Assembly (NCBI RefSeq): GCF_001293685.1
Contig: NZ_BCAG01000006.1
Location: 1 to 64,000, forward strand
Origin: Desulfatitalea tepidiphila
GTDB taxonomy: Bacteria > Desulfobacterota > Desulfobacteria > Desulfobacterales > Desulfosarcinaceae
Length of the DNA stretch: 64,000 bases
Reading direction: 5' to 3'
Numbering within the stretch: position 1 is the stretch's first letter; each line of letters opens with the position of its first letter. The notes under the pieces were generated by a model. The model searched no databases and was not told where the DNA came from. It saw only the letters and a program-made list of their open reading frames with translations. This document shows, one piece after another, positions 1-64,000 of this stretch. The translations under genes were made by a program, and so were the position numbers.

Positions 1-142
1 AACCGACGCTTGCCCAGGTGATGTCCGGTTGCTTCGCGTCCGCTTCGAGCTTGCCGCGAATGCCCTCGATCAGCCGGGCGATATTCTCCTGCTTTTCTCG
101 GTACGCCTTGAGTGCCTGCTGGCGGTTTCTGTCGTAGGTCAT
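1..142 (-). CDS. Partial small phage protein, runs off the left edge
   Basis: The minus strand reads open from an ATG at 142 to the window edge, starting MTYDRNRQQALKAYREK and continuing as a charged, probably helical protein of at least 47 residues. An AGG-rich ribosome site (GGAGG) sits 7 bases before the ATG, which supports a real start. It is divergent from the late operon that begins at 282, so the gap between them probably holds promoters for both directions. The family is not recognised. It may be the last seen gene of a minus-strand early or regulatory block; that is inference. Confidence 0.6.
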   Translation of the reverse strand, partial: MTYDRNRQQALKAYREKQENIARLIEGIRGKLEADAKQPDITWASVG

Positions 143-171
143 GGCCTGCCTCCGGTTCCGTTTTCGTGGAT

Positions 172-186
172 GCGGGACCATCCCGC
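172..186. promoter_or_regulatory. Inverted repeat in divergent intergenic gap
   Basis: GCGGGA-CCA-TCCCGC is a perfect 6-bp inverted repeat, and the outer bases GGATG and CATCC add an imperfect extension. It lies between the divergent genes starting at 142 (minus) and 282 (plus). The position fits an operator or short RNA hairpin. No convincing sigma70 promoter pair is visible; a weak TTGGAA with 17-base spacer to ATCTTT lies at about 214-242. Confidence 0.35.
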
Positions 187-281
187 GTCACATCCAATGA
201 CGCTTCTATTTCGTTGGAAATCAAGTGTTTGCAGAGATCTTTCTGCATGTGCCCCAAACCCATAACCCAAAGGAGAACAAC

Positions 282-554
282 ATGTTGAAGAAGACCCTCG
301 AATGGACCATCCCGCTGGCGCTGGCCGGGATCATGACCGGCTGCGCAACCTACCGGCCTCCGGCCCAGATCCAGTCGGCGGTGGCCACCGTCAACCGCCA
401 CACGCCCGAGTACGTGACCGAGGCCAACAAGGCGCTGCGCGAGGTCGGCCACCCGGATGCCGAGCGCCTGACCGGAGTCGGTCTGCGCCTGCAGAACGCC
501 GTGGACGCCCTTGACCAGTGGGCCAACGGCGCGAACCAGGAGGCAGGCCAATGA
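282..554 (+). CDS. Small phage lipoprotein
   Basis: 90-aa protein. It begins with a short positively charged segment and a hydrophobic stretch (residues about 8-19), followed by a lipobox-like IMTGC with the candidate lipidated Cys at about residue 20, so it is probably an outer- or inner-membrane lipoprotein. The remainder is soluble and helical. The ATG at 282 is chosen because AAAGGAG precedes it by the right distance; upstream in-frame starts would spoil the signal peptide. The stop overlaps the next start (ATGA). Small lipoproteins beside terminase genes are often lysis (Rz1-like) or superinfection proteins; the exact role here is not shown. Confidence 0.65.
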   Translation: MLKKTLEWTIPLALAGIMTGCATYRPPAQIQSAVATVNRHTPEYVTEANKALREVGHPDAERLTGVGLRLQNAVDALDQWANGANQEAGQ

Positions 555-829
555 AAGAGATTCTTCAGGAGAACAGCGATGCCGTTCGCCAGGCCGGTGA
601 GGCCCTGGTTGAAATCGGCACCGAGCTGGCGGCGGGACGGATCGAGAACGCACTCGGCCGTCTGGAAGCGGCCCAGCAGCAGTACAAAGCCTGGGCGGAG
701 TTGGACCAGGCCATCATCGACATTCAGGAGGCTGTCCACGACAGGAAGAACACTCTGGCCGTGCAGCAGATCCTGACGGAATTGGTGGGCACCATCCTCG
801 GCAGCGCCTTGAGGACGGGAATGCACTGA
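551..829 (+). CDS. Small helical protein upstream of terminase
   Basis: 92-aa acidic, Gln/Glu/Ala-rich, predicted all-helical protein starting MKEILQENSDAVRQ. It overlaps the lipoprotein gene by 4 bases and the terminase start by 1 base (TGATGG), so the three genes are translationally coupled. Position directly before the large terminase is where a small terminase subunit is often found, but I see no DNA-binding motif, so that role is only a possibility. It could equally be a second lysis-associated protein paired with the lipoprotein. Confidence 0.55.
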   Translation: MKEILQENSDAVRQAGEALVEIGTELAAGRIENALGRLEAAQQQYKAWAELDQAIIDIQEAVHDRKNTLAVQQILTELVGTILGSALRTGMH

Positions 830-2352
830 TGGCGGTAACCGACAAGGAGCGCAAACTTGCGGCGACCCTGAGCGATCCCGTGTTGTGGGGGCAAGCCTAC
901 CTCTACAACCGGGATGGCTCAGGCCGCGACTACTGGCCGCATCAGGTGGAGGACCTGCGCTGCCCGGCCAAAAACATCATCCACCTCGACGGCCGGGACG
1001 TGGGCAAGTCCATCGTGCTCTCGACCGACGCGCTCCATTACGCCTTCACCACCCGGGGCGGCCAAGGCCTCGTCGCGGCTCCGCACCAGGGCCACCTCGA
1101 TACCATCATCGAGGAGATCGAGTTCCAGCTCGACACCAACCCCGATCTGATGAACAGCATTGCCCTGACCAAGTACGGCAAGCCCAAGATCCACCGCAAA
1201 CCCTATTTCCGGCTGGAGTTCACCAACGGTTCGGTGCTCTATTTCCGCCCGGCCGGGGCCTATGGCGACGCCTTTCGTTCGTTGCACGTGGGCCGCGTCT
1301 GGGTCGATGAAGGAGCCTGGCTGACCGAACGGGCCTGGAAGGCGCTGCGCCAGTGCCTCAAGGTCGGGGGGACGCTACGCATCTACTCAACGCCCAACGG
1401 CCTGCGCGACACCACCTATTACCGGCTCACCTCGTCGGATCAGTTCCATGTGTTCCGCTGGCCGTCATGGCTCAACCCCCTGTGGACCGAGGATCGCGAG
1501 GCCGAACTGCTGGAGTTCTACGGCGGCCGCGACAGCTCCGGCTGGCAGCACGAGGTGGCCGGTGAACACGGCAAGCCCTCCTATGGGGCCTTCAATGTCG
1601 AGCAGTTCAACCTCTGTCGGCAGGATCTGCTGGAGTATCAGAAGATCGTCATCACCGATTCCGAGATGCGCGACTGCGACACCGAGGAAGCGGCCCACGA
1701 CCGTCTGGAGATGCTGCTCAACCTCACGCCCCGCAGCGGTCAGTTCTGGGTCGGCGGCGACCTGGGCTACACCAACGATCCCACCGAGATCGTTGTATTC
1801 CAGGAGATGGAGATCGGCGAGCGGACGTTGCTGAAGATGATCCTGCGCGTTCATCTCGAACACGTTTCCTATCCGCACATCGCCCAGATCATCGCGCTGC
1901 TGGAGCGTTACTACACCCCGGCGGGCATCGGTGTGGACAACGGTGGAAACGGTCTGGCGGTGGTTCAGGAATTGCTCACCCTGGACAAGTACAAAGGGCT
2001 GGAGCTGGAAGGCAGGCTCAAGGGATACGACTTCGGCGGCATGACCCGGCTGGCGGTGCGGGACGGCAAGGAAATCAAGAAGCGAACCAAGGAGCTGATG
2101 ACCAGCCTCATCAACGGAGCCCTGCAGCGCAAGCAGCTCATTTTCCCCTCGGACGACCTGGAGGTGGAAGACCAGTTCACCACCCACACCTACACCCTGC
2201 GGGACGGCAAGATCATCTATTCCAAGGGCAACGACCACATCATCGACGCGGTGCGCTGCGCCATGCTGATCCGGGAAGAAGGCAACCTCGACCCGGTCGG
2301 CGAAGAAGTGGTTTCGCTCAAGCCGGTCCTCACCAATCCGATTTTTATCTGA
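829..2352 (+). CDS. Terminase large subunit
   Basis: 507-aa packaging motor: an ATPase that pumps phage DNA into proheads plus a nuclease that cuts the concatemer. The N-terminal half has a Walker-A-like DGRDVGKS (about residues 54-61), a deviant form with Asp-Val where many ATPases have Gly or Ser, and a Walker B stretch VWVDEGAW near residue 155-162. The C-terminal half has the RNase-H-fold nuclease start GGDLGYTNDPTE (about residue 307) and a later DNGGNG and HIIDAVRC acidic segment. Length is normal for the family. It is the first large gene of the head module, followed by a 256-base gap before the portal gene. Confidence 0.9.
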   Translation: MAVTDKERKLAATLSDPVLWGQAYLYNRDGSGRDYWPHQVEDLRCPAKNIIHLDGRDVGKSIVLSTDALHYAFTTRGGQGLVAAPHQGHLDTIIEEIEFQLDTNPDLMNSIALTKYGKPKIHRKPYFRLEFTNGSVLYFRPAGAYGDAFRSLHVGRVWVDEGAWLTERAWKALRQCLKVGGTLRIYSTPNGLRDTTYYRLTSSDQFHVFRWPSWLNPLWTEDREAELLEFYGGRDSSGWQHEVAGEHGKPSYGAFNVEQFNLCRQDLLEYQKIVITDSEMRDCDTEEAAHDRLEMLLNLTPRSGQFWVGGDLGYTNDPTEIVVFQEMEIGERTLLKMILRVHLEHVSYPHIAQIIALLERYYTPAGIGVDNGGNGLAVVQELLTLDKYKGLELEGRLKGYDFGGMTRLAVRDGKEIKKRTKELMTSLINGALQRKQLIFPSDDLEVEDQFTTHTYTLRDGKIIYSKGNDHIIDAVRCAMLIREEGNLDPVGEEVVSLKPVLTNPIFI

Positions 2353-2436
2353 ACCAGACAAATCGCTACCAGTTATTCAGAAGTGGCAACAATACGTCTG
2401 AAAAATCGATACGAACCAGCTCTATCGCAAGTTGAT

Positions 2437-2476
2437 GCAAAACCTCTTCACTTAGGAACAAGTGCAGAGGTTTCGC
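2437..2476. repeat. Strong inverted repeat between terminase and portal
   Basis: An 18-base arm (TGCAAAACCTCTTCACTT) is separated by AGGAAC from a near-perfect reverse complement (AAGTGCAGAGGTTTCGCA), with two mismatches. The 2353-2450 stretch is more AT-rich than its surroundings. There is no T-run after the stem, so it does not look like a standard intrinsic terminator. It could be an RNA hairpin that separates terminase from portal transcripts or a protein-binding palindrome. No gene is seen in 2353-2608. Confidence 0.6.
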
Positions 2477-2502
2477 ATATTGACCACCCGCCAGACTCAT
2501 CC

Positions 2503-2534
2503 TCCGACGCTTTCCACCCCTCTCCGGTAAGTAA
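2503..2534 (+). promoter_or_regulatory. Phage intergenic element, copy 1 (before portal)
   Basis: TCCGAC, then 15 bases, then CCGGTAAGTAA. It is the first of five intergenic copies with the same spacing (others at 9581, 14988, 23429 and 30404). This copy is the most divergent in the spacer. It is followed by a short GGCCC-ACAC-GGGCC hairpin and then the GTG start of the portal gene at 2609. Probable phage late promoter or operator; function is inferred from position and repetition only. Confidence 0.7.
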
Positions 2535-2608
2535 CCGGCATCGAGCCGGGTTCGGCCCACACGGGCCGGATGTGCGGCTGTCATGGCCGAAACTACCGAG
2601 AGGATCAC

Positions 2609-4117
2609 GTGGAAAGCACCGCTCATCAAGACGAACAACCCGAAAGCCTGGACACCACCGGCTTTGTCATCGCGCCGTTGGCCGCTGCGGCCGCGCTCGA
2701 CTCGGCAGCCTTCAGCAAGGTGAACGCCGCCGAAGCGATTCCGGCCACCTGGGAAGAACGCGCCCGCAAGGCCTGGGAATACTACGTCGAGGAGCCGCTG
2801 GTGAAGAACTGCGTCAACTCCTGGCGCACCTTCGCCGTGGGCGACGAGATCAAAATCACCAGCGATGACGAGAACCTAAAGGAGCAGGCCCTGGAGGCCG
2901 CCTGGCGGCTGAACGTCTCGCAGTTCATCAAGGACATGGTTCTTCAGCTTCTGGTGAAAGGTGACGCCATCGGCTTCAAGCGCTTCACCAAGTCCGGCCA
3001 GGACATCGAGGAGCTAGTCTGTGTCAACCCGGTTTCGGTCAAGGTCAAATACGCCCAGGGCGAACTGATCGAGGCCCGGCAATTTCCCGAGGACACACCC
3101 GGCGGCGGCGAATCCATTCCGCTGCCCGTCGAGCAGGTGGTCCACCTTAAATGGGACGCACCGGCCTTCTCGCCCCGGGGCAACTCCCTCGTGCTTCCCG
3201 CCTTTCAAGCCATCGAACTGCTGCGCGACTACCGCCGGGCCGAACAGGCCATCGCCAAGCGCTGGGCCACGCCGTTCCGCCTGCTCAAGGTGGGCGGCGC
3301 GTTCGGCCAGAAGATGGTGATGCCGGACCAGCGGATGCTCGAACAGGTCCGCGACATGGTCAACAAGATGGACATGAAAAGCGGCCTGGTGGTCCCGTTC
3401 TACGTCAGCGTCGAGACCCACGGCACCGACGGACAGGTCCTCAACGTCGAGGACAAGGTCAAGGAGGTGAAGGAAGACATCGTGGTGGCTCTGGGGCTGT
3501 CACGCTCGCTGGTGACCGGCGACGGTCCGAATTTCGCCACCGCCTCGGTGAGCATGCAGAAGATGATGGTCATGATCCGCGAGATCAAACAGGCCGCACG
3601 CAAGCTCCTCGACTGGGTGTTCGACGACTGGATGGAACTGAACGGCCATGGCGACAAGAGCATCCAGTTCATCTTCAACGACCTCGATCCCAGCGACGCG
3701 GTCGATTTCAAAAAGCTCCTCATCGAACTCTACGACCGCAAGCTCATCAGCCGCTCCAGCCTTCAGCTCAAGATGGACCTGGACCCGGACATCGAGGCAG
3801 CCAACCGCGAGACCGAACGCAAACAGATCGACCTGATGGACGAGAAGCAGGTGAAGCCGGTGGTGGATATGGTGGTCTCCGGCATCCTCAGCGTGCCTCG
3901 CGCCCGGAAGATGCTCGGGATTCCGGCCGAGGATGATGAACCCACGGCGGAGGCGGCATTAGTCTGGTCGGGCGACCTGGAGTCCACCGGCATTGCTGCC
4001 GTGTGCGACGAGTGCAGCCACTTCATTGCTGACACCAACCACTGCCGGGTCCACAACAGCGAGCGCACCTTCGACGCCCCGGCCTGTCGTTTCATCGACC
4101 GCCGGGAGCCCCGCTGA
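2609..4117 (+). CDS. Portal protein with C-terminal Cys cluster
   Basis: 502-aa portal, forming the dodecameric ring at the head vertex through which DNA passes and to which the tail joins. It has the usual alpha/beta portal body with a long central helical region (IKQAARKLLDWVFDDWMELNG) and normal length. The GTG at 2609 is chosen because GAGAGG precedes it; an upstream in-frame ATG at 2570 lacks a good ribosome site. The last about 35 residues carry C-x2-C-x9-C-x13-C, a possible zinc- or iron-sulfur-binding cluster that I do not know from ordinary portals. The stop overlaps the MuF gene start (TGATG). Confidence 0.85.
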   Translation: MESTAHQDEQPESLDTTGFVIAPLAAAAALDSAAFSKVNAAEAIPATWEERARKAWEYYVEEPLVKNCVNSWRTFAVGDEIKITSDDENLKEQALEAAWRLNVSQFIKDMVLQLLVKGDAIGFKRFTKSGQDIEELVCVNPVSVKVKYAQGELIEARQFPEDTPGGGESIPLPVEQVVHLKWDAPAFSPRGNSLVLPAFQAIELLRDYRRAEQAIAKRWATPFRLLKVGGAFGQKMVMPDQRMLEQVRDMVNKMDMKSGLVVPFYVSVETHGTDGQVLNVEDKVKEVKEDIVVALGLSRSLVTGDGPNFATASVSMQKMMVMIREIKQAARKLLDWVFDDWMELNGHGDKSIQFIFNDLDPSDAVDFKKLLIELYDRKLISRSSLQLKMDLDPDIEAANRETERKQIDLMDEKQVKPVVDMVVSGILSVPRARKMLGIPAEDDEPTAEAALVWSGDLESTGIAAVCDECSHFIADTNHCRVHNSERTFDAPACRFIDRREPR

Positions 4118-7100
4118 TGCCGTCGGACCTCAAGCAACGCATCCAGGCGGCCACACTGAAGAGTCTGACGGCCCGCAACCGCTACAACGACCAGGTCACG
4201 GCCCAGCTCACCCAGGCGCTGAAACAGGCCGAAGACGAGGTCGCCCGCGCCATCCTCCAGTACCGCTCTCTCGGCTCCCTGCCGGACAACAAGCTCGCCG
4301 CTCTCAAGGGGCTGGAAAAGCTCCAGCTCGAACTCGACGACACCATGAAGCGGCTCAAACGGGAGCAGACCCTGGTCTTTCGCAAGACGACCAAGGACTC
4401 CTTCAAACTCGGCATCCAACAGGGAATTGGAGAGCTCGCCGACGCGGCGCTGCCGTTCTACGCTGACCTGAAGCCCGAGGGCATCGACAAGTTGGCCACC
4501 AAGGTGTTCACCATCGTCGACACCAACGCCCTCGACTTCATGGCGCAGTACAACCTCACACTCGCCGGTGACGTCCACCGCGAACTCGCAGACGGCATCA
4601 AGCGCACCATCCTGAACGGCGTCGCCACGGGCAAGGGAGCCGACGACATCGTCCGGGACATGGGCAAGGTGATCATCGACAAGGACTCCTTTCGCCAGGC
4701 CGGAAGCCGGGTGTTCAGCAAGGCGCAGTACCGCATGGAGATGATCGCCCGCACTGAGGTCCTCCGCGCCCACAACATGGGCAGGCTCAAGTTCCACGAG
4801 CGTGTCGGCATCCAGAAACTGGAATGGCTGGCCATGGAGGACGAGCGCATGTGCCCGGTCTGCGGCGGCCTGGACGGCAAGACCTTTCCCATCGACAAGT
4901 TCCCCCAGCAACCCGCGCATCCGCACTGCCGCTGCACCAATATCGTGGCGTGGCCGATGACCGTCTGCGGCAGCGAGATGGTCGCCAAGGCCGCAGCCCA
5001 GGCATCGCAGGGGGACGCCTGCATTCTCCCGCCCCATGTGCTGGAAGGCATGGCCGACGCCCAGGCCAAGGAGAACGCCAAGCTCAAGAGCGCCTTTGAA
5101 AACGGCGACATCGCCGACCTCGGCTCGCTGACGGTTAAACAGCTCCAGACCCTGGCGAAGCAGAACGGCGTGGCCATTGCCCGGACCAAGGCCGATTTCA
5201 TCAAGCTGCTCGACCTGGCCGAACCCGGGATCGATCACGGTGACCTGGCCGGAGCGGCGCTCAGCGCCAAGCTCAAGGAACACAAGATCGGCCTGCTGCG
5301 GACCAAGGAAGAACTGGTCGAGCTGCTCGGACTGAAACAGGCGGAACTCAAACAGGCCAAGCTGCTCGCCGCCCAGATGGCGAAGATCCCTCCCGCCGAG
5401 GGGCTGGAGGGCATGACCGCCCAGCAGCTCAAGGAGATGGCGAAGGAGAACGGCATCTCCCTCAACATGACCAAACAGGAGACCATCGAGCTGTTGGACA
5501 AGCTGGAACCCGGCGTGGACCACAGCGGCCTGATGGGCAAGGAACTCGCGGCGGCCAAACAGAAGCACGGCATTGGCATCCTCAAGAACAAGCAGCAGCT
5601 CGTCGAGGCGCTGCAGAAGAAGGCCGGTGCCGACATGGCCGAGTCGGTCAAGAAAAAGGCGGTCGACGAGGCCAAGCTGAAGCTGATTCTGAAACAGAAA
5701 ACGGCCCTCGAAGACGCCGCCAAGGCCGTCGTCGTTCCCGACACGCCGAGCAGCTACAAGGATTTCCTCGACGCGATTGCCAAGGCGGAACAGGCGGTTT
5801 CCGGCGGCACAGATCTGCCCCAGGAGCTGCTCGCGGCCCACAGCAAGGAAATCGCCCTCAAAAAACAGCTCTTCCAGGATCAGGTCGGCAAACTGAAATC
5901 GGCGGAGCTCAAGACGCTCGCCAAGGAGACCAAGGTCCAGTATTGGCAGTGGGCCAACAAAGACGAGCTGACCACGCTCTTCACCGAGACCGATCCCGCG
6001 AAAATCAAAGCGGTTCAGGCCAGCATCGACACCAAGCACGCAGCCTGGGCCGAAAAGCATGGCGGCAAAAAGAAAACCGCTCCGGCCAAGCCCGCCACGC
6101 CGAAGAAAGAGCCACCGAAACCGGCTCCGCAGCCGATCCCGGTCAAGCCGCCCGAGCCCAAGATCGGCAAGAAAGGCGCGGAGTTCGCCACCGTCGATAC
6201 CGCGTGGCAGCAGAAGGGTCTGTCTTCGAAATTCAAGAAATCCGGCAAGGCCGCTGTCGGCGGCGCACACGAAAAGGAATTCTGGACCGATGAGAACGGC
6301 GACAAATGGCTGTTCAAGCCCATTGGCCGCAAGGACGATGAGTTCATCGCCTTCGGAGAGGAAGCCGCCTACAAGATCGGCCGCCTGATCGACCCCCATT
6401 CCATCGAGGTGCACACCATCCAATTGAATGGCCGCACCGGCTCCATCCAGAAATGGCGCACCGATCTGCGGGAAGACTTCGATTTTCGCAACATCCTGCC
6501 CCAGGATCTGACCACCATCGAACTGGAGCAGATCCAGCGCGAGCATGTGGTCGACTGGCTGATCGCCAATCACGACGGACATTCCAAGCAGTTCATCCGT
6601 GCCCGGGACGGTCGCGTCTACGGAATCGACAAAGGCCAGGCCTTCAAGTTTCTGGGCCAGGACAAGCTCTCGCTCGACTATCACCCCAACGGCGTCTGCG
6701 GCGAGGAAGAGCCGTTTTACAACAAGGTCTTCCGGGCGGCCAAGGAAGGGAAGGTACGGGTCGATCCGAACGCGACCCTTCGCTACATCCAGGAAGTCGA
6801 AAAGATCGCCGACGAGGATTACCTCGATCTGTTGCGGCCCTACGCCGAGGGACGGTTCGCCAAGGACCCGGCCGGGCTGCGGCATTTCTACGACCTGGCC
6901 CTGGAGCGAAAACACAATCTCCGGCGGGACTTCGAGGGCTATTACGCCGATGTGCTGGGGGATCGGGGTTTCCGCTTCGACAAGCTGAGTACCGCCACCG
7001 GCAAGAAAAAGCTGCTCTCCGCCGCCGAAGAGACCCTGGTCGAGGAGGCCCGCAAACTCGGCTGGCAGGGCAAGACGCTGCCCTTCGACAGCGGCGACGT

Positions 7101-8706
7101 GGAGGACCAAAACGCGCTGATCTTCACCGAGAGCTTCAAGGGGAAGAAGCGTACCGTGGTCAAGATGAAGATCCGGCCGGACACCGACCGCCGCATCGAC
7201 GAGGTGCTGCGCAGGTATGTGCAGACGGCGGCCGGGGAAAAGGGACAACCGCTGGTCGAAGACAGCTTCTATCCGACGATTCTGGACGCCGTCAAAAACG
7301 TCAACTTCCACGTGGGCGACGGCAAGTACAACCGGACCAAGATCGACAAGGCCCTGCGCCTGCGCAAGAAACTGGAGACTCTGCAGAAGAGCGCCGACCC
7401 CAAGGTCAAGGAGATGGCGGACCACTATCTGAAATGGGTGAAGGAGATTGAGGAGTCCGTCGATTGGGACCGGGCCACCAATGGCGTTTTCGAACAGTAT
7501 CTGCCCAAGCTCGACGCGCAGAAACCCAAGGAGAAACCGCCGTTCAAGGTGGAGCGCGGCAAGGTGACCCACACCAAGCGCAGGATCGGTTCCGGCACCA
7601 TCACTGTAGAGGCCGACGACATCGACAATCGGGCGCTGTTCAATCACAACTCCCGCATGCAGGACGGACACCAGTACACCGTCACCTTCGAGGACGGCAC
7701 CCGGGTCCGCTATCGCCCCTGGTCGGACACCAACCTCTATGCCCAGCGCGGCGAGCTGGAAATGATCCTGGAAGGCGACGCCACCCCCGGACGGGTCGAG
7801 GCGATGCTGGAAAAGCTCGAACAGCTCGGCATCGATACCCGGGTGGCCACGGCGGAAAACGCCGAGCAGATGTATCTCGAAAAGCTCGCCTACATCCGCA
7901 AGACCGACAAGAGCGCCGACTTCAAACGGCTGCAGAAATCCCTCGACGACCGCAACGCCACCACCACCGAGCGGGTTCAGGCTCTGCGCGGCTATTGGCA
8001 AAAGGAACTGGGTGTCCAGGACATCACCCAGCTTTCCGGGTACAACCCGCTGGGCGAATACCAGGCGGGCTTTCTGGACCGCGACGCCAAGGGCGGATAC
8101 CGGCACCAGTTCCGGTTCGACATCACCGAGGAGGACCTGGAAAAACAGATGAAGGGCTACTCGCTGGTCCACGATCTGACCAACGGCGAGAGCATGTCCG
8201 GCTTTATCGACTCGATCATGGAAAACAACGGAGCCATGGTCAGCACGGTCGAGAAGATGCGCATGGGCGTGGCTCCGGGCGGAATGTCCCCGGTGGCCGA
8301 CATGCAGACCGGTGGTGCGAGCTATTTCTTCACCCGAATCAAGAAGCAACCGGCCAGCGACGCCTCACCGGCCCTCTACTTCAAGAAACAGATGCTGCGG
8401 CGCATGGACGCCATCAGCTATGACCATGACGCCTACGGCAAGGTGATCGACGACTACGTGCAGCGCAACCGGGGAGCCAGCATCGATGATTGGAAGCGGT
8501 TCTCGCAACGCCATGGCAACGAAACCATCTTCAAATACTCGGTGACGCTGCTGGACAACATCGAGTTCATCGTGGCCAGAAGCGACAACGAACGCCGGGA
8601 GATCATCCAGAGTTTCACCCGGCGTGGCATCAAGAAACTGCCCGACGGGCGCAAGGTGGAGGACATCGTCCATACCTCGCAAAGCTGGAGCAAACGCAAA
8701 CAATGA
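4117..8706 (+). CDS. Giant MuF-type minor head protein with kinase-like domain
   Basis: 1,529 aa, far longer than the usual 250-450 aa Mu gpF/SPP1 gp7 minor head proteins. Order seen: N-terminal helical region; MuF domain around residues 200-285 with its hallmark CPVCGGLDGK and HPHCRC; three SAP/HeH-like repeats (about 335-370, 425-470, 590-625); a Lys/Pro linker (about 645-690); a HipA/phosphatidylinositol-kinase-like domain (about 700-900) with WLFKP, a catalytic-loop-like HVVDWLIANHDGH and GIDKGQAF; further unknown domains; and a conserved-looking C-terminal block after residue 1340. This is a polyvalent protein: MuF proteins are packaged in the head and can be ejected into the host, so the kinase is probably an injected effector (inference). 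It overlaps the portal stop and the next start. Confidence 0.8.
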   Translation: MPSDLKQRIQAATLKSLTARNRYNDQVTAQLTQALKQAEDEVARAILQYRSLGSLPDNKLAALKGLEKLQLELDDTMKRLKREQTLVFRKTTKDSFKLGIQQGIGELADAALPFYADLKPEGIDKLATKVFTIVDTNALDFMAQYNLTLAGDVHRELADGIKRTILNGVATGKGADDIVRDMGKVIIDKDSFRQAGSRVFSKAQYRMEMIARTEVLRAHNMGRLKFHERVGIQKLEWLAMEDERMCPVCGGLDGKTFPIDKFPQQPAHPHCRCTNIVAWPMTVCGSEMVAKAAAQASQGDACILPPHVLEGMADAQAKENAKLKSAFENGDIADLGSLTVKQLQTLAKQNGVAIARTKADFIKLLDLAEPGIDHGDLAGAALSAKLKEHKIGLLRTKEELVELLGLKQAELKQAKLLAAQMAKIPPAEGLEGMTAQQLKEMAKENGISLNMTKQETIELLDKLEPGVDHSGLMGKELAAAKQKHGIGILKNKQQLVEALQKKAGADMAESVKKKAVDEAKLKLILKQKTALEDAAKAVVVPDTPSSYKDFLDAIAKAEQAVSGGTDLPQELLAAHSKEIALKKQLFQDQVGKLKSAELKTLAKETKVQYWQWANKDELTTLFTETDPAKIKAVQASIDTKHAAWAEKHGGKKKTAPAKPATPKKEPPKPAPQPIPVKPPEPKIGKKGAEFATVDTAWQQKGLSSKFKKSGKAAVGGAHEKEFWTDENGDKWLFKPIGRKDDEFIAFGEEAAYKIGRLIDPHSIEVHTIQLNGRTGSIQKWRTDLREDFDFRNILPQDLTTIELEQIQREHVVDWLIANHDGHSKQFIRARDGRVYGIDKGQAFKFLGQDKLSLDYHPNGVCGEEEPFYNKVFRAAKEGKVRVDPNATLRYIQEVEKIADEDYLDLLRPYAEGRFAKDPAGLRHFYDLALERKHNLRRDFEGYYADVLGDRGFRFDKLSTATGKKKLLSAAEETLVEEARKLGWQGKTLPFDSGDVEDQNALIFTESFKGKKRTVVKMKIRPDTDRRIDEVLRRYVQTAAGEKGQPLVEDSFYPTILDAVKNVNFHVGDGKYNRTKIDKALRLRKKLETLQKSADPKVKEMADHYLKWVKEIEESVDWDRATNGVFEQYLPKLDAQKPKEKPPFKVERGKVTHTKRRIGSGTITVEADDIDNRALFNHNSRMQDGHQYTVTFEDGTRVRYRPWSDTNLYAQRGELEMILEGDATPGRVEAMLEKLEQLGIDTRVATAENAEQMYLEKLAYIRKTDKSADFKRLQKSLDDRNATTTERVQALRGYWQKELGVQDITQLSGYNPLGEYQAGFLDRDAKGGYRHQFRFDITEEDLEKQMKGYSLVHDLTNGESMSGFIDSIMENNGAMVSTVEKMRMGVAPGGMSPVADMQTGGASYFFTRIKKQPASDASPALYFKKQMLRRMDAISYDHDAYGKVIDDYVQRNRGASIDDWKRFSQRHGNETIFKYSVTLLDNIEFIVARSDNERREIIQSFTRRGIKKLPDGRKVEDIVHTSQSWSKRKQ

Positions 8707-9215
8707 CCATGAAGGACTTTATCGAACAGGAGAAACGGCGGCTGCAGGAATCGCTGCACTGGTTCAACAGCCGGGGCAGCCGCATGGCGGTCAGAGAATC
8801 CGGGGATCTCTTTCTGGACACCCTGGTGGACAGCTTCACCGTCACCCGGATCGCCCCCCATTTCGACGCCGCTGGAAACCATCTGCGCACCGATTTCTGG
8901 CTGTTGTGGAAGGCGCTCGGTTACGACGAGGGCTTCCAGCACGCCCACACCATCAAGGTGGTGGATGTCCGGGTCGAAGATACCCTGACGGACGAACATG
9001 ACGACACGGAGGTCGAAGGCTGGCTGATTGTCGATATGACCGACGACCTGGGCCGCATTCACCATGTCGAAATGATCGAGCCGGTCTCGGAGCCCGAACT
9101 CGCGGCGGACTGGCAATGCTGGATCGCCTACCGCCAGAAAAACGCCGAAAGATTCCACCGGCTCGACGCCCAGCTTCTGACCGAGCATCTCCGGATCGCG
9201 GAGGACTGGTCATGA
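8703..9215 (+). CDS. Hypothetical phage head-module protein
   Basis: 170-aa soluble protein starting MTMKDFIEQEKRRLQES, with no membrane segment or motif I recognise. The sequence is acidic with an alternating beta/alpha look. The start overlaps the MuF gene stop (ATGA) and the stop overlaps the next start, so it belongs to the same translationally coupled block. An alternative ATG lies two codons downstream. The position next to a polyvalent MuF effector makes an accessory or immunity-like role conceivable, but nothing in the sequence shows it. Confidence 0.65.
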   Translation: MTMKDFIEQEKRRLQESLHWFNSRGSRMAVRESGDLFLDTLVDSFTVTRIAPHFDAAGNHLRTDFWLLWKALGYDEGFQHAHTIKVVDVRVEDTLTDEHDDTEVEGWLIVDMTDDLGRIHHVEMIEPVSEPELAADWQCWIAYRQKNAERFHRLDAQLLTEHLRIAEDWS

Positions 9216-9565
9216 AACTGCGCTATATGATCGACTCAATAATGGCCGACCGGCAAGCCACCGTGCCGGAATACGTGCCCGTGGGCGTCTGGGTTCAGGG
9301 ACCGGGTCCCGGTCTGGATGTGGAGATGTACTACCTCGACCGGGGACCGAACGGGCTTGCCGACCGCAAGGATGAGGCTGCCTGGGTGGTCAACCGTCTG
9401 GTCGAGGCCGGGGCCACCTCGCTTCCGGCGGATTTTCTCGAATACCACCGGCTGTCCCGCTCTCCCTACGACGGGGTCTTTTCCGAGATCACCGAGACCG
9501 GCGAATACCCCTCCCTCGACGCCTGCGGCAAGGCCGTTCTGGCCCGGCTGAATCCCGCCCGCTGA
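9212..9565 (+). CDS. Hypothetical phage protein
   Basis: 117-aa protein starting MKLRYMIDSIMADRQATVP. GGAG precedes the ATG at 9212, which overlaps the previous stop by 4 bases; a longer frame back to 9116 is a read-through of the upstream gene and is not preferred. There is no recognised domain. It is the last gene of the portal-MuF block: a 103-base gap with regulatory element copy 2 follows. Confidence 0.6.
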   Translation: MKLRYMIDSIMADRQATVPEYVPVGVWVQGPGPGLDVEMYYLDRGPNGLADRKDEAAWVVNRLVEAGATSLPADFLEYHRLSRSPYDGVFSEITETGEYPSLDACGKAVLARLNPAR

Positions 9566-9580
9566 AATTCGCCGTCACCC

Positions 9581-9612
9581 TCCGACACATCGCCGACGCT
9601 TCCGGTAAGTAA
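9581..9612 (+). promoter_or_regulatory. Phage intergenic element, copy 2 (before methylase-protease gene)
   Basis: TCCGAC-N15-CCGGTAAGTAA with the common spacer ACATCGCCGACGCTT. It lies 57 bases before the ATG at 9669, and a GC-rich imperfect hairpin (CTCC..GGAG, about 9622-9641) lies between. See the copy at 2503 for the family. Confidence 0.75.
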
Positions 9613-9668
9613 CCGCAGAACGCTCCCCGCAGGTCGCGGAGAGCACAGCAAACTGACCGGAGACGTTG

Positions 9669-12077
9669 ATGGAACTGTTCGCCACAGACCTGGAAAGGCT
9701 GGCGTTTCTACTGGAGGCCGATGCGGCGCTGACTCTTGATCCCGACACGCTCGGGTCCGAGGCCGCCGAACAGTCCGCTCCTGAAGAGCTCCCTCCCGAG
9801 AAGCGCCCCAAGTACATCACCAACTACATCGGCAGTAAGCAGAAGCTCGTCGACTGGATCTGGAAGCATACCCCGGAGGGCACTGGCACGGTGCTGGATG
9901 CCTTTTCGGGGTCTGCGGTCGTGGCCTACATGTACAAGACCAAGGGCCTCCAGGTCATCGCCAACGACCGGCTCCGCTACTGCCACCACGCCGCCAAGGC
10001 GATCATCGAGAACAACTCGGTTCGCCTGAGCGAGGACGAGATCGAGGCGCTCCTGGCCGACAACGCCAAGGCGGGCAGCTTCGTTCAGGACAACTTCAAG
10101 GGCATCTTCTTCGCCAAGGGCGTCCATGCGCTGATCGACACCATCCGCGCCAACTGCGACAAGCTCTCCGGCTTCAAGAAAGACATCGCCCTGTTCGGCC
10201 TCGGCAAGACCTGCATGAGCGGCAAGGGTGGCTTTGGCCACTTCTCGTCGTCCACCGATTATGGCCGCCGCCAGGACACCCCCGACGAGTTCAAGGATCG
10301 CTTGCGCAAGAACCTGCAGCGCATCAACGCCCTGATCTTCGACAACGACAAGGAAAACAAGGCATACCGGCAGGACATCAACGAACTGCTGCCGAAAGCC
10401 AAGGCGGATCTGGCCTACTTCGATCCGCCCTACGCCACCGAGTTTTCGACCACCAACTACGAGCGGGCCTACCACTTCGTGGAGGGGCTCATGACCTATT
10501 GGGAAGGGCTCGAAATCAAGGCCGACACCAAGGTCAAGTATTACGAGACCGACCACAAGACCGTCACCAAGGCCAACGCCAACGAGTTCTTCCAGACCTT
10601 TCTCGGCAACGCCAAGCACATCCCGCACTGGCTGATTTCCTACCGCGATCACGCCTATCCCAACGAGCAGGAGATGAAGCGGATCATCGGCTCCTTCGGC
10701 AAGCAGAGCCGGATGAAGTCCAAGGATCACCACTACGCCATCACCTCCAAGCACGGCGAGGCATCCAACGCCAAGGAGCGTCTCTTCGTCTGCGCTCCCG
10801 GGGCCAAGGCCAGCGCCGAGCGGGAGGAAAAACCCGTTCCGATGGCCGCCGCCGCGAACTTCCACACCAGCATCCCCGTGGATATCCGGCTGGGCGAAGG
10901 CGAACGTCTCGCGACCGAGGCCATGGATGTCGGCTCGGCGGGCGACCCCCAGTTCAGCTTCGTGCTCTGCCGCACCGGGACCAACAAGAACGGCGACCAC
11001 TTCACCGCCGAGGAGTTGTCCGGTCGGCACATGACGGCCGTGAACAAGAAGGTCGATCTGCAGCATTCGCAGGAGTTCAACGACATCGTGGGCGGCATCG
11101 TCGCCGCCGACTACCTGGAGGACGACAACGGCGGCCGCGTGGAATGCGTCGGCGAGCTGTACGTTCACGACACCCCGGCCGCCCGGCTGGCCTACAAGCT
11201 GATGAAGCGCGGGATCATCTCCCAGGTCTCCATGGAATGCGACTACCAGGAGGGCGAATGCTCGGTCTGCCACAAGCGCTTCCAGAACAAGGCCGACTAC
11301 TGCACCCACCTGCGCAAATTCAAGGGCCGTGATGTGGGCGGCCAACCCGTTTTCGAGATTCTGCACGGCGTCACTTTCACCGGACTGGGACTGCTCGACC
11401 GCAAAGGCGCGGACGAGAACGCCAGGATTCTGCAGGTGGCGTCCCTTCAGAGCCAGCCCGACCAATCCCAACCCGAAGGAGATTCCACGATGGAAGACAA
11501 AACCAAACCTACCGATGACCCGGCAGCCAAGACTGAATCTGACGCGGCCAAGAAGAAACCGGCCCAGCAGGAAGGCGATCCTGCCCGCGTTACCGACCTG
11601 GAAAAGGAAAACCGGCAGCTCAAGGCCCAGGTCGCCGAGCTGCAGAAACGCGTCCAGGAATTGGAAGCCGAACAAAAGGCGGCCGCTTGCCGCTCCCGCG
11701 CCAAGAAGCTGCTCACCCGGCTGGAGAAGCAGGGGCTCTCCTTTGCGTCCGATGAGGACCGGGAAGCCGAGCTGAAACGACTGGCCGAACTGTCCGACGA
11801 AGCCTTCGCCGCCACCGAGGCCGCTTACGAGCGCCTGCCCAAATCGGCCAAGGCGGACAAGGACAAGGAAGAGAAACCCGCTGACAGCGACCAGGGCGGC
11901 AAGCCCGCCGCCAAGGCATCGACGGAAACCCCGCTGCGCAGCGACGCCGGTGTCAGGCCCCACGATGTGGACGACCGCAAGGTGTCGCTCGAGGACCGTC
12001 TGCGCGACGGGTTCATGGCCGCTTACCGCAACCGTGTCGGCGAGGACTCTCCCGAACACTCGCAAATCAACGCATAA
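9669..12077 (+). CDS. D12 adenine methyltransferase fused to prohead protease-like domain and scaffold
   Basis: 802 aa in three parts. Residues about 48-370 are a D12-class (Dam-like) N6-adenine DNA methyltransferase: NYIGSKQKLVDWIW, SAM-binding VLDAFSGSAVV (about residue 75-85) and catalytic YFDPPY (DPPY at 252-255). Residues about 375-600 resemble a phage prohead protease/peptidase region, with a CSVCHKRF..YCTHLRK Cys/His cluster near 531-550 and a hydrophobic VFEILHGVTFTGLGLLD segment. From about 608 on it is a charged coiled-coil scaffold. It directly precedes the decoration and major capsid genes, exactly where protease/scaffold genes belong. The protease assignment rests mostly on position and general pattern; the methyltransferase is certain by motif. 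Confidence 0.8.
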   Translation: MELFATDLERLAFLLEADAALTLDPDTLGSEAAEQSAPEELPPEKRPKYITNYIGSKQKLVDWIWKHTPEGTGTVLDAFSGSAVVAYMYKTKGLQVIANDRLRYCHHAAKAIIENNSVRLSEDEIEALLADNAKAGSFVQDNFKGIFFAKGVHALIDTIRANCDKLSGFKKDIALFGLGKTCMSGKGGFGHFSSSTDYGRRQDTPDEFKDRLRKNLQRINALIFDNDKENKAYRQDINELLPKAKADLAYFDPPYATEFSTTNYERAYHFVEGLMTYWEGLEIKADTKVKYYETDHKTVTKANANEFFQTFLGNAKHIPHWLISYRDHAYPNEQEMKRIIGSFGKQSRMKSKDHHYAITSKHGEASNAKERLFVCAPGAKASAEREEKPVPMAAAANFHTSIPVDIRLGEGERLATEAMDVGSAGDPQFSFVLCRTGTNKNGDHFTAEELSGRHMTAVNKKVDLQHSQEFNDIVGGIVAADYLEDDNGGRVECVGELYVHDTPAARLAYKLMKRGIISQVSMECDYQEGECSVCHKRFQNKADYCTHLRKFKGRDVGGQPVFEILHGVTFTGLGLLDRKGADENARILQVASLQSQPDQSQPEGDSTMEDKTKPTDDPAAKTESDAAKKKPAQQEGDPARVTDLEKENRQLKAQVAELQKRVQELEAEQKAAACRSRAKKLLTRLEKQGLSFASDEDREAELKRLAELSDEAFAATEAAYERLPKSAKADKDKEEKPADSDQGGKPAAKASTETPLRSDAGVRPHDVDDRKVSLEDRLRDGFMAAYRNRVGEDSPEHSQINA
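11490..12077 (+). CDS. Internal scaffold protein nested in the fusion gene
   Basis: An in-frame ATG at 11490 is preceded by GAAGGAG with a suitable spacer, starting MEDKTKPTDDPAAK, and would give a 195-aa acidic/basic coiled-coil scaffold (leucine-rich heptads in VTDLEKENRQLKAQVAELQK) identical to the C-terminus of the 802-aa protein. Nested scaffolds made from an internal start inside the protease gene are established in lambda (C/Nu3) and relatives. Here the ribosome site is as good as that of the neighbouring genes, so independent expression is likely. Confidence 0.6.
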   Translation: MEDKTKPTDDPAAKTESDAAKKKPAQQEGDPARVTDLEKENRQLKAQVAELQKRVQELEAEQKAAACRSRAKKLLTRLEKQGLSFASDEDREAELKRLAELSDEAFAATEAAYERLPKSAKADKDKEEKPADSDQGGKPAAKASTETPLRSDAGVRPHDVDDRKVSLEDRLRDGFMAAYRNRVGEDSPEHSQINA

Positions 12078-12089
12078 GGAGGAAACACC

Positions 12090-12452
12090 ATGTCATTCAT
12101 CAATCCGTGTCACCGCAGCCTCGCCTATGGCGACGGCCACATCCAGGGCGACGGCCAGCTCGGCCAGGTGGTCCGCGTGGTTGGCGACGACCTGTTCGCC
12201 GTCAACACCGATCCCACCAAACGCTCCTTCGGCATCCTGATCAAGGATTACGCCGGTGGCGAAATGCCCGGCATCTACTGCGACGGCGGCGTTTACGAGA
12301 CCGACGCCTTCGAAGGGACCGTCGTCGCCGGAGACGACCTGAAAGTTTCGGCGAGCGGTCGGCTGACCAACGGCGTCTCGGCCGGAGAGCACGTCGTCGC
12401 CCACGCCATTTCCGTACAGAGCGGCGTCCTCAAATTCCGATTGCTCGTCTAA
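12090..12452 (+). CDS. Head decoration/stabilisation-like protein
   Basis: 120-aa beta-rich, Gly/Val-rich protein starting MSFINPCHRSLAYGDG, between the scaffold and the major capsid gene. Phages of this organisation place a decoration (lambda gpD-like) or DUF2190-type capsid-stabilising protein here, and the small beta-barrel-like composition (VVAGDDLKVSASGRL) fits. AAGGAGG precedes the start. No diagnostic motif is present, so the call depends on size, composition and order. Confidence 0.6.
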   Translation: MSFINPCHRSLAYGDGHIQGDGQLGQVVRVVGDDLFAVNTDPTKRSFGILIKDYAGGEMPGIYCDGGVYETDAFEGTVVAGDDLKVSASGRLTNGVSAGEHVVAHAISVQSGVLKFRLLV

Positions 12453-12470
12453 CCCAAGGAGCCAACGCAC

Positions 12471-13334
12471 ATGAAAACCAAACAGTTGAAGATCCATTCC
12501 CAGGAATACATGGAAACCATGGCGCGGCTCATGAGCGAGGCTCTCGAGTCGCCCGAAGGCATGCGGGCGCTTGCCGCCGCCATCGCCGCGCCCATCGAAC
12601 AGGAGATCAAGCGCAAGGAGATCTCCTCGCTGCTGCTCACCAAGCACACGTTGCCCAAGGGCGAACGTCCGGTCTACCAGAAGAAACCGACCGTCAAGGC
12701 CCACTGGATCAGCAAGGACGGCGACGCCCAGGAGCAGGAGGTGGGCAAGGACGAGGTCGAGTTCCCCACCAACCGCATCCACTCCAACCCGATGGTGGAC
12801 GTTTCCGTCCTCAAAAACGGCAACATCGGCACGCTGATGGACATTCAGACCAGCGCCGCCGACGCCATCCGCAAGGAGATGGACCGCCGCACCATTTCGG
12901 TGCTGTCCTCGGCCATCCCGGCGGCCAACACCATCGAGGTCACCGGCGACCTGCTCACCGAGGATGCACTGAACGAGGCCATCTCGATCATCGAGGATCT
13001 GGAGCTGTCGGTGAAGTACATCGTCATGCGCGGCCGCCGTTTCAACGACATGCGCGGCTGGAACCTCGATCCCCAGACCAAGCTCGAGCTGCGTCAGAAG
13101 GGCGTCATCAAGAACTACGGCACCGGCGGCATTCTGTTGACGGCCTCCATGCCGCTGGACGAGATCATCATCGTCCCGGATGAAGAGGTCGGAAAGATGC
13201 CGGTGCGCGAAAACCTGAAGACGGAGTCCATCGATCAGAAGACCCGCTTCAAGACCGGCTGGTTGGTGTGGTCCGAGATCGGTCAGGGCATTACCCGCCC
13301 CGACATCATGGCCAAGGTCAAACTGGTTCCGTAA
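12471..13334 (+). CDS. Major capsid protein
   Basis: 287-aa protein, probably HK97-fold, which forms the icosahedral shell. Evidence is order (scaffold, decoration, capsid, connector), a helical charged N-terminus, an E-loop-like region (about residues 60-100) and a P-domain/A-domain pattern with a hydrophobic C-terminal end (GWLVWSEIGQGITRP). It is on the short side for HK97-type capsids. AAGGAG precedes the ATG. No direct signature motif is visible, so this is strong by context rather than by motif. Confidence 0.75.
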   Translation: MKTKQLKIHSQEYMETMARLMSEALESPEGMRALAAAIAAPIEQEIKRKEISSLLLTKHTLPKGERPVYQKKPTVKAHWISKDGDAQEQEVGKDEVEFPTNRIHSNPMVDVSVLKNGNIGTLMDIQTSAADAIRKEMDRRTISVLSSAIPAANTIEVTGDLLTEDALNEAISIIEDLELSVKYIVMRGRRFNDMRGWNLDPQTKLELRQKGVIKNYGTGGILLTASMPLDEIIIVPDEEVGKMPVRENLKTESIDQKTRFKTGWLVWSEIGQGITRPDIMAKVKLVP

Positions 13335-13352
13335 TCCGGGAGGTGACGTGAC

Positions 13353-13712
13353 ATGAATCGAATCAAGAACATCCGTCCCGGCGTTCTGGTGATCCCCGAC
13401 GCCGGGTTGAAGCTCAAACCCGGTCAGGTGGTCGAGGTGGAACGTCTCACCAAGCAGATCCAGGCGGCGCTCAAGAACGGCCGCCTGGCCATGACCGACA
13501 AACCGAAGCAGGAACCGCTCGCCTCTCCAGAGCCAGATCAGGACGCGGAACCGGTGGACCTGAGCAAACTCTCCGCCACCGACGCCATCTCCCGGGTCAA
13601 CGAGGAAGCCAATCCGGAAACCCTCAAAGGCTACATGGACACCGAGAAACGCCGCACGGTGATCGACGCGCTCAAGAGCCGTCTGGAGGGTCTGCAAGGT
13701 GCTGCTGAGTGA
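13353..13712 (+). CDS. Small protein after major capsid
   Basis: 119-aa protein. The N-terminal half is a small beta unit (PGVLVIPDAGLKLKPGQVVEV); a Pro/Glu linker follows, then a helical C-terminus. Short proteins of this form often follow capsid genes in myophages and may bind the head or the joining ring; the role is not shown. The next gene starts 14 bases before its stop. Confidence 0.6.
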   Translation: MNRIKNIRPGVLVIPDAGLKLKPGQVVEVERLTKQIQAALKNGRLAMTDKPKQEPLASPEPDQDAEPVDLSKLSATDAISRVNEEANPETLKGYMDTEKRRTVIDALKSRLEGLQGAAE

Positions 13713-14163
13713 CCTGATCGCCGACCTGCGGCTCGACCTGTCCGATCCGGGCGCATCTCTCTTCGAGGATCAGACTCTGGAGAGGTGCGTCCGGAAGGCC
13801 GTTTTCCGTGTCGGCCGTGACCTCGACCAATCGCTGACGATCACGGCCGGAGAGATTACCCCCGATCCCACCGGCGAGGTCCGCGAGCTTTTGGTGATCA
13901 TGGCGCAGATCCACGCCTGCCAGGTCATGCGTTCGGCCACCGCCAACGCCTTCTCCTTTTCCAGCGGCGACAAGCGGGTGGACAAAACCGGCCAGCCCGG
14001 CCACTGGGCCAAGCTCGAGGCCGATCTGCTCGCCGACTACCGCCAGCGGCTCACCGAGCTGCGTCCGGACACCCAGCTCGATCAGGAAGCCTACATCCTG
14101 ACCCCGAGCGGCCTTACGCCGGTCATCTACGAACAAGGGATCGATCTCGATGTTGTTGAATGA
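13699..14163 (+). CDS. Head-tail connector-like protein
   Basis: 154 aa, mostly helical, starting at a GTG at 13699 that overlaps the previous gene by 14 bases, with GGAGGG upstream. The pattern, an N-terminal short helix (LLSDLIADLRLDLSD), a C-terminal helical hairpin and a YR-rich segment, resembles the gp6/gp15-type adaptor that sits below the portal. Assignment is from size, helical content and place in the order capsid, adaptor, stopper, tail completion. Confidence 0.6.
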   Translation: MLLSDLIADLRLDLSDPGASLFEDQTLERCVRKAVFRVGRDLDQSLTITAGEITPDPTGEVRELLVIMAQIHACQVMRSATANAFSFSSGDKRVDKTGQPGHWAKLEADLLADYRQRLTELRPDTQLDQEAYILTPSGLTPVIYEQGIDLDVVE

Positions 14164-14509
14164 CCGGGAACGCGCCGAAGCCGTGGCCGACGTCGCCCGG
14201 CTGATCCTCTCCTCCGGCCAGACAGCACGCGTCCTGCGCGTGGTTCCCGGCGAGCGGCTCTACGGCACCGACGATGCCGAATACGCGGAAGTCGCTGTCA
14301 TCCCCCTCGAACTGAACGAAACCCCGCCGGAGGAGCTGAGCGGCAAGATCGACGCGCTCGCCTGCGTCCTTCCGAATGCTGATGTCCAGGGTGAAGACCG
14401 CCTGGCCGCAGACAGGGAAACCTATCGCATACAGAGTGTGGAAGAAGAACACTTCTTCGGCACCGTCACTCACAAGAACCTGCAACTGGTGAAGCTCAAT
14501 GGGCGTTAG
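14150..14509 (+). CDS. Head closure/stopper-like protein
   Basis: 119-aa protein with an N-terminal helix (NDRERAEAVADVARLIL) and then mostly beta strands, ending HKNLQLVKLNGR. The small beta barrel after the adaptor is the usual stopper (gp16/FII-like). It starts at the ATG at 14150 inside the end of the previous gene and overlaps the next by 11 bases, all in tight translational coupling. No diagnostic residues are known for this family. Confidence 0.55.
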   Translation: MLLNDRERAEAVADVARLILSSGQTARVLRVVPGERLYGTDDAEYAEVAVIPLELNETPPEELSGKIDALACVLPNADVQGEDRLAADRETYRIQSVEEEHFFGTVTHKNLQLVKLNGR

Positions 14510-14984
14510 GCGGACCGGTGACTGGGACAAGGCCCGCGCCAAGCTGACCACCGGCATGGGGCCACGTCTGGCCACGGCCCTGCGACAGGCCACGATCCGC
14601 AACGCCCTTTTTCTGGTGCGCGAGATCCAGCGGGGGATTCGCTCCCAGGCCCCGGGCGGACAGGCCTTCGTGAAACTCGCCGAGAGCACCATCGAGCGCA
14701 AAGGTTCCAGCAAGGCGCTCATCGACACCGGCTTTCTCGTCAACGCCATCACCCAGAAGATCATGGCCGACAAGGCGTTCGTCGGCCTGCTGCGCGGCAC
14801 CGTCAACAAGGACGGGGAAGACATGGTGAACATCGGTGCCGTCATGGAGTACGGGGCCACCATCAAACATCCGAACGGCGCGACCATCGTCATCCCCGCC
14901 AGACCCTTTCTGCATCCGGTGATGGAGAAGTACCGCGAGCAAATCCTCCAGAACTATCGCGAGGCGATCCGCTCCGCGCTTTGA
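14499..14984 (+). CDS. Tail completion / virion morphogenesis protein (HK97 gp10-like)
   Basis: 161-aa basic protein with an N-terminal helix, a central IDTGFLVNAITQKI segment and a C-terminal EYGATIKHP...IPARPFLHPVMEK motif. The ARPFLxP motif followed by a helix is typical of the HK97 gp10 / Mu gpG-like morphogenesis family, which completes the head-proximal tail end. It is the last gene of the head-joining block; regulatory element copy 3 begins 4 bases after the stop. Confidence 0.75.
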   Translation: MGVRRTGDWDKARAKLTTGMGPRLATALRQATIRNALFLVREIQRGIRSQAPGGQAFVKLAESTIERKGSSKALIDTGFLVNAITQKIMADKAFVGLLRGTVNKDGEDMVNIGAVMEYGATIKHPNGATIVIPARPFLHPVMEKYREQILQNYREAIRSAL

Positions 14985-14987
14985 GCC

Positions 14988-15019
14988 TCCGACACATCGC
15001 CAACGCTTCCGGTAAGTAA
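14988..15019 (+). promoter_or_regulatory. Phage intergenic element, copy 3 (before first tail gene)
   Basis: TCCGAC-N15-CCGGTAAGTAA, 25 bases before the TTG start at 15044. The spacer differs from copy 2 by one base (ACATCGCCAACGCTT). It separates head from tail genes. Confidence 0.75.
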
Positions 15020-15043
15020 CCAGGCAGAAAACGGAGGCGTCCC

Positions 15044-15592
15044 TTGAGCACGATACAGACCGTCACAGAAACCCTGATCCGCCTGGCCAAGCAGGCCATC
15101 CACCCGGACACCGTTCTGGTGTTCCCGGATGACCTGTTCGAGGTCCAGCGCACCCCCAGCGTCATCCTCCAGGGGCCGAAGCTGACGGAAGACCGTTTCC
15201 GCCGCAGCCAGAGCCGCCTGTTCGAGAAGAATGTCGCGGAGCTGAGTTTCGAGGAGTGCCGGTTTCCCCGGCTCTATCACCTCGATTTCGATCTGGTGGT
15301 GACCGTGGACCGGGAAGCCGAACTACTCGGTTTTCACGAATCGGTGTCGCGGTTCCTCCAGCTTTACCCGGAGATCGCCATCGCCGACCAGGGCAGCCTG
15401 AACCTTACCGAACTGGTTCCTCTGGGCGGCCTGGCCCGGGTGAACCTCTCCAACCTCCGGCAAAGCTCCGGACGCATCCGCATTGAATCCTGCCCGGTGT
15501 ACGACGGCGACCTGCGCGACGGTCGGCTGATCCGGGACCGGACCTTCCAGTTTCACGGCGACGTGACAGAGCAACGAACCATTCAACCGTAA
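15044..15592 (+). CDS. Tail terminator-like protein
   Basis: 182 aa starting at a TTG at 15044 with GGAGG 8 bases upstream; no nearby ATG fits. Mixed alpha/beta with strong beta segments (LYHLDFDLVVTVD). It lies between the head-joining genes and the sheath, where the tail terminator (gpU/gp15-like) normally lies. Assignment by position only. Confidence 0.5.
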   Translation: MSTIQTVTETLIRLAKQAIHPDTVLVFPDDLFEVQRTPSVILQGPKLTEDRFRRSQSRLFEKNVAELSFEECRFPRLYHLDFDLVVTVDREAELLGFHESVSRFLQLYPEIAIADQGSLNLTELVPLGGLARVNLSNLRQSSGRIRIESCPVYDGDLRDGRLIRDRTFQFHGDVTEQRTIQP

Positions 15593-15604
15593 AGGAGAAC
15601 AACC

Positions 15605-15862
15605 GTGATCGAGATCAGAAACCTGCAGTTCCAACCCCTGACGTTCAACCTCTCCGGCCAGGGAACCCTTCACCTCGGGCCGCGAGAACGCAAGAGCATC
15701 GCCCGCAAGGACCTCTCCGCCGAGATCAAGACCGCCGGAAAACGCGGACTCGTACGCATCACCGACCTGACCGGCGGCGCGGAACCGGAGCCGGAAAAGC
15801 CCACGGCGACCGAGGACGCCGGAACCGATGAGGCCAAGACCACCAGCAAGCGGAGGAAATAA
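15605..15862 (+). CDS. Small tail-module protein
   Basis: 85-aa protein starting at a GTG with AAAGGAG upstream. A short beta N-terminus (LQFQPLTFNLSGQGTLHL) is followed by a basic region and a disordered Glu/Pro/Lys tail (TSKRRK end). It is directly before the sheath gene, with a 2-base gap. Family not recognised; similar small basic proteins precede sheath genes in other myophages. Confidence 0.55.
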   Translation: MIEIRNLQFQPLTFNLSGQGTLHLGPRERKSIARKDLSAEIKTAGKRGLVRITDLTGGAEPEPEKPTATEDAGTDEAKTTSKRRK

Positions 15863-15864
15863 CC

Positions 15865-17394
15865 ATGCCGACCTATCTATCCCCCGGGATTTACACCCGG
15901 GAAACGGACTTCAGTTTCTATGTGAAGCAGATCTCGACCTCGTCGGCCGCCATGGTCGGGGTGGCCGAGAAAGGTCCGATCAACAAGCCCGTACTGGTGA
16001 CGAGTTGGGAGCAGTTCATCAACCGTTTCGGCTCCTATATCAACGAGAGCTATCTGGCCTACGCCGCCCGGGCGTTTTTCGACAACGGCGGCTCGGTCCT
16101 CTACGTCACCCGCATCGCCCATCTGACCGATCCCACCGACCGGGACACTCTGACGGCGTTCAAGGCATCAGTCGTCCTGCAGAACCGCGAGGCGACGCCC
16201 GCCGACGCCCTGCGGATCGAGGCCGTGAACGAAGGCGTCTGGGGCGACCGGCTCTCCATCTCCATCGAGGACGGCTCGCTCGACCCGGCCAACCATTTCA
16301 ACCTGGTGGTCCGTCATAAAGGCGATGTGGTCGAGGTGTTCAAGGATCTGAGCATGGACGAGACGCTGCCGAACCATGTGGAGCTGGCGATCAACGACCG
16401 CTCGGATTTCATCCTGGTCCAGGATCTGGCCGCAGCAACGGGAACGCCCGGCGACCGTCCAGGATTGGGCGTGTTCACGCTCAGCGGCGGCGACAACGGG
16501 CTGACCGATCTGGCCGATGCGGATTTCATCGGCGATCCCTCGCAGCATACCGGCCTCTATGGCTTTGACGAGATCGACGCCCTGAACCTGCTGATGGTCC
16601 CCGGCGTCACCACGGTGCCGGTGATCAACGCCGGAATCGCCTATGCCGAGGGGCGCAAGGATCTGCTGTTCATCGCCGACACGCCAATGCACCTGGAGCC
16701 GCTCGAAGCGGTCGACTTCCGCAAGGGACAAGGGATGTACAGCCACGCGGCCTTCAACTCCTCCTACGCGGCGCTCTACTACCCCTGGCTGGAGATCAGC
16801 GATCCGGTCAACTCGCGCAAGAAGCTGGTGCCGCCCTGCGGCGCGGTGGCGGGCTGCATCGCCCGCAGCGACCAGAAGACCAACGTCTGGAACGCGCCCG
16901 CCGGTATCGACCGTGGCCGCATCTTCAACACGCTCTCCCTGGCCTACAAGACCAGCCGTGGCGAGCGCGATGTGCTCTATCCGGAGGGGATCAACGTCAT
17001 CGCCGTGTTCCCCGACACCGGCATCAACATCTGGGGCCAGAAGACACTGCAGAGCCAGCCCTCGGCCGTGGACCGCATCAACGTCCGCCGCCTGATGATG
17101 TACATGGAGGAAGCCATCTCGGAATCCTCCCGCTTCGTGGTGTTCGAGCCGAACCATCCCCAGACCTGGCGTGCCCTCGGCCGCCTGATCAATCCCTTCT
17201 TGCAGGACATCAAGGACAAGGGTGGCCTCTACGACTTCGCCTTCCAGTGCGACGAGGAGACCAATACCCCGGCGGTCATCGACCGCAACGAAATGGTGGC
17301 CCGCGTGTTCGTCAAGCCGACCAAGACGGCGGAGTTCATCGAGCTGAACTTCATCCTGACCAGCACCGGCGCGGACTTCAAAGAAATCATCTAA
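15865..17394 (+). CDS. Contractile tail sheath protein
   Basis: 509 aa. The N-terminus (YLSPGIYTRETDFS) and the fragment VGVAEKGPINKPVLV..EQFINRFGSYI are typical of contractile sheaths, and the C-terminus has the conserved end with a RRLMMYMEEAISESSRFVVFEPN segment and a NPAVIDR-like TNTPAVIDRNEMVARVFVKPTKTAEFIELNF. This protein wraps the tube and contracts on infection, so the phage is a myovirus-type. Normal length. Followed after 15 bases by the tube gene. Confidence 0.93.
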   Translation: MPTYLSPGIYTRETDFSFYVKQISTSSAAMVGVAEKGPINKPVLVTSWEQFINRFGSYINESYLAYAARAFFDNGGSVLYVTRIAHLTDPTDRDTLTAFKASVVLQNREATPADALRIEAVNEGVWGDRLSISIEDGSLDPANHFNLVVRHKGDVVEVFKDLSMDETLPNHVELAINDRSDFILVQDLAAATGTPGDRPGLGVFTLSGGDNGLTDLADADFIGDPSQHTGLYGFDEIDALNLLMVPGVTTVPVINAGIAYAEGRKDLLFIADTPMHLEPLEAVDFRKGQGMYSHAAFNSSYAALYYPWLEISDPVNSRKKLVPPCGAVAGCIARSDQKTNVWNAPAGIDRGRIFNTLSLAYKTSRGERDVLYPEGINVIAVFPDTGINIWGQKTLQSQPSAVDRINVRRLMMYMEEAISESSRFVVFEPNHPQTWRALGRLINPFLQDIKDKGGLYDFAFQCDEETNTPAVIDRNEMVARVFVKPTKTAEFIELNFILTSTGADFKEII

Positions 17395-17409
17395 CGGGAG
17401 AACACGGCT

Positions 17410-17871
17410 ATGAGAAGCGGAAACATGCCCAAGAGCCTTTACCAGAACTGGCAGTTCGCCATCGAGGTAAACGGCTTCGACGTGGCTCTGTTCCACAAGG
17501 GACAGGAGCCCAAAACAGAATTCGAGGAAGTGGCCTTTGCCCCGGCCGGTTCGATGTTCGACCAGAAGGTGGCGGGGCGGGTCAAGTTCGAGGACATCAC
17601 CCTCGAGAAAGGCAACCTGCAGGACGGCTCCGACGAGGCGGCCCGCGAATGGATCAAGAAACAGGTGGATGTGAACGCCGTCACCGGCGGCCTTCCGGCC
17701 GACTACATGCGCGACATCGACGTTGTCCGCTACGACCGCACCGGCAACGAGACCCGCCGCTGGACCCTGCACGGGGCCTGGGTGAAGGCGCTCGAATATG
17801 ACGAGCTCGAGGGCGGCAACACCGAGAACACCATCGAGAAGCTCACCATCTGCTTCCAATACTGGACCTAA
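17410..17871 (+). CDS. Tail tube protein
   Basis: 153 aa, gp19/tube family: a beta-sandwich forming stacked hexamers inside the sheath. Diagnostic features are the NWQFAIEVNGFDVALF start, a VKFEDITLEKG strand and the ENTIEKLTICFQ end, all characteristic of the gp19/Afp1-5 type. The ATG at 17410 is used because CGGGAG is correctly placed; a later in-frame ATG at 17425 is possible. Immediately after the sheath, as in eCIS and P2/T4-type clusters. Confidence 0.88.
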   Translation: MRSGNMPKSLYQNWQFAIEVNGFDVALFHKGQEPKTEFEEVAFAPAGSMFDQKVAGRVKFEDITLEKGNLQDGSDEAAREWIKKQVDVNAVTGGLPADYMRDIDVVRYDRTGNETRRWTLHGAWVKALEYDELEGGNTENTIEKLTICFQYWT

Positions 17872-17886
17872 ACCGGAGGATCGACC

Positions 17887-18564
17887 ATGTACAGCTTTGA
17901 ACTGCCAAGCGGCACTGAACTCGAGCTCCGGGAAATGACCGGGACCGAGGAAGAACTGCTCACCAACCAGCGCCTGATCCGCTCCGGAGAGGCGATCAAC
18001 CAGGTGCTCCGCAACTGTTTCGTCCGGCTGGGCGAGAAGACCGATCCCGATCTCGCCGAGGTGATGAACCTGCTCTCGGGTGACCGGCTGTTCGCCCTGG
18101 TCCGCCTGCGCCAGATTTCCCTCGGTGACGAGGTGGAACTGGAGCTGAGCTGCCCGAACAGCGCCTGCCGCATGACTAACTTCGTGACCGTCAATCTCGA
18201 GGATCTCAAGGTCACCCCCTACGGCGAGGAGCGCGAGTTCGTCTTCAAGCTGCCCGGCTCGAAGAAAGCCGTCCGCTTCGGATATCTCGACGGCCACAAG
18301 GAAAAGCGCCTGGCCAGCCTGCGCGAGCCCAACATCAGTTCGGCCATGCTCATCCGCATCCTCGACATCGACGGCAAGGCTCCCTCCAAGAAGAGCCTGG
18401 CGGAAATGTCGATGCGCGACCGCAACGCGCTGCGGCAGGAGATGTCGCGGGTCGACGCGGGAATCGACACCTCGGTCGAAACCGAATGCGATGGCTGCGG
18501 CACCAAGATCCGCACCCGCCTGGAGGCCGAACCGGCTTTTTTGTTCCCCGGAGTTCGCTTGTAA
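17887..18564 (+). CDS. Tail assembly chaperone / T4-baseplate-family protein with Cys pairs
   Basis: 225 aa. It resembles the PF12322-type T4 baseplate family protein found after tube genes in contractile systems: ELPSGTELELREMTGTEEELL start, a central MSMRDRNALRQEMSRVDAGIDT helix, and two Cys pairs, C-x4-C at residues 89-94 and C-x2-C at 201-204, that could together hold a zinc. It sits at the position of lambda G between tube and tape measure. The end of the gene holds a slippery T TTT TTG heptamer that could shift ribosomes into the next frame (see 18537). Confidence 0.75.
   Translation: MYSFELPSGTELELREMTGTEEELLTNQRLIRSGEAINQVLRNCFVRLGEKTDPDLAEVMNLLSGDRLFALVRLRQISLGDEVELELSCPNSACRMTNFVTVNLEDLKVTPYGEEREFVFKLPGSKKAVRFGYLDGHKEKRLASLREPNISSAMLIRILDIDGKAPSKKSLAEMSMRDRNALRQEMSRVDAGIDTSVETECDGCGTKIRTRLEAEPAFLFPGVRL
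18537..18543 (+). other. Candidate -1 programmed frameshift site
   Basis: The heptamer T TTT TTG (18537-18543) is in exact phase with the gene starting at 17887 (TTT codon at 18538). A -1 slip would move the ribosome into the frame that runs to 18707. A 7-bp stem GTAAGCG/CGCTTAC (18561-18567 with 18581-18587) lies 17 bases downstream. This is the classical site for tail-chaperone frameshifting between tube and tape measure. The slippage itself is inference; the phase and heptamer are directly visible. Confidence 0.6.
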
Positions 18565-18707
18565 GCGACGCATTCTTTCTCGCTTACGGCGGACTGCACT
18601 GGGGCTGGTCGGAAACCCGCTCGCTGCCGCTCAGGGTCCGGCGTCAGTTCGTCGAGGCCCTCGAGCGGCAGCTTGATTTTGAACGTGAGCAAACGGAACG
18701 GCGATAG
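18543..18707 (+). CDS. Frameshift extension of the tail chaperone (GT-like part)
   Basis: After a -1 slip the frame reads 54 codons from VPRSSLV to the basic end EREQTERR and stops directly before the tape measure ATG. The segment SDAFFLAYGGLHWGW..RRQFVEALERQ resembles the short DUF6760-like proteins (aromatic AYxxHW plus charged helix) that follow T4-baseplate-family genes. In this frame the only possible initiator is an ATG at 18486, which overlaps the upstream gene by 79 bases and has no ribosome site. So the segment is probably made as a fused 273-aa product. If not, it is a separate small gene with an unusual start. Confidence 0.55.
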   Translation, partial: VPRSSLVSDAFFLAYGGLHWGWSETRSLPLRVRRQFVEALERQLDFEREQTERR

Positions 18708-21700
18708 ATGAACGGCGATCTCGGACTGGGCATAGTGGTATCGATGAAGGATGCGTTCTCGCAGAACGCGCAGCGCATCCGTGGCTCCATGATGGACCTC
18801 GATTCCACCGTGGCGGATGCCAGTGAGCGGATGACCCGCAACCTGGACCGCATCCAGCAAGGGACCATGATGCTGGGGGCGGGACTGGCCCTGATGGCGG
18901 TGCCCGCCGCCCTGGTCGCTTCCACCGCCGCGACCCAGAAGGCCCTGGGAGAGCTGGCGTCCCTCGGCGTGCAGGACCTCCGGGCCATCGAGGACGCCGC
19001 AGAATCCTTCACCAACCAGTGGTCCGGTGCCGACAAGGCGGCGTTCATCACCGCCACCTACGACGTGAAATCGGCCCTGTCCAACCTCAGCGACGAGGCG
19101 GTGGGCGTCTTCACCTCCATGGCCGCCATGACGGCCAAGGCCACCAAGGCCACGACCCAGGAGATGGTCGGCACCTTCACCACGGCCTACGGGATCTTCA
19201 AGCCCATCATGGCCGACATGAACGACATGGAATGGGCGACCGCCTTTTCCGGAGCCATGGCGCAGACCGTGGCCTCGTTCAAGACCAACGGCACCCAGAT
19301 GGCCGACGCCATCAAGAACATCGGCGCGGTGGCGGCCGCGAGCAACATTCCCCTGAACGAGCAGCTCGCCGTGCTCGGCCAGCTCCAGACCACCATGCCC
19401 GGCTCCGAGGCGGGCACGCTGTACAAGGCGTTCATCATGAAGGCGGCCGAGGCCGGTGACGAGCTGGGCCTGTCCTTCACCGACACCAGCGGCCGCCTCA
19501 AGGGCGTGGTTCCCATCCTGCAGGAGATCAAGCGCCAGTTCCCCGATCTCTCCAACGCCGCCGCCCAGGTGAAGCTGAAGAAGGCCTTCGGCTCCGACGA
19601 GGCGGTCAAGTTCCTGCTGCAGATGTCGGCGGGCATGGAGAGCCTCGAAGGCAATATCCAGTCGGTGGGCCGGGCCATGAAGACCGGCACGGCGGTCACC
19701 GAACAGATGGCCGACGCCATGAACCAGGACATCGGAGCCCGGTTCCTGCTCCTGCGCCAGCAGGTGGCTAACCTCAGCGAAATCCTGGGACGCACTCTGC
19801 TACCGGCGGTGACGCCGGTGATCAACGGCGTCTCCCGCTTCATTCTGTTTCTGCAACGCATGGCTAAATCAATGCCGGGCGTGACCCGGGTGGTCCTGGG
19901 GCTGTCTATGGCCCTCGGCACCATTCTGGTTGTGGCCGGAGCCGTCACCGCCGCCGTGGGTATGGTGGGACTCATGCTGCCCGCCATCAAGGCCGGGTTC
20001 GTGGCCATCAGCGCCGCGCTCGCCGGAGTGGGTTCGGCGGTCGCGACCTATTTTCTGCCCGTAACCGCGATTATCGCTGGCGTGATCCTCTCGGTGTATT
20101 TGCTAAAACGCGCCTGGGAAACCAATTTCGGCGGCATCCAGGATGTCATCACCGGGGTCTGGAACAAGGTCTCGCTGGTCTTCCGGGGGATCAGGGAGCT
20201 GGTGGGCTCGCTCAGCGGCGGCGTCGGGCAGATGTCGGCCGAACTGGCCCATAAGCTCGAATCCGCCGGACTGCTGGGCTTCGTGGTCACCGTCTTCAAA
20301 GCCTATTATCGCGTTCGCGAAGCCTTGGCCGGATTGTGGGGCGCGTTTTCCCATGCCTTTGGCCGCATCCGCGCCATCCTCGAACCGACCGTCCGCACCC
20401 TGATGAGCGCCTATGCGGCGCTGGCCAGCGCGATCTTTTCGGTGGTGGAGATCTTCGGCGTGGCCGCCAGCGCCACCGACGGGTCGTCCTGGCGCACCTT
20501 CGGCACGGTTATCGGCACCGTCGCCGGTGTGCTTCTGCAGGGGCTGGCATTCGCGCTGAAGATCGTGGCCTGGAACCTGTCGCTCATCGTCCGAGCCCTG
20601 GCGGTGGTGGTGCGCAGCGTGGTCTGGGTCGGCAAGATCATCGTCGGGTCCCTGGTCGGAGCGGCCAAGTTCATCTACAAGTTACTGCTACCCGTGCGCA
20701 TGATCGGCGAGGCCTTCATGGCCGCCGGGAAGATCGTCTATTCCGTCTGGCAGGTGCTGACCGGCGACATCTCCCTGCTGGACGGTCTCAAGGCCATCGG
20801 CGGCGCTGTCTACGATTTTCTTGCCACCCCGTTCCGATGGGCGCGGGATGTGGTGGTCGGTGTCTGGAATTTCATTTCCGGCATCTTCACCTCCATCGGA
20901 CGCCTGGTGGCCGACGCCGCCGGGCAGATCGGCCAGGCGATTTTGAATCTGCCGATCATCAGCACCCTGCGGGATCTGTTTGCCACCGTGCGCTCCTTCT
21001 TCGCCGGGGACACCACCTTTTTCGAGGCGGGCAAGAAGCTACTGATCACCCTGGGTGAAGGGATCTGGTCGGCGGTGACCTATCCCTTCACCATGCTCAA
21101 GAACGCCTTGGGCAAGCTGCGCAATCTGCTGCCGTTTTCCGACGCCCGCGAGGGACCGCTCGCCAGCCTGACCGCCTCCGGCTCCGCGCTGCTCAAAACC
21201 CTCGCCGACGGCATGAGCCTTACCCAGACGCTGCCCGCGAAAGTGTTCGGCTTCGCCGCTCGCGGGATTCTCTCGGCCGCTGCGGGAGCCTGGCAGCAGA
21301 TCAAAACGGCAGGCGGAAACCTCATGGACGCCGCCTCGGCTCCTTTCCGGATGGCCGGAAAACTCTGGGACGGTCTGACCTCCGGGGCTCAATCCGTCGC
21401 GGCCAAGGCCGGTGCCATCTTCGGCGGTCTCAAACAATCCCTGTTTGGCGACACACCTGAGCTGGCGATCAAGCCGCCCCAGGTCAATACCTGGGACGCG
21501 CTGGCCACGGGAGCCGTCACTGTCCGTGACCGGATCGTTGCCACGCTGTCTGCCGTCCCCGGGGCTGTGGGCCGAATCTTTGCCAGTACCGGTACCGAAG
21601 GGCAATCCCTCTGGCAAAGGCTTTCCAGCGGCGCGAGCGCGGGCATTCAGGCGATCAAGGATCGCAGCGCCGGGATTGCCAACGGTTTACTGTCCTCCGC

Positions 21701-22343
21701 TCGCGCCATGCTGGGAGTCCAAGGACCGGTCCCGCAGGTGGCCGAGCAGAAGCAACCGCTCGGAGCTGCGCCGCCCGCCGAATCGATTGGCCAACGCATC
21801 ATCGAAAGCGTGCTCAGTCTCGTGCCGCGTCTGGACGAGCGCCTGGTGCCCAAGGCCCTCAGCGCCATGCTGATGCTCCAGCCGGTCATGGCCACGGCCG
21901 CGCCGCCTCCGCAACCGATGAACGGTACCGTGCAGACCGTCGCGGCGGCCGTCGAGCCGGTAAGTAAGAGCTATATCCAGCCGTTCGCGGTGGAACCGGC
22001 ACTGGAAAAGGGAGACGCCTCTCTGGCTCCGGCCGGGATCGAGCGGCCCATAACGGCCGCTCCGACTCCGATAGCGAAGCCCCTGCAATCCGGACTCGCC
22101 GAGACGGTGCCTTCCGAACGGTTGATTACTCCGGCCCGCACCGCTCCCGCGACACCCCTGTGGGGAGAGGACGCCGGTCCGGGTCTGCGCGAGCTTCTGG
22201 AATCGCTGCTCTCGCGCCTCGATGGTCTGGCCGACCGCCCGGTGGAACTGAGCGTGACCACCAACATCGATGGCCGGAAGGTGGCCGAGGCCGTCTACAA
22301 GGATCTTCGGGAGCGGAAGATCAGAAACTACGAAACACTTTGA
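18708..22343 (+). CDS. Tape measure protein
   Basis: 1,211 aa, sets tail length and may pass into the cell envelope during ejection. It has a TP901-type core near the N-terminus (about residues 90-330, including MTAKATKATTQEMVGTF), a long hydrophobic zone (about 390-470) with several transmembrane-like helices, further hydrophobic repeats to about 800, and a variable Ala/Pro-rich C-terminal third. It follows directly on the frameshift frame stop (TAGATG). The length would predict a tail of roughly 180 nm using the usual about 0.15 nm per residue relation (inference). Confidence 0.9.
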   Translation: MNGDLGLGIVVSMKDAFSQNAQRIRGSMMDLDSTVADASERMTRNLDRIQQGTMMLGAGLALMAVPAALVASTAATQKALGELASLGVQDLRAIEDAAESFTNQWSGADKAAFITATYDVKSALSNLSDEAVGVFTSMAAMTAKATKATTQEMVGTFTTAYGIFKPIMADMNDMEWATAFSGAMAQTVASFKTNGTQMADAIKNIGAVAAASNIPLNEQLAVLGQLQTTMPGSEAGTLYKAFIMKAAEAGDELGLSFTDTSGRLKGVVPILQEIKRQFPDLSNAAAQVKLKKAFGSDEAVKFLLQMSAGMESLEGNIQSVGRAMKTGTAVTEQMADAMNQDIGARFLLLRQQVANLSEILGRTLLPAVTPVINGVSRFILFLQRMAKSMPGVTRVVLGLSMALGTILVVAGAVTAAVGMVGLMLPAIKAGFVAISAALAGVGSAVATYFLPVTAIIAGVILSVYLLKRAWETNFGGIQDVITGVWNKVSLVFRGIRELVGSLSGGVGQMSAELAHKLESAGLLGFVVTVFKAYYRVREALAGLWGAFSHAFGRIRAILEPTVRTLMSAYAALASAIFSVVEIFGVAASATDGSSWRTFGTVIGTVAGVLLQGLAFALKIVAWNLSLIVRALAVVVRSVVWVGKIIVGSLVGAAKFIYKLLLPVRMIGEAFMAAGKIVYSVWQVLTGDISLLDGLKAIGGAVYDFLATPFRWARDVVVGVWNFISGIFTSIGRLVADAAGQIGQAILNLPIISTLRDLFATVRSFFAGDTTFFEAGKKLLITLGEGIWSAVTYPFTMLKNALGKLRNLLPFSDAREGPLASLTASGSALLKTLADGMSLTQTLPAKVFGFAARGILSAAAGAWQQIKTAGGNLMDAASAPFRMAGKLWDGLTSGAQSVAAKAGAIFGGLKQSLFGDTPELAIKPPQVNTWDALATGAVTVRDRIVATLSAVPGAVGRIFASTGTEGQSLWQRLSSGASAGIQAIKDRSAGIANGLLSSARAMLGVQGPVPQVAEQKQPLGAAPPAESIGQRIIESVLSLVPRLDERLVPKALSAMLMLQPVMATAAPPPQPMNGTVQTVAAAVEPVSKSYIQPFAVEPALEKGDASLAPAGIERPITAAPTPIAKPLQSGLAETVPSERLITPARTAPATPLWGEDAGPGLRELLESLLSRLDGLADRPVELSVTTNIDGRKVAEAVYKDLRERKIRNYETL

Positions 22344-22351
22344 GAGGACCG

Positions 22352-22663
22352 ATGAAACGCATCTTTGTCTGCAGCCCGTTCGCGGGTGACATAGCCCGAA
22401 ACGTGAAGGTCGCAGAGGCGCTTTGCCGACGGGTCATGAGAAACGGTCACGCGCCGTTCGCGCCGCACCTGTTGTATCCAACATTCACCGATGACAGCGT
22501 CCCCGAGCAGCGGGAGACTGGCATCGCCTGCGGTCTGGCCTACATGGAATGTTGCGACGAGGTGTGGGCGTTCACCGGCAACGGCATTTCCAGCGGCATG
22601 CGGCAGGAACTCGACCGGGCCGGACAACTGGGCAAGCCGATCCTCGAGATCGCCGAGGAGTAA
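22352..22663 (+). CDS. Nucleoside 2-deoxyribosyltransferase-like (DUF4406/DUF7768-type) protein
   Basis: 103 aa with the Rossmann-like pattern FVCSPFAGD near the N-terminus, a GHAPFAPHLLYPTF middle and a QRETGIACGLAYMECCDEVWAF segment with a late SSGMRQELDRA. These are hallmarks of the small nucleoside-deoxyribosyltransferase-like proteins scattered in phages and mobile elements. AGAGGA precedes the ATG. It is an enzyme gene placed in the middle of the tail module, so it looks like a moron-type insertion. A longer frame upstream is tape-measure shadow. Confidence 0.75.
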   Translation: MKRIFVCSPFAGDIARNVKVAEALCRRVMRNGHAPFAPHLLYPTFTDDSVPEQRETGIACGLAYMECCDEVWAFTGNGISSGMRQELDRAGQLGKPILEIAEE

Positions 22664-22666
22664 GCA

Positions 22667-23137
22667 ATGGCCTGGGATCAACAGCCCATCAAGGGATATC
22701 TGGTGGACGCCGACACGGGGGAGCGGCTCGAATTCCAGTACAACCCCAACTCCATCAGCGACGAGAAGTCGACCGACTACGCGACGATCAAGATCCCCGG
22801 CATGAGCCACCCGCGCTACCAGTACGTCGCCGGGGAACCGCGCCGGATTGCCTTCAAGGTCGAGCTGTTCAAGGGGCCGGTCAAACAGAAGGTCGACTGG
22901 CTCCGCTCGCTGCAATATCCGGAACACGCCGGAACCATGCTCAAGAACGCGCCGCACCGTGTGCTGCTGATTTTCGGCGATCTCTACCCGGGCGTGACCT
23001 GCATCGTCCGGCAGGTGAAGGCGCGTTTCTTCGGCCTGTTCGACCGGGACAACCTGCTGCCGCAACGCGCCGAGGTGGACATCGTCCTCGAGGAATATGT
23101 GGACCGTTCCATCAACTGGTCGGAGGTGCGCTCATGA
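22667..23137 (+). CDS. CIS tube/baseplate hub-associated protein
   Basis: 156 aa. The FQYNPNSISDEKS segment near residues 22-34 and the beta-strand-rich body match the N-terminal domain of the contractile-injection-system tube/LysM baseplate proteins (gp53/Afp7-like), here without its LysM part, which is encoded separately by the next gene. It overlaps the next start by 4 bases. Confidence 0.65.
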   Translation: MAWDQQPIKGYLVDADTGERLEFQYNPNSISDEKSTDYATIKIPGMSHPRYQYVAGEPRRIAFKVELFKGPVKQKVDWLRSLQYPEHAGTMLKNAPHRVLLIFGDLYPGVTCIVRQVKARFFGLFDRDNLLPQRAEVDIVLEEYVDRSINWSEVRS

Positions 23138-23424
23138 TCGGCCGCGATTCCCGATACGCCCGTTGCGTTCTCTACCGGGACAGCGACGGCACCTCCCTCG
23201 GAATGCGCCAGCGCATCGACACCACCCCCAGACACGACGACCGCCTGCACACCGTGGTCGAGGGCGACCGTCTGGATCTGCTCGCGCACCGCTATCTGGG
23301 TGACGCCAGGCTCTGGTGGATCATCTGCGACTACAACGACCTCTTTTTTCCGTTGGCGCTCGAGCCGGGCCTGGCGCTGCGCATTCCCTCCCGCGAACAC
23401 GTCCAGATGCGCCTGCTCGACTGA
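23134..23424 (+). CDS. LysM domain baseplate protein
   Basis: 96 aa starting MIGRDSRYARC. The segment HTVVEGDRLDLLAHRYLGDARLWW..NDLFFPLALEPGLALRIPS is a LysM domain, with the usual DxLxxIAxRxxG and L.PG..L.IP elements. In contractile phages LysM baseplate proteins bracket the hub. It overlaps the preceding gene by ATGA, so the split tube-domain and LysM genes probably make a functional pair. Confidence 0.8.
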   Translation: MIGRDSRYARCVLYRDSDGTSLGMRQRIDTTPRHDDRLHTVVEGDRLDLLAHRYLGDARLWWIICDYNDLFFPLALEPGLALRIPSREHVQMRLLD

Positions 23425-23428
23425 AGCG

Positions 23429-23460
23429 TCCGACACCTCGCCATGCCTTCCGGTAAGTAA
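23429..23460 (+). promoter_or_regulatory. Phage intergenic element, copy 4 (before hub gene)
   Basis: TCCGAC-N15-CCGGTAAGTAA, 5 bases after the LysM gene stop and 30 bases before the ATG at 23491. The base after the core is G rather than C. A short GCAG-GGAA-CTGC hairpin follows. Confidence 0.75.
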
Positions 23461-23490
23461 GCAGGGAACTGCGAACCGCCGGAGAGACGC

Positions 23491-24774
23491 ATGGATCTGG
23501 ATACCTTCAAACCGACATTTCTGATTCAGATCGAGGGGCACGACCTCTCGAAGGACATCACCCAGGAGATCACCTCGTTCGTTTTCACCGACAACGAGGA
23601 GGAGCTGGATGTTCTCGAGCTGTCGGTGACCGACCGTAACCTGCAGTTCGTCGACGATCCGCTGTTCCAGGAAGGCAACGAGATCGTGGCCCGCTTCGGC
23701 TACGTGGGGAACCTCTCTCCGCGCAAGAAGGCGGTCATCAAGGACATCGATTACGACTTCCCGGAAAACGGCGATCCGACCATCCGCATCAAGGCCTACG
23801 ACAAGGGCTTCAAACTCGCGGGCAAGGAAAACCAGAAGGTCTGGCAGAAACCCGCTCCCGGCATCCTCTATTCGGAAATCGCCGAACAAGTCGCTGCCGC
23901 CAACGGCCTCACCCCGGTGGTCACGGCCACCAAGGGAACCCATCTCCGCGTCACCCAGAGCAACATTTCGGATGCCCAGTTCCTCAAGGAGCTAGCGGAA
24001 AAGGCCCGCGACCGCGATGGCGACGGCGTGAGCGGCTATGTCTTCTACATCCAGGACGACGAACTCCATTTCCATCCCCGCGAGCTCGACCAGACGCCGC
24101 TTCTGACCCTCGAATATTTCACCGACACCAAGGGCCTGCTGCGCTCGTTCCGCCCCAGCACCCAATCCCAGGGAGCCAAGGGCGCGGGTGTCGAGACCAA
24201 GACGGTCGGCGTCGACCCGCGCAAGAAGGACGTGGTCGAGCACAAGGCCAACAACGCCAGTACGCCCGAGCGGACGGCCCTGGGCAAGCAGACCTATCTG
24301 GTCGACGGCAACACCGGCGAAGGCAGCTTCAAGGAACAGGAGACGGGGCAGATCGTGCCCAGCTTCGACCGCTCCGAAGGCTTTCACGAAGAGCCGCGCC
24401 AGGAGCCCGCCCAGGACAGCGCCGAAGGCAAGTTCCGCGAGGCCGAGCTGCGCCAGGTCGAGGCGGATGCGGCAACCATCGGCATTCCCCAGCTACGCGC
24501 CAAGAAGAACGTCGAGATCAAGGGCGTGGGCCGGAAGTTTTCCGGCATCTACTACTGCCACTCGGTGCGCCACAGCATCAGCGGCGCTGGCTATCTCTGC
24601 GAACTCAAACTCAAGAAGAACGCCCTCGGCAAGGGCGCGGGCGACAAGTCCGCCGAGTCCCAGGGCAAACCCAACGACAGGGAGGCCCCGCCCACGCCGC
24701 AAAACGAGCCGCCAGCCATGGTGACCATCGACGCGGATTCCGGCGCGGTCACACAAGGAGGCGGCAATGGGTGA
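23491..24774 (+). CDS. Baseplate hub protein, gpD-like
   Basis: 427 aa, gpD/late-control family (T4 gp27-like) which forms the hub beneath the spike. Typical parts are FKPTFLIQIEGHDLSKDI start, IKAYDKGFKLAG, a central SNISDAQFLKELAEKARDR motif shared by gpD proteins, and VGRKFSGIYYCHSVRHSIS near the end. The C-terminal about 55 residues form a Pro/Asn/Gln-rich linker. GGAGAG precedes the ATG; its stop overlaps the M15 peptidase start. Confidence 0.85.
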   Translation: MDLDTFKPTFLIQIEGHDLSKDITQEITSFVFTDNEEELDVLELSVTDRNLQFVDDPLFQEGNEIVARFGYVGNLSPRKKAVIKDIDYDFPENGDPTIRIKAYDKGFKLAGKENQKVWQKPAPGILYSEIAEQVAAANGLTPVVTATKGTHLRVTQSNISDAQFLKELAEKARDRDGDGVSGYVFYIQDDELHFHPRELDQTPLLTLEYFTDTKGLLRSFRPSTQSQGAKGAGVETKTVGVDPRKKDVVEHKANNASTPERTALGKQTYLVDGNTGEGSFKEQETGQIVPSFDRSEGFHEEPRQEPAQDSAEGKFREAELRQVEADAATIGIPQLRAKKNVEIKGVGRKFSGIYYCHSVRHSISGAGYLCELKLKKNALGKGAGDKSAESQGKPNDREAPPTPQNEPPAMVTIDADSGAVTQGGGNG

Positions 24775-25141
24775 TCTCAGCAAGAATTTCAACCGTTCGG
24801 AATTCGTCTGCAAGGGCAAGAACTGCTGCGGCCATTCGGCTGCGGTCCATCCCGACCTGGTCGACGCCCTGCAGGCCTTGCGCGACCGCATCGGCAAACC
24901 GCTGTCCATCACCAGCGGCTTCCGCTGCAACCGGCACAACCAGGCGGTGGGCGGCGCGGAGCAGAGTTTCCACACGCTGGGCATGGCGGCCGACGTGAGC
25001 TGTCCCGCTGGCGTTTCGCCTGACGCACTGGCGGTCATCGCCGAGGAGATCCCTCTCTTCCGCGAGGGCGGCATCGGGGTCTACGCCTCCTGGGTCCATC
25101 TCGACGTGCGCCAGTCGGGCAAGGCGAGGTGGCGGTCATGA
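24767..25141 (+). CDS. Peptidase M15-type peptidoglycan peptidase
   Basis: 124 aa, peptidase_M15_3 / DD- or L,D-peptidase family. The zinc site is visible as SFHTLGMAADV (H..GxAxD) and the second His in WVHLDVR near the C-terminus. The N-terminus carries a CKGKNCC Cys cluster. The gene sits between hub and VgrG-like genes, so it may act either as tail lysozyme on entry or as endolysin; size and lack of signal peptide fit both. Start overlaps the hub gene end. Confidence 0.82.
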   Translation: MGDLSKNFNRSEFVCKGKNCCGHSAAVHPDLVDALQALRDRIGKPLSITSGFRCNRHNQAVGGAEQSFHTLGMAADVSCPAGVSPDALAVIAEEIPLFREGGIGVYASWVHLDVRQSGKARWRS

Positions 25142-25557
25142 GCGCCCAAACCAAGACCCTGTTTTCCGGCACCGCGCTGGGTCTCTCCGGACCGCTTCGG
25201 GTGGAGATCCTGCCCAATGGAATGACCGCGAGGCTGACCCAGCCGTTCCGTGTCCGCACCGGCGCTGGCCGCATCATCGAAGTGCCCGCCGGGTTCGAGA
25301 CCGACTTCGCCTCGGTGCCGCGCCTGTTCTGGCGCGTGGTGCCGCCCTGGGGACGATATTCCCCGGCGGCCGTCGTTCACGACTATCTCTACCACACCGG
25401 CAAGGTTTCGCGGCTTGCGGCCGACCGCGTCTTTCTCGAACTGATGGCGGCCCTGGGCGTGCCTCTGTGGAAACGCCAGGTCATGTATTGGGCGGTTCGC
25501 CTCGGCGGATGGCTGGCCTGGGACGCCAGTCGAAAACGGGAGGCGGAGCATGCTTGA
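25138..25557 (+). CDS. DUF1353 family protein
   Basis: 139 aa. The IIEVPAGFETDFASVPRLFWRVVPPWG..YSPAAVVHDYLYHTG pattern is the DUF1353 signature, a family of phage and prophage proteins of unknown function often next to lysis or tail genes. ATG at 25138 overlaps the previous stop (ATGA); a GTG three codons earlier is a weaker alternative. Next to an M15 peptidase it may assist lysis or tail entry, but this is not established. Confidence 0.8.
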   Translation: MSAQTKTLFSGTALGLSGPLRVEILPNGMTARLTQPFRVRTGAGRIIEVPAGFETDFASVPRLFWRVVPPWGRYSPAAVVHDYLYHTGKVSRLAADRVFLELMAALGVPLWKRQVMYWAVRLGGWLAWDASRKREAEHA

Positions 25558-26599
25558 AACCCGCGACCGTCAATCCGAGGAGCGCTACCGCAACCGCTGG
25601 TACGGCAAGTACCGGGCCTTCGTGCGCGACAACAACGACCCCGAACGCCTCGGCCGGGTCCGCCTGGAAATCCCCGCCGTGCTCGGCAGCGGGCGGGAGA
25701 ACTGGTCCGAATGGGCCGCGCCCTGTTTCCCCTACGGCGGCAACGACGACACCGGCATGTTCCTGGTCCCCGAGGAAGGGGCCTCGGTCTGGGCCGAGTT
25801 CGAGGGCGGCGTCGTCCAGTATCCGATCTGGACCGGGGTCTGGCTGGCCAGGAGCAATCCCGGCGAACAGCCCGAGGAATCCAAGCGCACCTGCGCGAAT
25901 GCCTTCTGCCATGACTGCGAGGACAAGGTCGAGCATCAGGCCAACCGGCACGACGATCTCGAACACAAGAAGTACCACGGCCATCCGCCGTATTACTGCC
26001 CGCGCCTGAAGGTCCTGCTCAAGACCGAGACCGGCCACACCATCCTGGCCGATGACCGCGACGGCGACGAGCTGCTGCGGATCATCGACCGCGCCGGACA
26101 GATCCTCACCATGGAAGGGAAGGTGAAGCCGGAAATGCAGAGCGGCAACGCCCTGCGGCGAGGCACGAAGGATGCCGAGAAAGGCGACCAGCTCGACATC
26201 GTTTCGCAGATCGTCGGCTCCCGCGCCCGCATCCAGCTTACCGACCTCTGCCGCCAGCAGGTGATCCTCGAAGCCTGGCAGGACAAGGAGAAGGTCCACA
26301 TCCTCTCGTGCGACAAGGGCCGCTCCCGCTGGCAGAAGATCCTCATCGATACCACCAAGGGTCGGGAGAAGGTTCACATCTGGGGGCTCAACGGCACTCA
26401 GGAAATCCTTGTCGATTCCACCGCCGCAGCCGAACAGATCCGGCTCACCGACAAGGCAGGTCAGGTGGTGCGCATGAACGCCGCGCCCGGCCAGGAAAGC
26501 ATCAGCGCCACCGACAAGTCCGGCAGCCTCGTGTTCATGGATGGGGTGGCCGGAAACATCATCATTCGCTCGACGAACACTGTCTTGATCAACACCTGA
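25550..26599 (+). CDS. VgrG/gpV-like baseplate spike protein
   Basis: 349 aa. Start to about residue 115 is an OB-fold gp5/VgrG-type domain (WYGKYRAFVRDNNDPERLGRVRLEIPAVLG). The rest is a beta-repeat spike: repeated segments such as EKVHILSC, EKVHIWGL, GQEILVDS, then SGSLVFMDG, typical of the triangular beta-helix of the cell-puncturing device. A His/Cys-rich insert (CANAFCHDCEDK..HHGHPPYYC) lies between OB fold and helix. It precedes the PAAR gene that caps the spike. Confidence 0.85.
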   Translation: MLETRDRQSEERYRNRWYGKYRAFVRDNNDPERLGRVRLEIPAVLGSGRENWSEWAAPCFPYGGNDDTGMFLVPEEGASVWAEFEGGVVQYPIWTGVWLARSNPGEQPEESKRTCANAFCHDCEDKVEHQANRHDDLEHKKYHGHPPYYCPRLKVLLKTETGHTILADDRDGDELLRIIDRAGQILTMEGKVKPEMQSGNALRRGTKDAEKGDQLDIVSQIVGSRARIQLTDLCRQQVILEAWQDKEKVHILSCDKGRSRWQKILIDTTKGREKVHIWGLNGTQEILVDSTAAAEQIRLTDKAGQVVRMNAAPGQESISATDKSGSLVFMDGVAGNIIIRSTNTVLINT

Positions 26600-26611
26600 A
26601 GGAAGCATTGC

Positions 26612-26986
26612 ATGGGAGAAAGAACAACAACGCCCTCCGGACTCTCGGCCAGCGAGGAATTGCTGGCCCGGACTTTCGATCATTGGCGGGAGGAATTCCG
26701 CAGCATCCTCGAAAACCATCGCCGGGAAATCCAGGACCGCCTCGAGAAGATCGAGCGTGAAATCGAGAAGAAATCGGACAAGGAAAACGTCGAGGTGCTG
26801 GTTCGCTCGATCTATTCCGATCTGCACCGGCACGCCGAGGAGATCGACCGGCTGCACGCCCGGGTCGGCTCCAAAATGGGGACCGAGACCATGTGGAAGA
26901 TCGTCGGCCTGGTGTTGACCATCGGCAGCACCATCGGTGGACTCGTCGGCTTTCTGATCCATCTGTTGCTGAAGGTTAACCCATGA
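26612..26986 (+). CDS. Coiled-coil protein with C-terminal membrane helix (XhlA-like)
   Basis: 124 aa. Residues about 20-80 are a charged coiled coil; residues 96-120 are one hydrophobic helix (IVGLVLTIGSTIGGLVGFLIHLLL). This architecture is shared with the haemolysin XhlA/holin-accessory type. A holin role is possible, but a second holin candidate is not seen, and the neighbouring genes are spike genes rather than a lysis cassette. Confidence 0.6.
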   Translation: MGERTTTPSGLSASEELLARTFDHWREEFRSILENHRREIQDRLEKIEREIEKKSDKENVEVLVRSIYSDLHRHAEEIDRLHARVGSKMGTETMWKIVGLVLTIGSTIGGLVGFLIHLLLKVNP

Positions 26987-27246
26987 GCTCCCAGGCGCGA
27001 CTCGGCGACATCAGCAGTCACGGCGGCGTCATCATCACCGGAGCAAGCCGGACGCTGGACAACGGCATGCCGGTGGCCCGCATGGGGGACCTTCACGTCT
27101 GTCCTATTCCGGGGCATGGCGTGACGCCCATCGTGACCGGCAGCTTCGACACCATCACCGAAGGATTGCCCAACGCCCGCATCGGCGACATCACCGCCTG
27201 CGGAGCCATCATCGTTACCGGCAGTCCCGACACCATCGACAACTGA
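26983..27246 (+). CDS. PAAR-domain spike tip protein
   Basis: 87 aa PAAR protein: ARLGDISSHGGVIITGA, ARMGDLHVCP..GHG, ARIGDITACGAIIVTGS. The repeats bear the His/Cys zinc-binding positions of PAAR tips, which sharpen the VgrG/gpV spike. It overlaps the coiled-coil gene by ATGA. Confidence 0.92.
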   Translation: MSSQARLGDISSHGGVIITGASRTLDNGMPVARMGDLHVCPIPGHGVTPIVTGSFDTITEGLPNARIGDITACGAIIVTGSPDTIDN

Positions 27247-27256
27247 GGGGAACGCC

Positions 27257-27565
27257 ATGAACAATCTAGAACAGCCGCAGGAACCGCACTACTGGGATGT
27301 CTTCCCGAAGTTGATCCGGGTCTCGCGATCCCCATTCGTTCAGCGCATTCCGCTCTCGATCCGTGGTCTGCCCGAAGCGCCGGTGTTCGAATCGTCCAAT
27401 CCCGACGTGGCCAGTGTCGATGAGGACGGCAATGTCGAATGCGGCTTCGTTCCCGGAGCGGCCATGATTCTGGTCTGGGATTCGCCCGAGCGGCTCAGCC
27501 TGCGGCACGTTCAGGTCGAGGTCTATGGCGGCGGCGTCTCCGCACCGGTGGAGGTTCCTTCATGA
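27257..27565 (+). CDS. Ig-like (BIG2-type) baseplate-associated protein
   Basis: 102 aa with one Ig-like unit: QRIPLSIRGLPEAPVFESSNPDVASVDEDGNVECGF..LRHVQVEV. It is clearly related to the first domain of the next gene, with the same VQRIPLS/APVF.SSNP/LRHV pattern. Probably a surface or spike-side decoration. GGGG upstream of the ATG at 27257. Confidence 0.75.
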   Translation: MNNLEQPQEPHYWDVFPKLIRVSRSPFVQRIPLSIRGLPEAPVFESSNPDVASVDEDGNVECGFVPGAAMILVWDSPERLSLRHVQVEVYGGGVSAPVEVPS

Positions 27566-28572
27566 CGGATACCCCGCCAGCCTTCAGCCACTGGGAGGTT
27601 CAACCTCGTTCCTTCCGCCTCTCCGCTGGCGAGTTCGAGCAACGGATTCCGCTCTCCCTGCGCGGCGACGTGGACGCTCCGGTCTTTGCCTCCAGCAATC
27701 CGGAGGTCGCGGAGATCGGGCCGGATGGCGTCATTCGCTGCGGCTGGACCATCGGCAACGCCGTGCTCATGGTCTGGCGATCCTCGGTCCTGGACAGCCT
27801 CCGCCATGTACTGGTGGAGGTCCGCGATCCGTCCTGGTTCGCCGACCACCCGGACTTTGCCAGCGGAGCATCGGTTTTCCTCAGTGGCACGGTGGTCAAC
27901 GCCCTCAACACCAGCGGTGTCGGCAACGCGCTGATCGAATTCCGCCGCTCGGAAACCGGCCCGGCTGCGTACCAGACCTTCGCCAACGCCTATGGCGGGT
28001 TCGAGCTGTCCGTACCCGAGGGGTTCTATTACGTGGAGGTCACCGCGCCGGGATACATCGCCTGGCATGGCTGGGTGAACGCCGACCCCAACACCTCCGG
28101 CGACATCCAGATCGTTCTCTCGCCCGAGCTCGACGGCCAGGTCGCCCGTATTGTGTTGCAGTGGGGACTCAACCCCAGGGACCTCGATTCCCATCTCACC
28201 GGACCGACGCCATTCGGCGGCAGGTTCCATGTGTTCTATTCCCACACCATCGAAAACGAGGCGGCGGAATTGGACGTGGACGACACCAGTTCCTACGGGC
28301 CGGAGACCATCACCATCCATCGGCTCATCCCCGGCGTCTACCGTTACGCGGTCCACGACTACACCAACCGCAACGCCAATCCGAGCACCGGCCTGGCGCA
28401 GTCCGGAGCATCGGTGAAAGTGTTCCTGAACGATGGCCGTGAGCAGACATTCGCCGTTCCCAACGCCCCGGGCACGGTCTGGACCGTGTTCGAAATCGAC
28501 GGCGCGACCGGAACAGTGACGCCGGTCAACGCCATGAGTTATCAATCCCAACCCGCCAATGTCGGCATGTAA
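27562..28572 (+). CDS. Ig-like, carboxypeptidase-regulatory-like, and YfaP-like three-domain protein
   Basis: 336 aa. Domain 1 (about residues 10-95) is the Ig-like paralog of the preceding gene. Domain 2 (about 105-195) reads GTVVNALNTSGVGNALIEFRRSE..YGGFELSVPEGFYYVEVTAPGY, the regulatory-like beta fold of CarboxypepD_reg. Domain 3 (about 205-320) has the VLQWGLNPRDLDSHLTGP motif of DUF2135/YfaP-like proteins. Such adhesive beta domains suggest a side fibre or cell-surface contact protein on the baseplate. It overlaps the previous gene by ATGA. Confidence 0.75.
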   Translation: MTDTPPAFSHWEVQPRSFRLSAGEFEQRIPLSLRGDVDAPVFASSNPEVAEIGPDGVIRCGWTIGNAVLMVWRSSVLDSLRHVLVEVRDPSWFADHPDFASGASVFLSGTVVNALNTSGVGNALIEFRRSETGPAAYQTFANAYGGFELSVPEGFYYVEVTAPGYIAWHGWVNADPNTSGDIQIVLSPELDGQVARIVLQWGLNPRDLDSHLTGPTPFGGRFHVFYSHTIENEAAELDVDDTSSYGPETITIHRLIPGVYRYAVHDYTNRNANPSTGLAQSGASVKVFLNDGREQTFAVPNAPGTVWTVFEIDGATGTVTPVNAMSYQSQPANVGM

Positions 28573-28584
28573 TGGGGGCTGTCC

Positions 28585-29475
28585 ATGATTTCCGAAGAAC
28601 CCTCCGACTTGCAGGCCACCATCGAGCAGACCGATTCCGGCGAGCAGCAGTATGTGCTGCGGGCGCTCTGCGATCACCTGTCTGGCATTCGTGAGGAGCT
28701 TTCCGGCATCCGCACGCTGCTGGAGGCCGGTCACGCCGCCTCGGAGGCGATGCGCGGCCAGGCCCAGGCCTATCTGGAAGCCCAGCAGGCCAGGACGCAG
28801 GAGTATCTGGATCAGGTACAGGTCGAGCCGGAGCCCGATTTCTATCCCTTCGTCGAACTGCCTGCGGGCACCGAACCTCGGGATCTGCCGGACGGCAACC
28901 GGCTCTTCACCTTGCCCGACGGCATGATCCTGCGGACCACTGACGATCAGCGAATCTGCGTCATCGACGCAGGGGAGCAGCAGGTCGTCACCCCCGGACC
29001 CGGCACGGCAATCGAGGTTGCCCCGGGACGCCTTTACACCCTGGTCGAGTCCTATCTGAGCGCGACCCGGGAGGCAGCCGGTATCAGCGGACTGCCCGCC
29101 GGGATCGATCCGACCGCCATGGGCGCGGAACGCTTCGCGGTGGATCTGCCCGAGGGCATCCGTCTCGACGTCGATCACCGGGAGCGGTTCATCACCCTGA
29201 TCAACCCGGCCGGACCAATCGACATCATCGGCATCGGCCGCATCGAGGGCATCGGCGAGACCATCACCGTTCGTCTGCTTTCCGGGGGAGCCAAGGGATT
29301 CCAGTGCGGCAAGTCCGGCCACGGCGGGCTGATCGAGGCGGACGGAACCATTCACCTGGGGCTCAAGAGCGGCCTGGATCTGGTGATCCGTTTCCAGGGA
29401 GAAGCTATCGACGACGACACTTCGGAAAGCGGCTGCTCGGGACAGTGCGGCATCGACTGCGAGGAGCGTACCTGA
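28585..29475 (+). CDS. Hypothetical baseplate-region protein
   Basis: 296 aa, not recognised. The N-terminal about 75 residues are a Gln/Glu-rich coiled coil (GIREELSGIRTLLEAGHAASEAM); the rest is acidic and mostly beta with several Leu-Pro-Asp-Gly turns (LPDGNRLFTLPDG). It ends in a Cys-rich tail (SGCSGQCGIDCEER). Stop overlaps the gp25-like gene start. Confidence 0.65.
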   Translation: MISEEPSDLQATIEQTDSGEQQYVLRALCDHLSGIREELSGIRTLLEAGHAASEAMRGQAQAYLEAQQARTQEYLDQVQVEPEPDFYPFVELPAGTEPRDLPDGNRLFTLPDGMILRTTDDQRICVIDAGEQQVVTPGPGTAIEVAPGRLYTLVESYLSATREAAGISGLPAGIDPTAMGAERFAVDLPEGIRLDVDHRERFITLINPAGPIDIIGIGRIEGIGETITVRLLSGGAKGFQCGKSGHGGLIEADGTIHLGLKSGLDLVIRFQGEAIDDDTSESGCSGQCGIDCEERT

Positions 29476-30392
29476 TGAGCTATGACTTTCTCGGCAAGGG
29501 ATTGCGCTACCCGTTCCGGTTTCAGTCGGTATCCGGCGGCACCCAGATCTCGGCCGCCACCTCGCGGGAGCACGAACATATCCGCGAAAGCATCCTGCAG
29601 ATCCTCGGCACCCGGATCGGCGAACGGTTCATGAATCCGGAGTTCGGCTCCAGGCTGAAGGATCTGGTGTTCGAACAGAACGACGAGGTGCTCAAGGGTC
29701 TGCTGCGCCATTACGTGATCGACGCCATCAAGCGCTGGGAAAAGCGGGTGATCATCACGGAGGTGCGCTTCGACGACCGGCCGCTGAACATCGACTGCAA
29801 CCTGCTGCTGGTGCATATCGCCTACCGGGTGATCCAGAGCCAGGTGGACGGCAACCTGGTCTATCCCTTCTACAGAGAAGACCCGAACAATCCCGCGCCC
29901 AGCTATCCCCAGCCGGAGCCCGAGCCGGAACCGCAGCCGGTGCGCAGCGTGCGCCTGTCGCCGGACGTGCGCTCGCTGTTCAATCTGCTCTGGTTCGACG
30001 CAGCCGAGATGAGCCCCGATCCGGACGATTCCTTCATCTGGCCAGCCGGGGAATACGAAGTCGCCTACATCGAGGGAGCCTATCAGGATCGCAACGGCAA
30101 ATGGATCGTTAGCGATCCGGGTGACAATCACGGCCATTACCTGGTCTTCAAGGGAGCACCTGAAACGGAAACGCCCCAGAGCGAGCATTCCCTCTATCTG
30201 GCTGCGAGCGGTCTGGGCTTCGACACCCAGAGCCAGGCGGAAGACAACGCCGCTGGCACCGTTCACCGGATCACCACGTCGGAGTCTGGTCGCATCGGCC
30301 TGTTCTATTTCGAGGGCAAGAAGGAATCCCACTACCTCAACAACACCTCCGGGCAGCCCAATCCCGTCTGGCAACTGCGCGGCCCGCTCTGA
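29475..30392 (+). CDS. gp25-like baseplate wedge protein with extra C-terminal domain
   Basis: 305 aa. Residues 1-130 are GPW/gp25: GTQISAATSREHEHIRESILQILGTRIGERFMNPEFGSRLKDLVFEQND, the conserved wedge core. A Pro/Glu linker (YPQPEPEPEPEPQP) at about 138-155 then joins an additional about 150-aa beta-type domain not usual for gp25 (typically about 110-150 aa alone). So this is a fusion. The extra domain is not recognised. Confidence 0.83.
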   Translation: MSYDFLGKGLRYPFRFQSVSGGTQISAATSREHEHIRESILQILGTRIGERFMNPEFGSRLKDLVFEQNDEVLKGLLRHYVIDAIKRWEKRVIITEVRFDDRPLNIDCNLLLVHIAYRVIQSQVDGNLVYPFYREDPNNPAPSYPQPEPEPEPQPVRSVRLSPDVRSLFNLLWFDAAEMSPDPDDSFIWPAGEYEVAYIEGAYQDRNGKWIVSDPGDNHGHYLVFKGAPETETPQSEHSLYLAASGLGFDTQSQAEDNAAGTVHRITTSESGRIGLFYFEGKKESHYLNNTSGQPNPVWQLRGPL

Positions 30393-30403
30393 GGCATCCC
30401 GCC

Positions 30404-30435
30404 TCCGACACATCCAGGCCCCTTCCGGTAAGTAA
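30404..30435 (+). promoter_or_regulatory. Phage intergenic element, copy 5 (before baseplate J)
   Basis: TCCGAC-N15-CCGGTAAGTAA with the inner sequence ACATCCAGGCCCCTT. Located 12 bases after the gp25-like stop and 57 bases before the ATG at 30492. It is followed by the hairpin at 30444-30466. Confidence 0.75.
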
Positions 30436-30443
30436 CCGGCGTG

Positions 30444-30466
30444 GCGAGAGCATCAGGCGCTCTCGC
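30444..30466 (+). repeat. Perfect 8-bp hairpin downstream of element copy 5
   Basis: GCGAGAGC, loop of 7 bases, GCTCTCGC. It lies in the 5' leader between element copy 5 and the J-like gene. Leader hairpins also follow copies 1, 2 and 4, but the sequences differ, so they may be folding elements rather than binding sites. Confidence 0.55.
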
Positions 30467-30491
30467 ATACCCGCCGAAAACCGGAGAGACC

Positions 30492-31901
30492 ATGGGCCGC
30501 GCAAGCATCGGATATATCAACAAGGATTACGAATCGATCCGCCAGGAGCTGTTGGCGAAGATCCCGCAGCTCACCGACCGCTGGACCGATTTCAACCACT
30601 CCGATCTCGGCGTCGTCCTGCTCGATCTGTTCTGCGGCGTGGGCGACATGCTGGCCTACTACCTGGACGCCCAGGCGGCGGAGGCCTTCCTGCCCACGGC
30701 CCGCCAGCGGCAGAACGTCATCAACCTCTGCAAGCTCATCGGCTACCGGCTGGATTCGCCGGTGGCCTCCACCACCACGCTGCGTTTTCGGCTCTCCGCT
30801 CCGCTTGGCAAGGATTTGACCATTCCGGCGGGTACGGCCTGCCGCGCCTTGCTGAATGACGGCGAGGCGGATTTCGAGACAGTCGAGGACGGCCTGATCC
30901 CGCGAGGCGTGCTCTCGGTAGACATCCCGGCCCGTCAAGGCGTGCGCCGCACCGAGACCTTCACATCGACGGGGCTGCCATTCCAGCGCATCCGCCTGAC
31001 CGGCGACGCCATCGCCCAGGGCACCATCACCGTTACGGTGGGGGACGACGCCTGGAGCGAGGTCGATCATTTCCAGGACAGCCTGGCCGACAGCCGTCAT
31101 TTCATGGCCGACCTGGACGCCCTCGACATCTCTACCCTGATTTTCGGCGACGGGCAAAGCGGCGCTGTACCCGCTCAGGGAAGCGCCATCACCGTCAGCT
31201 ATCTGCAGACCATCGGAGACCAGGGCAATCTCGGTCCGAATCGGATCACCCAACTGCTGAGCCCGGTCTACCTCGACGGCGGCCAGGTCTCCCTGACCGT
31301 CACCAATCCTGTTCCCGCCACTGGCGGCGCTTCGCGGGAAGCCCTCGAACACGCCCGCAGACAGGCACCGGCAGAGCTGCGCAGTCTCTGGAAGGCCGTC
31401 ACCCTGGAGGATTACCAGGCGCTCGCCGAAGGTTACCCCGGCGTCGCCAAGGCCAAGGTGCTCGACACCAATGCCTGCCAGAACATTCGCTATTACAACG
31501 TCCAACTGGCCATCGCCCCCAACGGCGGCGGAATGCCCTCGGCGCTGCTCAAGCGGGACCTCGCGGAGTTTCTCGAACGCCGCAAGGTCATCACGGTCGA
31601 GATCAACCTGTTCGATCCGATCTACCGCCCCGTTTCCATCGACGCCGAGGTCTACGTCTGGCCCGGTGAACCGCTGGAAAACGTGCGTAGCCGCATCGAA
31701 GCCGCGCTCTCCGATTTCTTTTCCTTCGACCAAGTCTCTTTCGGCCAGACCATTCACTTCTCCGACCTGGTGGCCCTGATCGATGGCGTGCGTGGCGTCA
31801 GCCACATGCATCTCTACGCGCCCAGGCAGGACATCCTGCTGCGCCACGGCGAAATCCCGGTTCTCGGCAGCGTCAACCTCGATCTGCGGAGGGCCGGTTG
31901 A
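30492..31901 (+). CDS. Baseplate J-like wedge protein
   Basis: 469 aa, gpJ/gp6-like wedge. The N-terminus (YINKDYESIRQELLAKIPQLTDRWTDFN) is the typical start of this family, followed by a DMLAYYLDAQAAEAFLPTARQRQNVINLCKLIGY stretch and a C-terminal EIPVLGSVNLDLR. GGAGAG precedes the ATG at 30492. Stop overlaps the next start (TTGATG). Confidence 0.88.
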   Translation: MGRASIGYINKDYESIRQELLAKIPQLTDRWTDFNHSDLGVVLLDLFCGVGDMLAYYLDAQAAEAFLPTARQRQNVINLCKLIGYRLDSPVASTTTLRFRLSAPLGKDLTIPAGTACRALLNDGEADFETVEDGLIPRGVLSVDIPARQGVRRTETFTSTGLPFQRIRLTGDAIAQGTITVTVGDDAWSEVDHFQDSLADSRHFMADLDALDISTLIFGDGQSGAVPAQGSAITVSYLQTIGDQGNLGPNRITQLLSPVYLDGGQVSLTVTNPVPATGGASREALEHARRQAPAELRSLWKAVTLEDYQALAEGYPGVAKAKVLDTNACQNIRYYNVQLAIAPNGGGMPSALLKRDLAEFLERRKVITVEINLFDPIYRPVSIDAEVYVWPGEPLENVRSRIEAALSDFFSFDQVSFGQTIHFSDLVALIDGVRGVSHMHLYAPRQDILLRHGEIPVLGSVNLDLRRAG

Positions 31902-33475
31902 TGTCGGATTGGTTCAAGGACAATCTGCTCGGCCTGCTGCCGCCGCTTTACGAGCACAACGACGAGGCCGGTGACCTGCGCACCTTTCTGAGCCTTCCCG
32001 CCGGAACGCTCGACGAGCTCAAGCAGGCTATCGACGACTTCCCGACCATCTTCGACGTCGATCATTGCGACGAACGCTTTCTGCCGCTGCTGGCGAGACT
32101 GGTCGGCCTCGAAGTGGACGGCACCTGTTCGCCGGACTGTCAGCGCCGCCGCGTGTGGGAGGCGGTCGAAATCTATCGCCGCAAGGGCACCATCCCGGCC
32201 ATCGAACGCGACTTTGACGCGCTCGGTTGGCAGGGAGAACTGCAGGAGACCTTCCGCTCGGCTCTGCGTCTCAATGCCCGTTCCCGACTCAGCAGCGCCA
32301 AGCTGCCCGGGCTGGTGTTCAGCCTCGGCGTGTTTCGTGTGCTGTGCCTCAACCAGACCGAAGGGCTGCGCGACGCCCTGGTGTTTCACCACCCGGCGGG
32401 CACGCGCTGTTTTTGGCTCCAGTTCCTCCTGGAATGGATCGAAGGCGGCGCGATGCTCGATTTCGGGCATACCAACGCCGTGCGCCGGATCGTGCTGGCG
32501 TTTCCCGACGAAACCTTCGTCCTCGGACGATCCTCGCTCGGTTCATGTCGTCACCTGACCAACAAGCAGAGGGCCTGGGAGCTGCTGCAGCTCACCAGCA
32601 CCACGGAGATGATCCCGGAGATCGACCGGGCCGCCGTGAAGGTCTCCCGTTTTCACGGCCGCCAGAACCGGGTGCGTCTGAACCACAAGGCCCTCAACGA
32701 CTGGCGGTTGCCGTACACCCGTATCGGGGAGGACCGGGTTTCCTTCTGCACGCCCATCTACACCGGCCGCGATTTCGAAGGCGATGTGCTGGAAAGCGGC
32801 TTCGGGCTGGGCGAGAGCCATCTCAACCGCAAATCGCTGACCCATGGCGAGACCGAGCTGCGCTACTGCTTTCGGCAGAAGGACTTCTTTTTCGACACGC
32901 AGGCGGAACCGGTCGAACGGGCGGAAGCCAAGTACGACCTGCGTCTGCCCCTGGAATCCCGGCACCGCCTCTGCTTCCAGCTTGGCCGCGCCAGGCTCAA
33001 CGAAGGTCTCGACCTCACCGCCAACCAGGGCGGCATCAGCAATCTGCTGCTCGCCTCCACCGCTGGCTGCGACGCGGACGTCACTTTGGCCGTCGACCGG
33101 ATCGACCGATGGCGGCGGAGAGGGCCTGTGTTCCGGCTCAACGCGAACACCCTGAACACCCGGTATCTGAGCAATGCGAATCTGACCGGCGAACGGGCCT
33201 CGCTTGAAGTCTACGTGGACACGGGCTCTCTCCAGCGCCATCGGGTCGAGACCATGAAGCTGGGCGCAAGCCCGCTCAACACCACCGGCCTGCGCCTTTC
33301 CGTGGATCGGACCCGCCCCATGCGCGTCAGCCGCATGCGCCTCAACCAGGCCGGATTCCGCTGGTCGCGGCCGTCCTACCGCTGGCTGTTCCGTCAGCAG
33401 GACCTGCACGCGCCCACGCAGGCCGGGTTCGAGGCCGCCACTAATAACTATCGCGCCACCCAGTGGCCCACCTGA
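31901..33475 (+). CDS. gpI-like tail protein with long C-terminal extension
   Basis: 524 aa. Residues about 1-160 fit P2 gpI-type baseplate proteins (FKDNLLGLLPPLYEHNDEAGDLRTFL..FPTIFDVDHCDERFLPLLARLVG). The remainder (about 200-524) is a long Arg/Leu-rich region of beta-repeat character, with recurring xNRVRLNHKALN, ELRYCFRQKDFF and RMRLNQAGFRWSRPSYR, not usual for gpI (about 180-220 aa). It may form an extra wedge or fibre-attachment arm. Confidence 0.75.
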   Translation: MSDWFKDNLLGLLPPLYEHNDEAGDLRTFLSLPAGTLDELKQAIDDFPTIFDVDHCDERFLPLLARLVGLEVDGTCSPDCQRRRVWEAVEIYRRKGTIPAIERDFDALGWQGELQETFRSALRLNARSRLSSAKLPGLVFSLGVFRVLCLNQTEGLRDALVFHHPAGTRCFWLQFLLEWIEGGAMLDFGHTNAVRRIVLAFPDETFVLGRSSLGSCRHLTNKQRAWELLQLTSTTEMIPEIDRAAVKVSRFHGRQNRVRLNHKALNDWRLPYTRIGEDRVSFCTPIYTGRDFEGDVLESGFGLGESHLNRKSLTHGETELRYCFRQKDFFFDTQAEPVERAEAKYDLRLPLESRHRLCFQLGRARLNEGLDLTANQGGISNLLLASTAGCDADVTLAVDRIDRWRRRGPVFRLNANTLNTRYLSNANLTGERASLEVYVDTGSLQRHRVETMKLGASPLNTTGLRLSVDRTRPMRVSRMRLNQAGFRWSRPSYRWLFRQQDLHAPTQAGFEAATNNYRATQWPT

Positions 33476-33485
33476 AGGAGAACCC

Positions 33486-34079
33486 ATGGCAATTCACCTC
33501 TATCTTGACGAAGCGCTGACCCAGCAGATTTCCGAGGGGGATTTCAGCCGTCCCGAGGCCGAGAGCTACAACGGCACCGACGGCGAGATCAAGGATCGGC
33601 AACTCTACGTCGCCAACGAGCAGACTGGCCTTGCCTCGGCCATCGACGCGGCGCAGACCGCCATCGCGCTGGCCGAACCGCGCTTTGCCGACGGCGAACT
33701 CATCATCATCGACGGCGAGCAGATGCTCGTCGAAAGCGGCGGCCGAACCGTCAATCTCATCGTTCAGCGGGGCGTGGCCAACACCGCTCCGACCGCGCAC
33801 GACGCCGGGACGACTGTCTATTCCGGCTACGACTACACCGGGCTGGTGCTCGATCCCATCGACGAAACCGGCACCGACGAATCGGTCTGGTACCGACTAT
33901 CCCTGACCCAGGCCGGACTCGACACCGCCACCCAGGGCGCACCGCTGAATCTCGGCGACAAGGCCTTCCAGCAGACGCTGTCTTTCTGGCGGCGCTGCAC
34001 CGTGCTCCCGGGCACGCCGGTGCAAAACAAACTCGACATCAAGCTGCGCCTGACCGGCACGGAAAACCCAATTCTCTAA
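33486..34079 (+). CDS. Phage tail structural protein, function not known
   Basis: 197 aa, mainly beta. Starts MAIHLYLDEALTQQISEGDF; the middle QTAIALAEPRFADGELIIIDGEQMLVE resembles the small structural units found beside tail fibre genes. AAGGAG precedes the ATG. No diagnostic motif. Confidence 0.65.
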   Translation: MAIHLYLDEALTQQISEGDFSRPEAESYNGTDGEIKDRQLYVANEQTGLASAIDAAQTAIALAEPRFADGELIIIDGEQMLVESGGRTVNLIVQRGVANTAPTAHDAGTTVYSGYDYTGLVLDPIDETGTDESVWYRLSLTQAGLDTATQGAPLNLGDKAFQQTLSFWRRCTVLPGTPVQNKLDIKLRLTGTENPIL

Positions 34080-34089
34080 GGAGGCCGCC

Positions 34090-35079
34090 ATGGCATACCA
34101 CAGCATTCAAGGACTCGCCCACGGTCGGCTCGACCTGCTCAATCAACTGCGGACCTTTCTGGTGACCACCATCGGCTGGACACTGCATGACGACCAGTCG
34201 GCCGACCCGCAGCCGTATTTCGTTTTCAAGTCTCACGGGGAATCCGGGGCCGAGGACGTCTATCTGCAGTTCCGTATCAGCACCACCTCCGGGCGGATTC
34301 ACGTCGCCGCATTCCAGTATTGGGACGCGGCCACCCACACCGGCGTCAACGAGGCTTCGCACACCAGTTACACCTACCTGCGGGTGGAGGACAGCGCCGA
34401 CTTCATCTTCTGGCTGTTCGCCGACCTGGATCACGTTTTCGTGGTGACCAAGCTCGTCTCTACCTACTACGGCCATTACAGCGGCTTGCTGAAACGCTTC
34501 TGGTCCGGGGCCATCGCGCTCACGCAGGCGGCGGTCACCTCCGGAAGCGGCGTGGTGCTTCAGGTCAACGACGCCACCGTAGTCACACCCGGACAAGACT
34601 ATGTGATCAAGGACGACGCGGGCATCGAACGCGTGCGGGTGAGCGCCATCGACACCGCAGCCACGCCGAACACCATTACTGTGGAGGCCCTCGTTCGGGA
34701 TTACGCCTCGGGGGCAAAGATCGGCGAGGACCCGCAGCCGGTCATAAACAGTTACTACAACGCGCCGGGCACCTTCTACGCCGTGAACAAGTTCGACGGC
34801 TGGACTTCCGCCTCCGGCCAGCAGGGCCGCTGCGGCGCGGCCAACGGCGGTCTCCAGGGCGAAACCGATCCGGAGATGCGCTACGGCACCACCATCCTTT
34901 TTCCCTGGCTCGCCTCGATGTCCGGTTCCGCTGCCTACCAGGAACTGCGCGGCGAACTCATCGAGATCTTCTCCGTGGGCGGCGGCAACGTCGCCTCGGA
35001 AGACACCATTCAAATCGGAACGGACAGCTACCGCGTGTTCAACCTGACCACCGGCGGCTGGTGCGCGGTGAAGGAATAA
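34090..35079 (+). CDS. Phage tail structural protein, function not known
   Basis: 329 aa with aromatic-rich beta structure (FVVTKLVSTYYGHYSGLLKRFW) and a repeated hydroxylic stretch. Placed between gpI-like and fibre genes, so probably part of the tail fibre base or an adaptor. I do not recognise the family. Confidence 0.65.
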   Translation: MAYHSIQGLAHGRLDLLNQLRTFLVTTIGWTLHDDQSADPQPYFVFKSHGESGAEDVYLQFRISTTSGRIHVAAFQYWDAATHTGVNEASHTSYTYLRVEDSADFIFWLFADLDHVFVVTKLVSTYYGHYSGLLKRFWSGAIALTQAAVTSGSGVVLQVNDATVVTPGQDYVIKDDAGIERVRVSAIDTAATPNTITVEALVRDYASGAKIGEDPQPVINSYYNAPGTFYAVNKFDGWTSASGQQGRCGAANGGLQGETDPEMRYGTTILFPWLASMSGSAAYQELRGELIEIFSVGGGNVASEDTIQIGTDSYRVFNLTTGGWCAVKE

Positions 35080-35083
35080 CCCC

Positions 35084-35215
35084 ATGGCAACGCATAGCGG
35101 AAAGCTCAAACCCATCAGCACGATCACCGGCCAGCGTCGTCCGGAAACGCTTATGTCCATGAACCGGGGCCAGGCGCTCAAGCTCAGCGGGAGGATTCGC
35201 CGTGGCCGTGCATAA
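35084..35215 (+). CDS. Very small basic protein
   Basis: 43 aa, starting MATHSGKLKPISTITGQRR and ending SGRIRRGRA. AAGGAA lies 8 bases before the ATG, and the stop overlaps the next start by 14 bases (GTG at 35202). The strong basic, Pro/Gly-containing composition suggests an assembly or binding role, but no family is recognised. Confidence 0.6.
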   Translation: MATHSGKLKPISTITGQRRPETLMSMNRGQALKLSGRIRRGRA

Positions 35216-35663
35216 GGGACAACTGGCATCCATCACCACCCGCAGAGGCACACGGCGGCCGGAACTGCTCGCCATTGGAGCGGCGCAACCCGGAGCGCTT
35301 TTCGAGCTGTTTTCCGGGGCACCGGCCAGGCGCACGGTGATGGTTCGGGCCGACAGCGCAATGCGGGTCGCCCATCGGCTCGAACGTCGATCCGACCTCG
35401 CGCTTCGCGTGAACAACCGCCTGAACCGGAGCGCCGACCTGTGGCTCGTCGTCCATGGCCGTCTGGGCGTCGATGTTGACGCGGCGGTGCGGGTGACGCG
35501 CCCCTGGCTGCGGAGTATCGACACCAGCGTCCGGACATCCGGCGCACACATCAGCCGCTCCGACACCGTTCAGCGCATCGCGATCCCGGCCGGGCTGCTG
35601 GCCGACACGCGCCAGATCCTGTTCGCGGTGCTCATCGATCAAGACCACGAAATTCAGACCTAA
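35202..35663 (+). CDS. Hypothetical Arg-rich tail protein
   Basis: 153 aa with a GTG start; GGGAGG is 8 bases upstream. The middle has repeated RRSDLALRVNNRLNRSADLWLVVHGRLGVDVDAAVRV, showing short beta repeats. No membrane segment. Family unknown. Confidence 0.6.
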   Translation: MAVHKGQLASITTRRGTRRPELLAIGAAQPGALFELFSGAPARRTVMVRADSAMRVAHRLERRSDLALRVNNRLNRSADLWLVVHGRLGVDVDAAVRVTRPWLRSIDTSVRTSGAHISRSDTVQRIAIPAGLLADTRQILFAVLIDQDHEIQT

Positions 35664-35675
35664 AGGAGAACAGCA

Positions 35676-36209
35676 ATGGCACTGGGACTCATCGTCAAAA
35701 CCGGCCGGATACTGACGGCCAAACTCCTCCTCGGCCAGGCCGTGGACGGCATCACCCACTGCGCCATCGGCGACGGGGATGCCAGCTTCAGCGACCCGCA
35801 GAATCCGCCCGCGCCGGACATCGGTCAGACCGGGCTCAGAAACGAACGCGCCCGCAAGCGCTACTACAAGCGGACTTTCCTCAAGGAGGACGCCGAAGGG
35901 GCGCTGCTGGTCAACGGCGTGCGCTACCTCGAAACCGGCGAGGAGACCAACACCATCGGCATTTTCTTCCGCTTCGACGAGGCAGAGGCCAACGGCATCA
36001 CCATCCGCGAATACGGCTTCTTCGGCGGCGACGTGCAGTACGTGCAAAGCGTCACCGGGGATCTCGCCATGGGAGGCGTGTTCCATCAGGACACCAACCC
36101 GACCGGCGAGTTGCTGCGTCCGGGCTACCTGTACGAGGTGAAGAACATTCCCGACTTCAACAAGATTTCCGACACCCGCGTGGAGCTGGTCGGGATCATC
36201 AAGATCTAA
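35676..36209 (+). CDS. Tail fibre-associated protein (collar-like)
   Basis: 177 aa beginning MALGLIVKTGRILTAKLLLGQAVDGITHCAIGDG, with a REYGFFGGD element and a C-terminal VELVGIIKI. This resembles phage tail-collar/fibre-adaptor proteins that precede DUF4815 fibre genes. AAAGGAG precedes the ATG. Confidence 0.65.
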   Translation: MALGLIVKTGRILTAKLLLGQAVDGITHCAIGDGDASFSDPQNPPAPDIGQTGLRNERARKRYYKRTFLKEDAEGALLVNGVRYLETGEETNTIGIFFRFDEAEANGITIREYGFFGGDVQYVQSVTGDLAMGGVFHQDTNPTGELLRPGYLYEVKNIPDFNKISDTRVELVGIIKI

Positions 36210-36224
36210 CTGGAGGATTCAAAC

Positions 36225-39200
36225 ATGAGCATCTCACGCGAGACATTCGACCCGACCAAGAACTACAAGCGCATCCGCTACCATCAGGATCGCGACCTGC
36301 TGGATTCCGAACTCAACGAGCAGCAGGACATCATCAACCTGGAGCGGCGCAAGATCGCCGACATCCTGTTCAAGGAAGGCTCCATCATCATGGGCCTCGA
36401 GGTCAGCGCGGCCGCCAACGTCCTGACCATGGCCCCGGGCGTGGTCTACATCGACGGCCATCTGGAACAGGTGAGCGGCGCGACCCTGACCTATGATCCG
36501 GCCACCACCAGCGGGGCCGATTACGTTTACGTGGAGCTGCTGAAGTACAACTACGGCTACACCCAGGACCCGGCCCTGATCAATCCGGCCACCGGCGAGC
36601 CCACCGCAGAGCGGGAAAAATGGGTTCTCTCTCTCAAGGCGACGGATACCAGCGGCCAGACGCTGCCCAACAACGTGGCCGAGCGCCGGGTGATCCCGAT
36701 CTACAAGTTCGACCGCGAGAGCGGCGACGTCACGCCCACGGTGCAGGAGAAGTCCAACCTCTACCTGCGGGATCTGCTGGGCACGCTGCCGGGCAGCCGG
36801 ATCACCGTCTCCTCGATCACCGAGGATCAGCTCTCATTCGCCGCCGCAGAGGGGCTCAATTCCCTGATTCAGAATCTCGCCGAGCGCACCTTCGACCAGG
36901 CCGGAAGCTACCTGGTGCGGGGCTTCGACACCTTTATCGGCGGCGTCGACGACGACAGCGTAGAGGCGATCACCAACGCCGGACGCGCCTACATCCAGGG
37001 CTTCCGGCATCAGCGCGACCTGCCCACCTCGACCCTGGTGCCCAAATCCATCGCCACCAAGTCGGTGCGCGGCGAGCAGAAGACCTTCGACATCAACAAG
37101 CGCCGCTATCCGGTTAACTCCACGCCGCTCAAGGAGACGACCCAGGTGGAGGCCATCGTCGAGATTACCCGCAACGTCACTCGCGGCTCGGTGGGCGGCG
37201 GCGAAGACCTGCTCGATCCCAATCCCGTGGTAGACATCCTCGAGGTCAGCCAGGGAGCGACCATCTTCCAAGAGGGCGTGGACTGGCAGCAGTCGGGCAA
37301 CCATGTCGACTGGCTCGGCTCCGGCAACGAACCGGCCATCGGCACCACCTACACGGTGCGCTGGACCTACACCAAGCAGATGGTCAAGGGTACCGACTAT
37401 GTGGACAGCGGCTGGTTCGGCCAGGCCAACCATCCGGCGGCCGGAAACTACTTCTATCTGGTGACCGCTTACAACGCCACCGGCGAGACGGCCTTCAACG
37501 CCGCTGCGGTCATCGCCCGGGCCACCGCAGCCGGGGAGATGAACAAACTCTCCTGGCTGCCGGTCAGCGGCGCGACCGGCTATCGCGTCTACCGGGCCGC
37601 TACCAACGGCGCACGCACCGACTACAAGCGCCTGATGGAGCTGGGCAGCGAGGCGCTCTCCTACGTCGACGACGGCGTCGAGGAGATCGGCACCGCTTCG
37701 CCTCCGGCTACCAACACGGCCGGACTCACCATGTCCCCGGTCCAGCTCGAGCTGGGCAATCTCAACGTGATCAACTTCGGGCGTGGCAGCCTCGGCGACC
37801 AGCCGGTGAACGGCTCCAACTGCAGCCTGGATTATGACTATTACCTCGGCCGCCGCGACATCGTTTACGCCACCACCACCGAGATCAAGCGGCTGGAAGG
37901 GGCTCCGGCGGATTTTCCGAAGCTGCCCATCGTCCCGGAAAACGCCCTGGGGCTGTGCAGCATCGACTGCCCGCCCAACTCCACCGACATGGAGATCCGC
38001 AACTTCGGCCTGACCCGCATCACCATGGACCAGATCCACGACATCATCCAGGACGTCGAGGACCTGAAGTACAACGATGCCCAGTACCAGATAAACAATG
38101 AGCTGCAGAACCGGGACGCCCAGACCAAGAAAGGCATCTACTCGGACGACTTCTCGAACACCGCCCAGTCGGACATTTACCACGCCGAATGGGACGCCCG
38201 GGTGAACGAGATCGCCCGCTTCGTCGCGCCGGACCGCATTCCGCACTCCAACGCGCTCTCGGTCGATCAGGCGGGCAGCAACGCCAGCTTCTTCGGCAGC
38301 CTGGCGCTGCTGCCGGGCAACGAGACCGTGCTGGTAGAACAGAACGACTGGTCCGAAGAGCGCAACATCAACCCCTACGCCGTGTTCGACAAGCCTCCGG
38401 CCATGCTGCAGATCACGCCCAACCTCGGGCGGCGCGGCCAGACCGGCATCGCCGTCACCGGTATCAACTTCACCCCGAGCAAGTCCGGCATCGTGCTGCG
38501 CTGCGACGGCCAGGTGATGGCCAGCAACCTGATCAGCGACGAGGCCGGTCGGGTCAGCGCCTCCTTCACCATTCCGACCAACGCCCGCAACGGCAACCGC
38601 ATCGTGGAGATGGCCGACGGCGTCTACTCGGCCCGGGCCAGCCTGCAGATCAACGATCCGCTGGTCATCACCCGCATCGAGCGCATCATCGAGAACCGCA
38701 TCATCCGCGTGCCCGTGGTGCAGGTGGTCTGGCGCACCCAGACCATCTTCGTGCCCCGCGATCCGCTGGCCCAGACTTTCAGCTTCACCCAAAACCAGGT
38801 GATTTCCAGCATCGGACTGCAGTTCACCGCCAGGGACCCGAGCATTCCGGTCACGGTGCAGATTCGCGGCGTCACCACCGGTCTGCCCAACGGCGTGGTG
38901 TTCGCCGAGAAAGTGCTGGCCCCGAACGAGATCAGCCTGAGCGGCGAGACCCGCATTCGCTTCGACGACCCGTTCTACGCCGAGGCCAACACCAGCTATT
39001 CCGTGGTGCTGCTGACCAACAGCACCAATTACAAGGTGCGCACCGCCACCCTGGGCAAGATGGGCCGCTGGGGCATCATCACCCGGCAGACCTATATGGA
39101 AGGCGTGCTGCTGGAGAGCTCCAACGCCGAGACCTGGACGCCGCTCAACGGCTCCGACCTGGCGATGAAGATCTACGGCTACAACTTCCAGTCCGAGGGG

Positions 39201-39773
39201 ATGATTCGCTTTCAGCCGATCACCGGCGTGCAGTTCTCCGACATCAACCTCGACGAATACTCGGCCATCCCCCAGGGTACCGGTCTCGACTGGGAATACT
39301 CCACCGACGGCGGCGTGACCTGGGACGCCATGGTTCCCGCCGAGGAGGAACGGCTGCCCAACCTCGCCACCCGGGTCCAGATCCGCGTGCGCCTGAGCAG
39401 CTCGCTTTCCAACGACACTCCGGCCATCAACTTTCGCGACGTCAACCTGGTGGGCTACCTCAACAAGACCACCGGGGCCTACCTGACCCGCGAGAACGAG
39501 CTGACCCAGGGTGTGGAATCGACCAAAGCCTATGTGCAGATGCAGATCCCCAGTGGCACCACCCTGCAATGGTTCGCCAGCAACGACGGCGGCCTGACCT
39601 GGGAGGCGATGACCATCCAGGACACCCGGCCCATCGACGAGAACTGGACCGAGTACACCCTGGTGCGCACCTTCACCGACAACACCGGCAACAAGGTGCG
39701 CTACAAAGCCGAGATGACCGGCACGCCGCTGATCTACCCGCGCATCCATTCGCTGGGCGCGACCCTGAGCTAA
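36225..39773 (+). CDS. DUF4815 large tail fibre protein
   Basis: 1,182 aa. The N-terminus (FDPTKNYKRIRYHQDRDLLDSELNEQQDI) is the DUF4815 domain that anchors fibres to baseplates. The middle has fibronectin-III-like units (NHPAAGNYFYLVTAYNATGETAFN..YRVYRA, about residues 405-480) and an IPT/TIG-like unit (ITPNLGRRGQTGIAVTGINFTP, about 725-760). The C-terminal part is beta-rich with SNDGGLTWEAM elements. Probably host-recognition fibre. GGAGG lies before the ATG at 36225. Confidence 0.85.
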   Translation: MSISRETFDPTKNYKRIRYHQDRDLLDSELNEQQDIINLERRKIADILFKEGSIIMGLEVSAAANVLTMAPGVVYIDGHLEQVSGATLTYDPATTSGADYVYVELLKYNYGYTQDPALINPATGEPTAEREKWVLSLKATDTSGQTLPNNVAERRVIPIYKFDRESGDVTPTVQEKSNLYLRDLLGTLPGSRITVSSITEDQLSFAAAEGLNSLIQNLAERTFDQAGSYLVRGFDTFIGGVDDDSVEAITNAGRAYIQGFRHQRDLPTSTLVPKSIATKSVRGEQKTFDINKRRYPVNSTPLKETTQVEAIVEITRNVTRGSVGGGEDLLDPNPVVDILEVSQGATIFQEGVDWQQSGNHVDWLGSGNEPAIGTTYTVRWTYTKQMVKGTDYVDSGWFGQANHPAAGNYFYLVTAYNATGETAFNAAAVIARATAAGEMNKLSWLPVSGATGYRVYRAATNGARTDYKRLMELGSEALSYVDDGVEEIGTASPPATNTAGLTMSPVQLELGNLNVINFGRGSLGDQPVNGSNCSLDYDYYLGRRDIVYATTTEIKRLEGAPADFPKLPIVPENALGLCSIDCPPNSTDMEIRNFGLTRITMDQIHDIIQDVEDLKYNDAQYQINNELQNRDAQTKKGIYSDDFSNTAQSDIYHAEWDARVNEIARFVAPDRIPHSNALSVDQAGSNASFFGSLALLPGNETVLVEQNDWSEERNINPYAVFDKPPAMLQITPNLGRRGQTGIAVTGINFTPSKSGIVLRCDGQVMASNLISDEAGRVSASFTIPTNARNGNRIVEMADGVYSARASLQINDPLVITRIERIIENRIIRVPVVQVVWRTQTIFVPRDPLAQTFSFTQNQVISSIGLQFTARDPSIPVTVQIRGVTTGLPNGVVFAEKVLAPNEISLSGETRIRFDDPFYAEANTSYSVVLLTNSTNYKVRTATLGKMGRWGIITRQTYMEGVLLESSNAETWTPLNGSDLAMKIYGYNFQSEGMIRFQPITGVQFSDINLDEYSAIPQGTGLDWEYSTDGGVTWDAMVPAEEERLPNLATRVQIRVRLSSSLSNDTPAINFRDVNLVGYLNKTTGAYLTRENELTQGVESTKAYVQMQIPSGTTLQWFASNDGGLTWEAMTIQDTRPIDENWTEYTLVRTFTDNTGNKVRYKAEMTGTPLIYPRIHSLGATLS

Positions 39774-39785
39774 GGAGGCACGGCC

Positions 39786-40043
39786 ATGATCGTTCGACGC
39801 AAAGGCGGCCTGACCGAGTTCATTCCCTCGCCGCAGGAGAAGCGCGACGGGCTGATCCGCGACCATGCCCTGGGCCTGCTCGAAAACCTGCACCAGCGCC
39901 TGGCGCGGCTGGAACGGGCATCAAAGCTCCCGGCCGACGAAGCGGAGGCCTTCACGGCGCTGCTGGCGCGGATGCGGGCCGACGAGTCGCGCAACCTCGA
40001 GCTGCACGCCAGCCTGATCACCGCTGATACCGCCTCCGGCTGA
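39786..40043 (+). CDS. Small helical protein after the tail fibre
   Basis: 85 aa, helical, starting MIVRRKGGLTEFIPSPQEKR with leucine-rich heptads (LLENLHQRLARLERASKL). It follows the fibre gene with 12 bases; a fibre chaperone or trimerisation helper is a typical occupant of this place, but no motif proves it. GGAGG precedes the ATG. Confidence 0.6.
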   Translation: MIVRRKGGLTEFIPSPQEKRDGLIRDHALGLLENLHQRLARLERASKLPADEAEAFTALLARMRADESRNLELHASLITADTASG

Positions 40044-40067
40044 CCGGCTCACTGCCACCGCCAACCC

Positions 40068-40105
40068 AGAAACCCCGGATACGGCCAGCCCGTTCCGGGG
40101 TTTCT
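40068..40105 (+). terminator. Terminator-like hairpin ending the tail operon
   Basis: Perfect 12-bp stem AGAAACCCCGGA / TCCGGGGTTTCT around a 14-base loop, 25 bases after the last tail gene. The stem is strong, but it is followed by GCCGC rather than a T-run, so it may be factor-dependent. After it, 40120-40288 is AT-richer with no gene, and contains a small AGGCT-AAAA-AGCCT hairpin (40222-40236) before the amidoligase gene. Confidence 0.65.
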
Positions 40106-40288
40106 GCCGCCTGTGCGCCGCCCAATCCGGCCTAGTTCGCAAGTCATTGAAAATAAACGTGTTAAATGTCGGCTTCGGCTGTTCTTCTACTTGATTTGTG
40201 TCCGGAAAGAAGCATTCATGGTGTAAGCGGAGGCTAAAAAGCCTTGCCTGACAACGACTTAGAAGCGCCACGAACGACGGAGGCACGC

Positions 40289-41245
40289 ATGAACCTGAAA
40301 GAGATCCACTACGGGATCGAGATCGAGACCGTAAAACGCACCCGGGAACAGATCGCCTGGGCCATCCACTCGGTGGTGGGCGGCACGGTCCGCCATGTCG
40401 GCATCCCCAGCAGCTATGACCCCTGGGAGGTCGAGGACCTGCGCGGCCGCGTCTGGAAGGTGGTGGGGGACGCCTCCCTGACCAGCGTCCCGGCCCATCT
40501 GCGGGCCGAGGTGGTCAGCCCGGTGCTCGGCTACGACGACATCCCGCAACTGCAGGAGGCGGTCCGGGCCATCCGCCGCGCCGGAGGCAAGATCAACAGC
40601 CAGTGCGGCATCCACATCCATATCGACGCCGCGCCCTTCGACGGCAGGCACCTGGGTAACCTGGCCAAGATCATCTACAAGCAGGAGCCGCTGATCCTCC
40701 ACGCCCTCGGCATCAGCCGCGACCGGCTCAACCGCTACACGCGGCCGGTGAGCGACGAGCTGATCCAGCGCATCGAACAGCATCGCCCCCGCACCAAGGA
40801 CCAGCTCAACCGCATCTGGTACGGCTATCACAACCGCCAGCCCCAGCACTACGACAACAGCCGCTACCACGGGGTCAACCTGCACAACATCTGGTACCGG
40901 GGCACGGTGGAGTTCCGCTGGTTCGAGGCGACCCTCCACGCGGGACGGATCAAGGCCTACCTGCAGTTCTGCCTCGCCGTCGCCGCCAAGGCGCTCAACG
41001 GTCGGGCCGCCTCCAGCCGCAAGCGGGACTTCGATCCCCAGAGCGCCAAGTACGACTTTCGAGTCTTCCTGCTCCACCTCGGCCTGATCGGCGACGAGTT
41101 TAAGACCGCCCGCAAGCATCTGATGGCCAACATGCCCGGCGACGCCGCCTTCAAGAACGGACGGCCTAAACCGGAGGAGGTCCTTCCGGACGAAACCACC
41201 ACTCACACCAACGAGGCCGGGCAAGTTCCCGGCCTCACTGTTTAA
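40289..41245 (+). CDS. Amidoligase (GS-fold, Amidoligase_2 type)
   Basis: 318 aa. The YGIEIET motif at the N-terminus, a RAEVVSPVL strand, [12 protein letters not shown] and [11 protein letters not shown] follow the glutamine-synthetase-fold amidoligase family (PF12224), which uses ATP to join an amine to a carboxylate. The acidic YGIEIE positions and His-x-His residues would hold metal. ATG at 40289 has GGAGG upstream. It heads a four-gene set with a class II glutaminase and gamma-glutamylcyclotransferase-like enzyme, an association predicted to make and remove an isopeptide or amide modification; the substrate here is unknown. Confidence 0.82.
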
Positions 41246-41256
41246 GGAGGGGCTCC

Positions 41257-41778
41257 ATGAAAATTCTGATCCGCTCCACCCGGCTTTCCGGCGAACCGAT
41301 CCCCGGCAGCGGGGAAACCCTGCAGGCCGCCGACTGCCTCGAAGTTGTCGAGTTGATGCGCGGCCAGACGCCGTTTACCGCCAGCCGAGCGCCCCGGGAC
41401 TACATGACCGAGGTGCTCTCCGGCATCGAAGGCGGTCCGACCCAGCCGTTGCCGGAGGACGCCGCCGCTGCGGCCGCCGAGTTTCTCACCCGCCTGGCGC
41501 GGCACGGCCTGATCGAGTTCCTGCCCGACGACAAGGCCAGCGATCCCTGGCCGGAACGATTCCTCGAAGCCCTGGAAACGGTGCGGCTCTCCGGGCGCAC
41601 CAACATGCTCGACCACCTGGAGGTGACCCGGCTGACCGCCGAGATGGGCTACCCAGAGGTGGCCGAGTGGCTGACGGGCCACCGGCGCGAGTACGCGGCC
41701 TTCGTCCTCGATGGGACAAGACCGCTCGGCAAGAACTTCGGCGGCAAGGAGGACCCGGCTCCATGTGCGGACAAGTAG
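41257..41778 (+). CDS. DUF5049-containing protein of the amidoligase cluster
   Basis: 173 aa. C-terminal region has the ETVRLSGRTNMLDHLEVTRLTAEMGYPEVAEWL..Y motif, which I recall as DUF5049. The N-terminal half has an Ala-rich helix (AAAAAAEFLTRLARHG). It is squeezed between amidoligase and glutaminase genes and overlaps the latter by 16 bases, pointing to a shared pathway. Its biochemical role is unknown; it could be the modified substrate or its carrier (inference). Confidence 0.65.
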   Translation: MKILIRSTRLSGEPIPGSGETLQAADCLEVVELMRGQTPFTASRAPRDYMTEVLSGIEGGPTQPLPEDAAAAAAEFLTRLARHGLIEFLPDDKASDPWPERFLEALETVRLSGRTNMLDHLEVTRLTAEMGYPEVAEWLTGHRREYAAFVLDGTRPLGKNFGGKEDPAPCADK

Positions 41779-42560
41779 GCATCATCTTCGGCCGCAAGCG
41801 CAGACGGCCGGACGAGCAGGATTACCTGCGCGAGGTCTTCATCCGCATGCTGCTGCACAGCGAGGAGCGCGGCCCGCACGCCTCCGGTCTGGCCTGGCTC
41901 AAGATCGACGGCAGCCACCGGATCTTCAAGCGGCCGATGCGGGCGCACGAACTGGTCTACGAGAAGCCGTTCCAGGAGCTGCTCGGGCAGGTCGACAACG
42001 AGACCACCATCCTCATGGGCCACACCCGCTGGCGCACCCGGGGCAACGAGTTCAACAACCGCAACAACCATCCCATCCGGGCCGGGATCGTCATCGGTAC
42101 CCACAACGGCACCATCTACAACGCCGATTATCTGTTCCGCCGTCTCGGGCTGCCGCGCTTCGCCGAAGTGGACAGCGAGCTGATCTTCCGCCTGGCCGAC
42201 CGCTTCGCGCCCGAAGGCCCCATCGACCAGGAGGGCCTGAAGAAGGCGCTCGCCCTCTGTCGCGGCCAGATGAGCGCCGTGCTGGCCTCGCGGCTCGACC
42301 CCGGCACCATCACCGTGCTCAAGGGCAACAAACCGCTCTGCCTGCGCATCCACCGCCAGCACCGGGTGGTGCTCTACGCCTCGGAGCCAGCCTTCATCGA
42401 CTTTGCCGTGGACTTTGATCCGGGCTGGCGCGAGCTGGAGGTGCCGCCCATGACCATGCTCACCATCCGCCACAAGGATGTGCGGGCCATCGAAAACAGC
42501 GAATTCCGCTTCATACCCCAGGAGCGCAAAGGGACACTGCCCGAAGGAGTGAATGCATGA
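41763..42560 (+). CDS. Class II glutamine amidotransferase
   Basis: 265 aa starting Met-Cys: Cys2 is the N-terminal nucleophile after Met removal. Other GATase-II marks are HTRWRTRG near residue 84 and NHPI..GTHNGTIYNADY near 102-118, as in GlmS/PurF-type glutaminase domains. No transferase partner domain is fused, so it probably supplies ammonia to the amidoligase or hydrolyses the amide/isopeptide product. ATG chosen at 41763, in frame with the preceding Pro/Arg-rich shadow that lacks a useful start. Confidence 0.83.
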   Translation: MCGQVGIIFGRKRRRPDEQDYLREVFIRMLLHSEERGPHASGLAWLKIDGSHRIFKRPMRAHELVYEKPFQELLGQVDNETTILMGHTRWRTRGNEFNNRNNHPIRAGIVIGTHNGTIYNADYLFRRLGLPRFAEVDSELIFRLADRFAPEGPIDQEGLKKALALCRGQMSAVLASRLDPGTITVLKGNKPLCLRIHRQHRVVLYASEPAFIDFAVDFDPGWRELEVPPMTMLTIRHKDVRAIENSEFRFIPQERKGTLPEGVNA

Positions 42561-43081
42561 ACATTGGAGAACCATCAAAGCTGAACACAAATCCGGAAGA
42601 CAGTCCCGAGACCATCCTCCGGCTCTTCGTCTACGGCACCCTGAAACGGGGCTATTGGAACCATCAGCGCTTCTGCGCCCAGGCCCGCAGCATCGAACAG
42701 GCCGTGGTCTGGGGCAGGCTCTACCATCTCCACGCCGGGTTCCCGGCCATCGAGGTGCCGGAAGGCCTGATCCTGGCCCGGGGCAGTGTTGATCCATTGG
42801 CCGACGCCCGCAGACAGCAGGAGATCGGCACGCCGTGCTTCGGACGCCCGACCGGCGACTGGAATCTGATCCACGGAGAGCTGGTGACCTTCACCGACCC
42901 GCAACGCGACCTGCCGCCCATCGACCGGCTGGAAGGCTTCCGGCCCGGCGGGCACAGCATGTACCAGCGGGTGATGGTGGCGGTGCTATGCGGTCGCACC
43001 TCGATTCCAGCCTGGACCTATTGGATTCCATGCCCGCCTTACGCGGAAAGAGTCGCCAGTGGCCAGTGGTTACGCCCGTGA
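42557..43081 (+). CDS. Gamma-glutamylcyclotransferase-like (AIG2/GGCT) protein
   Basis: 174 aa. The FVYGTLKRGYWNH motif and later PPIDRLEGF..SMYQRVMV match the AIG2/GGCT fold, which cleaves gamma-glutamyl amides to 5-oxoproline. It overlaps the glutaminase gene by ATGA and is the last gene before the prophage/host boundary. Together with the amidoligase it may reverse or edit the modification. Confidence 0.82.
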   Translation: MNIGEPSKLNTNPEDSPETILRLFVYGTLKRGYWNHQRFCAQARSIEQAVVWGRLYHLHAGFPAIEVPEGLILARGSVDPLADARRQQEIGTPCFGRPTGDWNLIHGELVTFTDPQRDLPPIDRLEGFRPGGHSMYQRVMVAVLCGRTSIPAWTYWIPCPPYAERVASGQWLRP

Positions 43082-43121
43082 ACCGATCTTTGCGGCCTTA
43101 TCCGGATTATTGGTTTTCCGC

Positions 43122-43150
43122 TTGACACAAGGAGCCAACGCGCGTATTGG
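43122..43150 (+). promoter_or_regulatory. Candidate promoter of the TetR-RND operon
   Basis: A perfect TTGACA (43122-43127) is followed, 17 bases on, by TATTGG (43145-43150); a better TAGAAT lies at 43152-43157 but with a long 24-base spacer. The stretch AACGTCA..CACGTT (about 43160-43193) is an imperfect palindrome in the place of a TetR operator. GC content falls sharply near 43,090, which marks the prophage/host border. Confidence 0.5.
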
Positions 43151-43229
43151 TTAGAATATAACGTCATAAAATGAACATGCCGTCACGTTTTTAAATGTTC
43201 TATGCTGCCAAGGAAACGGAGGTCAGGCA

Positions 43230-43850
43230 ATGCAAGATGAGAAGCTCCCACGTCGGGAAAGAGAAAAACGCAGACATCGTCGGCAGATGCTTGCCGCTGC
43301 ACTCGAGCTTTTCTCGAAGAAAGGATACCACAACGTATCCATGCACGAGATTGCAGAAAGAGCAGAGTTTGCCATCGGAACGCTTTACAAATTCTTCAAG
43401 AACAAGGAGCACCTCTACAAGGCCCTCATGATGGAAAAGGCAGCGGAATATCATCATACCCTGAGCGGAGTCCTTTCGAGGGAAGGTGACGTCCTGACTA
43501 TTCTCAAAGACTACATTTCCGCTAAAGCGGGGATCTTTGCCGATGACGTTGCCACGTTGCGGCTCTATTTTGCTGAAACGCGGGGTGCGAGTTTCAACAT
43601 CAAGGCCGGTCTCGATCAGGACATTCGCAAGCTTTATGACGAACTGGTAGAGCAACTGGCTTCGACACTGGAAAAAGGTATTCGCAAAAACGTGCTTCGC
43701 GATCTGAACCCCTACTATATGGCCGTGGCCCTGGAGGGAATCACCAACGCTTTTCTCTTCTGTTGGCTGGAAGATCCGGAACGGCATTCATACAAGGCGA
43801 ATGCCCCGGTGATCAGTGACATGTTTCTCAAAGGGGTGATGGCCGAATGA
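43230..43850 (+). CDS. TetR-family transcriptional regulator
   Basis: 206 aa with the typical N-terminal helix-turn-helix (RRQMLAAALELFSKKGYHNVSMHEIAERAEFAIGTLYKFFKNKEHLY). The C-terminal ligand domain is not specific to a known effector. AACGGAGG precedes the ATG. It overlaps the outer-membrane-protein gene by 4 bases and so is the first gene of the efflux operon; it probably represses that operon by binding the palindrome near 43160-43193 (inference). Confidence 0.88.
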   Translation: MQDEKLPRREREKRRHRRQMLAAALELFSKKGYHNVSMHEIAERAEFAIGTLYKFFKNKEHLYKALMMEKAAEYHHTLSGVLSREGDVLTILKDYISAKAGIFADDVATLRLYFAETRGASFNIKAGLDQDIRKLYDELVEQLASTLEKGIRKNVLRDLNPYYMAVALEGITNAFLFCWLEDPERHSYKANAPVISDMFLKGVMAE

Positions 43851-45322
43851 AAAAAGCCTTAAGGATAACAGCTCGCACCATGGTTATGCTTCTGGTGGGA
43901 GGTGGATTGCTGCTGACAGCGGGTTGTATTTCTATTAGCGCTGCCGCCGAGCCGTTGCACGGCCATTCCGATGCAATCGCCGAAAAATCGCCGGAAATAG
44001 AAGGCAATCGTCCCTCTGCTCCCGTTGAGGAGCTTCGCAAGCTCGAAAAGGATGGCAATATACACCTTTCGTTAAGCGATTGCCTGAAAATAGCGTTGCA
44101 ACAGAATTACGATATCCGCCTTACACGGGAAGCCCTGACTCAAGCCAATACAAAGATAACTCAGGCCAGATCGGCTATGCTCCCATTTTTGGGGGCGGAG
44201 GCTTCCTATACACGACTGGACGAGGAGTTGAGTTTTGCAATGGGACCGCAATCATTGACCTTCATGGATCGTGATCAATACAAGGCGGGGCTCGTCATCC
44301 GGCAGCCCATTTTCACGGGAGGGCGATTGAATGCGGCGCGCAAGGCATCCCAGTATTCACGAGACGCTCAAGCTCAAGAGAACAGGGCCGTTGAAGAGGA
44401 AGTCGTTTTCCAGGTTACACGCGCTTATCGGACCGCACAGTTGGCCGAAGCGTTTCAAGGTGTTGCCGTGGAGGCCGTCGATCTTCTCAATGTGCATGAA
44501 CATGACGTGGCGATTCTGGTGGAGAAAGGGGCGAATCCGGAAATTGACCTGCTTCGCACCCGAACGGAACTTGCCAATGCCCGCAAAGATCTGAATGGCG
44601 CTGACAACGCCGTCGACCTGGCATATTCTGCACTTAAGAACTTGCTGAGCATGCCCCTTGAAGAATCAGTCCGTTTGACGGAAGCCTTGGTGCGGTCGCC
44701 CGGGCCGGGGGCGGATCTTTCGTCTCTCACCGAGTTGGCCCTTTCGCAACGTCCCGAACTGTCTGCAATGGATTCCAAAATGGCAGCTGCGGAGCAGGCG
44801 CTTAAAGCGGCCAGGGGAGAATACCTGCCTACCATTGCCCTGGAAGGGCGTTACGAATATATGGAAGGCGATTTTCGGGATCTGGAAGGCGGAGAGCATT
44901 GGACGGTTGGAATAGGGGCGCAGTTTCCCCTCTGGAATTGGGGGAAAACCGCTGCCAAGGTCAGAGAGGCGGGATCGCAACGGGCTCAGGTAAAAATCCA
45001 GCGAGATAAAACGACAGATCGCATTCGTCTTGAAGTGCGCCAAGCCTTCCTGGACCTCGGAAAAGCAGAAAAGAATATCGATGCGGCTGAGAGTGCACTG
45101 AAGACAGCCAGGGAGGCTTACCGCCTGGCAAGAGCCAGCTACCGGGCAGGAGAAGGCACAAATACCGACGTGCTGGACGTTCGTACGGCCTTAAGTCGAG
45201 CTGAAGCGAATCACACACAGGCTCTTTTTGATTACAACGTTGCCCTTGCCGCCCTTCATCGAGCGGTGGGCGTAATGGTGATAGAGCCGCCTGATATCAA
45301 GGAAAAGGAGTCTGCCGAATGA
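43847..45322 (+). CDS. TolC-like outer-membrane efflux protein
   Basis: 491 aa. Signal sequence with a Gly/Leu-rich core (MLLVGGGLLLTAGC), ending in a lipobox-like LTAGC, so it may be lipidated as NodT-type proteins are. The mature part has the two OEP repeats (LSLSDCLKIALQQNYDIRLTREAL and the PELSAMDSKMAAAEQALKAARGEYLPTIALEG half). It forms the exit duct of the pump encoded at 48011. Overlaps regulator and adaptor genes by 4 bases. Confidence 0.86.
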   Translation: MKKALRITARTMVMLLVGGGLLLTAGCISISAAAEPLHGHSDAIAEKSPEIEGNRPSAPVEELRKLEKDGNIHLSLSDCLKIALQQNYDIRLTREALTQANTKITQARSAMLPFLGAEASYTRLDEELSFAMGPQSLTFMDRDQYKAGLVIRQPIFTGGRLNAARKASQYSRDAQAQENRAVEEEVVFQVTRAYRTAQLAEAFQGVAVEAVDLLNVHEHDVAILVEKGANPEIDLLRTRTELANARKDLNGADNAVDLAYSALKNLLSMPLEESVRLTEALVRSPGPGADLSSLTELALSQRPELSAMDSKMAAAEQALKAARGEYLPTIALEGRYEYMEGDFRDLEGGEHWTVGIGAQFPLWNWGKTAAKVREAGSQRAQVKIQRDKTTDRIRLEVRQAFLDLGKAEKNIDAAESALKTAREAYRLARASYRAGEGTNTDVLDVRTALSRAEANHTQALFDYNVALAALHRAVGVMVIEPPDIKEKESAE

Positions 45323-46536
45323 GACGAAGAGGAGTCTATATATCCATTGCTATTGCGGCTGCTGTTATTGCGTTCTTGGCTGTCCAAGTTTCCAGGAAGC
45401 AATGGCAAAAAGATGAAGATCCGAACGCGGCGGGCAAGGCGTTGCCTGTCACAATCGCATCTGTTGTCCCGCACGAATTCGCTGATGAAATCAGCGCCGT
45501 CGGCACCTTGAAAGCCCGAGACACGAGTCCGCTAAGCCCCAAGGTGGCAGGAACGGTGAGCCGGGTTCTGGTTGATATCGGTGAGCGCGTCAATGCCGGT
45601 GAGGTCGTTATAAAACTGGACAGAACAAACTATGATCTCGGCGTCAAGCAGGCCCGGGCGGCGCTAGCAGCTGCGGAAGCAGCAGTTCCGCAGGCTGAAG
45701 CCCATTTTGAACAGGCCGAGAAAGAATACCGACGCGCAATCGAACTGCTGAAGGAAAAAGTGATTCCGCAAAGTCGCTTTGATGCATCAGAAGCGGCCTT
45801 TAAAAGCGCCAAGGAAGCGGTGTTCTACGCCCGAGCACAGAGGGACCAGGCAAAGGCCGCCTTGGAGACAGCGCTGGAACATCTCAAGGATGCAGATATC
45901 CGATCGCCTATCGGCGGCGCTGTCGTGGAGAGAAATGTGGAAATCGGTCAGGCGGTCGCTCCCGGCGGCCGACTTCTGCTAATCGTGGACCAAACATCTC
46001 TGAACCTGGATGTCGATTTGCCGGAAGCAGACATTGGCCGGATTGTCGTTGGAACTGTTGCGCTGATCACGACAGACGCCTTCCCGGGACATGAGTATTC
46101 AGGGAAAGTAACCGTTATCAATCCATTGGTGGACCGAAAGACGCGTACTTTCCGCATGAGAATCGAGGTGCCGAATCCGTCCGGGAAGTTGGTGGACGGA
46201 ATGTATGCCAGGGTGAAGCTTTCGGCAGAGAAAAGAAGGTCCCTTGCCGTTCCCCGTGAAACCTTGCAACGCCTCCCCGGCAGCGGCACCTATTACGTTT
46301 TTGTGGTGGAAGGAAATAAGGCCCATAAGCGAACGGTCGAAATTAGGGCCATGGATGACCAATTTGCCGAAGTGATGGGCGGCTTGGTTGAGAATGACAA
46401 AGTGGTCACCAGCGGAGCGGGACGTTTACAGTCAGGCATGGAGGTAAGCGTGCAAGATATTTTGAACAAGAATGGGACGGATAACTCTGGGGGACAACTT
46501 TTCAAGAAGAACGGCGGTGAACATGTCGGACGATAG
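45319..46536 (+). CDS. RND periplasmic adaptor (membrane-fusion protein)
   Basis: 405 aa. An N-terminal hydrophobic helix (about residues 5-20) anchors it; then a lipoyl-like half (LSPKVAGTVSRVLVDIGERVNAGEVVIKLD), a coiled-coil hairpin (about 105-165), the second lipoyl half (IRSPIGGAVVERNVEIGQAVAPGG) and beta-barrel region. It joins the RND pump to the TolC-like channel. The end overlaps the patatin gene by 14 bases. Confidence 0.88.
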   Translation: MRRRGVYISIAIAAAVIAFLAVQVSRKQWQKDEDPNAAGKALPVTIASVVPHEFADEISAVGTLKARDTSPLSPKVAGTVSRVLVDIGERVNAGEVVIKLDRTNYDLGVKQARAALAAAEAAVPQAEAHFEQAEKEYRRAIELLKEKVIPQSRFDASEAAFKSAKEAVFYARAQRDQAKAALETALEHLKDADIRSPIGGAVVERNVEIGQAVAPGGRLLLIVDQTSLNLDVDLPEADIGRIVVGTVALITTDAFPGHEYSGKVTVINPLVDRKTRTFRMRIEVPNPSGKLVDGMYARVKLSAEKRRSLAVPRETLQRLPGSGTYYVFVVEGNKAHKRTVEIRAMDDQFAEVMGGLVENDKVVTSGAGRLQSGMEVSVQDILNKNGTDNSGGQLFKKNGGEHVGR

Positions 46537-47530
46537 CTCAGGTTTTCCGAAAAATATCGGCCTGGCTCTGGGTAGCGGCTCCGCACGGGGATGGTCTCAT
46601 ATCGGTGTATTGCAGGCACTAGCTGAGGCAGGAATAGAAATCAGGTACGTCGCCGGCACCAGCATTGGTTCGTTGGTAGGGGCCGCATGTGCCCTTGGCA
46701 AAATGGATGTGCTGGAAAATTTTGCCCGTCAGCTCGACTGGAAACAGATTGTTTCCTTCCTGGATGTAACTTTTCCGAGGTCGGGACTCATTGATGGAAA
46801 GAAGATCAGCGATTTCTTTCGTTCTCATGTTCGAGAAATGAACATTGAAGAATTACCTCTCCGCTATTGCGCGGTTGCCACCGACCTGGCCACGGGTCGT
46901 GAGGTCGTGTTGAACAAAGGGGACCTCATAGAGGCAATCCGCGCGAGCATCTCGGTTCCGGGCATTTTCACGCCGGTCAGGAAAAACGGCGGCTTTCTGG
47001 TGGATGGAGGGCTGGTCAACCCCGTGCCGGTGAGCGCTGTCAGGAAAATGGGAGCGGATTACGTCATCGCTGTTGATTTGAACCATGACATTATCGACAA
47101 AAGGAGTACCGCCGGCATCGCTCCGGTTGATTCATCGGTGGCAGGTATGGTTGTTCAGCCCCAGCCCGCAGAATGGAGAATCGCGCAGGATCTGACCAAC
47201 AGGCTCAGCGAATTCGGTTCGCCCGCGTTATCGCAAGTGCGCCAGTGGCTGCAAAGGGACCCCGTGCCAAATATCTTTGATGTGTTGACGACTGCAATCA
47301 ATATTATGGAAGTGCAGATCACCGCAACAAGATTGGCAACCGATCCGCCCGATCTGCTGATTCGGCCGAAGCTGGGGGATGTTCGTTTTCTCGAATTCCA
47401 TCGGGCCGAGGAGGCCATTGCCGAGGGGTACCGAGAAGCCATGGTGCAGCTCAAAGAAAGATGGAAGTGTGCCGCCAAAAGAGATTTGCCAGGAGGTTTT
47501 TTACCGGGGAGGACGGAAGATGGGAATTAA
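46523..47530 (+). CDS. Patatin-like phospholipase (RssA-type)
   Basis: 335 aa. Motifs: oxyanion GSGSARG (about residue 17-23), nucleophile AGTSIGS with catalytic Ser near 48, and VDGGLVNPVP with catalytic Asp near 160. The start at 46523 (MSDDSSG) sits within the end of the adaptor gene; a longer in-frame start upstream lies in the adaptor frame and is not preferred. A lipase within an efflux operon may act on membrane lipid damage or on a lipid substrate of the pump (inference). Confidence 0.85.
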   Translation: MSDDSSGFPKNIGLALGSGSARGWSHIGVLQALAEAGIEIRYVAGTSIGSLVGAACALGKMDVLENFARQLDWKQIVSFLDVTFPRSGLIDGKKISDFFRSHVREMNIEELPLRYCAVATDLATGREVVLNKGDLIEAIRASISVPGIFTPVRKNGGFLVDGGLVNPVPVSAVRKMGADYVIAVDLNHDIIDKRSTAGIAPVDSSVAGMVVQPQPAEWRIAQDLTNRLSEFGSPALSQVRQWLQRDPVPNIFDVLTTAINIMEVQITATRLATDPPDLLIRPKLGDVRFLEFHRAEEAIAEGYREAMVQLKERWKCAAKRDLPGGFLPGRTEDGN

Positions 47531-48014
47531 TATTTGTCAGTTACAAGAAAAACGCCTCGTTGATCGTCTGCGTTCTCTGAGGGTCAAAGGAGAAGTGATC
47601 GAGAAAAAAAGAATGGAATCATTCAGTGGACGGCCCGAAAGGAAGATTGTCGTTGTCAAGTTCAAGAACAGGATAATTGAAACAAACCTTGATGACGCAG
47701 AATTCGAACGGACTGAGATCGGGGAACGGATTTGGTTCTCTCCTCCGGTCCCTGATCGTGATCCGTGCACTTGCCATCTATTCGTCTGGCTGATTGTTGG
47801 AATCACATCTGGGGCACTGGCAATCTGGGCCATCACAACCCATTTTCCTGGAAAAACCGCCGCTATCCTTTCTCTTGTCGCAGCAGGTTGGATCAGCGTT
47901 ATTGCCTGGGCCAGGATATGTTCGCACGAGCAAAGCAAATGCCTTCGGGACCTTAAGACGGAAGTCGACTTTTTTGAAGCTGACGGTGACGACAAGCAAG
48001 GGGAACAGAAATGA
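47520..48014 (+). CDS. Small two-helix membrane protein
   Basis: 164 aa with a basic soluble N-terminal part (residues 1-85), two hydrophobic helices (VWLIVGITSGALAIWAI and AILSLVAAGWISVIAWA) and a short acidic C-terminus. Starts at the ATG at 47520 with GACGGA upstream. It is overlapped by the patatin and RND genes, so it is likely to act with the pump. Family not recognised. Confidence 0.65.
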   Translation: MGINICQLQEKRLVDRLRSLRVKGEVIEKKRMESFSGRPERKIVVVKFKNRIIETNLDDAEFERTEIGERIWFSPPVPDRDPCTCHLFVWLIVGITSGALAIWAITTHFPGKTAAILSLVAAGWISVIAWARICSHEQSKCLRDLKTEVDFFEADGDDKQGEQK

Positions 48015-51000
48015 AATTACCGGAGATATCCGTCCGCAGGCCGGTCACGACCGTTATGGTTTTCGCTGCCATTACATTGCTGGGTTGCGTGGCTTTTTTC
48101 AGGCTCAACCTCGACTTGTTGCCGGATATTGAACCTCCGGCCGTGAGTGTCATCACACCCTATCCGGGGGCTTCCGCCACGGATGTTGAGTCGGAGGTGA
48201 CCAAGTACCTGGAAGACCAGCTTTCCACCACACCGAATCTCGACCGGCTGGAGTCAAAGTCCAAAGACAACATCGCCATCGTCAATTGCATATTCAACTG
48301 GGGCACCGACCTGGATGTTGCGGTCAACGATATCCGGGAGAAGATCGATCTTGCCAAGCCGGACCTTGCCGATGGAGCGGAAGACCCCTTTATCTTCAAG
48401 TTCAGCAGTTCCATGGTGCCGGTGCTCATCATGACGGTGACGGCGGAAGAAAGCAGTCCCGATCTTTACAGAATTGTGGACAAGCAGATCGCCGATCCGT
48501 TGAAGCGTGTGCCCGGCGTGGGCGCTGTCGTCTATATCGGCGGTCAGGAAAGACAGATCAATGTGCATTTCGACCGCGAAGCAATAGATGCTTATCACAT
48601 TTCCGTCCAGCAGATCAGAAATGTTCTCGCCGCTGAAAACCTGAACCTTCCGGTGGGCACCGTCAAGATCGGGAGGAATGAACTCCAGATCAGAGTGGCG
48701 GGGCGCTATCGGGATGCAGCGGAAATCGCAAATACGGTGATCGGAAGCAACGGCGACGCGCTTGTGCGGCTCAGAGACGTGGCCACGGTCACCGATGCCT
48801 TTGAGGAGCCGCAGGAGTGGGCGCGTTCCGGCAAGCTTCCTGCGATTGCCTTGATTATTCAGAAGCAGTCCGGGACCAACACCGTCAACGTGATCGAAGC
48901 CATAAAAGATCGCCTCAAGACACTGAAGACCGAAGTGCCGGCGGATATCGAAATCCACGGGATTCTGGATAACTCAGATCACATTTATGCGATGATCAAT
49001 AGTTTGACCGAAGCCGCCGTCGTCGGAGGCCTTTTGGTCATTGTCGTCTGTTTCCTGTTTCTCCGGCGGTTTCGCACCAGCCTGGTCGTCTCAATGGCAA
49101 TTCCTTTTTCGATTATCGTCGCCTTTATCGGCCTCTTCGTCATGGATTATACCATCAACGTCATTTCCATGATGAGTCTTGCCATTGCTGTGGGAATGGT
49201 GGTGGACGATGCCATCGTCGTACTTGAAAACATCGTGCGGCATGTGGACGATGGCAAGCCTCCGCAGTTGGCCGCCGTGGAGGGAACATCCGAAGTGGGT
49301 ATGGCGGTAGCCGCGTCAACATTGACCATTGTAGCTGTCTTCGCCCCTCTTCTCTTAGTGAAAGGGATCGCCGGCATCATCTTTGGTCAGTTGGCGTTCA
49401 TGATCTTGATTACGATTCTGGCCTCGCTTTTCATTTCATTGACGTTGACCCCCATGGCTGCTTCCCGTTTGCTCCGTTCACGGGATCAAAGAAAGCTCAA
49501 TCCGGTATTTGTATGGAGCGAGCGTTTGCTGAATGGAATCGAAGCCGGTTATTCTCACGTCCTGGGATGGGGACTAAGGCACCGTAACATTTTGCTTTCA
49601 CTTATAGTTATTGTATTTATCGGCAGTCTGGCACTGATTCCTTTGGTCGGTACGGAATTTTTCCCCGAAGTGGATTCGGGGGAAGTGGAGGTGGTCCTGG
49701 AGATGGCGCAGGGCACCCGAGTGGAGGTCACGGCCGGAACCACGGAAGAAATGCTCAACGCGGTGAACGCCATTCCGGAAATGGAAGCCTCCTATGCCCT
49801 GGCAGGTCAGACCAAGAAAGGATTTTTAACAGCCCTCGGTTTTGAAGAGGGAACCGGCATCGGTCGCATCGGAGGGCGTCTCATTGATAAAAAAGAACGG
49901 AGTCGCCATGCCAAGGAGGTCGCTTCGGAGCTTCGTGAGCAGGTCATAAAACTGCCGGGCGTTGAGAATTTTTCCGCCAGCGCCGTAAGCGTCATCCAAA
50001 AGGCGTTCCTGGGAGGCGGCCGGCCTATCAGCATCGATATTCTGGGCCATGATATCGAGACGACCGACAAAGCCGCCGCAAAGATCCAGCGCATCGTGGA
50101 AACCACACCCGGCGCAGTGGATGTCTCTGTCAGCAGAAAGAGACCACGGCCGGAAGTGCGGATTTGTCTTGACCGGGATAAGGCGGCATCCCTGGGATTG
50201 AATGTGGCGCTTGTCGCCGACGCATTGAGGACCAACTACTATGGATTCGATGATACGAAGTTCCGGGAGGCGGGTGACGACTTCGACATCGAGTTGCGAC
50301 TGAAAAAAGACCAGCGGGAAACGATTCGTGAAATCGGGGAAACCCCCATCACCACCCTGACCGGTCAGACCATTAAGCTCCGGAACGTCGCGTCTGTTCG
50401 GGAAACCTTTGGGCCCGTGGAGATCGACCGGAAAAACAGGACCCGCGTCACAAAGGTTCAGGCGGGCGTCCAGGGCAGGGTTCTGGGGGATGTGGTACGG
50501 GATGTTCGAGAAAAGATGGCCTCTCTTGACCTGCCTCCCGGCGTTTCCATCGAATGGGGCGGGGAGGTGGAGGAACAGCGAAAAGCGTTCCGCGACCTGA
50601 CCCTCCTTTTGATTCTGGGAATAGTCCTTGTCTACATGGTCATGGCAGGGGAGTTCGAGGATTTCGTTGATCCATTCATCATCATGTTTTCGGTTCCTTT
50701 CGCCTTCGCCGGAGTGATATGGGCCTTCGTTGCCACGGCCACTCCGCTCAACCTGATGAGCTTCATCGGGGTAATCATGCTCATGGGCATTGTTGTAAAG
50801 AACGCCATTGTGCTCGTGGATTATACCAAGCAACTGAGAGCAGGTGGGATGACGCTAAACGAAGCGGTGGTCACGGGCGGAAAAACACGCCTGAGGCCGG
50901 TGCTCATGACGAGTTTGACCACCATATTCGGCATGGTCCCATTAGCCCTTTCCAGAGGGGAAGGCTCTGAAATATGGAATGCACTGGGCATCACGGTCAT

Positions 51001-51085
51001 TGGGGGACTGTCGGTCAGCGGCCTTGTGACATTGATTCTGGTGCCGCTAATGTATTCGCTGGTTCACCGGGGTAAAGCAAAATGA
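48011..51085 (+). CDS. RND efflux pump, AcrB/HAE1-type
   Basis: 1,024 aa, normal for HAE-type pumps. Features: the cytoplasmic-membrane start (ISVRRPVTTVMVFAAITLLG), large periplasmic loops after TM1 and TM7, and the conserved TM4 GMVVDDAIVVLENIVRHVDD (Asp residues for proton relay) and MGIVVKNAIVLVDYTKQL in the C-half. Substrate class is not clear from sequence. It uses the adaptor and TolC-like genes upstream and overlaps the next gene by 4 bases. Confidence 0.92.
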   Translation: MKLPEISVRRPVTTVMVFAAITLLGCVAFFRLNLDLLPDIEPPAVSVITPYPGASATDVESEVTKYLEDQLSTTPNLDRLESKSKDNIAIVNCIFNWGTDLDVAVNDIREKIDLAKPDLADGAEDPFIFKFSSSMVPVLIMTVTAEESSPDLYRIVDKQIADPLKRVPGVGAVVYIGGQERQINVHFDREAIDAYHISVQQIRNVLAAENLNLPVGTVKIGRNELQIRVAGRYRDAAEIANTVIGSNGDALVRLRDVATVTDAFEEPQEWARSGKLPAIALIIQKQSGTNTVNVIEAIKDRLKTLKTEVPADIEIHGILDNSDHIYAMINSLTEAAVVGGLLVIVVCFLFLRRFRTSLVVSMAIPFSIIVAFIGLFVMDYTINVISMMSLAIAVGMVVDDAIVVLENIVRHVDDGKPPQLAAVEGTSEVGMAVAASTLTIVAVFAPLLLVKGIAGIIFGQLAFMILITILASLFISLTLTPMAASRLLRSRDQRKLNPVFVWSERLLNGIEAGYSHVLGWGLRHRNILLSLIVIVFIGSLALIPLVGTEFFPEVDSGEVEVVLEMAQGTRVEVTAGTTEEMLNAVNAIPEMEASYALAGQTKKGFLTALGFEEGTGIGRIGGRLIDKKERSRHAKEVASELREQVIKLPGVENFSASAVSVIQKAFLGGGRPISIDILGHDIETTDKAAAKIQRIVETTPGAVDVSVSRKRPRPEVRICLDRDKAASLGLNVALVADALRTNYYGFDDTKFREAGDDFDIELRLKKDQRETIREIGETPITTLTGQTIKLRNVASVRETFGPVEIDRKNRTRVTKVQAGVQGRVLGDVVRDVREKMASLDLPPGVSIEWGGEVEEQRKAFRDLTLLLILGIVLVYMVMAGEFEDFVDPFIIMFSVPFAFAGVIWAFVATATPLNLMSFIGVIMLMGIVVKNAIVLVDYTKQLRAGGMTLNEAVVTGGKTRLRPVLMTSLTTIFGMVPLALSRGEGSEIWNALGITVIGGLSVSGLVTLILVPLMYSLVHRGKAK

Positions 51086-52110
51086 CGGCCGATGTTGTAA
51101 ACTTCTTCTTTTCTTTCTCCTTTTTTTCCATTCTTGGATGGATGCTGGAGGTCTCCTATCGTTCCGTGCGTGACAAGCGGTTCGTCAATCCCGGCCTCCT
51201 GAAGGGGCCGTATCTCATCCTTTACGGTGCCGGCGCAGTGATGCTTATGGCAGCGGTTTCATTGCTGCAGGAATCCAATTGGGGAACCAAGGCCTTCGCT
51301 TATTTCATAATCACAACCGGACTCGAATTCGGCTCCGGATTGGTTGCTCAATACTTTTTCCAGATCCGTCTGTGGGACTATTCGGACCAAAGATTTAATT
51401 ACAGGGGGCACATCTGTCTAAAATTCTCCCTGTACTGGATACTGCTGGCCTTCGCTTTTGAATATGCCGTTTTGCCCCCCTATCAAAGCATGCTCGTCCT
51501 GCTTTCACCGGTCTTCAAGTGGATAGTGGCCGGAGCAACGATCTCAATCATGTCGATGGATTTCCTGGCGGTTGCAGCCGGGCGTTTCCTCCGCCTGACG
51601 CCGGAAGAGAAAACTCTGATGGAGGCGGAATTCGTCAACACGGCAAGGCCGCTTCTCGATCTGCCGGAGGTTGCAAAACTGGCGCAGTATAACCATCACA
51701 GGGGGAAAACCCGATTGGATCATGTGGAGGAGGTGGCCTGCCTGAGCTTTCGCTGGGGAAAAAGACTTTCCCTTGACACCCGGGCGATTATCCGGGGTGC
51801 GTTGCTGCACGATCTTTTCTACTATGACTGGCTGCATGACGGACCCAGGCTGCACGGTTTCCGGCACCATACTATCGCTCTTGAGAACGCCCGCAGCATC
51901 ACCGGTCTTACCGAAAAAGAAGCGGATATTATTAAAAAACACATGTGGCCGCTTACTGTTATACCGCCGCGCCATATGGAATCGCTGGTGGTTTCTCTGG
52001 TGGATACCTTTTGCTCTGCAAGGGACTATCTGAGCATGAAGAAACAAGACAAACCCACAGAGGCGGCCTCCCGTTGCGTTCATCCGGAACCGGGAGATGA
52101 AAAAAGATGA
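51082..52110 (+). CDS. CmpB-like membrane domain fused to HD phosphohydrolase
   Basis: 342 aa. N-terminal about 165 residues hold several hydrophobic helices and the ABC_trans_CmpB-type LGWMLEVSYRSVRDKRFVNPGLLKGP motif. From about 195 on is an HD domain: TRLDHVEEVACLSFRW, then LLHDLFYYDW..HGFRHHTIALENA, with the His-Asp pair. The fusion suggests a membrane-anchored phosphohydrolase. In the operon it may regulate lipid or nucleotide signals (inference). Overlaps both neighbours by 4 bases. Confidence 0.8.
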   Translation: MTADVVNFFFSFSFFSILGWMLEVSYRSVRDKRFVNPGLLKGPYLILYGAGAVMLMAAVSLLQESNWGTKAFAYFIITTGLEFGSGLVAQYFFQIRLWDYSDQRFNYRGHICLKFSLYWILLAFAFEYAVLPPYQSMLVLLSPVFKWIVAGATISIMSMDFLAVAAGRFLRLTPEEKTLMEAEFVNTARPLLDLPEVAKLAQYNHHRGKTRLDHVEEVACLSFRWGKRLSLDTRAIIRGALLHDLFYYDWLHDGPRLHGFRHHTIALENARSITGLTEKEADIIKKHMWPLTVIPPRHMESLVVSLVDTFCSARDYLSMKKQDKPTEAASRCVHPEPGDEKR

Positions 52111-55100
52111 AGAACCATGCAGAAAGTCTCTATTTTGCCGGGATCGATATCGGTTCAACTACAGCCAAGGCGGTTATCCTGGATAAAGAGGGTGGCATGG
52201 TATTTTTCCGCTACTGTCGTCATCAGGGCAAAACAGTGGAAACAACACGGCGTATTTTCAATGACGCCCTTGAGAAACTTGGCGACGTGGAGCTTGATTT
52301 GGCGGTTACCGGATCGGCGGGGATGGGTGCGGCCGAATTCTTCGGCCTGCCGTTCGTGCAGGAAGTGGTGGCCTCCGCGCACGTCATCGAAAAGTTTTTC
52401 CCCGAAGCCAGGACATTTATCGAAATCGGCGGAGAAGACTCCAAAATAATATTCTTTGACGGCAGTGGCCGCCCCGATATCCGGATGAACGGAAGTTGCG
52501 CCGGCGGGACCGGTGCTTTTATCGATCAAATGGCGGTTCTCCTGGGTGTTGATGTAGCGGAACTGAACGTTCTGGCCGGAAAAGCCACGAATATTTATCC
52601 GATTGCGTCGCGGTGCGGCGTTTTCGCCAAAACCGACATCCAGGCCCTGCTGAGCCGCCATGTATCCAGGGAAGATGTGGCGGCTTCCATATTTCATTCG
52701 GTCGCCCTTCAGGTGATAACCGCCTTGTCCCGTGGACGGGAGATGGAAAGAAAAATACTGATCGGAGGCGGGCCGCTGACATTTTATCCAATCCTGCGGA
52801 AAGCCTTTGCAAATCTGCTCGGCATTGAGCATCCGGATGACCTGGTACTTCCGGATCATCCGGAACTGCTTCCCGCCATGGGAGCGGCCATGGTGCGCAA
52901 TGGCAAACCATGTCGGGGCCGGATCAGCAATTTTTTATCCATGTCCGAGAGAGGTGTCAGCCGTGCAACCAACAGCGGCACCAAAAGGCTGCCCCCCCTG
53001 TTTGCAAGCAATTACGAATTTGAAATATGGCAAAAAAGGCATGAGCGAAATTTGGTTCCCAGGATTGACCTGCCTGAGGCAAAAGGAAAAGATCTTTTTT
53101 TAGGTGTGGATTCGGGGTCAACCACCACCAAGATCGTCCTTGTCGATGAGAAAGGCAAACTGGTTCTGAGCTATTACGGCCCCAACAACGGCGATCCCAT
53201 CCAGGCGGTAAAAAAGGGACTGGCTGAATTCAGAAAAAAGTTTGTTTCTGCCGGCTTTGCCCCGCGGATCACCAGAACGGCGGCCACCGGCTATGGTGAA
53301 AGTCTCATAAGAACCGCCTTCGGGTTGGACGACGGCCTGGTTGAGACCATGGCGCATTACCGGGCGGCGCGGCGCTTTGAGCCGGATGTATCCTTTATTC
53401 TGGATATCGGCGGGCAGGACATGAAGGCGATCTATATTCATGACAACGCCGTGGCTGAAATTCAGATCAATGAGGCCTGCTCATCGGGATGTGGTTCCTT
53501 TATTGAGACGTTTGCCCGTTCGCTAGGGTATAGTGTCCAGGAATTCGCAGAGATTGCATGCGATAGCAAATCACCTTTTGATCTGGGAACCCGCTGCACC
53601 ATCTTCATGAACTCCAAAGTGAAGCAGGCCCTTCGGGAAGGGGCGACGGTCGGCGACATTTCGGCAGGTTTGGCGTATTCGGTTATCAAAAATGCTCTGT
53701 ACAAAGTGCTGAAGCTGAAGGACGTCGATGTCCTGGGGGACAAAATCGTAGTTCAGGGCGGAACATTTCGAAATCCAGCCGTATTACGCGCCTTGGAGGT
53801 GCTTCTGAACAAGGAGGTTATGAGACCGGATATTTCCGAGCTGATGGGAGCCTACGGTGCGGCCCTGACAGCCCTTGCCAATCATCGTGCGCATGTTGTG
53901 GCGGCCGTTGCTCCGCAGCAAGAAGCGCTGAAAGGTCCGGATCGGCCGGGACGGGAGACCGACGACCTGGTTTTTGAGAAATTGGTGATGGGAAGTGGTT
54001 TTTCAAAAAAGGAAATCCGCTGCCGGGGATGTGAAAACCAGTGCAGGGTTTTGAAGCTGACTTTCAGCAACGGAAACCATTTTTATACAGGGAACCGATG
54101 CGAGCGGCGCTTCAGCAACAATCCGGATGCTCAACGCAAAGGAAGGAACCTGATTGATGATCAGATAAGGCTCCTGTTTGAGCGAAACACGGAACCCGAA
54201 GGCGAACCGATTTTCACCTACGGTATCCCCCGCTGCCTGAACATGTATGAAAACTTTCCCTTTTGGTGCGCCTTTTTGACCACATGCGGCTTCAGGGTGG
54301 TTCTCTCGTCCGAGTCCAATTTCCAATTATATGAAAAGGGGTCTTCCACTGTCATGTCGGAAAACATCTGTTTCCCCGCCAAACTTGCCCATGGGCATAT
54401 TTTCGATCTTGCCGGGAAAGACATCGACAGGCTGTTCTATCCGACCGTCGTCTATGAGGAAGAAGAATACGCAGATGCCTTAAACAGTTATAATTGCCCG
54501 GTGGTTACCGGATATCCCGATCTATTGAAGAGTGCTGTCAATCCAGAGAAAAAATTCAAAATCCCCCTGGACAATCCATCTGTCAGCTTTAAGGATTTCG
54601 GTTTGCTGAAAGATCAGCTTTATCTGTTCTTCAGGCGGTTTGGAATCAATTACCGCACGATATCGGAAGGGGTTGAAAAGGGCGTCAAGGCGCAATCGAA
54701 TTACAAGACGGAACTCAGGTCCATGGCGAAAACGCTGCTGGTCAGGTCGGAGGCCGAGAGACGGACAACCGTTGTCCTCTGCGGCCGACCCTACCATGCA
54801 GACCCGCTTGTCAACCACGGTGTTCCGGATGTATTGACGGAACTCGGCGTGGACGTCGTCAGTGAAACCGCGCTTCCCCTGAATGCAGATACCGTCGCTC
54901 TGGAAGATGTCAATGTCCTGACCCAGTGGAGCTATGCCAACAGGCTGTACGCAGCGGCAAGGTGGGTAACAAACACGGCGAATGCCCAAATGGTTCAGTT
55001 GACCTCTTTCGGCTGTGGGCCGGATGCGATTTCGGCCGATGAGGTCAAAGAAATTCTGCGCCATGGCGGGAAGATTCATACCTTGATCAAAATGGATGAA

Positions 55101-56618
55101 ATCGTCAACGTGGGCGCCGTCAGGATCAGACTGCGCTCCATGCTGGAAGCGGTGAAGGAAAAGAACGGCAAAACGAGAGCCGTAGGGGGCGGCACAATGC
55201 AAACGGGCCGGGCGGTTGTGGGCAAGTCCGGAAAGAGAACCCTGATCGCCCCCTATTTTTCACCCTTCTATTCACCGCTGGTCCCGTCGGCTTTCAGGCC
55301 CTTCGGTCACCGGGTTGAAGTCCTTCCGCCCCAGGACAGGGAGTCGGTTGAATGGGGACTTAAAACCATCAACAACGATATGTGCTACCCCTCTGTCCTG
55401 GTAGCCGGCGACATTATCAAGGCATTTCAATCAGGCAGGTACGATCCTGAAAAAACCGCTGTCGTCATGACCCAAACCGGCGGTCAATGCCGGGCATCCT
55501 CTTACGTGTCGCTTATCAAAAAAGCACTGGCCGCCGCCGGCCTGGATGAGGTTCCGATAATCGCTATATCCAATGAGGAAATCAATGCACAACCGTGGTT
55601 TAAAATAGATAAAATGGGGCTGATAAAACGGATGGGCTTGGGAATTATTTTCGCCGATCCCCTGGCCAGGATGTATTTATCAACAATGGTCAGGGAAAAG
55701 GTGCCCGGGACATCCAAGAACCTGCATGAAAAATATCTCTTTGAAATGGAAACAGGTATCGAGAATGCAGATTATTATTATCTTCTCAATCTTCTGAAAA
55801 GGGCCGTGGCGGACTTCAACCGGGTTGAGATCAACGACAAGACTGTCCCAAGAGTCGGGATCGTTGGAGAAATCTTCGTTAAATATAACTTCTTCTCCAA
55901 CGGAAATATCATCGACTGGCTGTCCGGCCAGGGGGTGGAAGTGGTTCTTCCTCCTATACAGAATTTTTTCGCCCAGCGCTTTATCAATGAGACCTACGAC
56001 CAAAAGGCCTTTTTTAAACGTTCTTTGGCGGATCGTATCAAGTACAGGCTGCTGGAGATATACTCAAATTACCATGTCGGCCAAATCGAGCGGATTATGC
56101 AGGGATTTCGTTTTTACAGAAAGGCTCATGACTTAAGAAAACTGGCGGCGATAACCGGCGAGGTAGTCAGTTTGGCCAATCAGTTTGGCGAAGGATGGCT
56201 TCTTACGGCTGAAATGATCGCCATGCTCAATGAAGGAATCGACAACATCGTCTGTCTCCAGCCCTTCGGCTGCATTGCCAACCACATCACCGGGCGGGGC
56301 ATGGAAAACAAACTCAGGGAGATGTTTCCTCATCTGAACCTACTTTCACTGGACATGGATGCAGGGGCAAGCGAGGTCAACATGATGAACCGCCTCCATT
56401 TTATGGTGACAGCCGCACGGGAAGAGGTGGACCGCGAGGTGGGAACACAGCCGGCGCAGAAGACCGCTCGAAGATTTGCCATTCCCGATGCATGGCCGCG
56501 CGAACTGGATTCTTTCAACGCCTACACGTCTTTGGAGGTCGAAAAATGGAGGGCCTGGGCGTCCAACCTGGGACTGTGGGAGAAGACGCGGCAGATGAAG
56601 CGCTGGGTCGGCATGTAA
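52107..56618 (+). CDS. CoA-enzyme activase / 2-hydroxyacyl-CoA dehydratase-type multidomain protein
   Basis: 1,503 aa. Two ASKHA/BadF-type activase domains: residues about 8-270 with IDIGSTTAKAVIL and NGSCAGGTGAFID, and about 330-590 with GVDSGSTTTKIVLV and NEACSSGCGSFIE; the Cys residues in these loops hold the [4Fe-4S] cluster. Then a DUF2229 domain (from about 630, CRGCENQCRVLKL) and a HgdB-like C-terminal part (VMTQTGGQCRASSYVSLIKKAL near 1,120). This architecture is that of the large activase-type proteins in anaerobes whose true substrate is unknown. Last gene of the operon; no clear terminator follows. Confidence 0.87.
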   Translation: MKNHAESLYFAGIDIGSTTAKAVILDKEGGMVFFRYCRHQGKTVETTRRIFNDALEKLGDVELDLAVTGSAGMGAAEFFGLPFVQEVVASAHVIEKFFPEARTFIEIGGEDSKIIFFDGSGRPDIRMNGSCAGGTGAFIDQMAVLLGVDVAELNVLAGKATNIYPIASRCGVFAKTDIQALLSRHVSREDVAASIFHSVALQVITALSRGREMERKILIGGGPLTFYPILRKAFANLLGIEHPDDLVLPDHPELLPAMGAAMVRNGKPCRGRISNFLSMSERGVSRATNSGTKRLPPLFASNYEFEIWQKRHERNLVPRIDLPEAKGKDLFLGVDSGSTTTKIVLVDEKGKLVLSYYGPNNGDPIQAVKKGLAEFRKKFVSAGFAPRITRTAATGYGESLIRTAFGLDDGLVETMAHYRAARRFEPDVSFILDIGGQDMKAIYIHDNAVAEIQINEACSSGCGSFIETFARSLGYSVQEFAEIACDSKSPFDLGTRCTIFMNSKVKQALREGATVGDISAGLAYSVIKNALYKVLKLKDVDVLGDKIVVQGGTFRNPAVLRALEVLLNKEVMRPDISELMGAYGAALTALANHRAHVVAAVAPQQEALKGPDRPGRETDDLVFEKLVMGSGFSKKEIRCRGCENQCRVLKLTFSNGNHFYTGNRCERRFSNNPDAQRKGRNLIDDQIRLLFERNTEPEGEPIFTYGIPRCLNMYENFPFWCAFLTTCGFRVVLSSESNFQLYEKGSSTVMSENICFPAKLAHGHIFDLAGKDIDRLFYPTVVYEEEEYADALNSYNCPVVTGYPDLLKSAVNPEKKFKIPLDNPSVSFKDFGLLKDQLYLFFRRFGINYRTISEGVEKGVKAQSNYKTELRSMAKTLLVRSEAERRTTVVLCGRPYHADPLVNHGVPDVLTELGVDVVSETALPLNADTVALEDVNVLTQWSYANRLYAAARWVTNTANAQMVQLTSFGCGPDAISADEVKEILRHGGKIHTLIKMDEIVNVGAVRIRLRSMLEAVKEKNGKTRAVGGGTMQTGRAVVGKSGKRTLIAPYFSPFYSPLVPSAFRPFGHRVEVLPPQDRESVEWGLKTINNDMCYPSVLVAGDIIKAFQSGRYDPEKTAVVMTQTGGQCRASSYVSLIKKALAAAGLDEVPIIAISNEEINAQPWFKIDKMGLIKRMGLGIIFADPLARMYLSTMVREKVPGTSKNLHEKYLFEMETGIENADYYYLLNLLKRAVADFNRVEINDKTVPRVGIVGEIFVKYNFFSNGNIIDWLSGQGVEVVLPPIQNFFAQRFINETYDQKAFFKRSLADRIKYRLLEIYSNYHVGQIERIMQGFRFYRKAHDLRKLAAITGEVVSLANQFGEGWLLTAEMIAMLNEGIDNIVCLQPFGCIANHITGRGMENKLREMFPHLNLLSLDMDAGASEVNMMNRLHFMVTAAREEVDREVGTQPAQKTARRFAIPDAWPRELDSFNAYTSLEVEKWRAWASNLGLWEKTRQMKRWVGM

Positions 56619-56627
56619 CCTGCAGCA

Positions 56628-56790
56628 TTGCTGAATTTGACGGTCAGAAGGCAGAGGGCATAACCCTCCGCTCGTCAAACGAGAAGCAGGATGCCGTCGA
56701 TGCCGGGCGCAAGATCAGCCAGAATCAAGGCACCGAGTTCTACATCCACGGCAAGGATGGAAAGATCCAGAACGTGGAAAGCTCATCTTT
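56628..56790 (+). pseudogene. DUF2188-like gene fragment
   Basis: The + strand reads AVDAGRKISQNQGTEFYIHGKDGKIQN, the core of the small DUF2188 family, but without an own start codon and with its upstream part missing. It begins right after the activase stop. It is a remnant, not an expressed gene as far as can be seen. Confidence 0.6.
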
Positions 56791-56793
56791 TCC

Positions 56794-57066
56794 GAGATCA
56801 CCTGGCTTTGCTCCACACGAGCGGCGGAGCTCCAGTCCCATTGGCAGACGGAGTACCCGGAGATCGATATCGCTTCAGCGAAAATCTGGCTCTTCGAGAG
56901 GGATAGCTACAGCCCCGAGACCTACTTTGTACTGCCAGTGCATTGCTGGCTTGAGAATTACTATCGCCCCATGCAGGGCCGTTTTGATGCGTTCCTTGAG
57001 CGGCATGGCCACAGCGACCAGGCCAAGGCTGTCGTCTATGCCGAACGGAACGAAATTGCCCTTTAG
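56794..57066 (+). pseudogene. Fragment of a class I methyltransferase-like gene
   Basis: In another frame 90 codons read EITWLCSTRAAELQSHW and later VLPVHCWLENYYRPMQGRF..FLERHGHSDQAKAVVYAERNE and then a stop. This looks like the C-terminal part of a SAM-dependent methyltransferase family (my recall; not checked). There is no start codon and no N-terminal half. A further 37-codon open stretch (57070-57183) reads into the Fic upstream region; too weak to call. Confidence 0.5.
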
Positions 57067-57151
57067 CAAATGCGTTGCGACGTCGAACGCTCGTCTGAGG
57101 AAATCGAAGTGGCCGTTCAGGAAATCCGCTTGATTTTTCCTTACCGGCCCT

Positions 57152-57202
57152 TTATTTTAGGATGTTCGGTTAAAATAAAATAAAGACGAATCTTATTTTA
57201 GG
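57152..57202 (+). promoter_or_regulatory. Repeated TTATTTTA/TAAAATAA sites upstream of Fic gene
   Basis: TTATTTTAGG occurs at 57152-57161 and 57193-57202, and between them TAAAATAA occurs twice overlapping (57171-57183). Four identical half-sites in 50 bases, 16 bases before the Fic ATG, are probably the binding sites of an autorepressor, most simply the winged-helix end of the Fic protein itself. Confidence 0.6.
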
Positions 57203-57217
57203 TTCGAGGCAGGCAGG

Positions 57218-58387
57218 ATGAAGCGAGAACTCCAAGGCAGATACGTGACCATATCGACGGTGGGTGAGAAGGCCCAGGCCTTCGTGCCCGCGCCGCTGCC
57301 GCCACGTCCACCCATCGACTGGACGCCGGAGCTGCGCAGCAAGTTCGACCAGGCGTTGCTCGCGCTCGGGCGGCTGGATAGCGTTTCGACCCCGCTGCCG
57401 GACACCTCGCTGTTCCTCTACATGTATGTTCGCAAGGAAGCGGTGCTTTCTTCCATGATTGAGGGAACCCAGTCGTCGCTGTCCGACCTGCTGCTGTTCG
57501 AGCTGGATCAGGAACCCGGCGTGCCGCTGGATGACGTGCGGGAGGTCAGCAACTATGTTGCGGCCCTTGACCATGGTCTGCGCCTGCTGGAGGAGGGGCT
57601 GCCACTGTCGCTGCGGCTGTTCCGCGAGATTCATGGTGTGCTGCTGACCAAGGGGCGTGGCAGCAATCAGACCCCGGGGGAGTTTCGTCGCAGCCAGAAC
57701 TGGATCGGCGGCACCCGGCCGGGCAATGCGGCTTTCGTTCCGCCTCCGGCCGAAGAGGTACTGGAGTGCATGAGCAAGCTGGAGCTCTTCCTCCATGACC
57801 AGCCGGAGCCGACCCCGGTGCTGCTCAAGGCGGCGCTGGCCCATGTGCAGTTCGAGACGATCCACCCGTTTCTGGACGGTAACGGCCGTCTCGGTCGTCT
57901 GCTGATTGCGCTGCTTTTGTGCGAGCAGAAGGTGCTGCGGGAGCCGATGCTCTACCTCAGCCTCTATTTCAAAACACATCGCCAGTACTACTACGAGCTG
58001 CTCAACAACGTGCGTATGACAGGTGACTGGGAAGCCTGGCTCGACTTCTTCTCCGAGGCGGTGATCGTCACCGCCACCCAGGCGGTGGAAACGGCGCAGC
58101 AACTTCTCGACCTTTCGAACCAGGACCGCGACAAGATCAGCGGTCTCGGCCGGGCGGCTGCATCCACGCTGCAGATTCACCGGGCGCTGATGGAGCATCC
58201 CATCGCCACCTCAGGCTCGCTGGTGGAGAAAACCGGCATCACCCCAACGACCGTCAACAAGGCGCTCGGTCATCTGGAGCAGCTCGGCATCGTCAAGGAG
58301 TTGACCGCCCAGAAACGCAACCGCCTGTTCAGCTATGCGGGCTATATCGAGATCATGAGTCGCGGCACGGAACTGCCGGGCAGGTAG
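57218..58387 (+). CDS. Fic-family protein with N-terminal inhibitory helix and C-terminal winged helix
   Basis: 389 aa. The Fic motif HPFLDGNGRLGR (about residues 212-223) is intact and predicts AMP transfer from ATP to a target. The SSMIEG motif near residue 79 is the S/TxxxE-type inhibitory helix in the N-terminal part, so activity is probably autoinhibited. The C-terminal about 80 residues form a winged helix (TSGSLVEKTGITPTTVNKALGHLEQLGIVKE). ATG at 57218 follows an AGG-rich ribosome site. Likely self-regulated through the upstream half-sites. Confidence 0.88.
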   Translation: MKRELQGRYVTISTVGEKAQAFVPAPLPPRPPIDWTPELRSKFDQALLALGRLDSVSTPLPDTSLFLYMYVRKEAVLSSMIEGTQSSLSDLLLFELDQEPGVPLDDVREVSNYVAALDHGLRLLEEGLPLSLRLFREIHGVLLTKGRGSNQTPGEFRRSQNWIGGTRPGNAAFVPPPAEEVLECMSKLELFLHDQPEPTPVLLKAALAHVQFETIHPFLDGNGRLGRLLIALLLCEQKVLREPMLYLSLYFKTHRQYYYELLNNVRMTGDWEAWLDFFSEAVIVTATQAVETAQQLLDLSNQDRDKISGLGRAAASTLQIHRALMEHPIATSGSLVEKTGITPTTVNKALGHLEQLGIVKELTAQKRNRLFSYAGYIEIMSRGTELPGR

Positions 58388-58397
58388 GTCAATTCGA

Positions 58398-58416
58398 TTC
58401 GGTTATGGGAACCGAA
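58398..58416 (+). repeat. Inverted repeat just after the Fic gene
   Basis: TTCGGTT-ATGGG-AACCGAA, a perfect 7-bp stem 10 bases after the stop. No T-run follows, so it is only a weak terminator candidate. From 58417 to 58713 no gene is seen. Confidence 0.4.
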
Positions 58417-58713
58417 CCGGCGTCCGAAAACCGGATTCGAAGTTGTTGCGGCTCGACGCCAGGTATCCGTTTTTACTGCAAACCCGTCACCCTCGTCCGG
58501 TGCCGGGAAATCAGGGTAGAAAATCGTTTCTCTGGTCTGGTTGGCGGAAAATGGTTGTGTGAGATGACTTCGGCGCATATTATCAAGGCGTTACGAGGAG
58601 CGCGGGCTTTGAGACTGTTTTGCGGTAGGTCGGCGTTCCCTCCACCATTTTTGCGTCCAAGAAACCTTAAATTACAGATAGTTATATAGCTGGTTCAAAT
58701 TGACCTACCCCAA

Positions 58714-58732
58714 TGGGATCACTTTGGGATCA
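58714..58732. repeat. Short direct repeat at the integrase 3' end
   Basis: TGGGATCA occurs twice (58714-58721 and 58725-58732), one copy overlapping the integrase stop. It is close to where arm-type or attachment sites of tyrosine integrases can lie, but no matching partner was found in the window. Confidence 0.3.
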
Positions 58733-59539
58733 GTTTTGAACGCCGACCACCTTCTGGACCCCATCGAAGGGTTCAATTTTTTGCGTCTCAGGAGCGTCTC
58801 CTGATGCGTACACATTTGCCATGAAAGCCGCCCCATCGTCACGCTGGTAGTTTTTGATGTAACTATAATAACGCTCATGGATCATCTTCAGATTGGAGTG
58901 ACCCATCATCCTGGCCACCCAGCCCGGCTGTTCCCCCGCATCGAGCATCAGCGTGGCGAAAGTGTGCCGCGTCTGGTACAAGGGACGCTCGGCAAGACCA
59001 CATTTCTTAAGCGCGGGCTTCCAGGTGTGGATGTTCACCGAGTGGTGGAACAAGGTGCGGCCGTAATAGTTCAAAAATACATAATCGGTTTTACCCATCG
59101 TCACCTTGCGTTGGTTACGAAAGGCTTCGATGACCGGCGGCAGCATCTTGATGTCCCTGACCGAACTCGGTGTCTTGGGCCGGCCCTCTTCGCCGTCTAC
59201 CAATGTTTCCCGTACCCTAACCACACCCAGCTTAAAATCCACGTTGCGCCATTTCAAAGCGGCCATCTCACCGAAACGCATTCCCGTGAAAAACGCGATC
59301 GTGAAAAAGTCCCGATACCGGGGCGTCACCGTGTCCAAAAAGAGCCTCACCTCTTCCATCGACAGGGGCATGATCTCCGGCTTCTGGGTCTTTAAATTGC
59401 TGATCAGCGACATGGGATCCTTTTCGATGTACCCGGCTTTTAAGGCCATTTTGAACACCGATCTACTGCCAGGTAGTTTTATCCTCACCGGCAGATCCTT
59501 ATAGAACACGCTTTCGCTTAAGACCAGCGTGACGGCCAT
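58730..59539 (-). pseudogene. Truncated tyrosine recombinase (integrase)
   Basis: 269 codons on the minus strand. The catalytic domain is complete by eye: FFTGMRFGEMAALKW (first Arg), YQTRHTFATLMLDAGE (His-x-x-Arg type), GHSNLKMIHERYYSYI (His and nucleophilic Tyr). The N-terminal SAM-like core-binding domain is missing: only its last helix (SVFKMALKAGYIEKDPM) remains, and upstream sequence does not continue it. So it is a 5'-truncated remnant, probably inactive. It lies in host DNA, 15 kb away from the large prophage, so it belongs to a different lost element. Confidence 0.75.
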
Positions 59540-60282
59540 GCAACTGCTTCGGGACAGGCAGGTTAAATCCTATGGAGAAAAAAGATGGGCCATGGTCACC
59601 AAAATCAACGAGGAGATGGAAAAGCTGGCCAAATTTAGGATTTCAGTTGAAGATAGTAAAACCCGGGACGGCGTTCACAGCTATCAAAGCCAGCTGGCCA
59701 TCATCACTCCGGTGAAAAGAGATTATAACGGTCACAGCACCCTTCCGCGCAAGAGGGTGATGCAAGAGAACCTCTATTATATTCCAGTCAAGAGTGCTGA
59801 GCTACTGCTTCAACACCTTGATGGGCTTGTCCCGCAGGTTCAAGAACACGCGTGATCTGGTGGCGATGATGGTCGATGAGGTGGGCTACCCTGCCCTCTT
59901 CATCGACCGTTCATTTCTATTGAAAAAGATGATGCACAATTTTCAAAAACAAGGGCCAAAAAGCAATACCGTTATATGGCCCGAATCAAGATCGTTCAAT
60001 ATTCAGCTTCTCAGGCGGTCATAAAACAGGATAACTCCTCGCCGGCGGGCTGTGTCTGATTATATCGGCTACGTATCAAAGGAAGGTATATCGGCTTCAA
60101 CCCATAAAAGGGGTATTTCGTTATCAGCGGGAAATATAAAATGCATTGATGACCTATTGAGTGTCGCCACTGCAAACCGCTCTCGCCTGCTGGGCTCTCC
60201 GCACCACCATCCTGCAGATGATCATTGGCAAAATGGAAATTGGCCCACATGGAGGCCCGGCTGAGGTGAATGGTACTGAAGT
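59540..60282 (+). other. Gene-poor remnant zone
   Basis: No gene I can support in 743 bases. An open frame at 59529-59855 (+) overlaps the integrase end, and another at 59794-60024 follows with a DLVAMMVDEVGYPALFIDR segment; neither has a good ribosome site or recognised family. They may be scraps of an inserted element that broke the integrase gene. Confidence 0.5.
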
Positions 60283-62010
60283 TTAATCCCCGACCGGTTC
60301 GAAGCTGGTTATCGGTGGATGGGCTTCAGGGTCTATTAGGATATCAATAAGCACCAAGCCTTTTTCTTGCATGGCATTCCTCAGCACTGGCGAGATTTGG
60401 TCCGGCGTGTGTACCCGGATGCCTTTACATCCGCATGCTTCAGAGATTTTAGCATGATCGACCGCCCCCATGTCGACGGCATCCGTATGATTACCAAATT
60501 TTACATCCTCAGCATGTTTTTGATATCCGAGAATACTGTTGTTAAGAATAACCAAGGTTAAATCGAGATTCATGCGTCTGGCCGCTTCCATCTCCGCCCA
60601 ACTATGGCCAAAGCCTCCATCACCGGCAATACAAATTACAGGCGTATCTGGTTCAGCGACTTTGGCGCCGATTGCCATTGGAAGCCCCCAGCCGATGCCT
60701 GCAAGGCCTCGAGGTGTCAAAAAGCGCATGCCGGGTCGACGGCTTCTCAGGTAGTTTGCAACCCAGATGGAGGCGTAACTGGCATCGGCAACCACTATTG
60801 TTCCAGGGTTGAGCTGGAGGTCAATTTCGGCCATGACGTACTCAGGTCGTATGGGGGTTTTAGAAGAAAAGGCAAGCTGTTCTAGTTCCTTTTGGTGTGC
60901 CGCCTTTCCCTGCTCGATACGGCGTTCGAAATCGGCTCGAGTGTTTTGACGTTTGGACAAATCTCTGTTTTTTAAAATTTCAAATAGTTCTTGCAGGATC
61001 AGTTTGGCATCGCCCAGGAGTGGCAGTGCTTCGTAATTACGCCCAATTTCCATGGGATCGACGTCGATGTGGATGTAACGGGATTGAGTAGGATAAAGGG
61101 ACCAACTATCAGTGTCGTTCTGGCTCGTGCGGTTACCCACCAAAACCACAAGATCAGCCTGGGTCAACAGATCTCGCTGGAACTTGGTAGCACTACCAGT
61201 TCCCATAAAATAGCCAACAACCCCCACACTTAATGGATGAGCATCATCAACGCAGCCTTTACCCATGACAGTGGTTGCAATGGGCAGTGCTGCTGCCTCT
61301 TGGAGAAGGGCCAACTCTTTACACGCATCGGATGTGTGAACTCCACCGCCGGCGATAACAAAGGGATGATCGGCTTCGATAATCAGATCGGCAGCTTTCT
61401 CAATTTCCGATCGTTTCGGCATGCTTCGCGTCAAAGGATAATGACCGAGGTTCAAGCGTCGCTGTACAAGCCCTGTCTGACTTTGAGTGATCAGCAAATC
61501 GGCCGGCAGTAGTAGCACTGCAGGGCCTGGTCGACCGCTCGCCGCTGCACGAAACGCCATGTCCAGATAATCGTCTGCTCGTGAAGCTTGGTCCAACCGT
61601 CGAACCCACTTGGAGCAGGCACTGAACATATTCAAATGGTCAAACTCCTGAAAAGCGTTGCGATCGGTTTGAGTCAAGGCCACGTCCTGAATTAGGGCTA
61701 CGACGGGTATTGATGATTTCAGGGCTTCACCCAAGGGCGGTACCAGCAAAGTGGCTGCAGGTCCATTCTGTGCGGTAACTACCCCCACCCGGTGAGAAAT
61801 GCGAGCAAATCCATCAGCCATTGCACCGCCGGCGTTTTCGGTGCGGTACCATGCCTGTCTGATGCCATAGTGTCTAGCAGCCAGGTGAAGTGCTGTCGGC
61901 AAGCTCTGGCCGAATACTACCGACACACCGTGACGCAAGAGGCCCTTGGCCAGAACATCGGCTACTGTCCCTGAAAATTCCAATGGCTCACGTATCATTC
62001 GTTGCTTCAT
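60283..62010 (-). CDS. Thiamine-pyrophosphate-dependent enzyme (acetolactate synthase-like)
   Basis: 575 aa on the minus strand. The ATG at 62010 has a perfect TAAGGAGG; a longer frame beyond is not supported. N-terminal Glu activator region TENAGGAMADGFA (about residues 50-62), a central Rossmann-like domain, and C-terminal TPP site GDGGFG...LVILNNSILG (GDG-N~26-NN type). Family members include acetolactate synthase, benzoylformate decarboxylase and oxalyl-CoA decarboxylase; which reaction applies here is not determined. It closes a four-gene operon with LivG, LivF and an amidohydrolase. Confidence 0.85.
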   Translation of the reverse strand: MKQRMIREPLEFSGTVADVLAKGLLRHGVSVVFGQSLPTALHLAARHYGIRQAWYRTENAGGAMADGFARISHRVGVVTAQNGPAATLLVPPLGEALKSSIPVVALIQDVALTQTDRNAFQEFDHLNMFSACSKWVRRLDQASRADDYLDMAFRAAASGRPGPAVLLLPADLLITQSQTGLVQRRLNLGHYPLTRSMPKRSEIEKAADLIIEADHPFVIAGGGVHTSDACKELALLQEAAALPIATTVMGKGCVDDAHPLSVGVVGYFMGTGSATKFQRDLLTQADLVVLVGNRTSQNDTDSWSLYPTQSRYIHIDVDPMEIGRNYEALPLLGDAKLILQELFEILKNRDLSKRQNTRADFERRIEQGKAAHQKELEQLAFSSKTPIRPEYVMAEIDLQLNPGTIVVADASYASIWVANYLRSRRPGMRFLTPRGLAGIGWGLPMAIGAKVAEPDTPVICIAGDGGFGHSWAEMEAARRMNLDLTLVILNNSILGYQKHAEDVKFGNHTDAVDMGAVDHAKISEACGCKGIRVHTPDQISPVLRNAMQEKGLVLIDILIDPEAHPPITSFEPVGD

Positions 62011-62021
62011 GGGTTGCCTCC

Positions 62022-62957
62022 TTATACCTTGCCAATCAGGCGCATAGCATTTTTCGACAAAATCGCATCGATCTCTGCGGTGGTGAAGGTGATTCCCGGC
62101 GGGGCTTTTTCCGGAAGATTCTGAATAAGATCTACCCATTGCCGATTGTTCAACCCATAGAGACGGAAAGCCGGGCCATCGGTGGCAAACAGCACGTTGT
62201 CCGAACCGGCGATGGTTAGAAAATCCCTGAGGTAACGACAAAACAGGCCGTAATCCCTTGAGGCGACCGTCTGCCAACCGGATATATCGGACCACAGATT
62301 GGTTTTCTTACTGATTAGGAAAGCTGTCTGTTGCCACCAACCGAAACCCATGTGAGCTGCCACCACATTCAAATCAGGAAAGTCTAGTGTTACATCATCC
62401 AAATAAATGGGGTCACAGTATTTATTACGAAACGGTGGAATGGCTGCACCCGTGTGACACAGTACCGGTACCCCCAATTCACATGCTTTCTCATAAAAGG
62501 GGTATACGATGCGGTCATTGGGATAGTAGCCTGCCGCAGGGTCCAATTTAAGACCTTTCATCCCCCATTGACGTACGGCCTTTTCAAATAATTCCACACC
62601 GTCCTTTCGACGGGGGTCGATACCGAAAAATGCTCCGATGACACCCGCGTGGTGCCGGGTAATCTCCGCGATCAGGCGATTTTTTTCTTCGATGTCCACT
62701 GGGCATTCGCCAAGCTCAAGCCCCAAATCAAGAGGCATGATAATCGTGTAATCAATACCTGCGTTTTGCATTTCGGCAGTCAGAACATCTCCATGTGGGT
62801 CCGAGAATACCTTAGATAGGTTTCCGGCAATTTCCTCACGGTCGGCGGGCTGACCGCTGCGCCGTCGAACCGCTACCGCACGCGCTGTAAGATCACTCCA
62901 GAATTTTTCCGGCAACCAATCACGATTAAAAAGATGGGCGTGAAAATCAATAACCAT
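62022..62957 (-). CDS. Amidohydrolase-family (PF04909) enzyme
   Basis: 311 aa, minus strand. N-terminal metal motif DFHAHLF, a VLCHTG strand with the next His, AAHMGFGW and a C-terminal FATDGP. This is the amidohydrolase-2 / decarboxylase-like branch of TIM-barrel hydrolases. Linked to a TPP enzyme and Liv-type transporter, it may work in degrading an imported acidic or aromatic compound (inference). 11 bases separate it from the TPP enzyme. Confidence 0.83.
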   Translation of the reverse strand: MVIDFHAHLFNRDWLPEKFWSDLTARAVAVRRRSGQPADREEIAGNLSKVFSDPHGDVLTAEMQNAGIDYTIIMPLDLGLELGECPVDIEEKNRLIAEITRHHAGVIGAFFGIDPRRKDGVELFEKAVRQWGMKGLKLDPAAGYYPNDRIVYPFYEKACELGVPVLCHTGAAIPPFRNKYCDPIYLDDVTLDFPDLNVVAAHMGFGWWQQTAFLISKKTNLWSDISGWQTVASRDYGLFCRYLRDFLTIAGSDNVLFATDGPAFRLYGLNNRQWVDLIQNLPEKAPPGITFTTAEIDAILSKNAMRLIGKV

Positions 62958-62970
62958 GCGTCGCTCCTTT

Positions 62971-63681
62971 TTACATCCCCAGATAGGCTTTTTTTACCTG
63001 CTCGCTAGCCAATATTTCAGCACTTGGCCCTGAAAGGACCATGGCACCATTTTCCAAGACATAGCTATAGGAGGAAATCTTCAAAGAGACGTGGATATCC
63101 TGCTCCACCAAGAGAATGGTGGTGCCCAGCTCATTGATACGGACGATAGTATTAAAAATATCTTTCACAATGATTGGTGCCAGACCGATGGAAGGCTCAT
63201 CCAACATGAGCAGTTCTGGATCGGACATGAGCCCCCTGCCAATGGCCACCATGCGTTGTTCACCACCGCTGAGGGTGCCTGCCGTTTGCATTGTGCGCTC
63301 TGCAAGAGCAGGAAATAGATGGAGTACTTTATCGATGTTTTCCTTGCGTTTGGTTTTGACGCGAGGATGCATAGCACCCATTTCGAGATTTTCAAGAACG
63401 GTCATATGGGGAAACAAGCGTCGGTTTTCGGGCACCTGGACCAATCCCATTACGACCCGCTTGTGGGCCGGAATGTGTGCGATGGGGCTCCCTTTAAAGT
63501 TAACATTGCCTGCATGGGTGGGAACCAAACCGGAAAGAGCGTTGATCAGCGTGGATTTGCCAGACCCGTTGGAACCCACCAGGGAAATGATTGCGCCGTG
63601 TTCAATGGTCAAGGAGATATCGGTGAGAGCGGCGACATCTCCGTATTTGACTGACAGCTGATTGATTTCAAGTAAGCTCAA
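62971..63681 (-). CDS. livF: LivF-type ABC transporter ATPase
   Basis: 236 aa. Walker A GSNGSGKS, signature LSGGEQRM, Walker B LLMLDEP, and the final QVKKAYLGM are all typical of LivF-type ATPases for branched-chain amino acid-like uptake. The TTG at 63681 (reading MSLLEINQL) is preferred because length then matches LivF (about 235 aa) and a GGGGGAAGG sequence precedes it; a longer frame to 63723 gives an unusual N-terminus. Overlaps the livG gene by 14 bases. Confidence 0.88.
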   Translation of the reverse strand: MSLLEINQLSVKYGDVAALTDISLTIEHGAIISLVGSNGSGKSTLINALSGLVPTHAGNVNFKGSPIAHIPAHKRVVMGLVQVPENRRLFPHMTVLENLEMGAMHPRVKTKRKENIDKVLHLFPALAERTMQTAGTLSGGEQRMVAIGRGLMSDPELLMLDEPSIGLAPIIVKDIFNTIVRINELGTTILLVEQDIHVSLKISSYSYVLENGAMVLSGPSAEILASEQVKKAYLGM

Positions 63682-64000
63682 AGCCTTCCCCCAGATACGC
63701 CTTGACGACCCTTGAATCAGCAATCACCTCGTCCGGTCGCCCTTCCATAATTTTTTCTCCCTGGGCAATCACCAGGATGCGCTCCGATACGGACATGATT
63801 GCACGCATTACGTGCTCGACTACCATGACGGTAATCCCGGCGTCTCGTATTTGCCTGACGAGCTGGATCGCCTCTTCAATTTCAGTCGAATTGAGGCCAG
63901 CCATGACTTCATCAAGCAGCAACAACCGCGGTCGGGTGGCCAGAGCACGCGCCACTTCCAAACGTTTCATGTTGGGCAATGTCAGCGAACTTGCCGGCTG
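63668..64000 (-). CDS. livG: LivG-type ABC transporter ATPase, partial
   Basis: The C-terminal about 110 residues of a second ATPase, running off the right edge: LPNMKRLEVARALATRPRLLLLDEVMAGLNSTEIEEAI and the end VVKAYLGEGFELT. The Walker B and D-loop plus position upstream of livF identify LivG. The N-terminal half is outside the window. Confidence 0.85.
   Translation of the reverse strand, partial: QPASSLTLPNMKRLEVARALATRPRLLLLDEVMAGLNSTEIEEAIQLVRQIRDAGITVMVVEHVMRAIMSVSERILVIAQGEKIMEGRPDEVIADSRVVKAYLGEGFELT

Follow-up and report, generated by a model that had tools for sequence, protein, structure and literature searches.

The window, by which we mean the whole 64,000-nucleotide stretch of Desulfatitalea tepidiphila DNA that was analysed (contig NZ_BCAG01000006.1, positions 1 to 64,000 of the forward strand), contains only part of a prophage, with the sigma factor gene and further copies of the element described here located on another contig. 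No phage record matched the window in a near DNA search. Coordinates of the genes and elements are collected in Table 1. The unnamed ORF behind element 3 gave no PHROG match, and owes the name 'tail start' solely to the tail sheath gene that comes next. Similarly, the 'tape measure' name used for ORF 18708-22343 derives from its position and length rather than from a search.

Table 1 Positions of the element copies, of the genes that follow them and of the sigma factor gene. Numbering is that of the window unless a contig is named.
Feature	Position	Strand	Description
Element 1	2503-2534	+	TCCGAC 2503-2508 (-35-like), N15, CCGGTAAGTAA 2524-2534 (-10-like); 5' of portal gene; next start GTG 2609
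Portal protein	2609-4117	+	phrog_2739, E 8.9e-83 for 2570-4117; first gene after element 1
Element 2	9581-9612	+	same boxes; 5' of DNA methyltransferase gene; next start ATG 9669
DNA methyltransferase	9669-12077	+	phrog_27806 (as 9666-12077); first gene after element 2
Element 3	14988-15019	+	same boxes; 5' of ORF 15044-15592 and tail sheath gene; next start TTG 15044
Unnamed ORF, 182 aa	15044-15592	+	first gene after element 3
Tail sheath	15865-17394		phrog_23
Degenerate copy	21936-21967	+	2 mismatches, both in box 1; in-frame within ORF 18708-22343 (1211 aa); status uncertain
Element 4	23429-23460	+	same boxes; 5' of tail hub-like protein gene; next start ATG 23491
Tail protein (hub-like)	23491-24774	+	phrog_52, E 7.3e-47; first gene after element 4
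Element 5	30404-30435	+	same boxes; 5' of baseplate wedge protein gene; next start ATG 30492
Baseplate wedge protein	30492-31901	+	phrog_219, E 1.1e-49 for 30441-31901; first gene after element 5
Sigma gene (194 aa), two prophage copies	C5:469873-470457 and C1:1029845-1030429		outside the window, early region
Exact copies, prophage B	5 on window contig C6, 1 on C5
Exact copies, prophage A	3 on C1, 2 on 16-kb contig C2

The pattern TCCGAC-N15-CCGGTAAGTAA has exactly five matches in the window, all on the plus strand and with a spacer of exactly 15 nt, while 100 dinucleotide shuffles of the window yielded none (shuffle mean 0). The exact-pattern count and the shuffles agree with the initial annotation, which had described five copies at these positions with identical boxes and constant spacing. 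It had also placed them on the coding strand in gaps before structural-block genes; all five indeed lie between ORFs, with the script-picked next start codon 24-74 nt downstream. The -10-like box CCGGTAAGTAA has the core GTAnGTA. The spacer had been described as variable in sequence, and among relatives it drifts freely, but the window copies are patterned in part, with ACA or ACC at the spacer start in 4/5. Allowing up to three mismatches adds the degenerate copy as the sole further site in the window.

The host genome (5.6 Mb, 7 contigs) contains 11 exact copies, all of them in two related, sigma-encoding prophages. We infer from gene order and homology that contigs C5 and C6 together form prophage B, and C1 and C2 prophage A, C2 being assigned by its late genes, which are 97% identical. 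When up to three mismatches are permitted, 33 places are found, compared with 12 for a reversed control pattern. One near copy lies outside both prophages, on contig C3, before a DUF2924 gene in what looks like a relict integration module (L014). In locus L012, the sigma stop codon occupies positions 12456-12458 and an element copy begins at 12461, 2 nt past the stop; a copy stands at this same distance behind the sigma gene in both host prophages. The ORF following sigma leads into genes for an exonuclease, a Sak4-like annealing protein, an SSB-like and a RecD2-like protein. A further copy with two mismatches, at L012:7999 on the opposite strand, points toward DUF2924 and serine-recombinase genes. 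The outcome of scanning relatives and the whole host genome agrees with the two-box promoter or activator site proposed in the initial annotation. The earlier expectation that late genes alone would be served fits the five structural blocks, but not the copy between sigma and the replication genes, nor the one on the other strand that lies upstream of DUF2924 and the serine recombinase.

The 194-aa product matches the 'RNA polymerase sigma factor' PHROG (phrog_1740, E 2.3e-25). Pfam identifies Sigma-70 region 2 (PF04542) at 24.9 bits, just over the cut-off of 24, although the 96% identical protein of L015 reaches 23.0 bits, under that cut-off; region 4 (PF08281, Sigma70_r4_2) is matched with E 1e-4 at 22.3 bits, below the cut-off of 25.7. 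No sigma domain other than regions 2 and 4 was found in the Pfam scan of the 194-aa protein. Modelling of the structure with 40 relatives (mean pLDDT 73.3, pTM 0.40) gave two helical blocks, residues 12-85 and 122-187, with a low-confidence linker between them. Foldseek returned SigH, AlgU, sigmaE and RpoE as the best PDB matches (E 5e-4 and weaker), with TM-scores near 0.3, as expected where two domains are flexibly joined. A PDB profile search gave AlgU and RpoE (E 8e-4 to 1e-3), with an alignment to AlgU region 4. The protein has the ECF layout, with region 2, a probable region 4 and neither 1.1 nor 3, and is ECF-like rather than sigma28-like; the initial annotation had noted a partial resemblance of the second box to a sigma28 -10.

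Among 29 loci with a sigma match, the element lies just after or by the sigma stop codon in 26, and the spacer is 15 nt every time even though spacers of 14 and 16 were also permitted in the scan. No site by the sigma gene was found in the other three loci, L038, L040 (where the gene is interrupted) and L041 (27% identity). A strong sigma relative (E <= 2e-36) occurs in 10/195 related genomes and a distant relative in one more. A slightly degenerate element pattern is present in 21 of the 195 genomes, comprising all 10 with strong sigma and 11 of the other 185, a co-occurrence with a Fisher p of 2e-11 without correction for relatedness. The 10 strong-sigma genomes contain 67 of the 81 sites, and the reversed control pattern gave 2 matches. 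Scanning viral contigs for the element produced at least 120 stretches; 31 viral records of at least 15 kb, chosen from the listed matches for having the element, contain 124 sites (control 0). Sigma is encoded in 13 of these, and the remaining 18 are fragments without it, whose site coordinates suggest that the contigs break off ahead of the sigma locus.

A profile scan of a bacterial genome collection with sigma yielded 65 loci, with record titles that include Desulfobacterota (Desulfosarcina, Desulfatitalea), Ectothiorhodospira, Pontiellaceae, Planctomycetota and others; metagenome bins account for many of them, and the near-identical L264-L268, in bins of different phyla, may be mis-binned. 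The strict pattern is present near the sigma end in 41/62 loci, compared with 107 of 12,342 background windows, a number that includes some genuine sites. Together with viral contigs, which contributed up to 80 loci, the sigma set comprised 148 loci, of which 145 had a sigma ORF and 131 were full length with enough downstream sequence, giving 75 representatives less than 90% identical. De novo EM on these recovered CCGACA / [CG]GGTA[AG]GTAA, scoring above 5 beside the sigma gene in 65/75; no good two-box site was found by EM in the other 10. The log-likelihood was 524-595 over spacers 9-18 (574 at 15), against 49-59 for three letter-shuffled sets. Because the boxes slide in register, EM alone leaves the spacing unfixed, and the boxes were therefore located independently, box 2 and then box 1, in a leave-one-out procedure. 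This placed them at the N15 distance in 49 of 58 scorable representatives, with the other nine spread across six other distances. For the 788 sigma pairs at 0.4-0.5 identity, the boxes are 0.82 alike, the spacer 0.38 and the next 20 nt 0.30. Box variants among groups are CGAC/CGTC and GTAAGTAA/GTAGGTAT.

Across nine prophage groups, some of them truncated at the end of a contig, the same genes have a site in front of them, with proteins down to 48% identical to those of the window. A site is present before the methyltransferase, hub and ORF after sigma in 8 groups each, before the tail-start and baseplate genes in 7 each, and before the portal gene in 4. Read from sequence evidence only, promoter-like sites stand before middle and late genes of a sigma-encoding genome.

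We analysed the coupling between box positions and sigma residues by mutual information with background correction, using 65 of the 75 representatives and a weight threshold of 0.7. For the -10 box, 17 of the top 20 couplings fall in sigma2 (80/184 columns; permutation p 0.0005), while 12 of the top 20 for the -35 box fall in sigma4 (61/184 columns; p 0.02). Over 12 settings (4 weightings x 3 list lengths), p ranged from 0.0005 to 0.10 for -10/sigma2 and from 0.0075 to 0.10 for -35/sigma4. No domain bias was detected for the spacer and downstream flank, with p never below 0.12 over the coupling settings. The strongest -10 couplings link E78, A79, T75 and S74 with -10 positions 1-2; those of the -35 box link Y175, D176, T172, M167 and L174, which form the region-4 recognition helix in the sigma model, with -35 positions 1, 3 and 4. 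As the null permutes column labels and ignores the tree, this evidence falls short of being conclusive, though it is strong. With box 2 coupled mainly to sigma2 and box 1 mainly to sigma4, the two behave as the -10 and -35 of promoters that the phage sigma reads.

We consider it highly likely that the element is a promoter read by the sigma factor encoded by the same prophage. Domain 4 of the sigma would contact the TCCGAC box as the -35 element, and domain 2 would contact CCGGTAAGTAA as the -10 element, with the 15-nt spacer set by the distance between these two domains. Once the prophage is induced, the ECF-like sigma of 194 aa would join the host RNA polymerase, and the resulting holoenzyme is predicted to start transcription of the replication block behind the sigma gene and of the blocks for head, tail, hub and baseplate. 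The outcome would be a coordinated lytic programme, the timing and induction of which are likewise predicted. The initial annotation had proposed that either an alternative sigma or a phage activator reads the element: the phage does encode a sigma factor, and conservation, location and residue-base coupling tie the two together.

The second of these options would make the element the site of a separate phage activator that assists the host's sigma70 polymerase in late transcription, and would leave the sigma gene incidental. Mor/C of Mu and Ogr of P2 are phage activators of this kind, helping the host sigma70 polymerase at late promoters, and place one site type before several operons. Repeats of fixed spacing before late operons would look alike under this reading, and the use of one site type for several operons is how such activators work. 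However, the site adjoins the sigma gene and changes with sigma over the 75 representatives, each box couples to its own sigma domain (box 2 to sigma2, box 1 to sigma4), and Pfam applied to ten early-region proteins identified the sigma but no Mor/C-type activator. An activator site is therefore very improbable.

Still less probable is a DNA-level signal, such as a recombination, packaging or module-exchange seam, that lies in gaps by chance. Gene-block boundaries, where the element is found, are indeed where phage modules are exchanged, but the element points the same way as the gene downstream of it, also in the opposite-strand copy ahead of DUF2924/recombinase and in the divergent sites of Wolbachia phage WO (see below), and residue coupling to sigma domains would not be expected of such a signal. 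Finally, G+C-rich inverted repeats seen after some copies (in the sequence at 2533-2590) could point to an element acting in RNA, through processing or as a leader or terminator, instead of as a promoter. We regard this as extremely unlikely, since the conserved part consists of two short boxes and a freely drifting spacer with no conserved stem, and the distance from element to start codon varies.

The preferred reading, a promoter for the phage's own sigma, can be compared with known systems. Annotated phage records with a sigma relative number only seven, all Wolbachia phage WO (24-27% identity), and each of the seven has a cognate two-box site after sigma. Four records have TTGGAC or GCGGAC-N15-[CT]CGT..ATATA at this position, together with sites of 14-nt spacer before a divergent operon (four records) and before a third gene block (three, the fourth record being short). 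The other three have TTGAAC-N15-C[CT]TG[TA]ATATA after sigma, one site each. These patterns were composed with the sequences in view, and each record had 0 or 1 match to the reversed controls. WO resembles the prophage in that its sigma belongs to phrog_1740 (E 7.5e-27 and 1.3e-27), in the bipartite site with spacer 15 after sigma, and in an AAA_24 gene that follows sigma, which is the third gene after sigma in the prophage. In contrast to the prophage, its sites have TTGGAC or TTGAAC boxes, an A+T-rich -10 and a spacer of 14 away from sigma. The pair of factor and switch thus very probably recurs in prophages of very different bacteria, including a Wolbachia phage. According to a review, the targets of the extra small sigma factors of Wolbachia 'remain to be determined' (PMC7397232). 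A start-site study describes only sigma70-like motifs and little phage transcription (PMC12558409).

As described in a further publication, phiEco32 and Salmonella phage 7-11 encode sigma factors with phage-specific promoters for middle and late genes (PMC4331800). The phiEco32 protein gp36, annotated as an ECF sigma, shares phrog_1740 with the prophage sigma (E 1.9e-45 versus 2.3e-25), and this class of mechanism is therefore already known, although BLASTP between the two aligned only 23 residues (E 0.018). The word TAATGTATA, which we take to be the phiEco32 -10, occurs in 4 copies in the 49-kb genome, with 0.3 expected, and has GTA-type ends like the element here. Both phiEco32 and 7-11 are lytic podophages, whereas the present system belongs to a prophage that carries a serine recombinase and genes for a contractile tail; it also differs in that its -35 and -10 are a constant distance apart and that one site has a set place behind the sigma gene. 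Cellular ECF sigmas (AlgU/SigH, SigE, RpoE) share the two-domain layout, but the prophage sigma is phage-carried, and its boxes differ from the GGAAC-type ECF -35. In the open-licence literature searched, we found nothing on promoters that serve the sigma of either these prophages or WO, nor on a temperate family of this kind, a bipartite code with coupling, the site behind sigma or the WO link. Searches with the motif sequence words gave no relevant paper title among the matches listed.

The sigma genes of the group were observed to share a conserved 5' leader, for which no Rfam family was found and which terminates in a Shine-Dalgarno hairpin. The structure drawn for 23 aligned leaders contains two hairpins and a third stem, the loop of which pairs near the start codon; it is 91% paired, compared with 28-41% for slid versions, and was drawn from the same 23 sequences used to score it. 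Leader cells with changes on both sides number 18 versus 7.3 in shuffled data, and 0/500 shuffles reach 18, while two other measures were not above shuffles (pairs with both-side changes, 96/500; further pair types, 483/500). Under a strict pattern, both leader arms are present in 17/75 representatives.

Elements without a strong sigma relative occur in 11 related genomes. Pure chance was rejected as the explanation for seven of these, which have a cassette encoding a 62-aa protein; of the other four, G108 and G054 resemble phage fragments, judging by the sequence around the element, and G146 and G178 are unexplained. An ORF of about 62 aa is found in 21/389 genomes of the order, and an element (up to 2 mismatches) lies within 260 nt upstream on the same strand in 16 of the 21, and on the opposite strand in none. 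A tmRNA gene is present in 7/14 scanned loci with this ORF, and six element-bearing cassette genomes are without a credible sigma. Neither PHROGs nor Pfam gave a significant match to the 62-aa protein. Its gene may be a plain phage gene: two viral records hold it, and in both it is preceded by element-like sequence that the relaxed element pattern does not match. In-frame stops in 8/21 genomes speak against a working role, and close copies of the cassette may simply be recent transfers. It is possible, if doubtful, that these are ssrA (tmRNA) attachment-site cassettes in which the ~62-aa gene stands behind one or two tandem phage promoters and is read, in sigma-less genomes, by the sigma of an incoming phage, the phage sigma/promoter code extending over many bacterial phyla. 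If true, such cassettes would stay silent until the arrival of a phage with the sigma, and would then act as phage-triggered satellites or defence genes.

A promoter code, with the -35 matched to sigma4 and the -10 to sigma2, can be assigned from sequence alone to a widespread family of temperate-phage sigma factors. The element would serve as a sequence tag with which to find the regulon in uncultured prophages. For Wolbachia, it provides predicted targets for the extra small sigma factors, and the switch of phage WO to lytic growth would become directly testable.

Upstream of the phage sigma genes lies a conserved, structured 5' leader RNA, present at L012 and L014 and in 23 aligned leaders (set A5). 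Besides two hairpins and a Shine-Dalgarno hairpin, it has a stem with the loop GTGGGTG, which pairs with CACCCAC close to the start codon. Rfam holds no matching family. At the extracted loci L014 and L174, a phage-sigma element is followed by a leader of this type. A separate Rfam match, to Pseudomonas sRNA P10 at L011, scored barely above the gathering score (38 vs 37).

ORFs of ~62 aa, located downstream of one or two tandem phage-sigma elements, form one family, for which nothing significant was found in Pfam or PHROG. Members lie at the ssrA 3' end or adjoin type I restriction genes, and occur also in genomes without the sigma; some copies are interrupted by stops.

The prophage carries its serine recombinase roughly 0.8 kb past the tmRNA gene and is therefore probably integrated at ssrA. 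Within the window, an ssrA-end-like 12-mer adjoining a tyrosine integrase gene has flanks that resemble those of L166 and is possibly the far end of an ssrA island. It was the sole match with one mismatch allowed; at least one match occurred in 23 of 100 shuffles. The window also holds an ORF of 1529 aa that matches phrog_6577, a family of unknown function, over a long stretch.

Coordinates of the features in the window and in extracted loci (L-numbers)
Feature	Location	Strand	Remark
ssrA-end-like sequence, AAATGGTGGAGG	window:58639-58650	-	12 nt
Tyrosine integrase gene	window:58730-59539	-	
1529-aa ORF	window:4117-8706		N-terminal minor-head domain
tmRNA gene	L012:4261-4614		
Prophage serine recombinase	L012:5453-7039		
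Sigma-gene leader RNA	L012:11640-11873		own genome, contig C5
Sigma-gene leader RNA	L014:5167-5381		
~62-aa ORF	L166:8276-8464	-	
~62-aa ORF	L168:1258-1446	+	
~62-aa ORF	L171:8653-8844	+	
~62-aa ORF family	L209-L229		further member loci
sRNA P10 match	L011:7079-7150		

In the related genome G028, the sigma match at the sigma gene of L040 ends at residue 118 while four elements are still present, which suggests that the sigma is interrupted and the prophage decaying.
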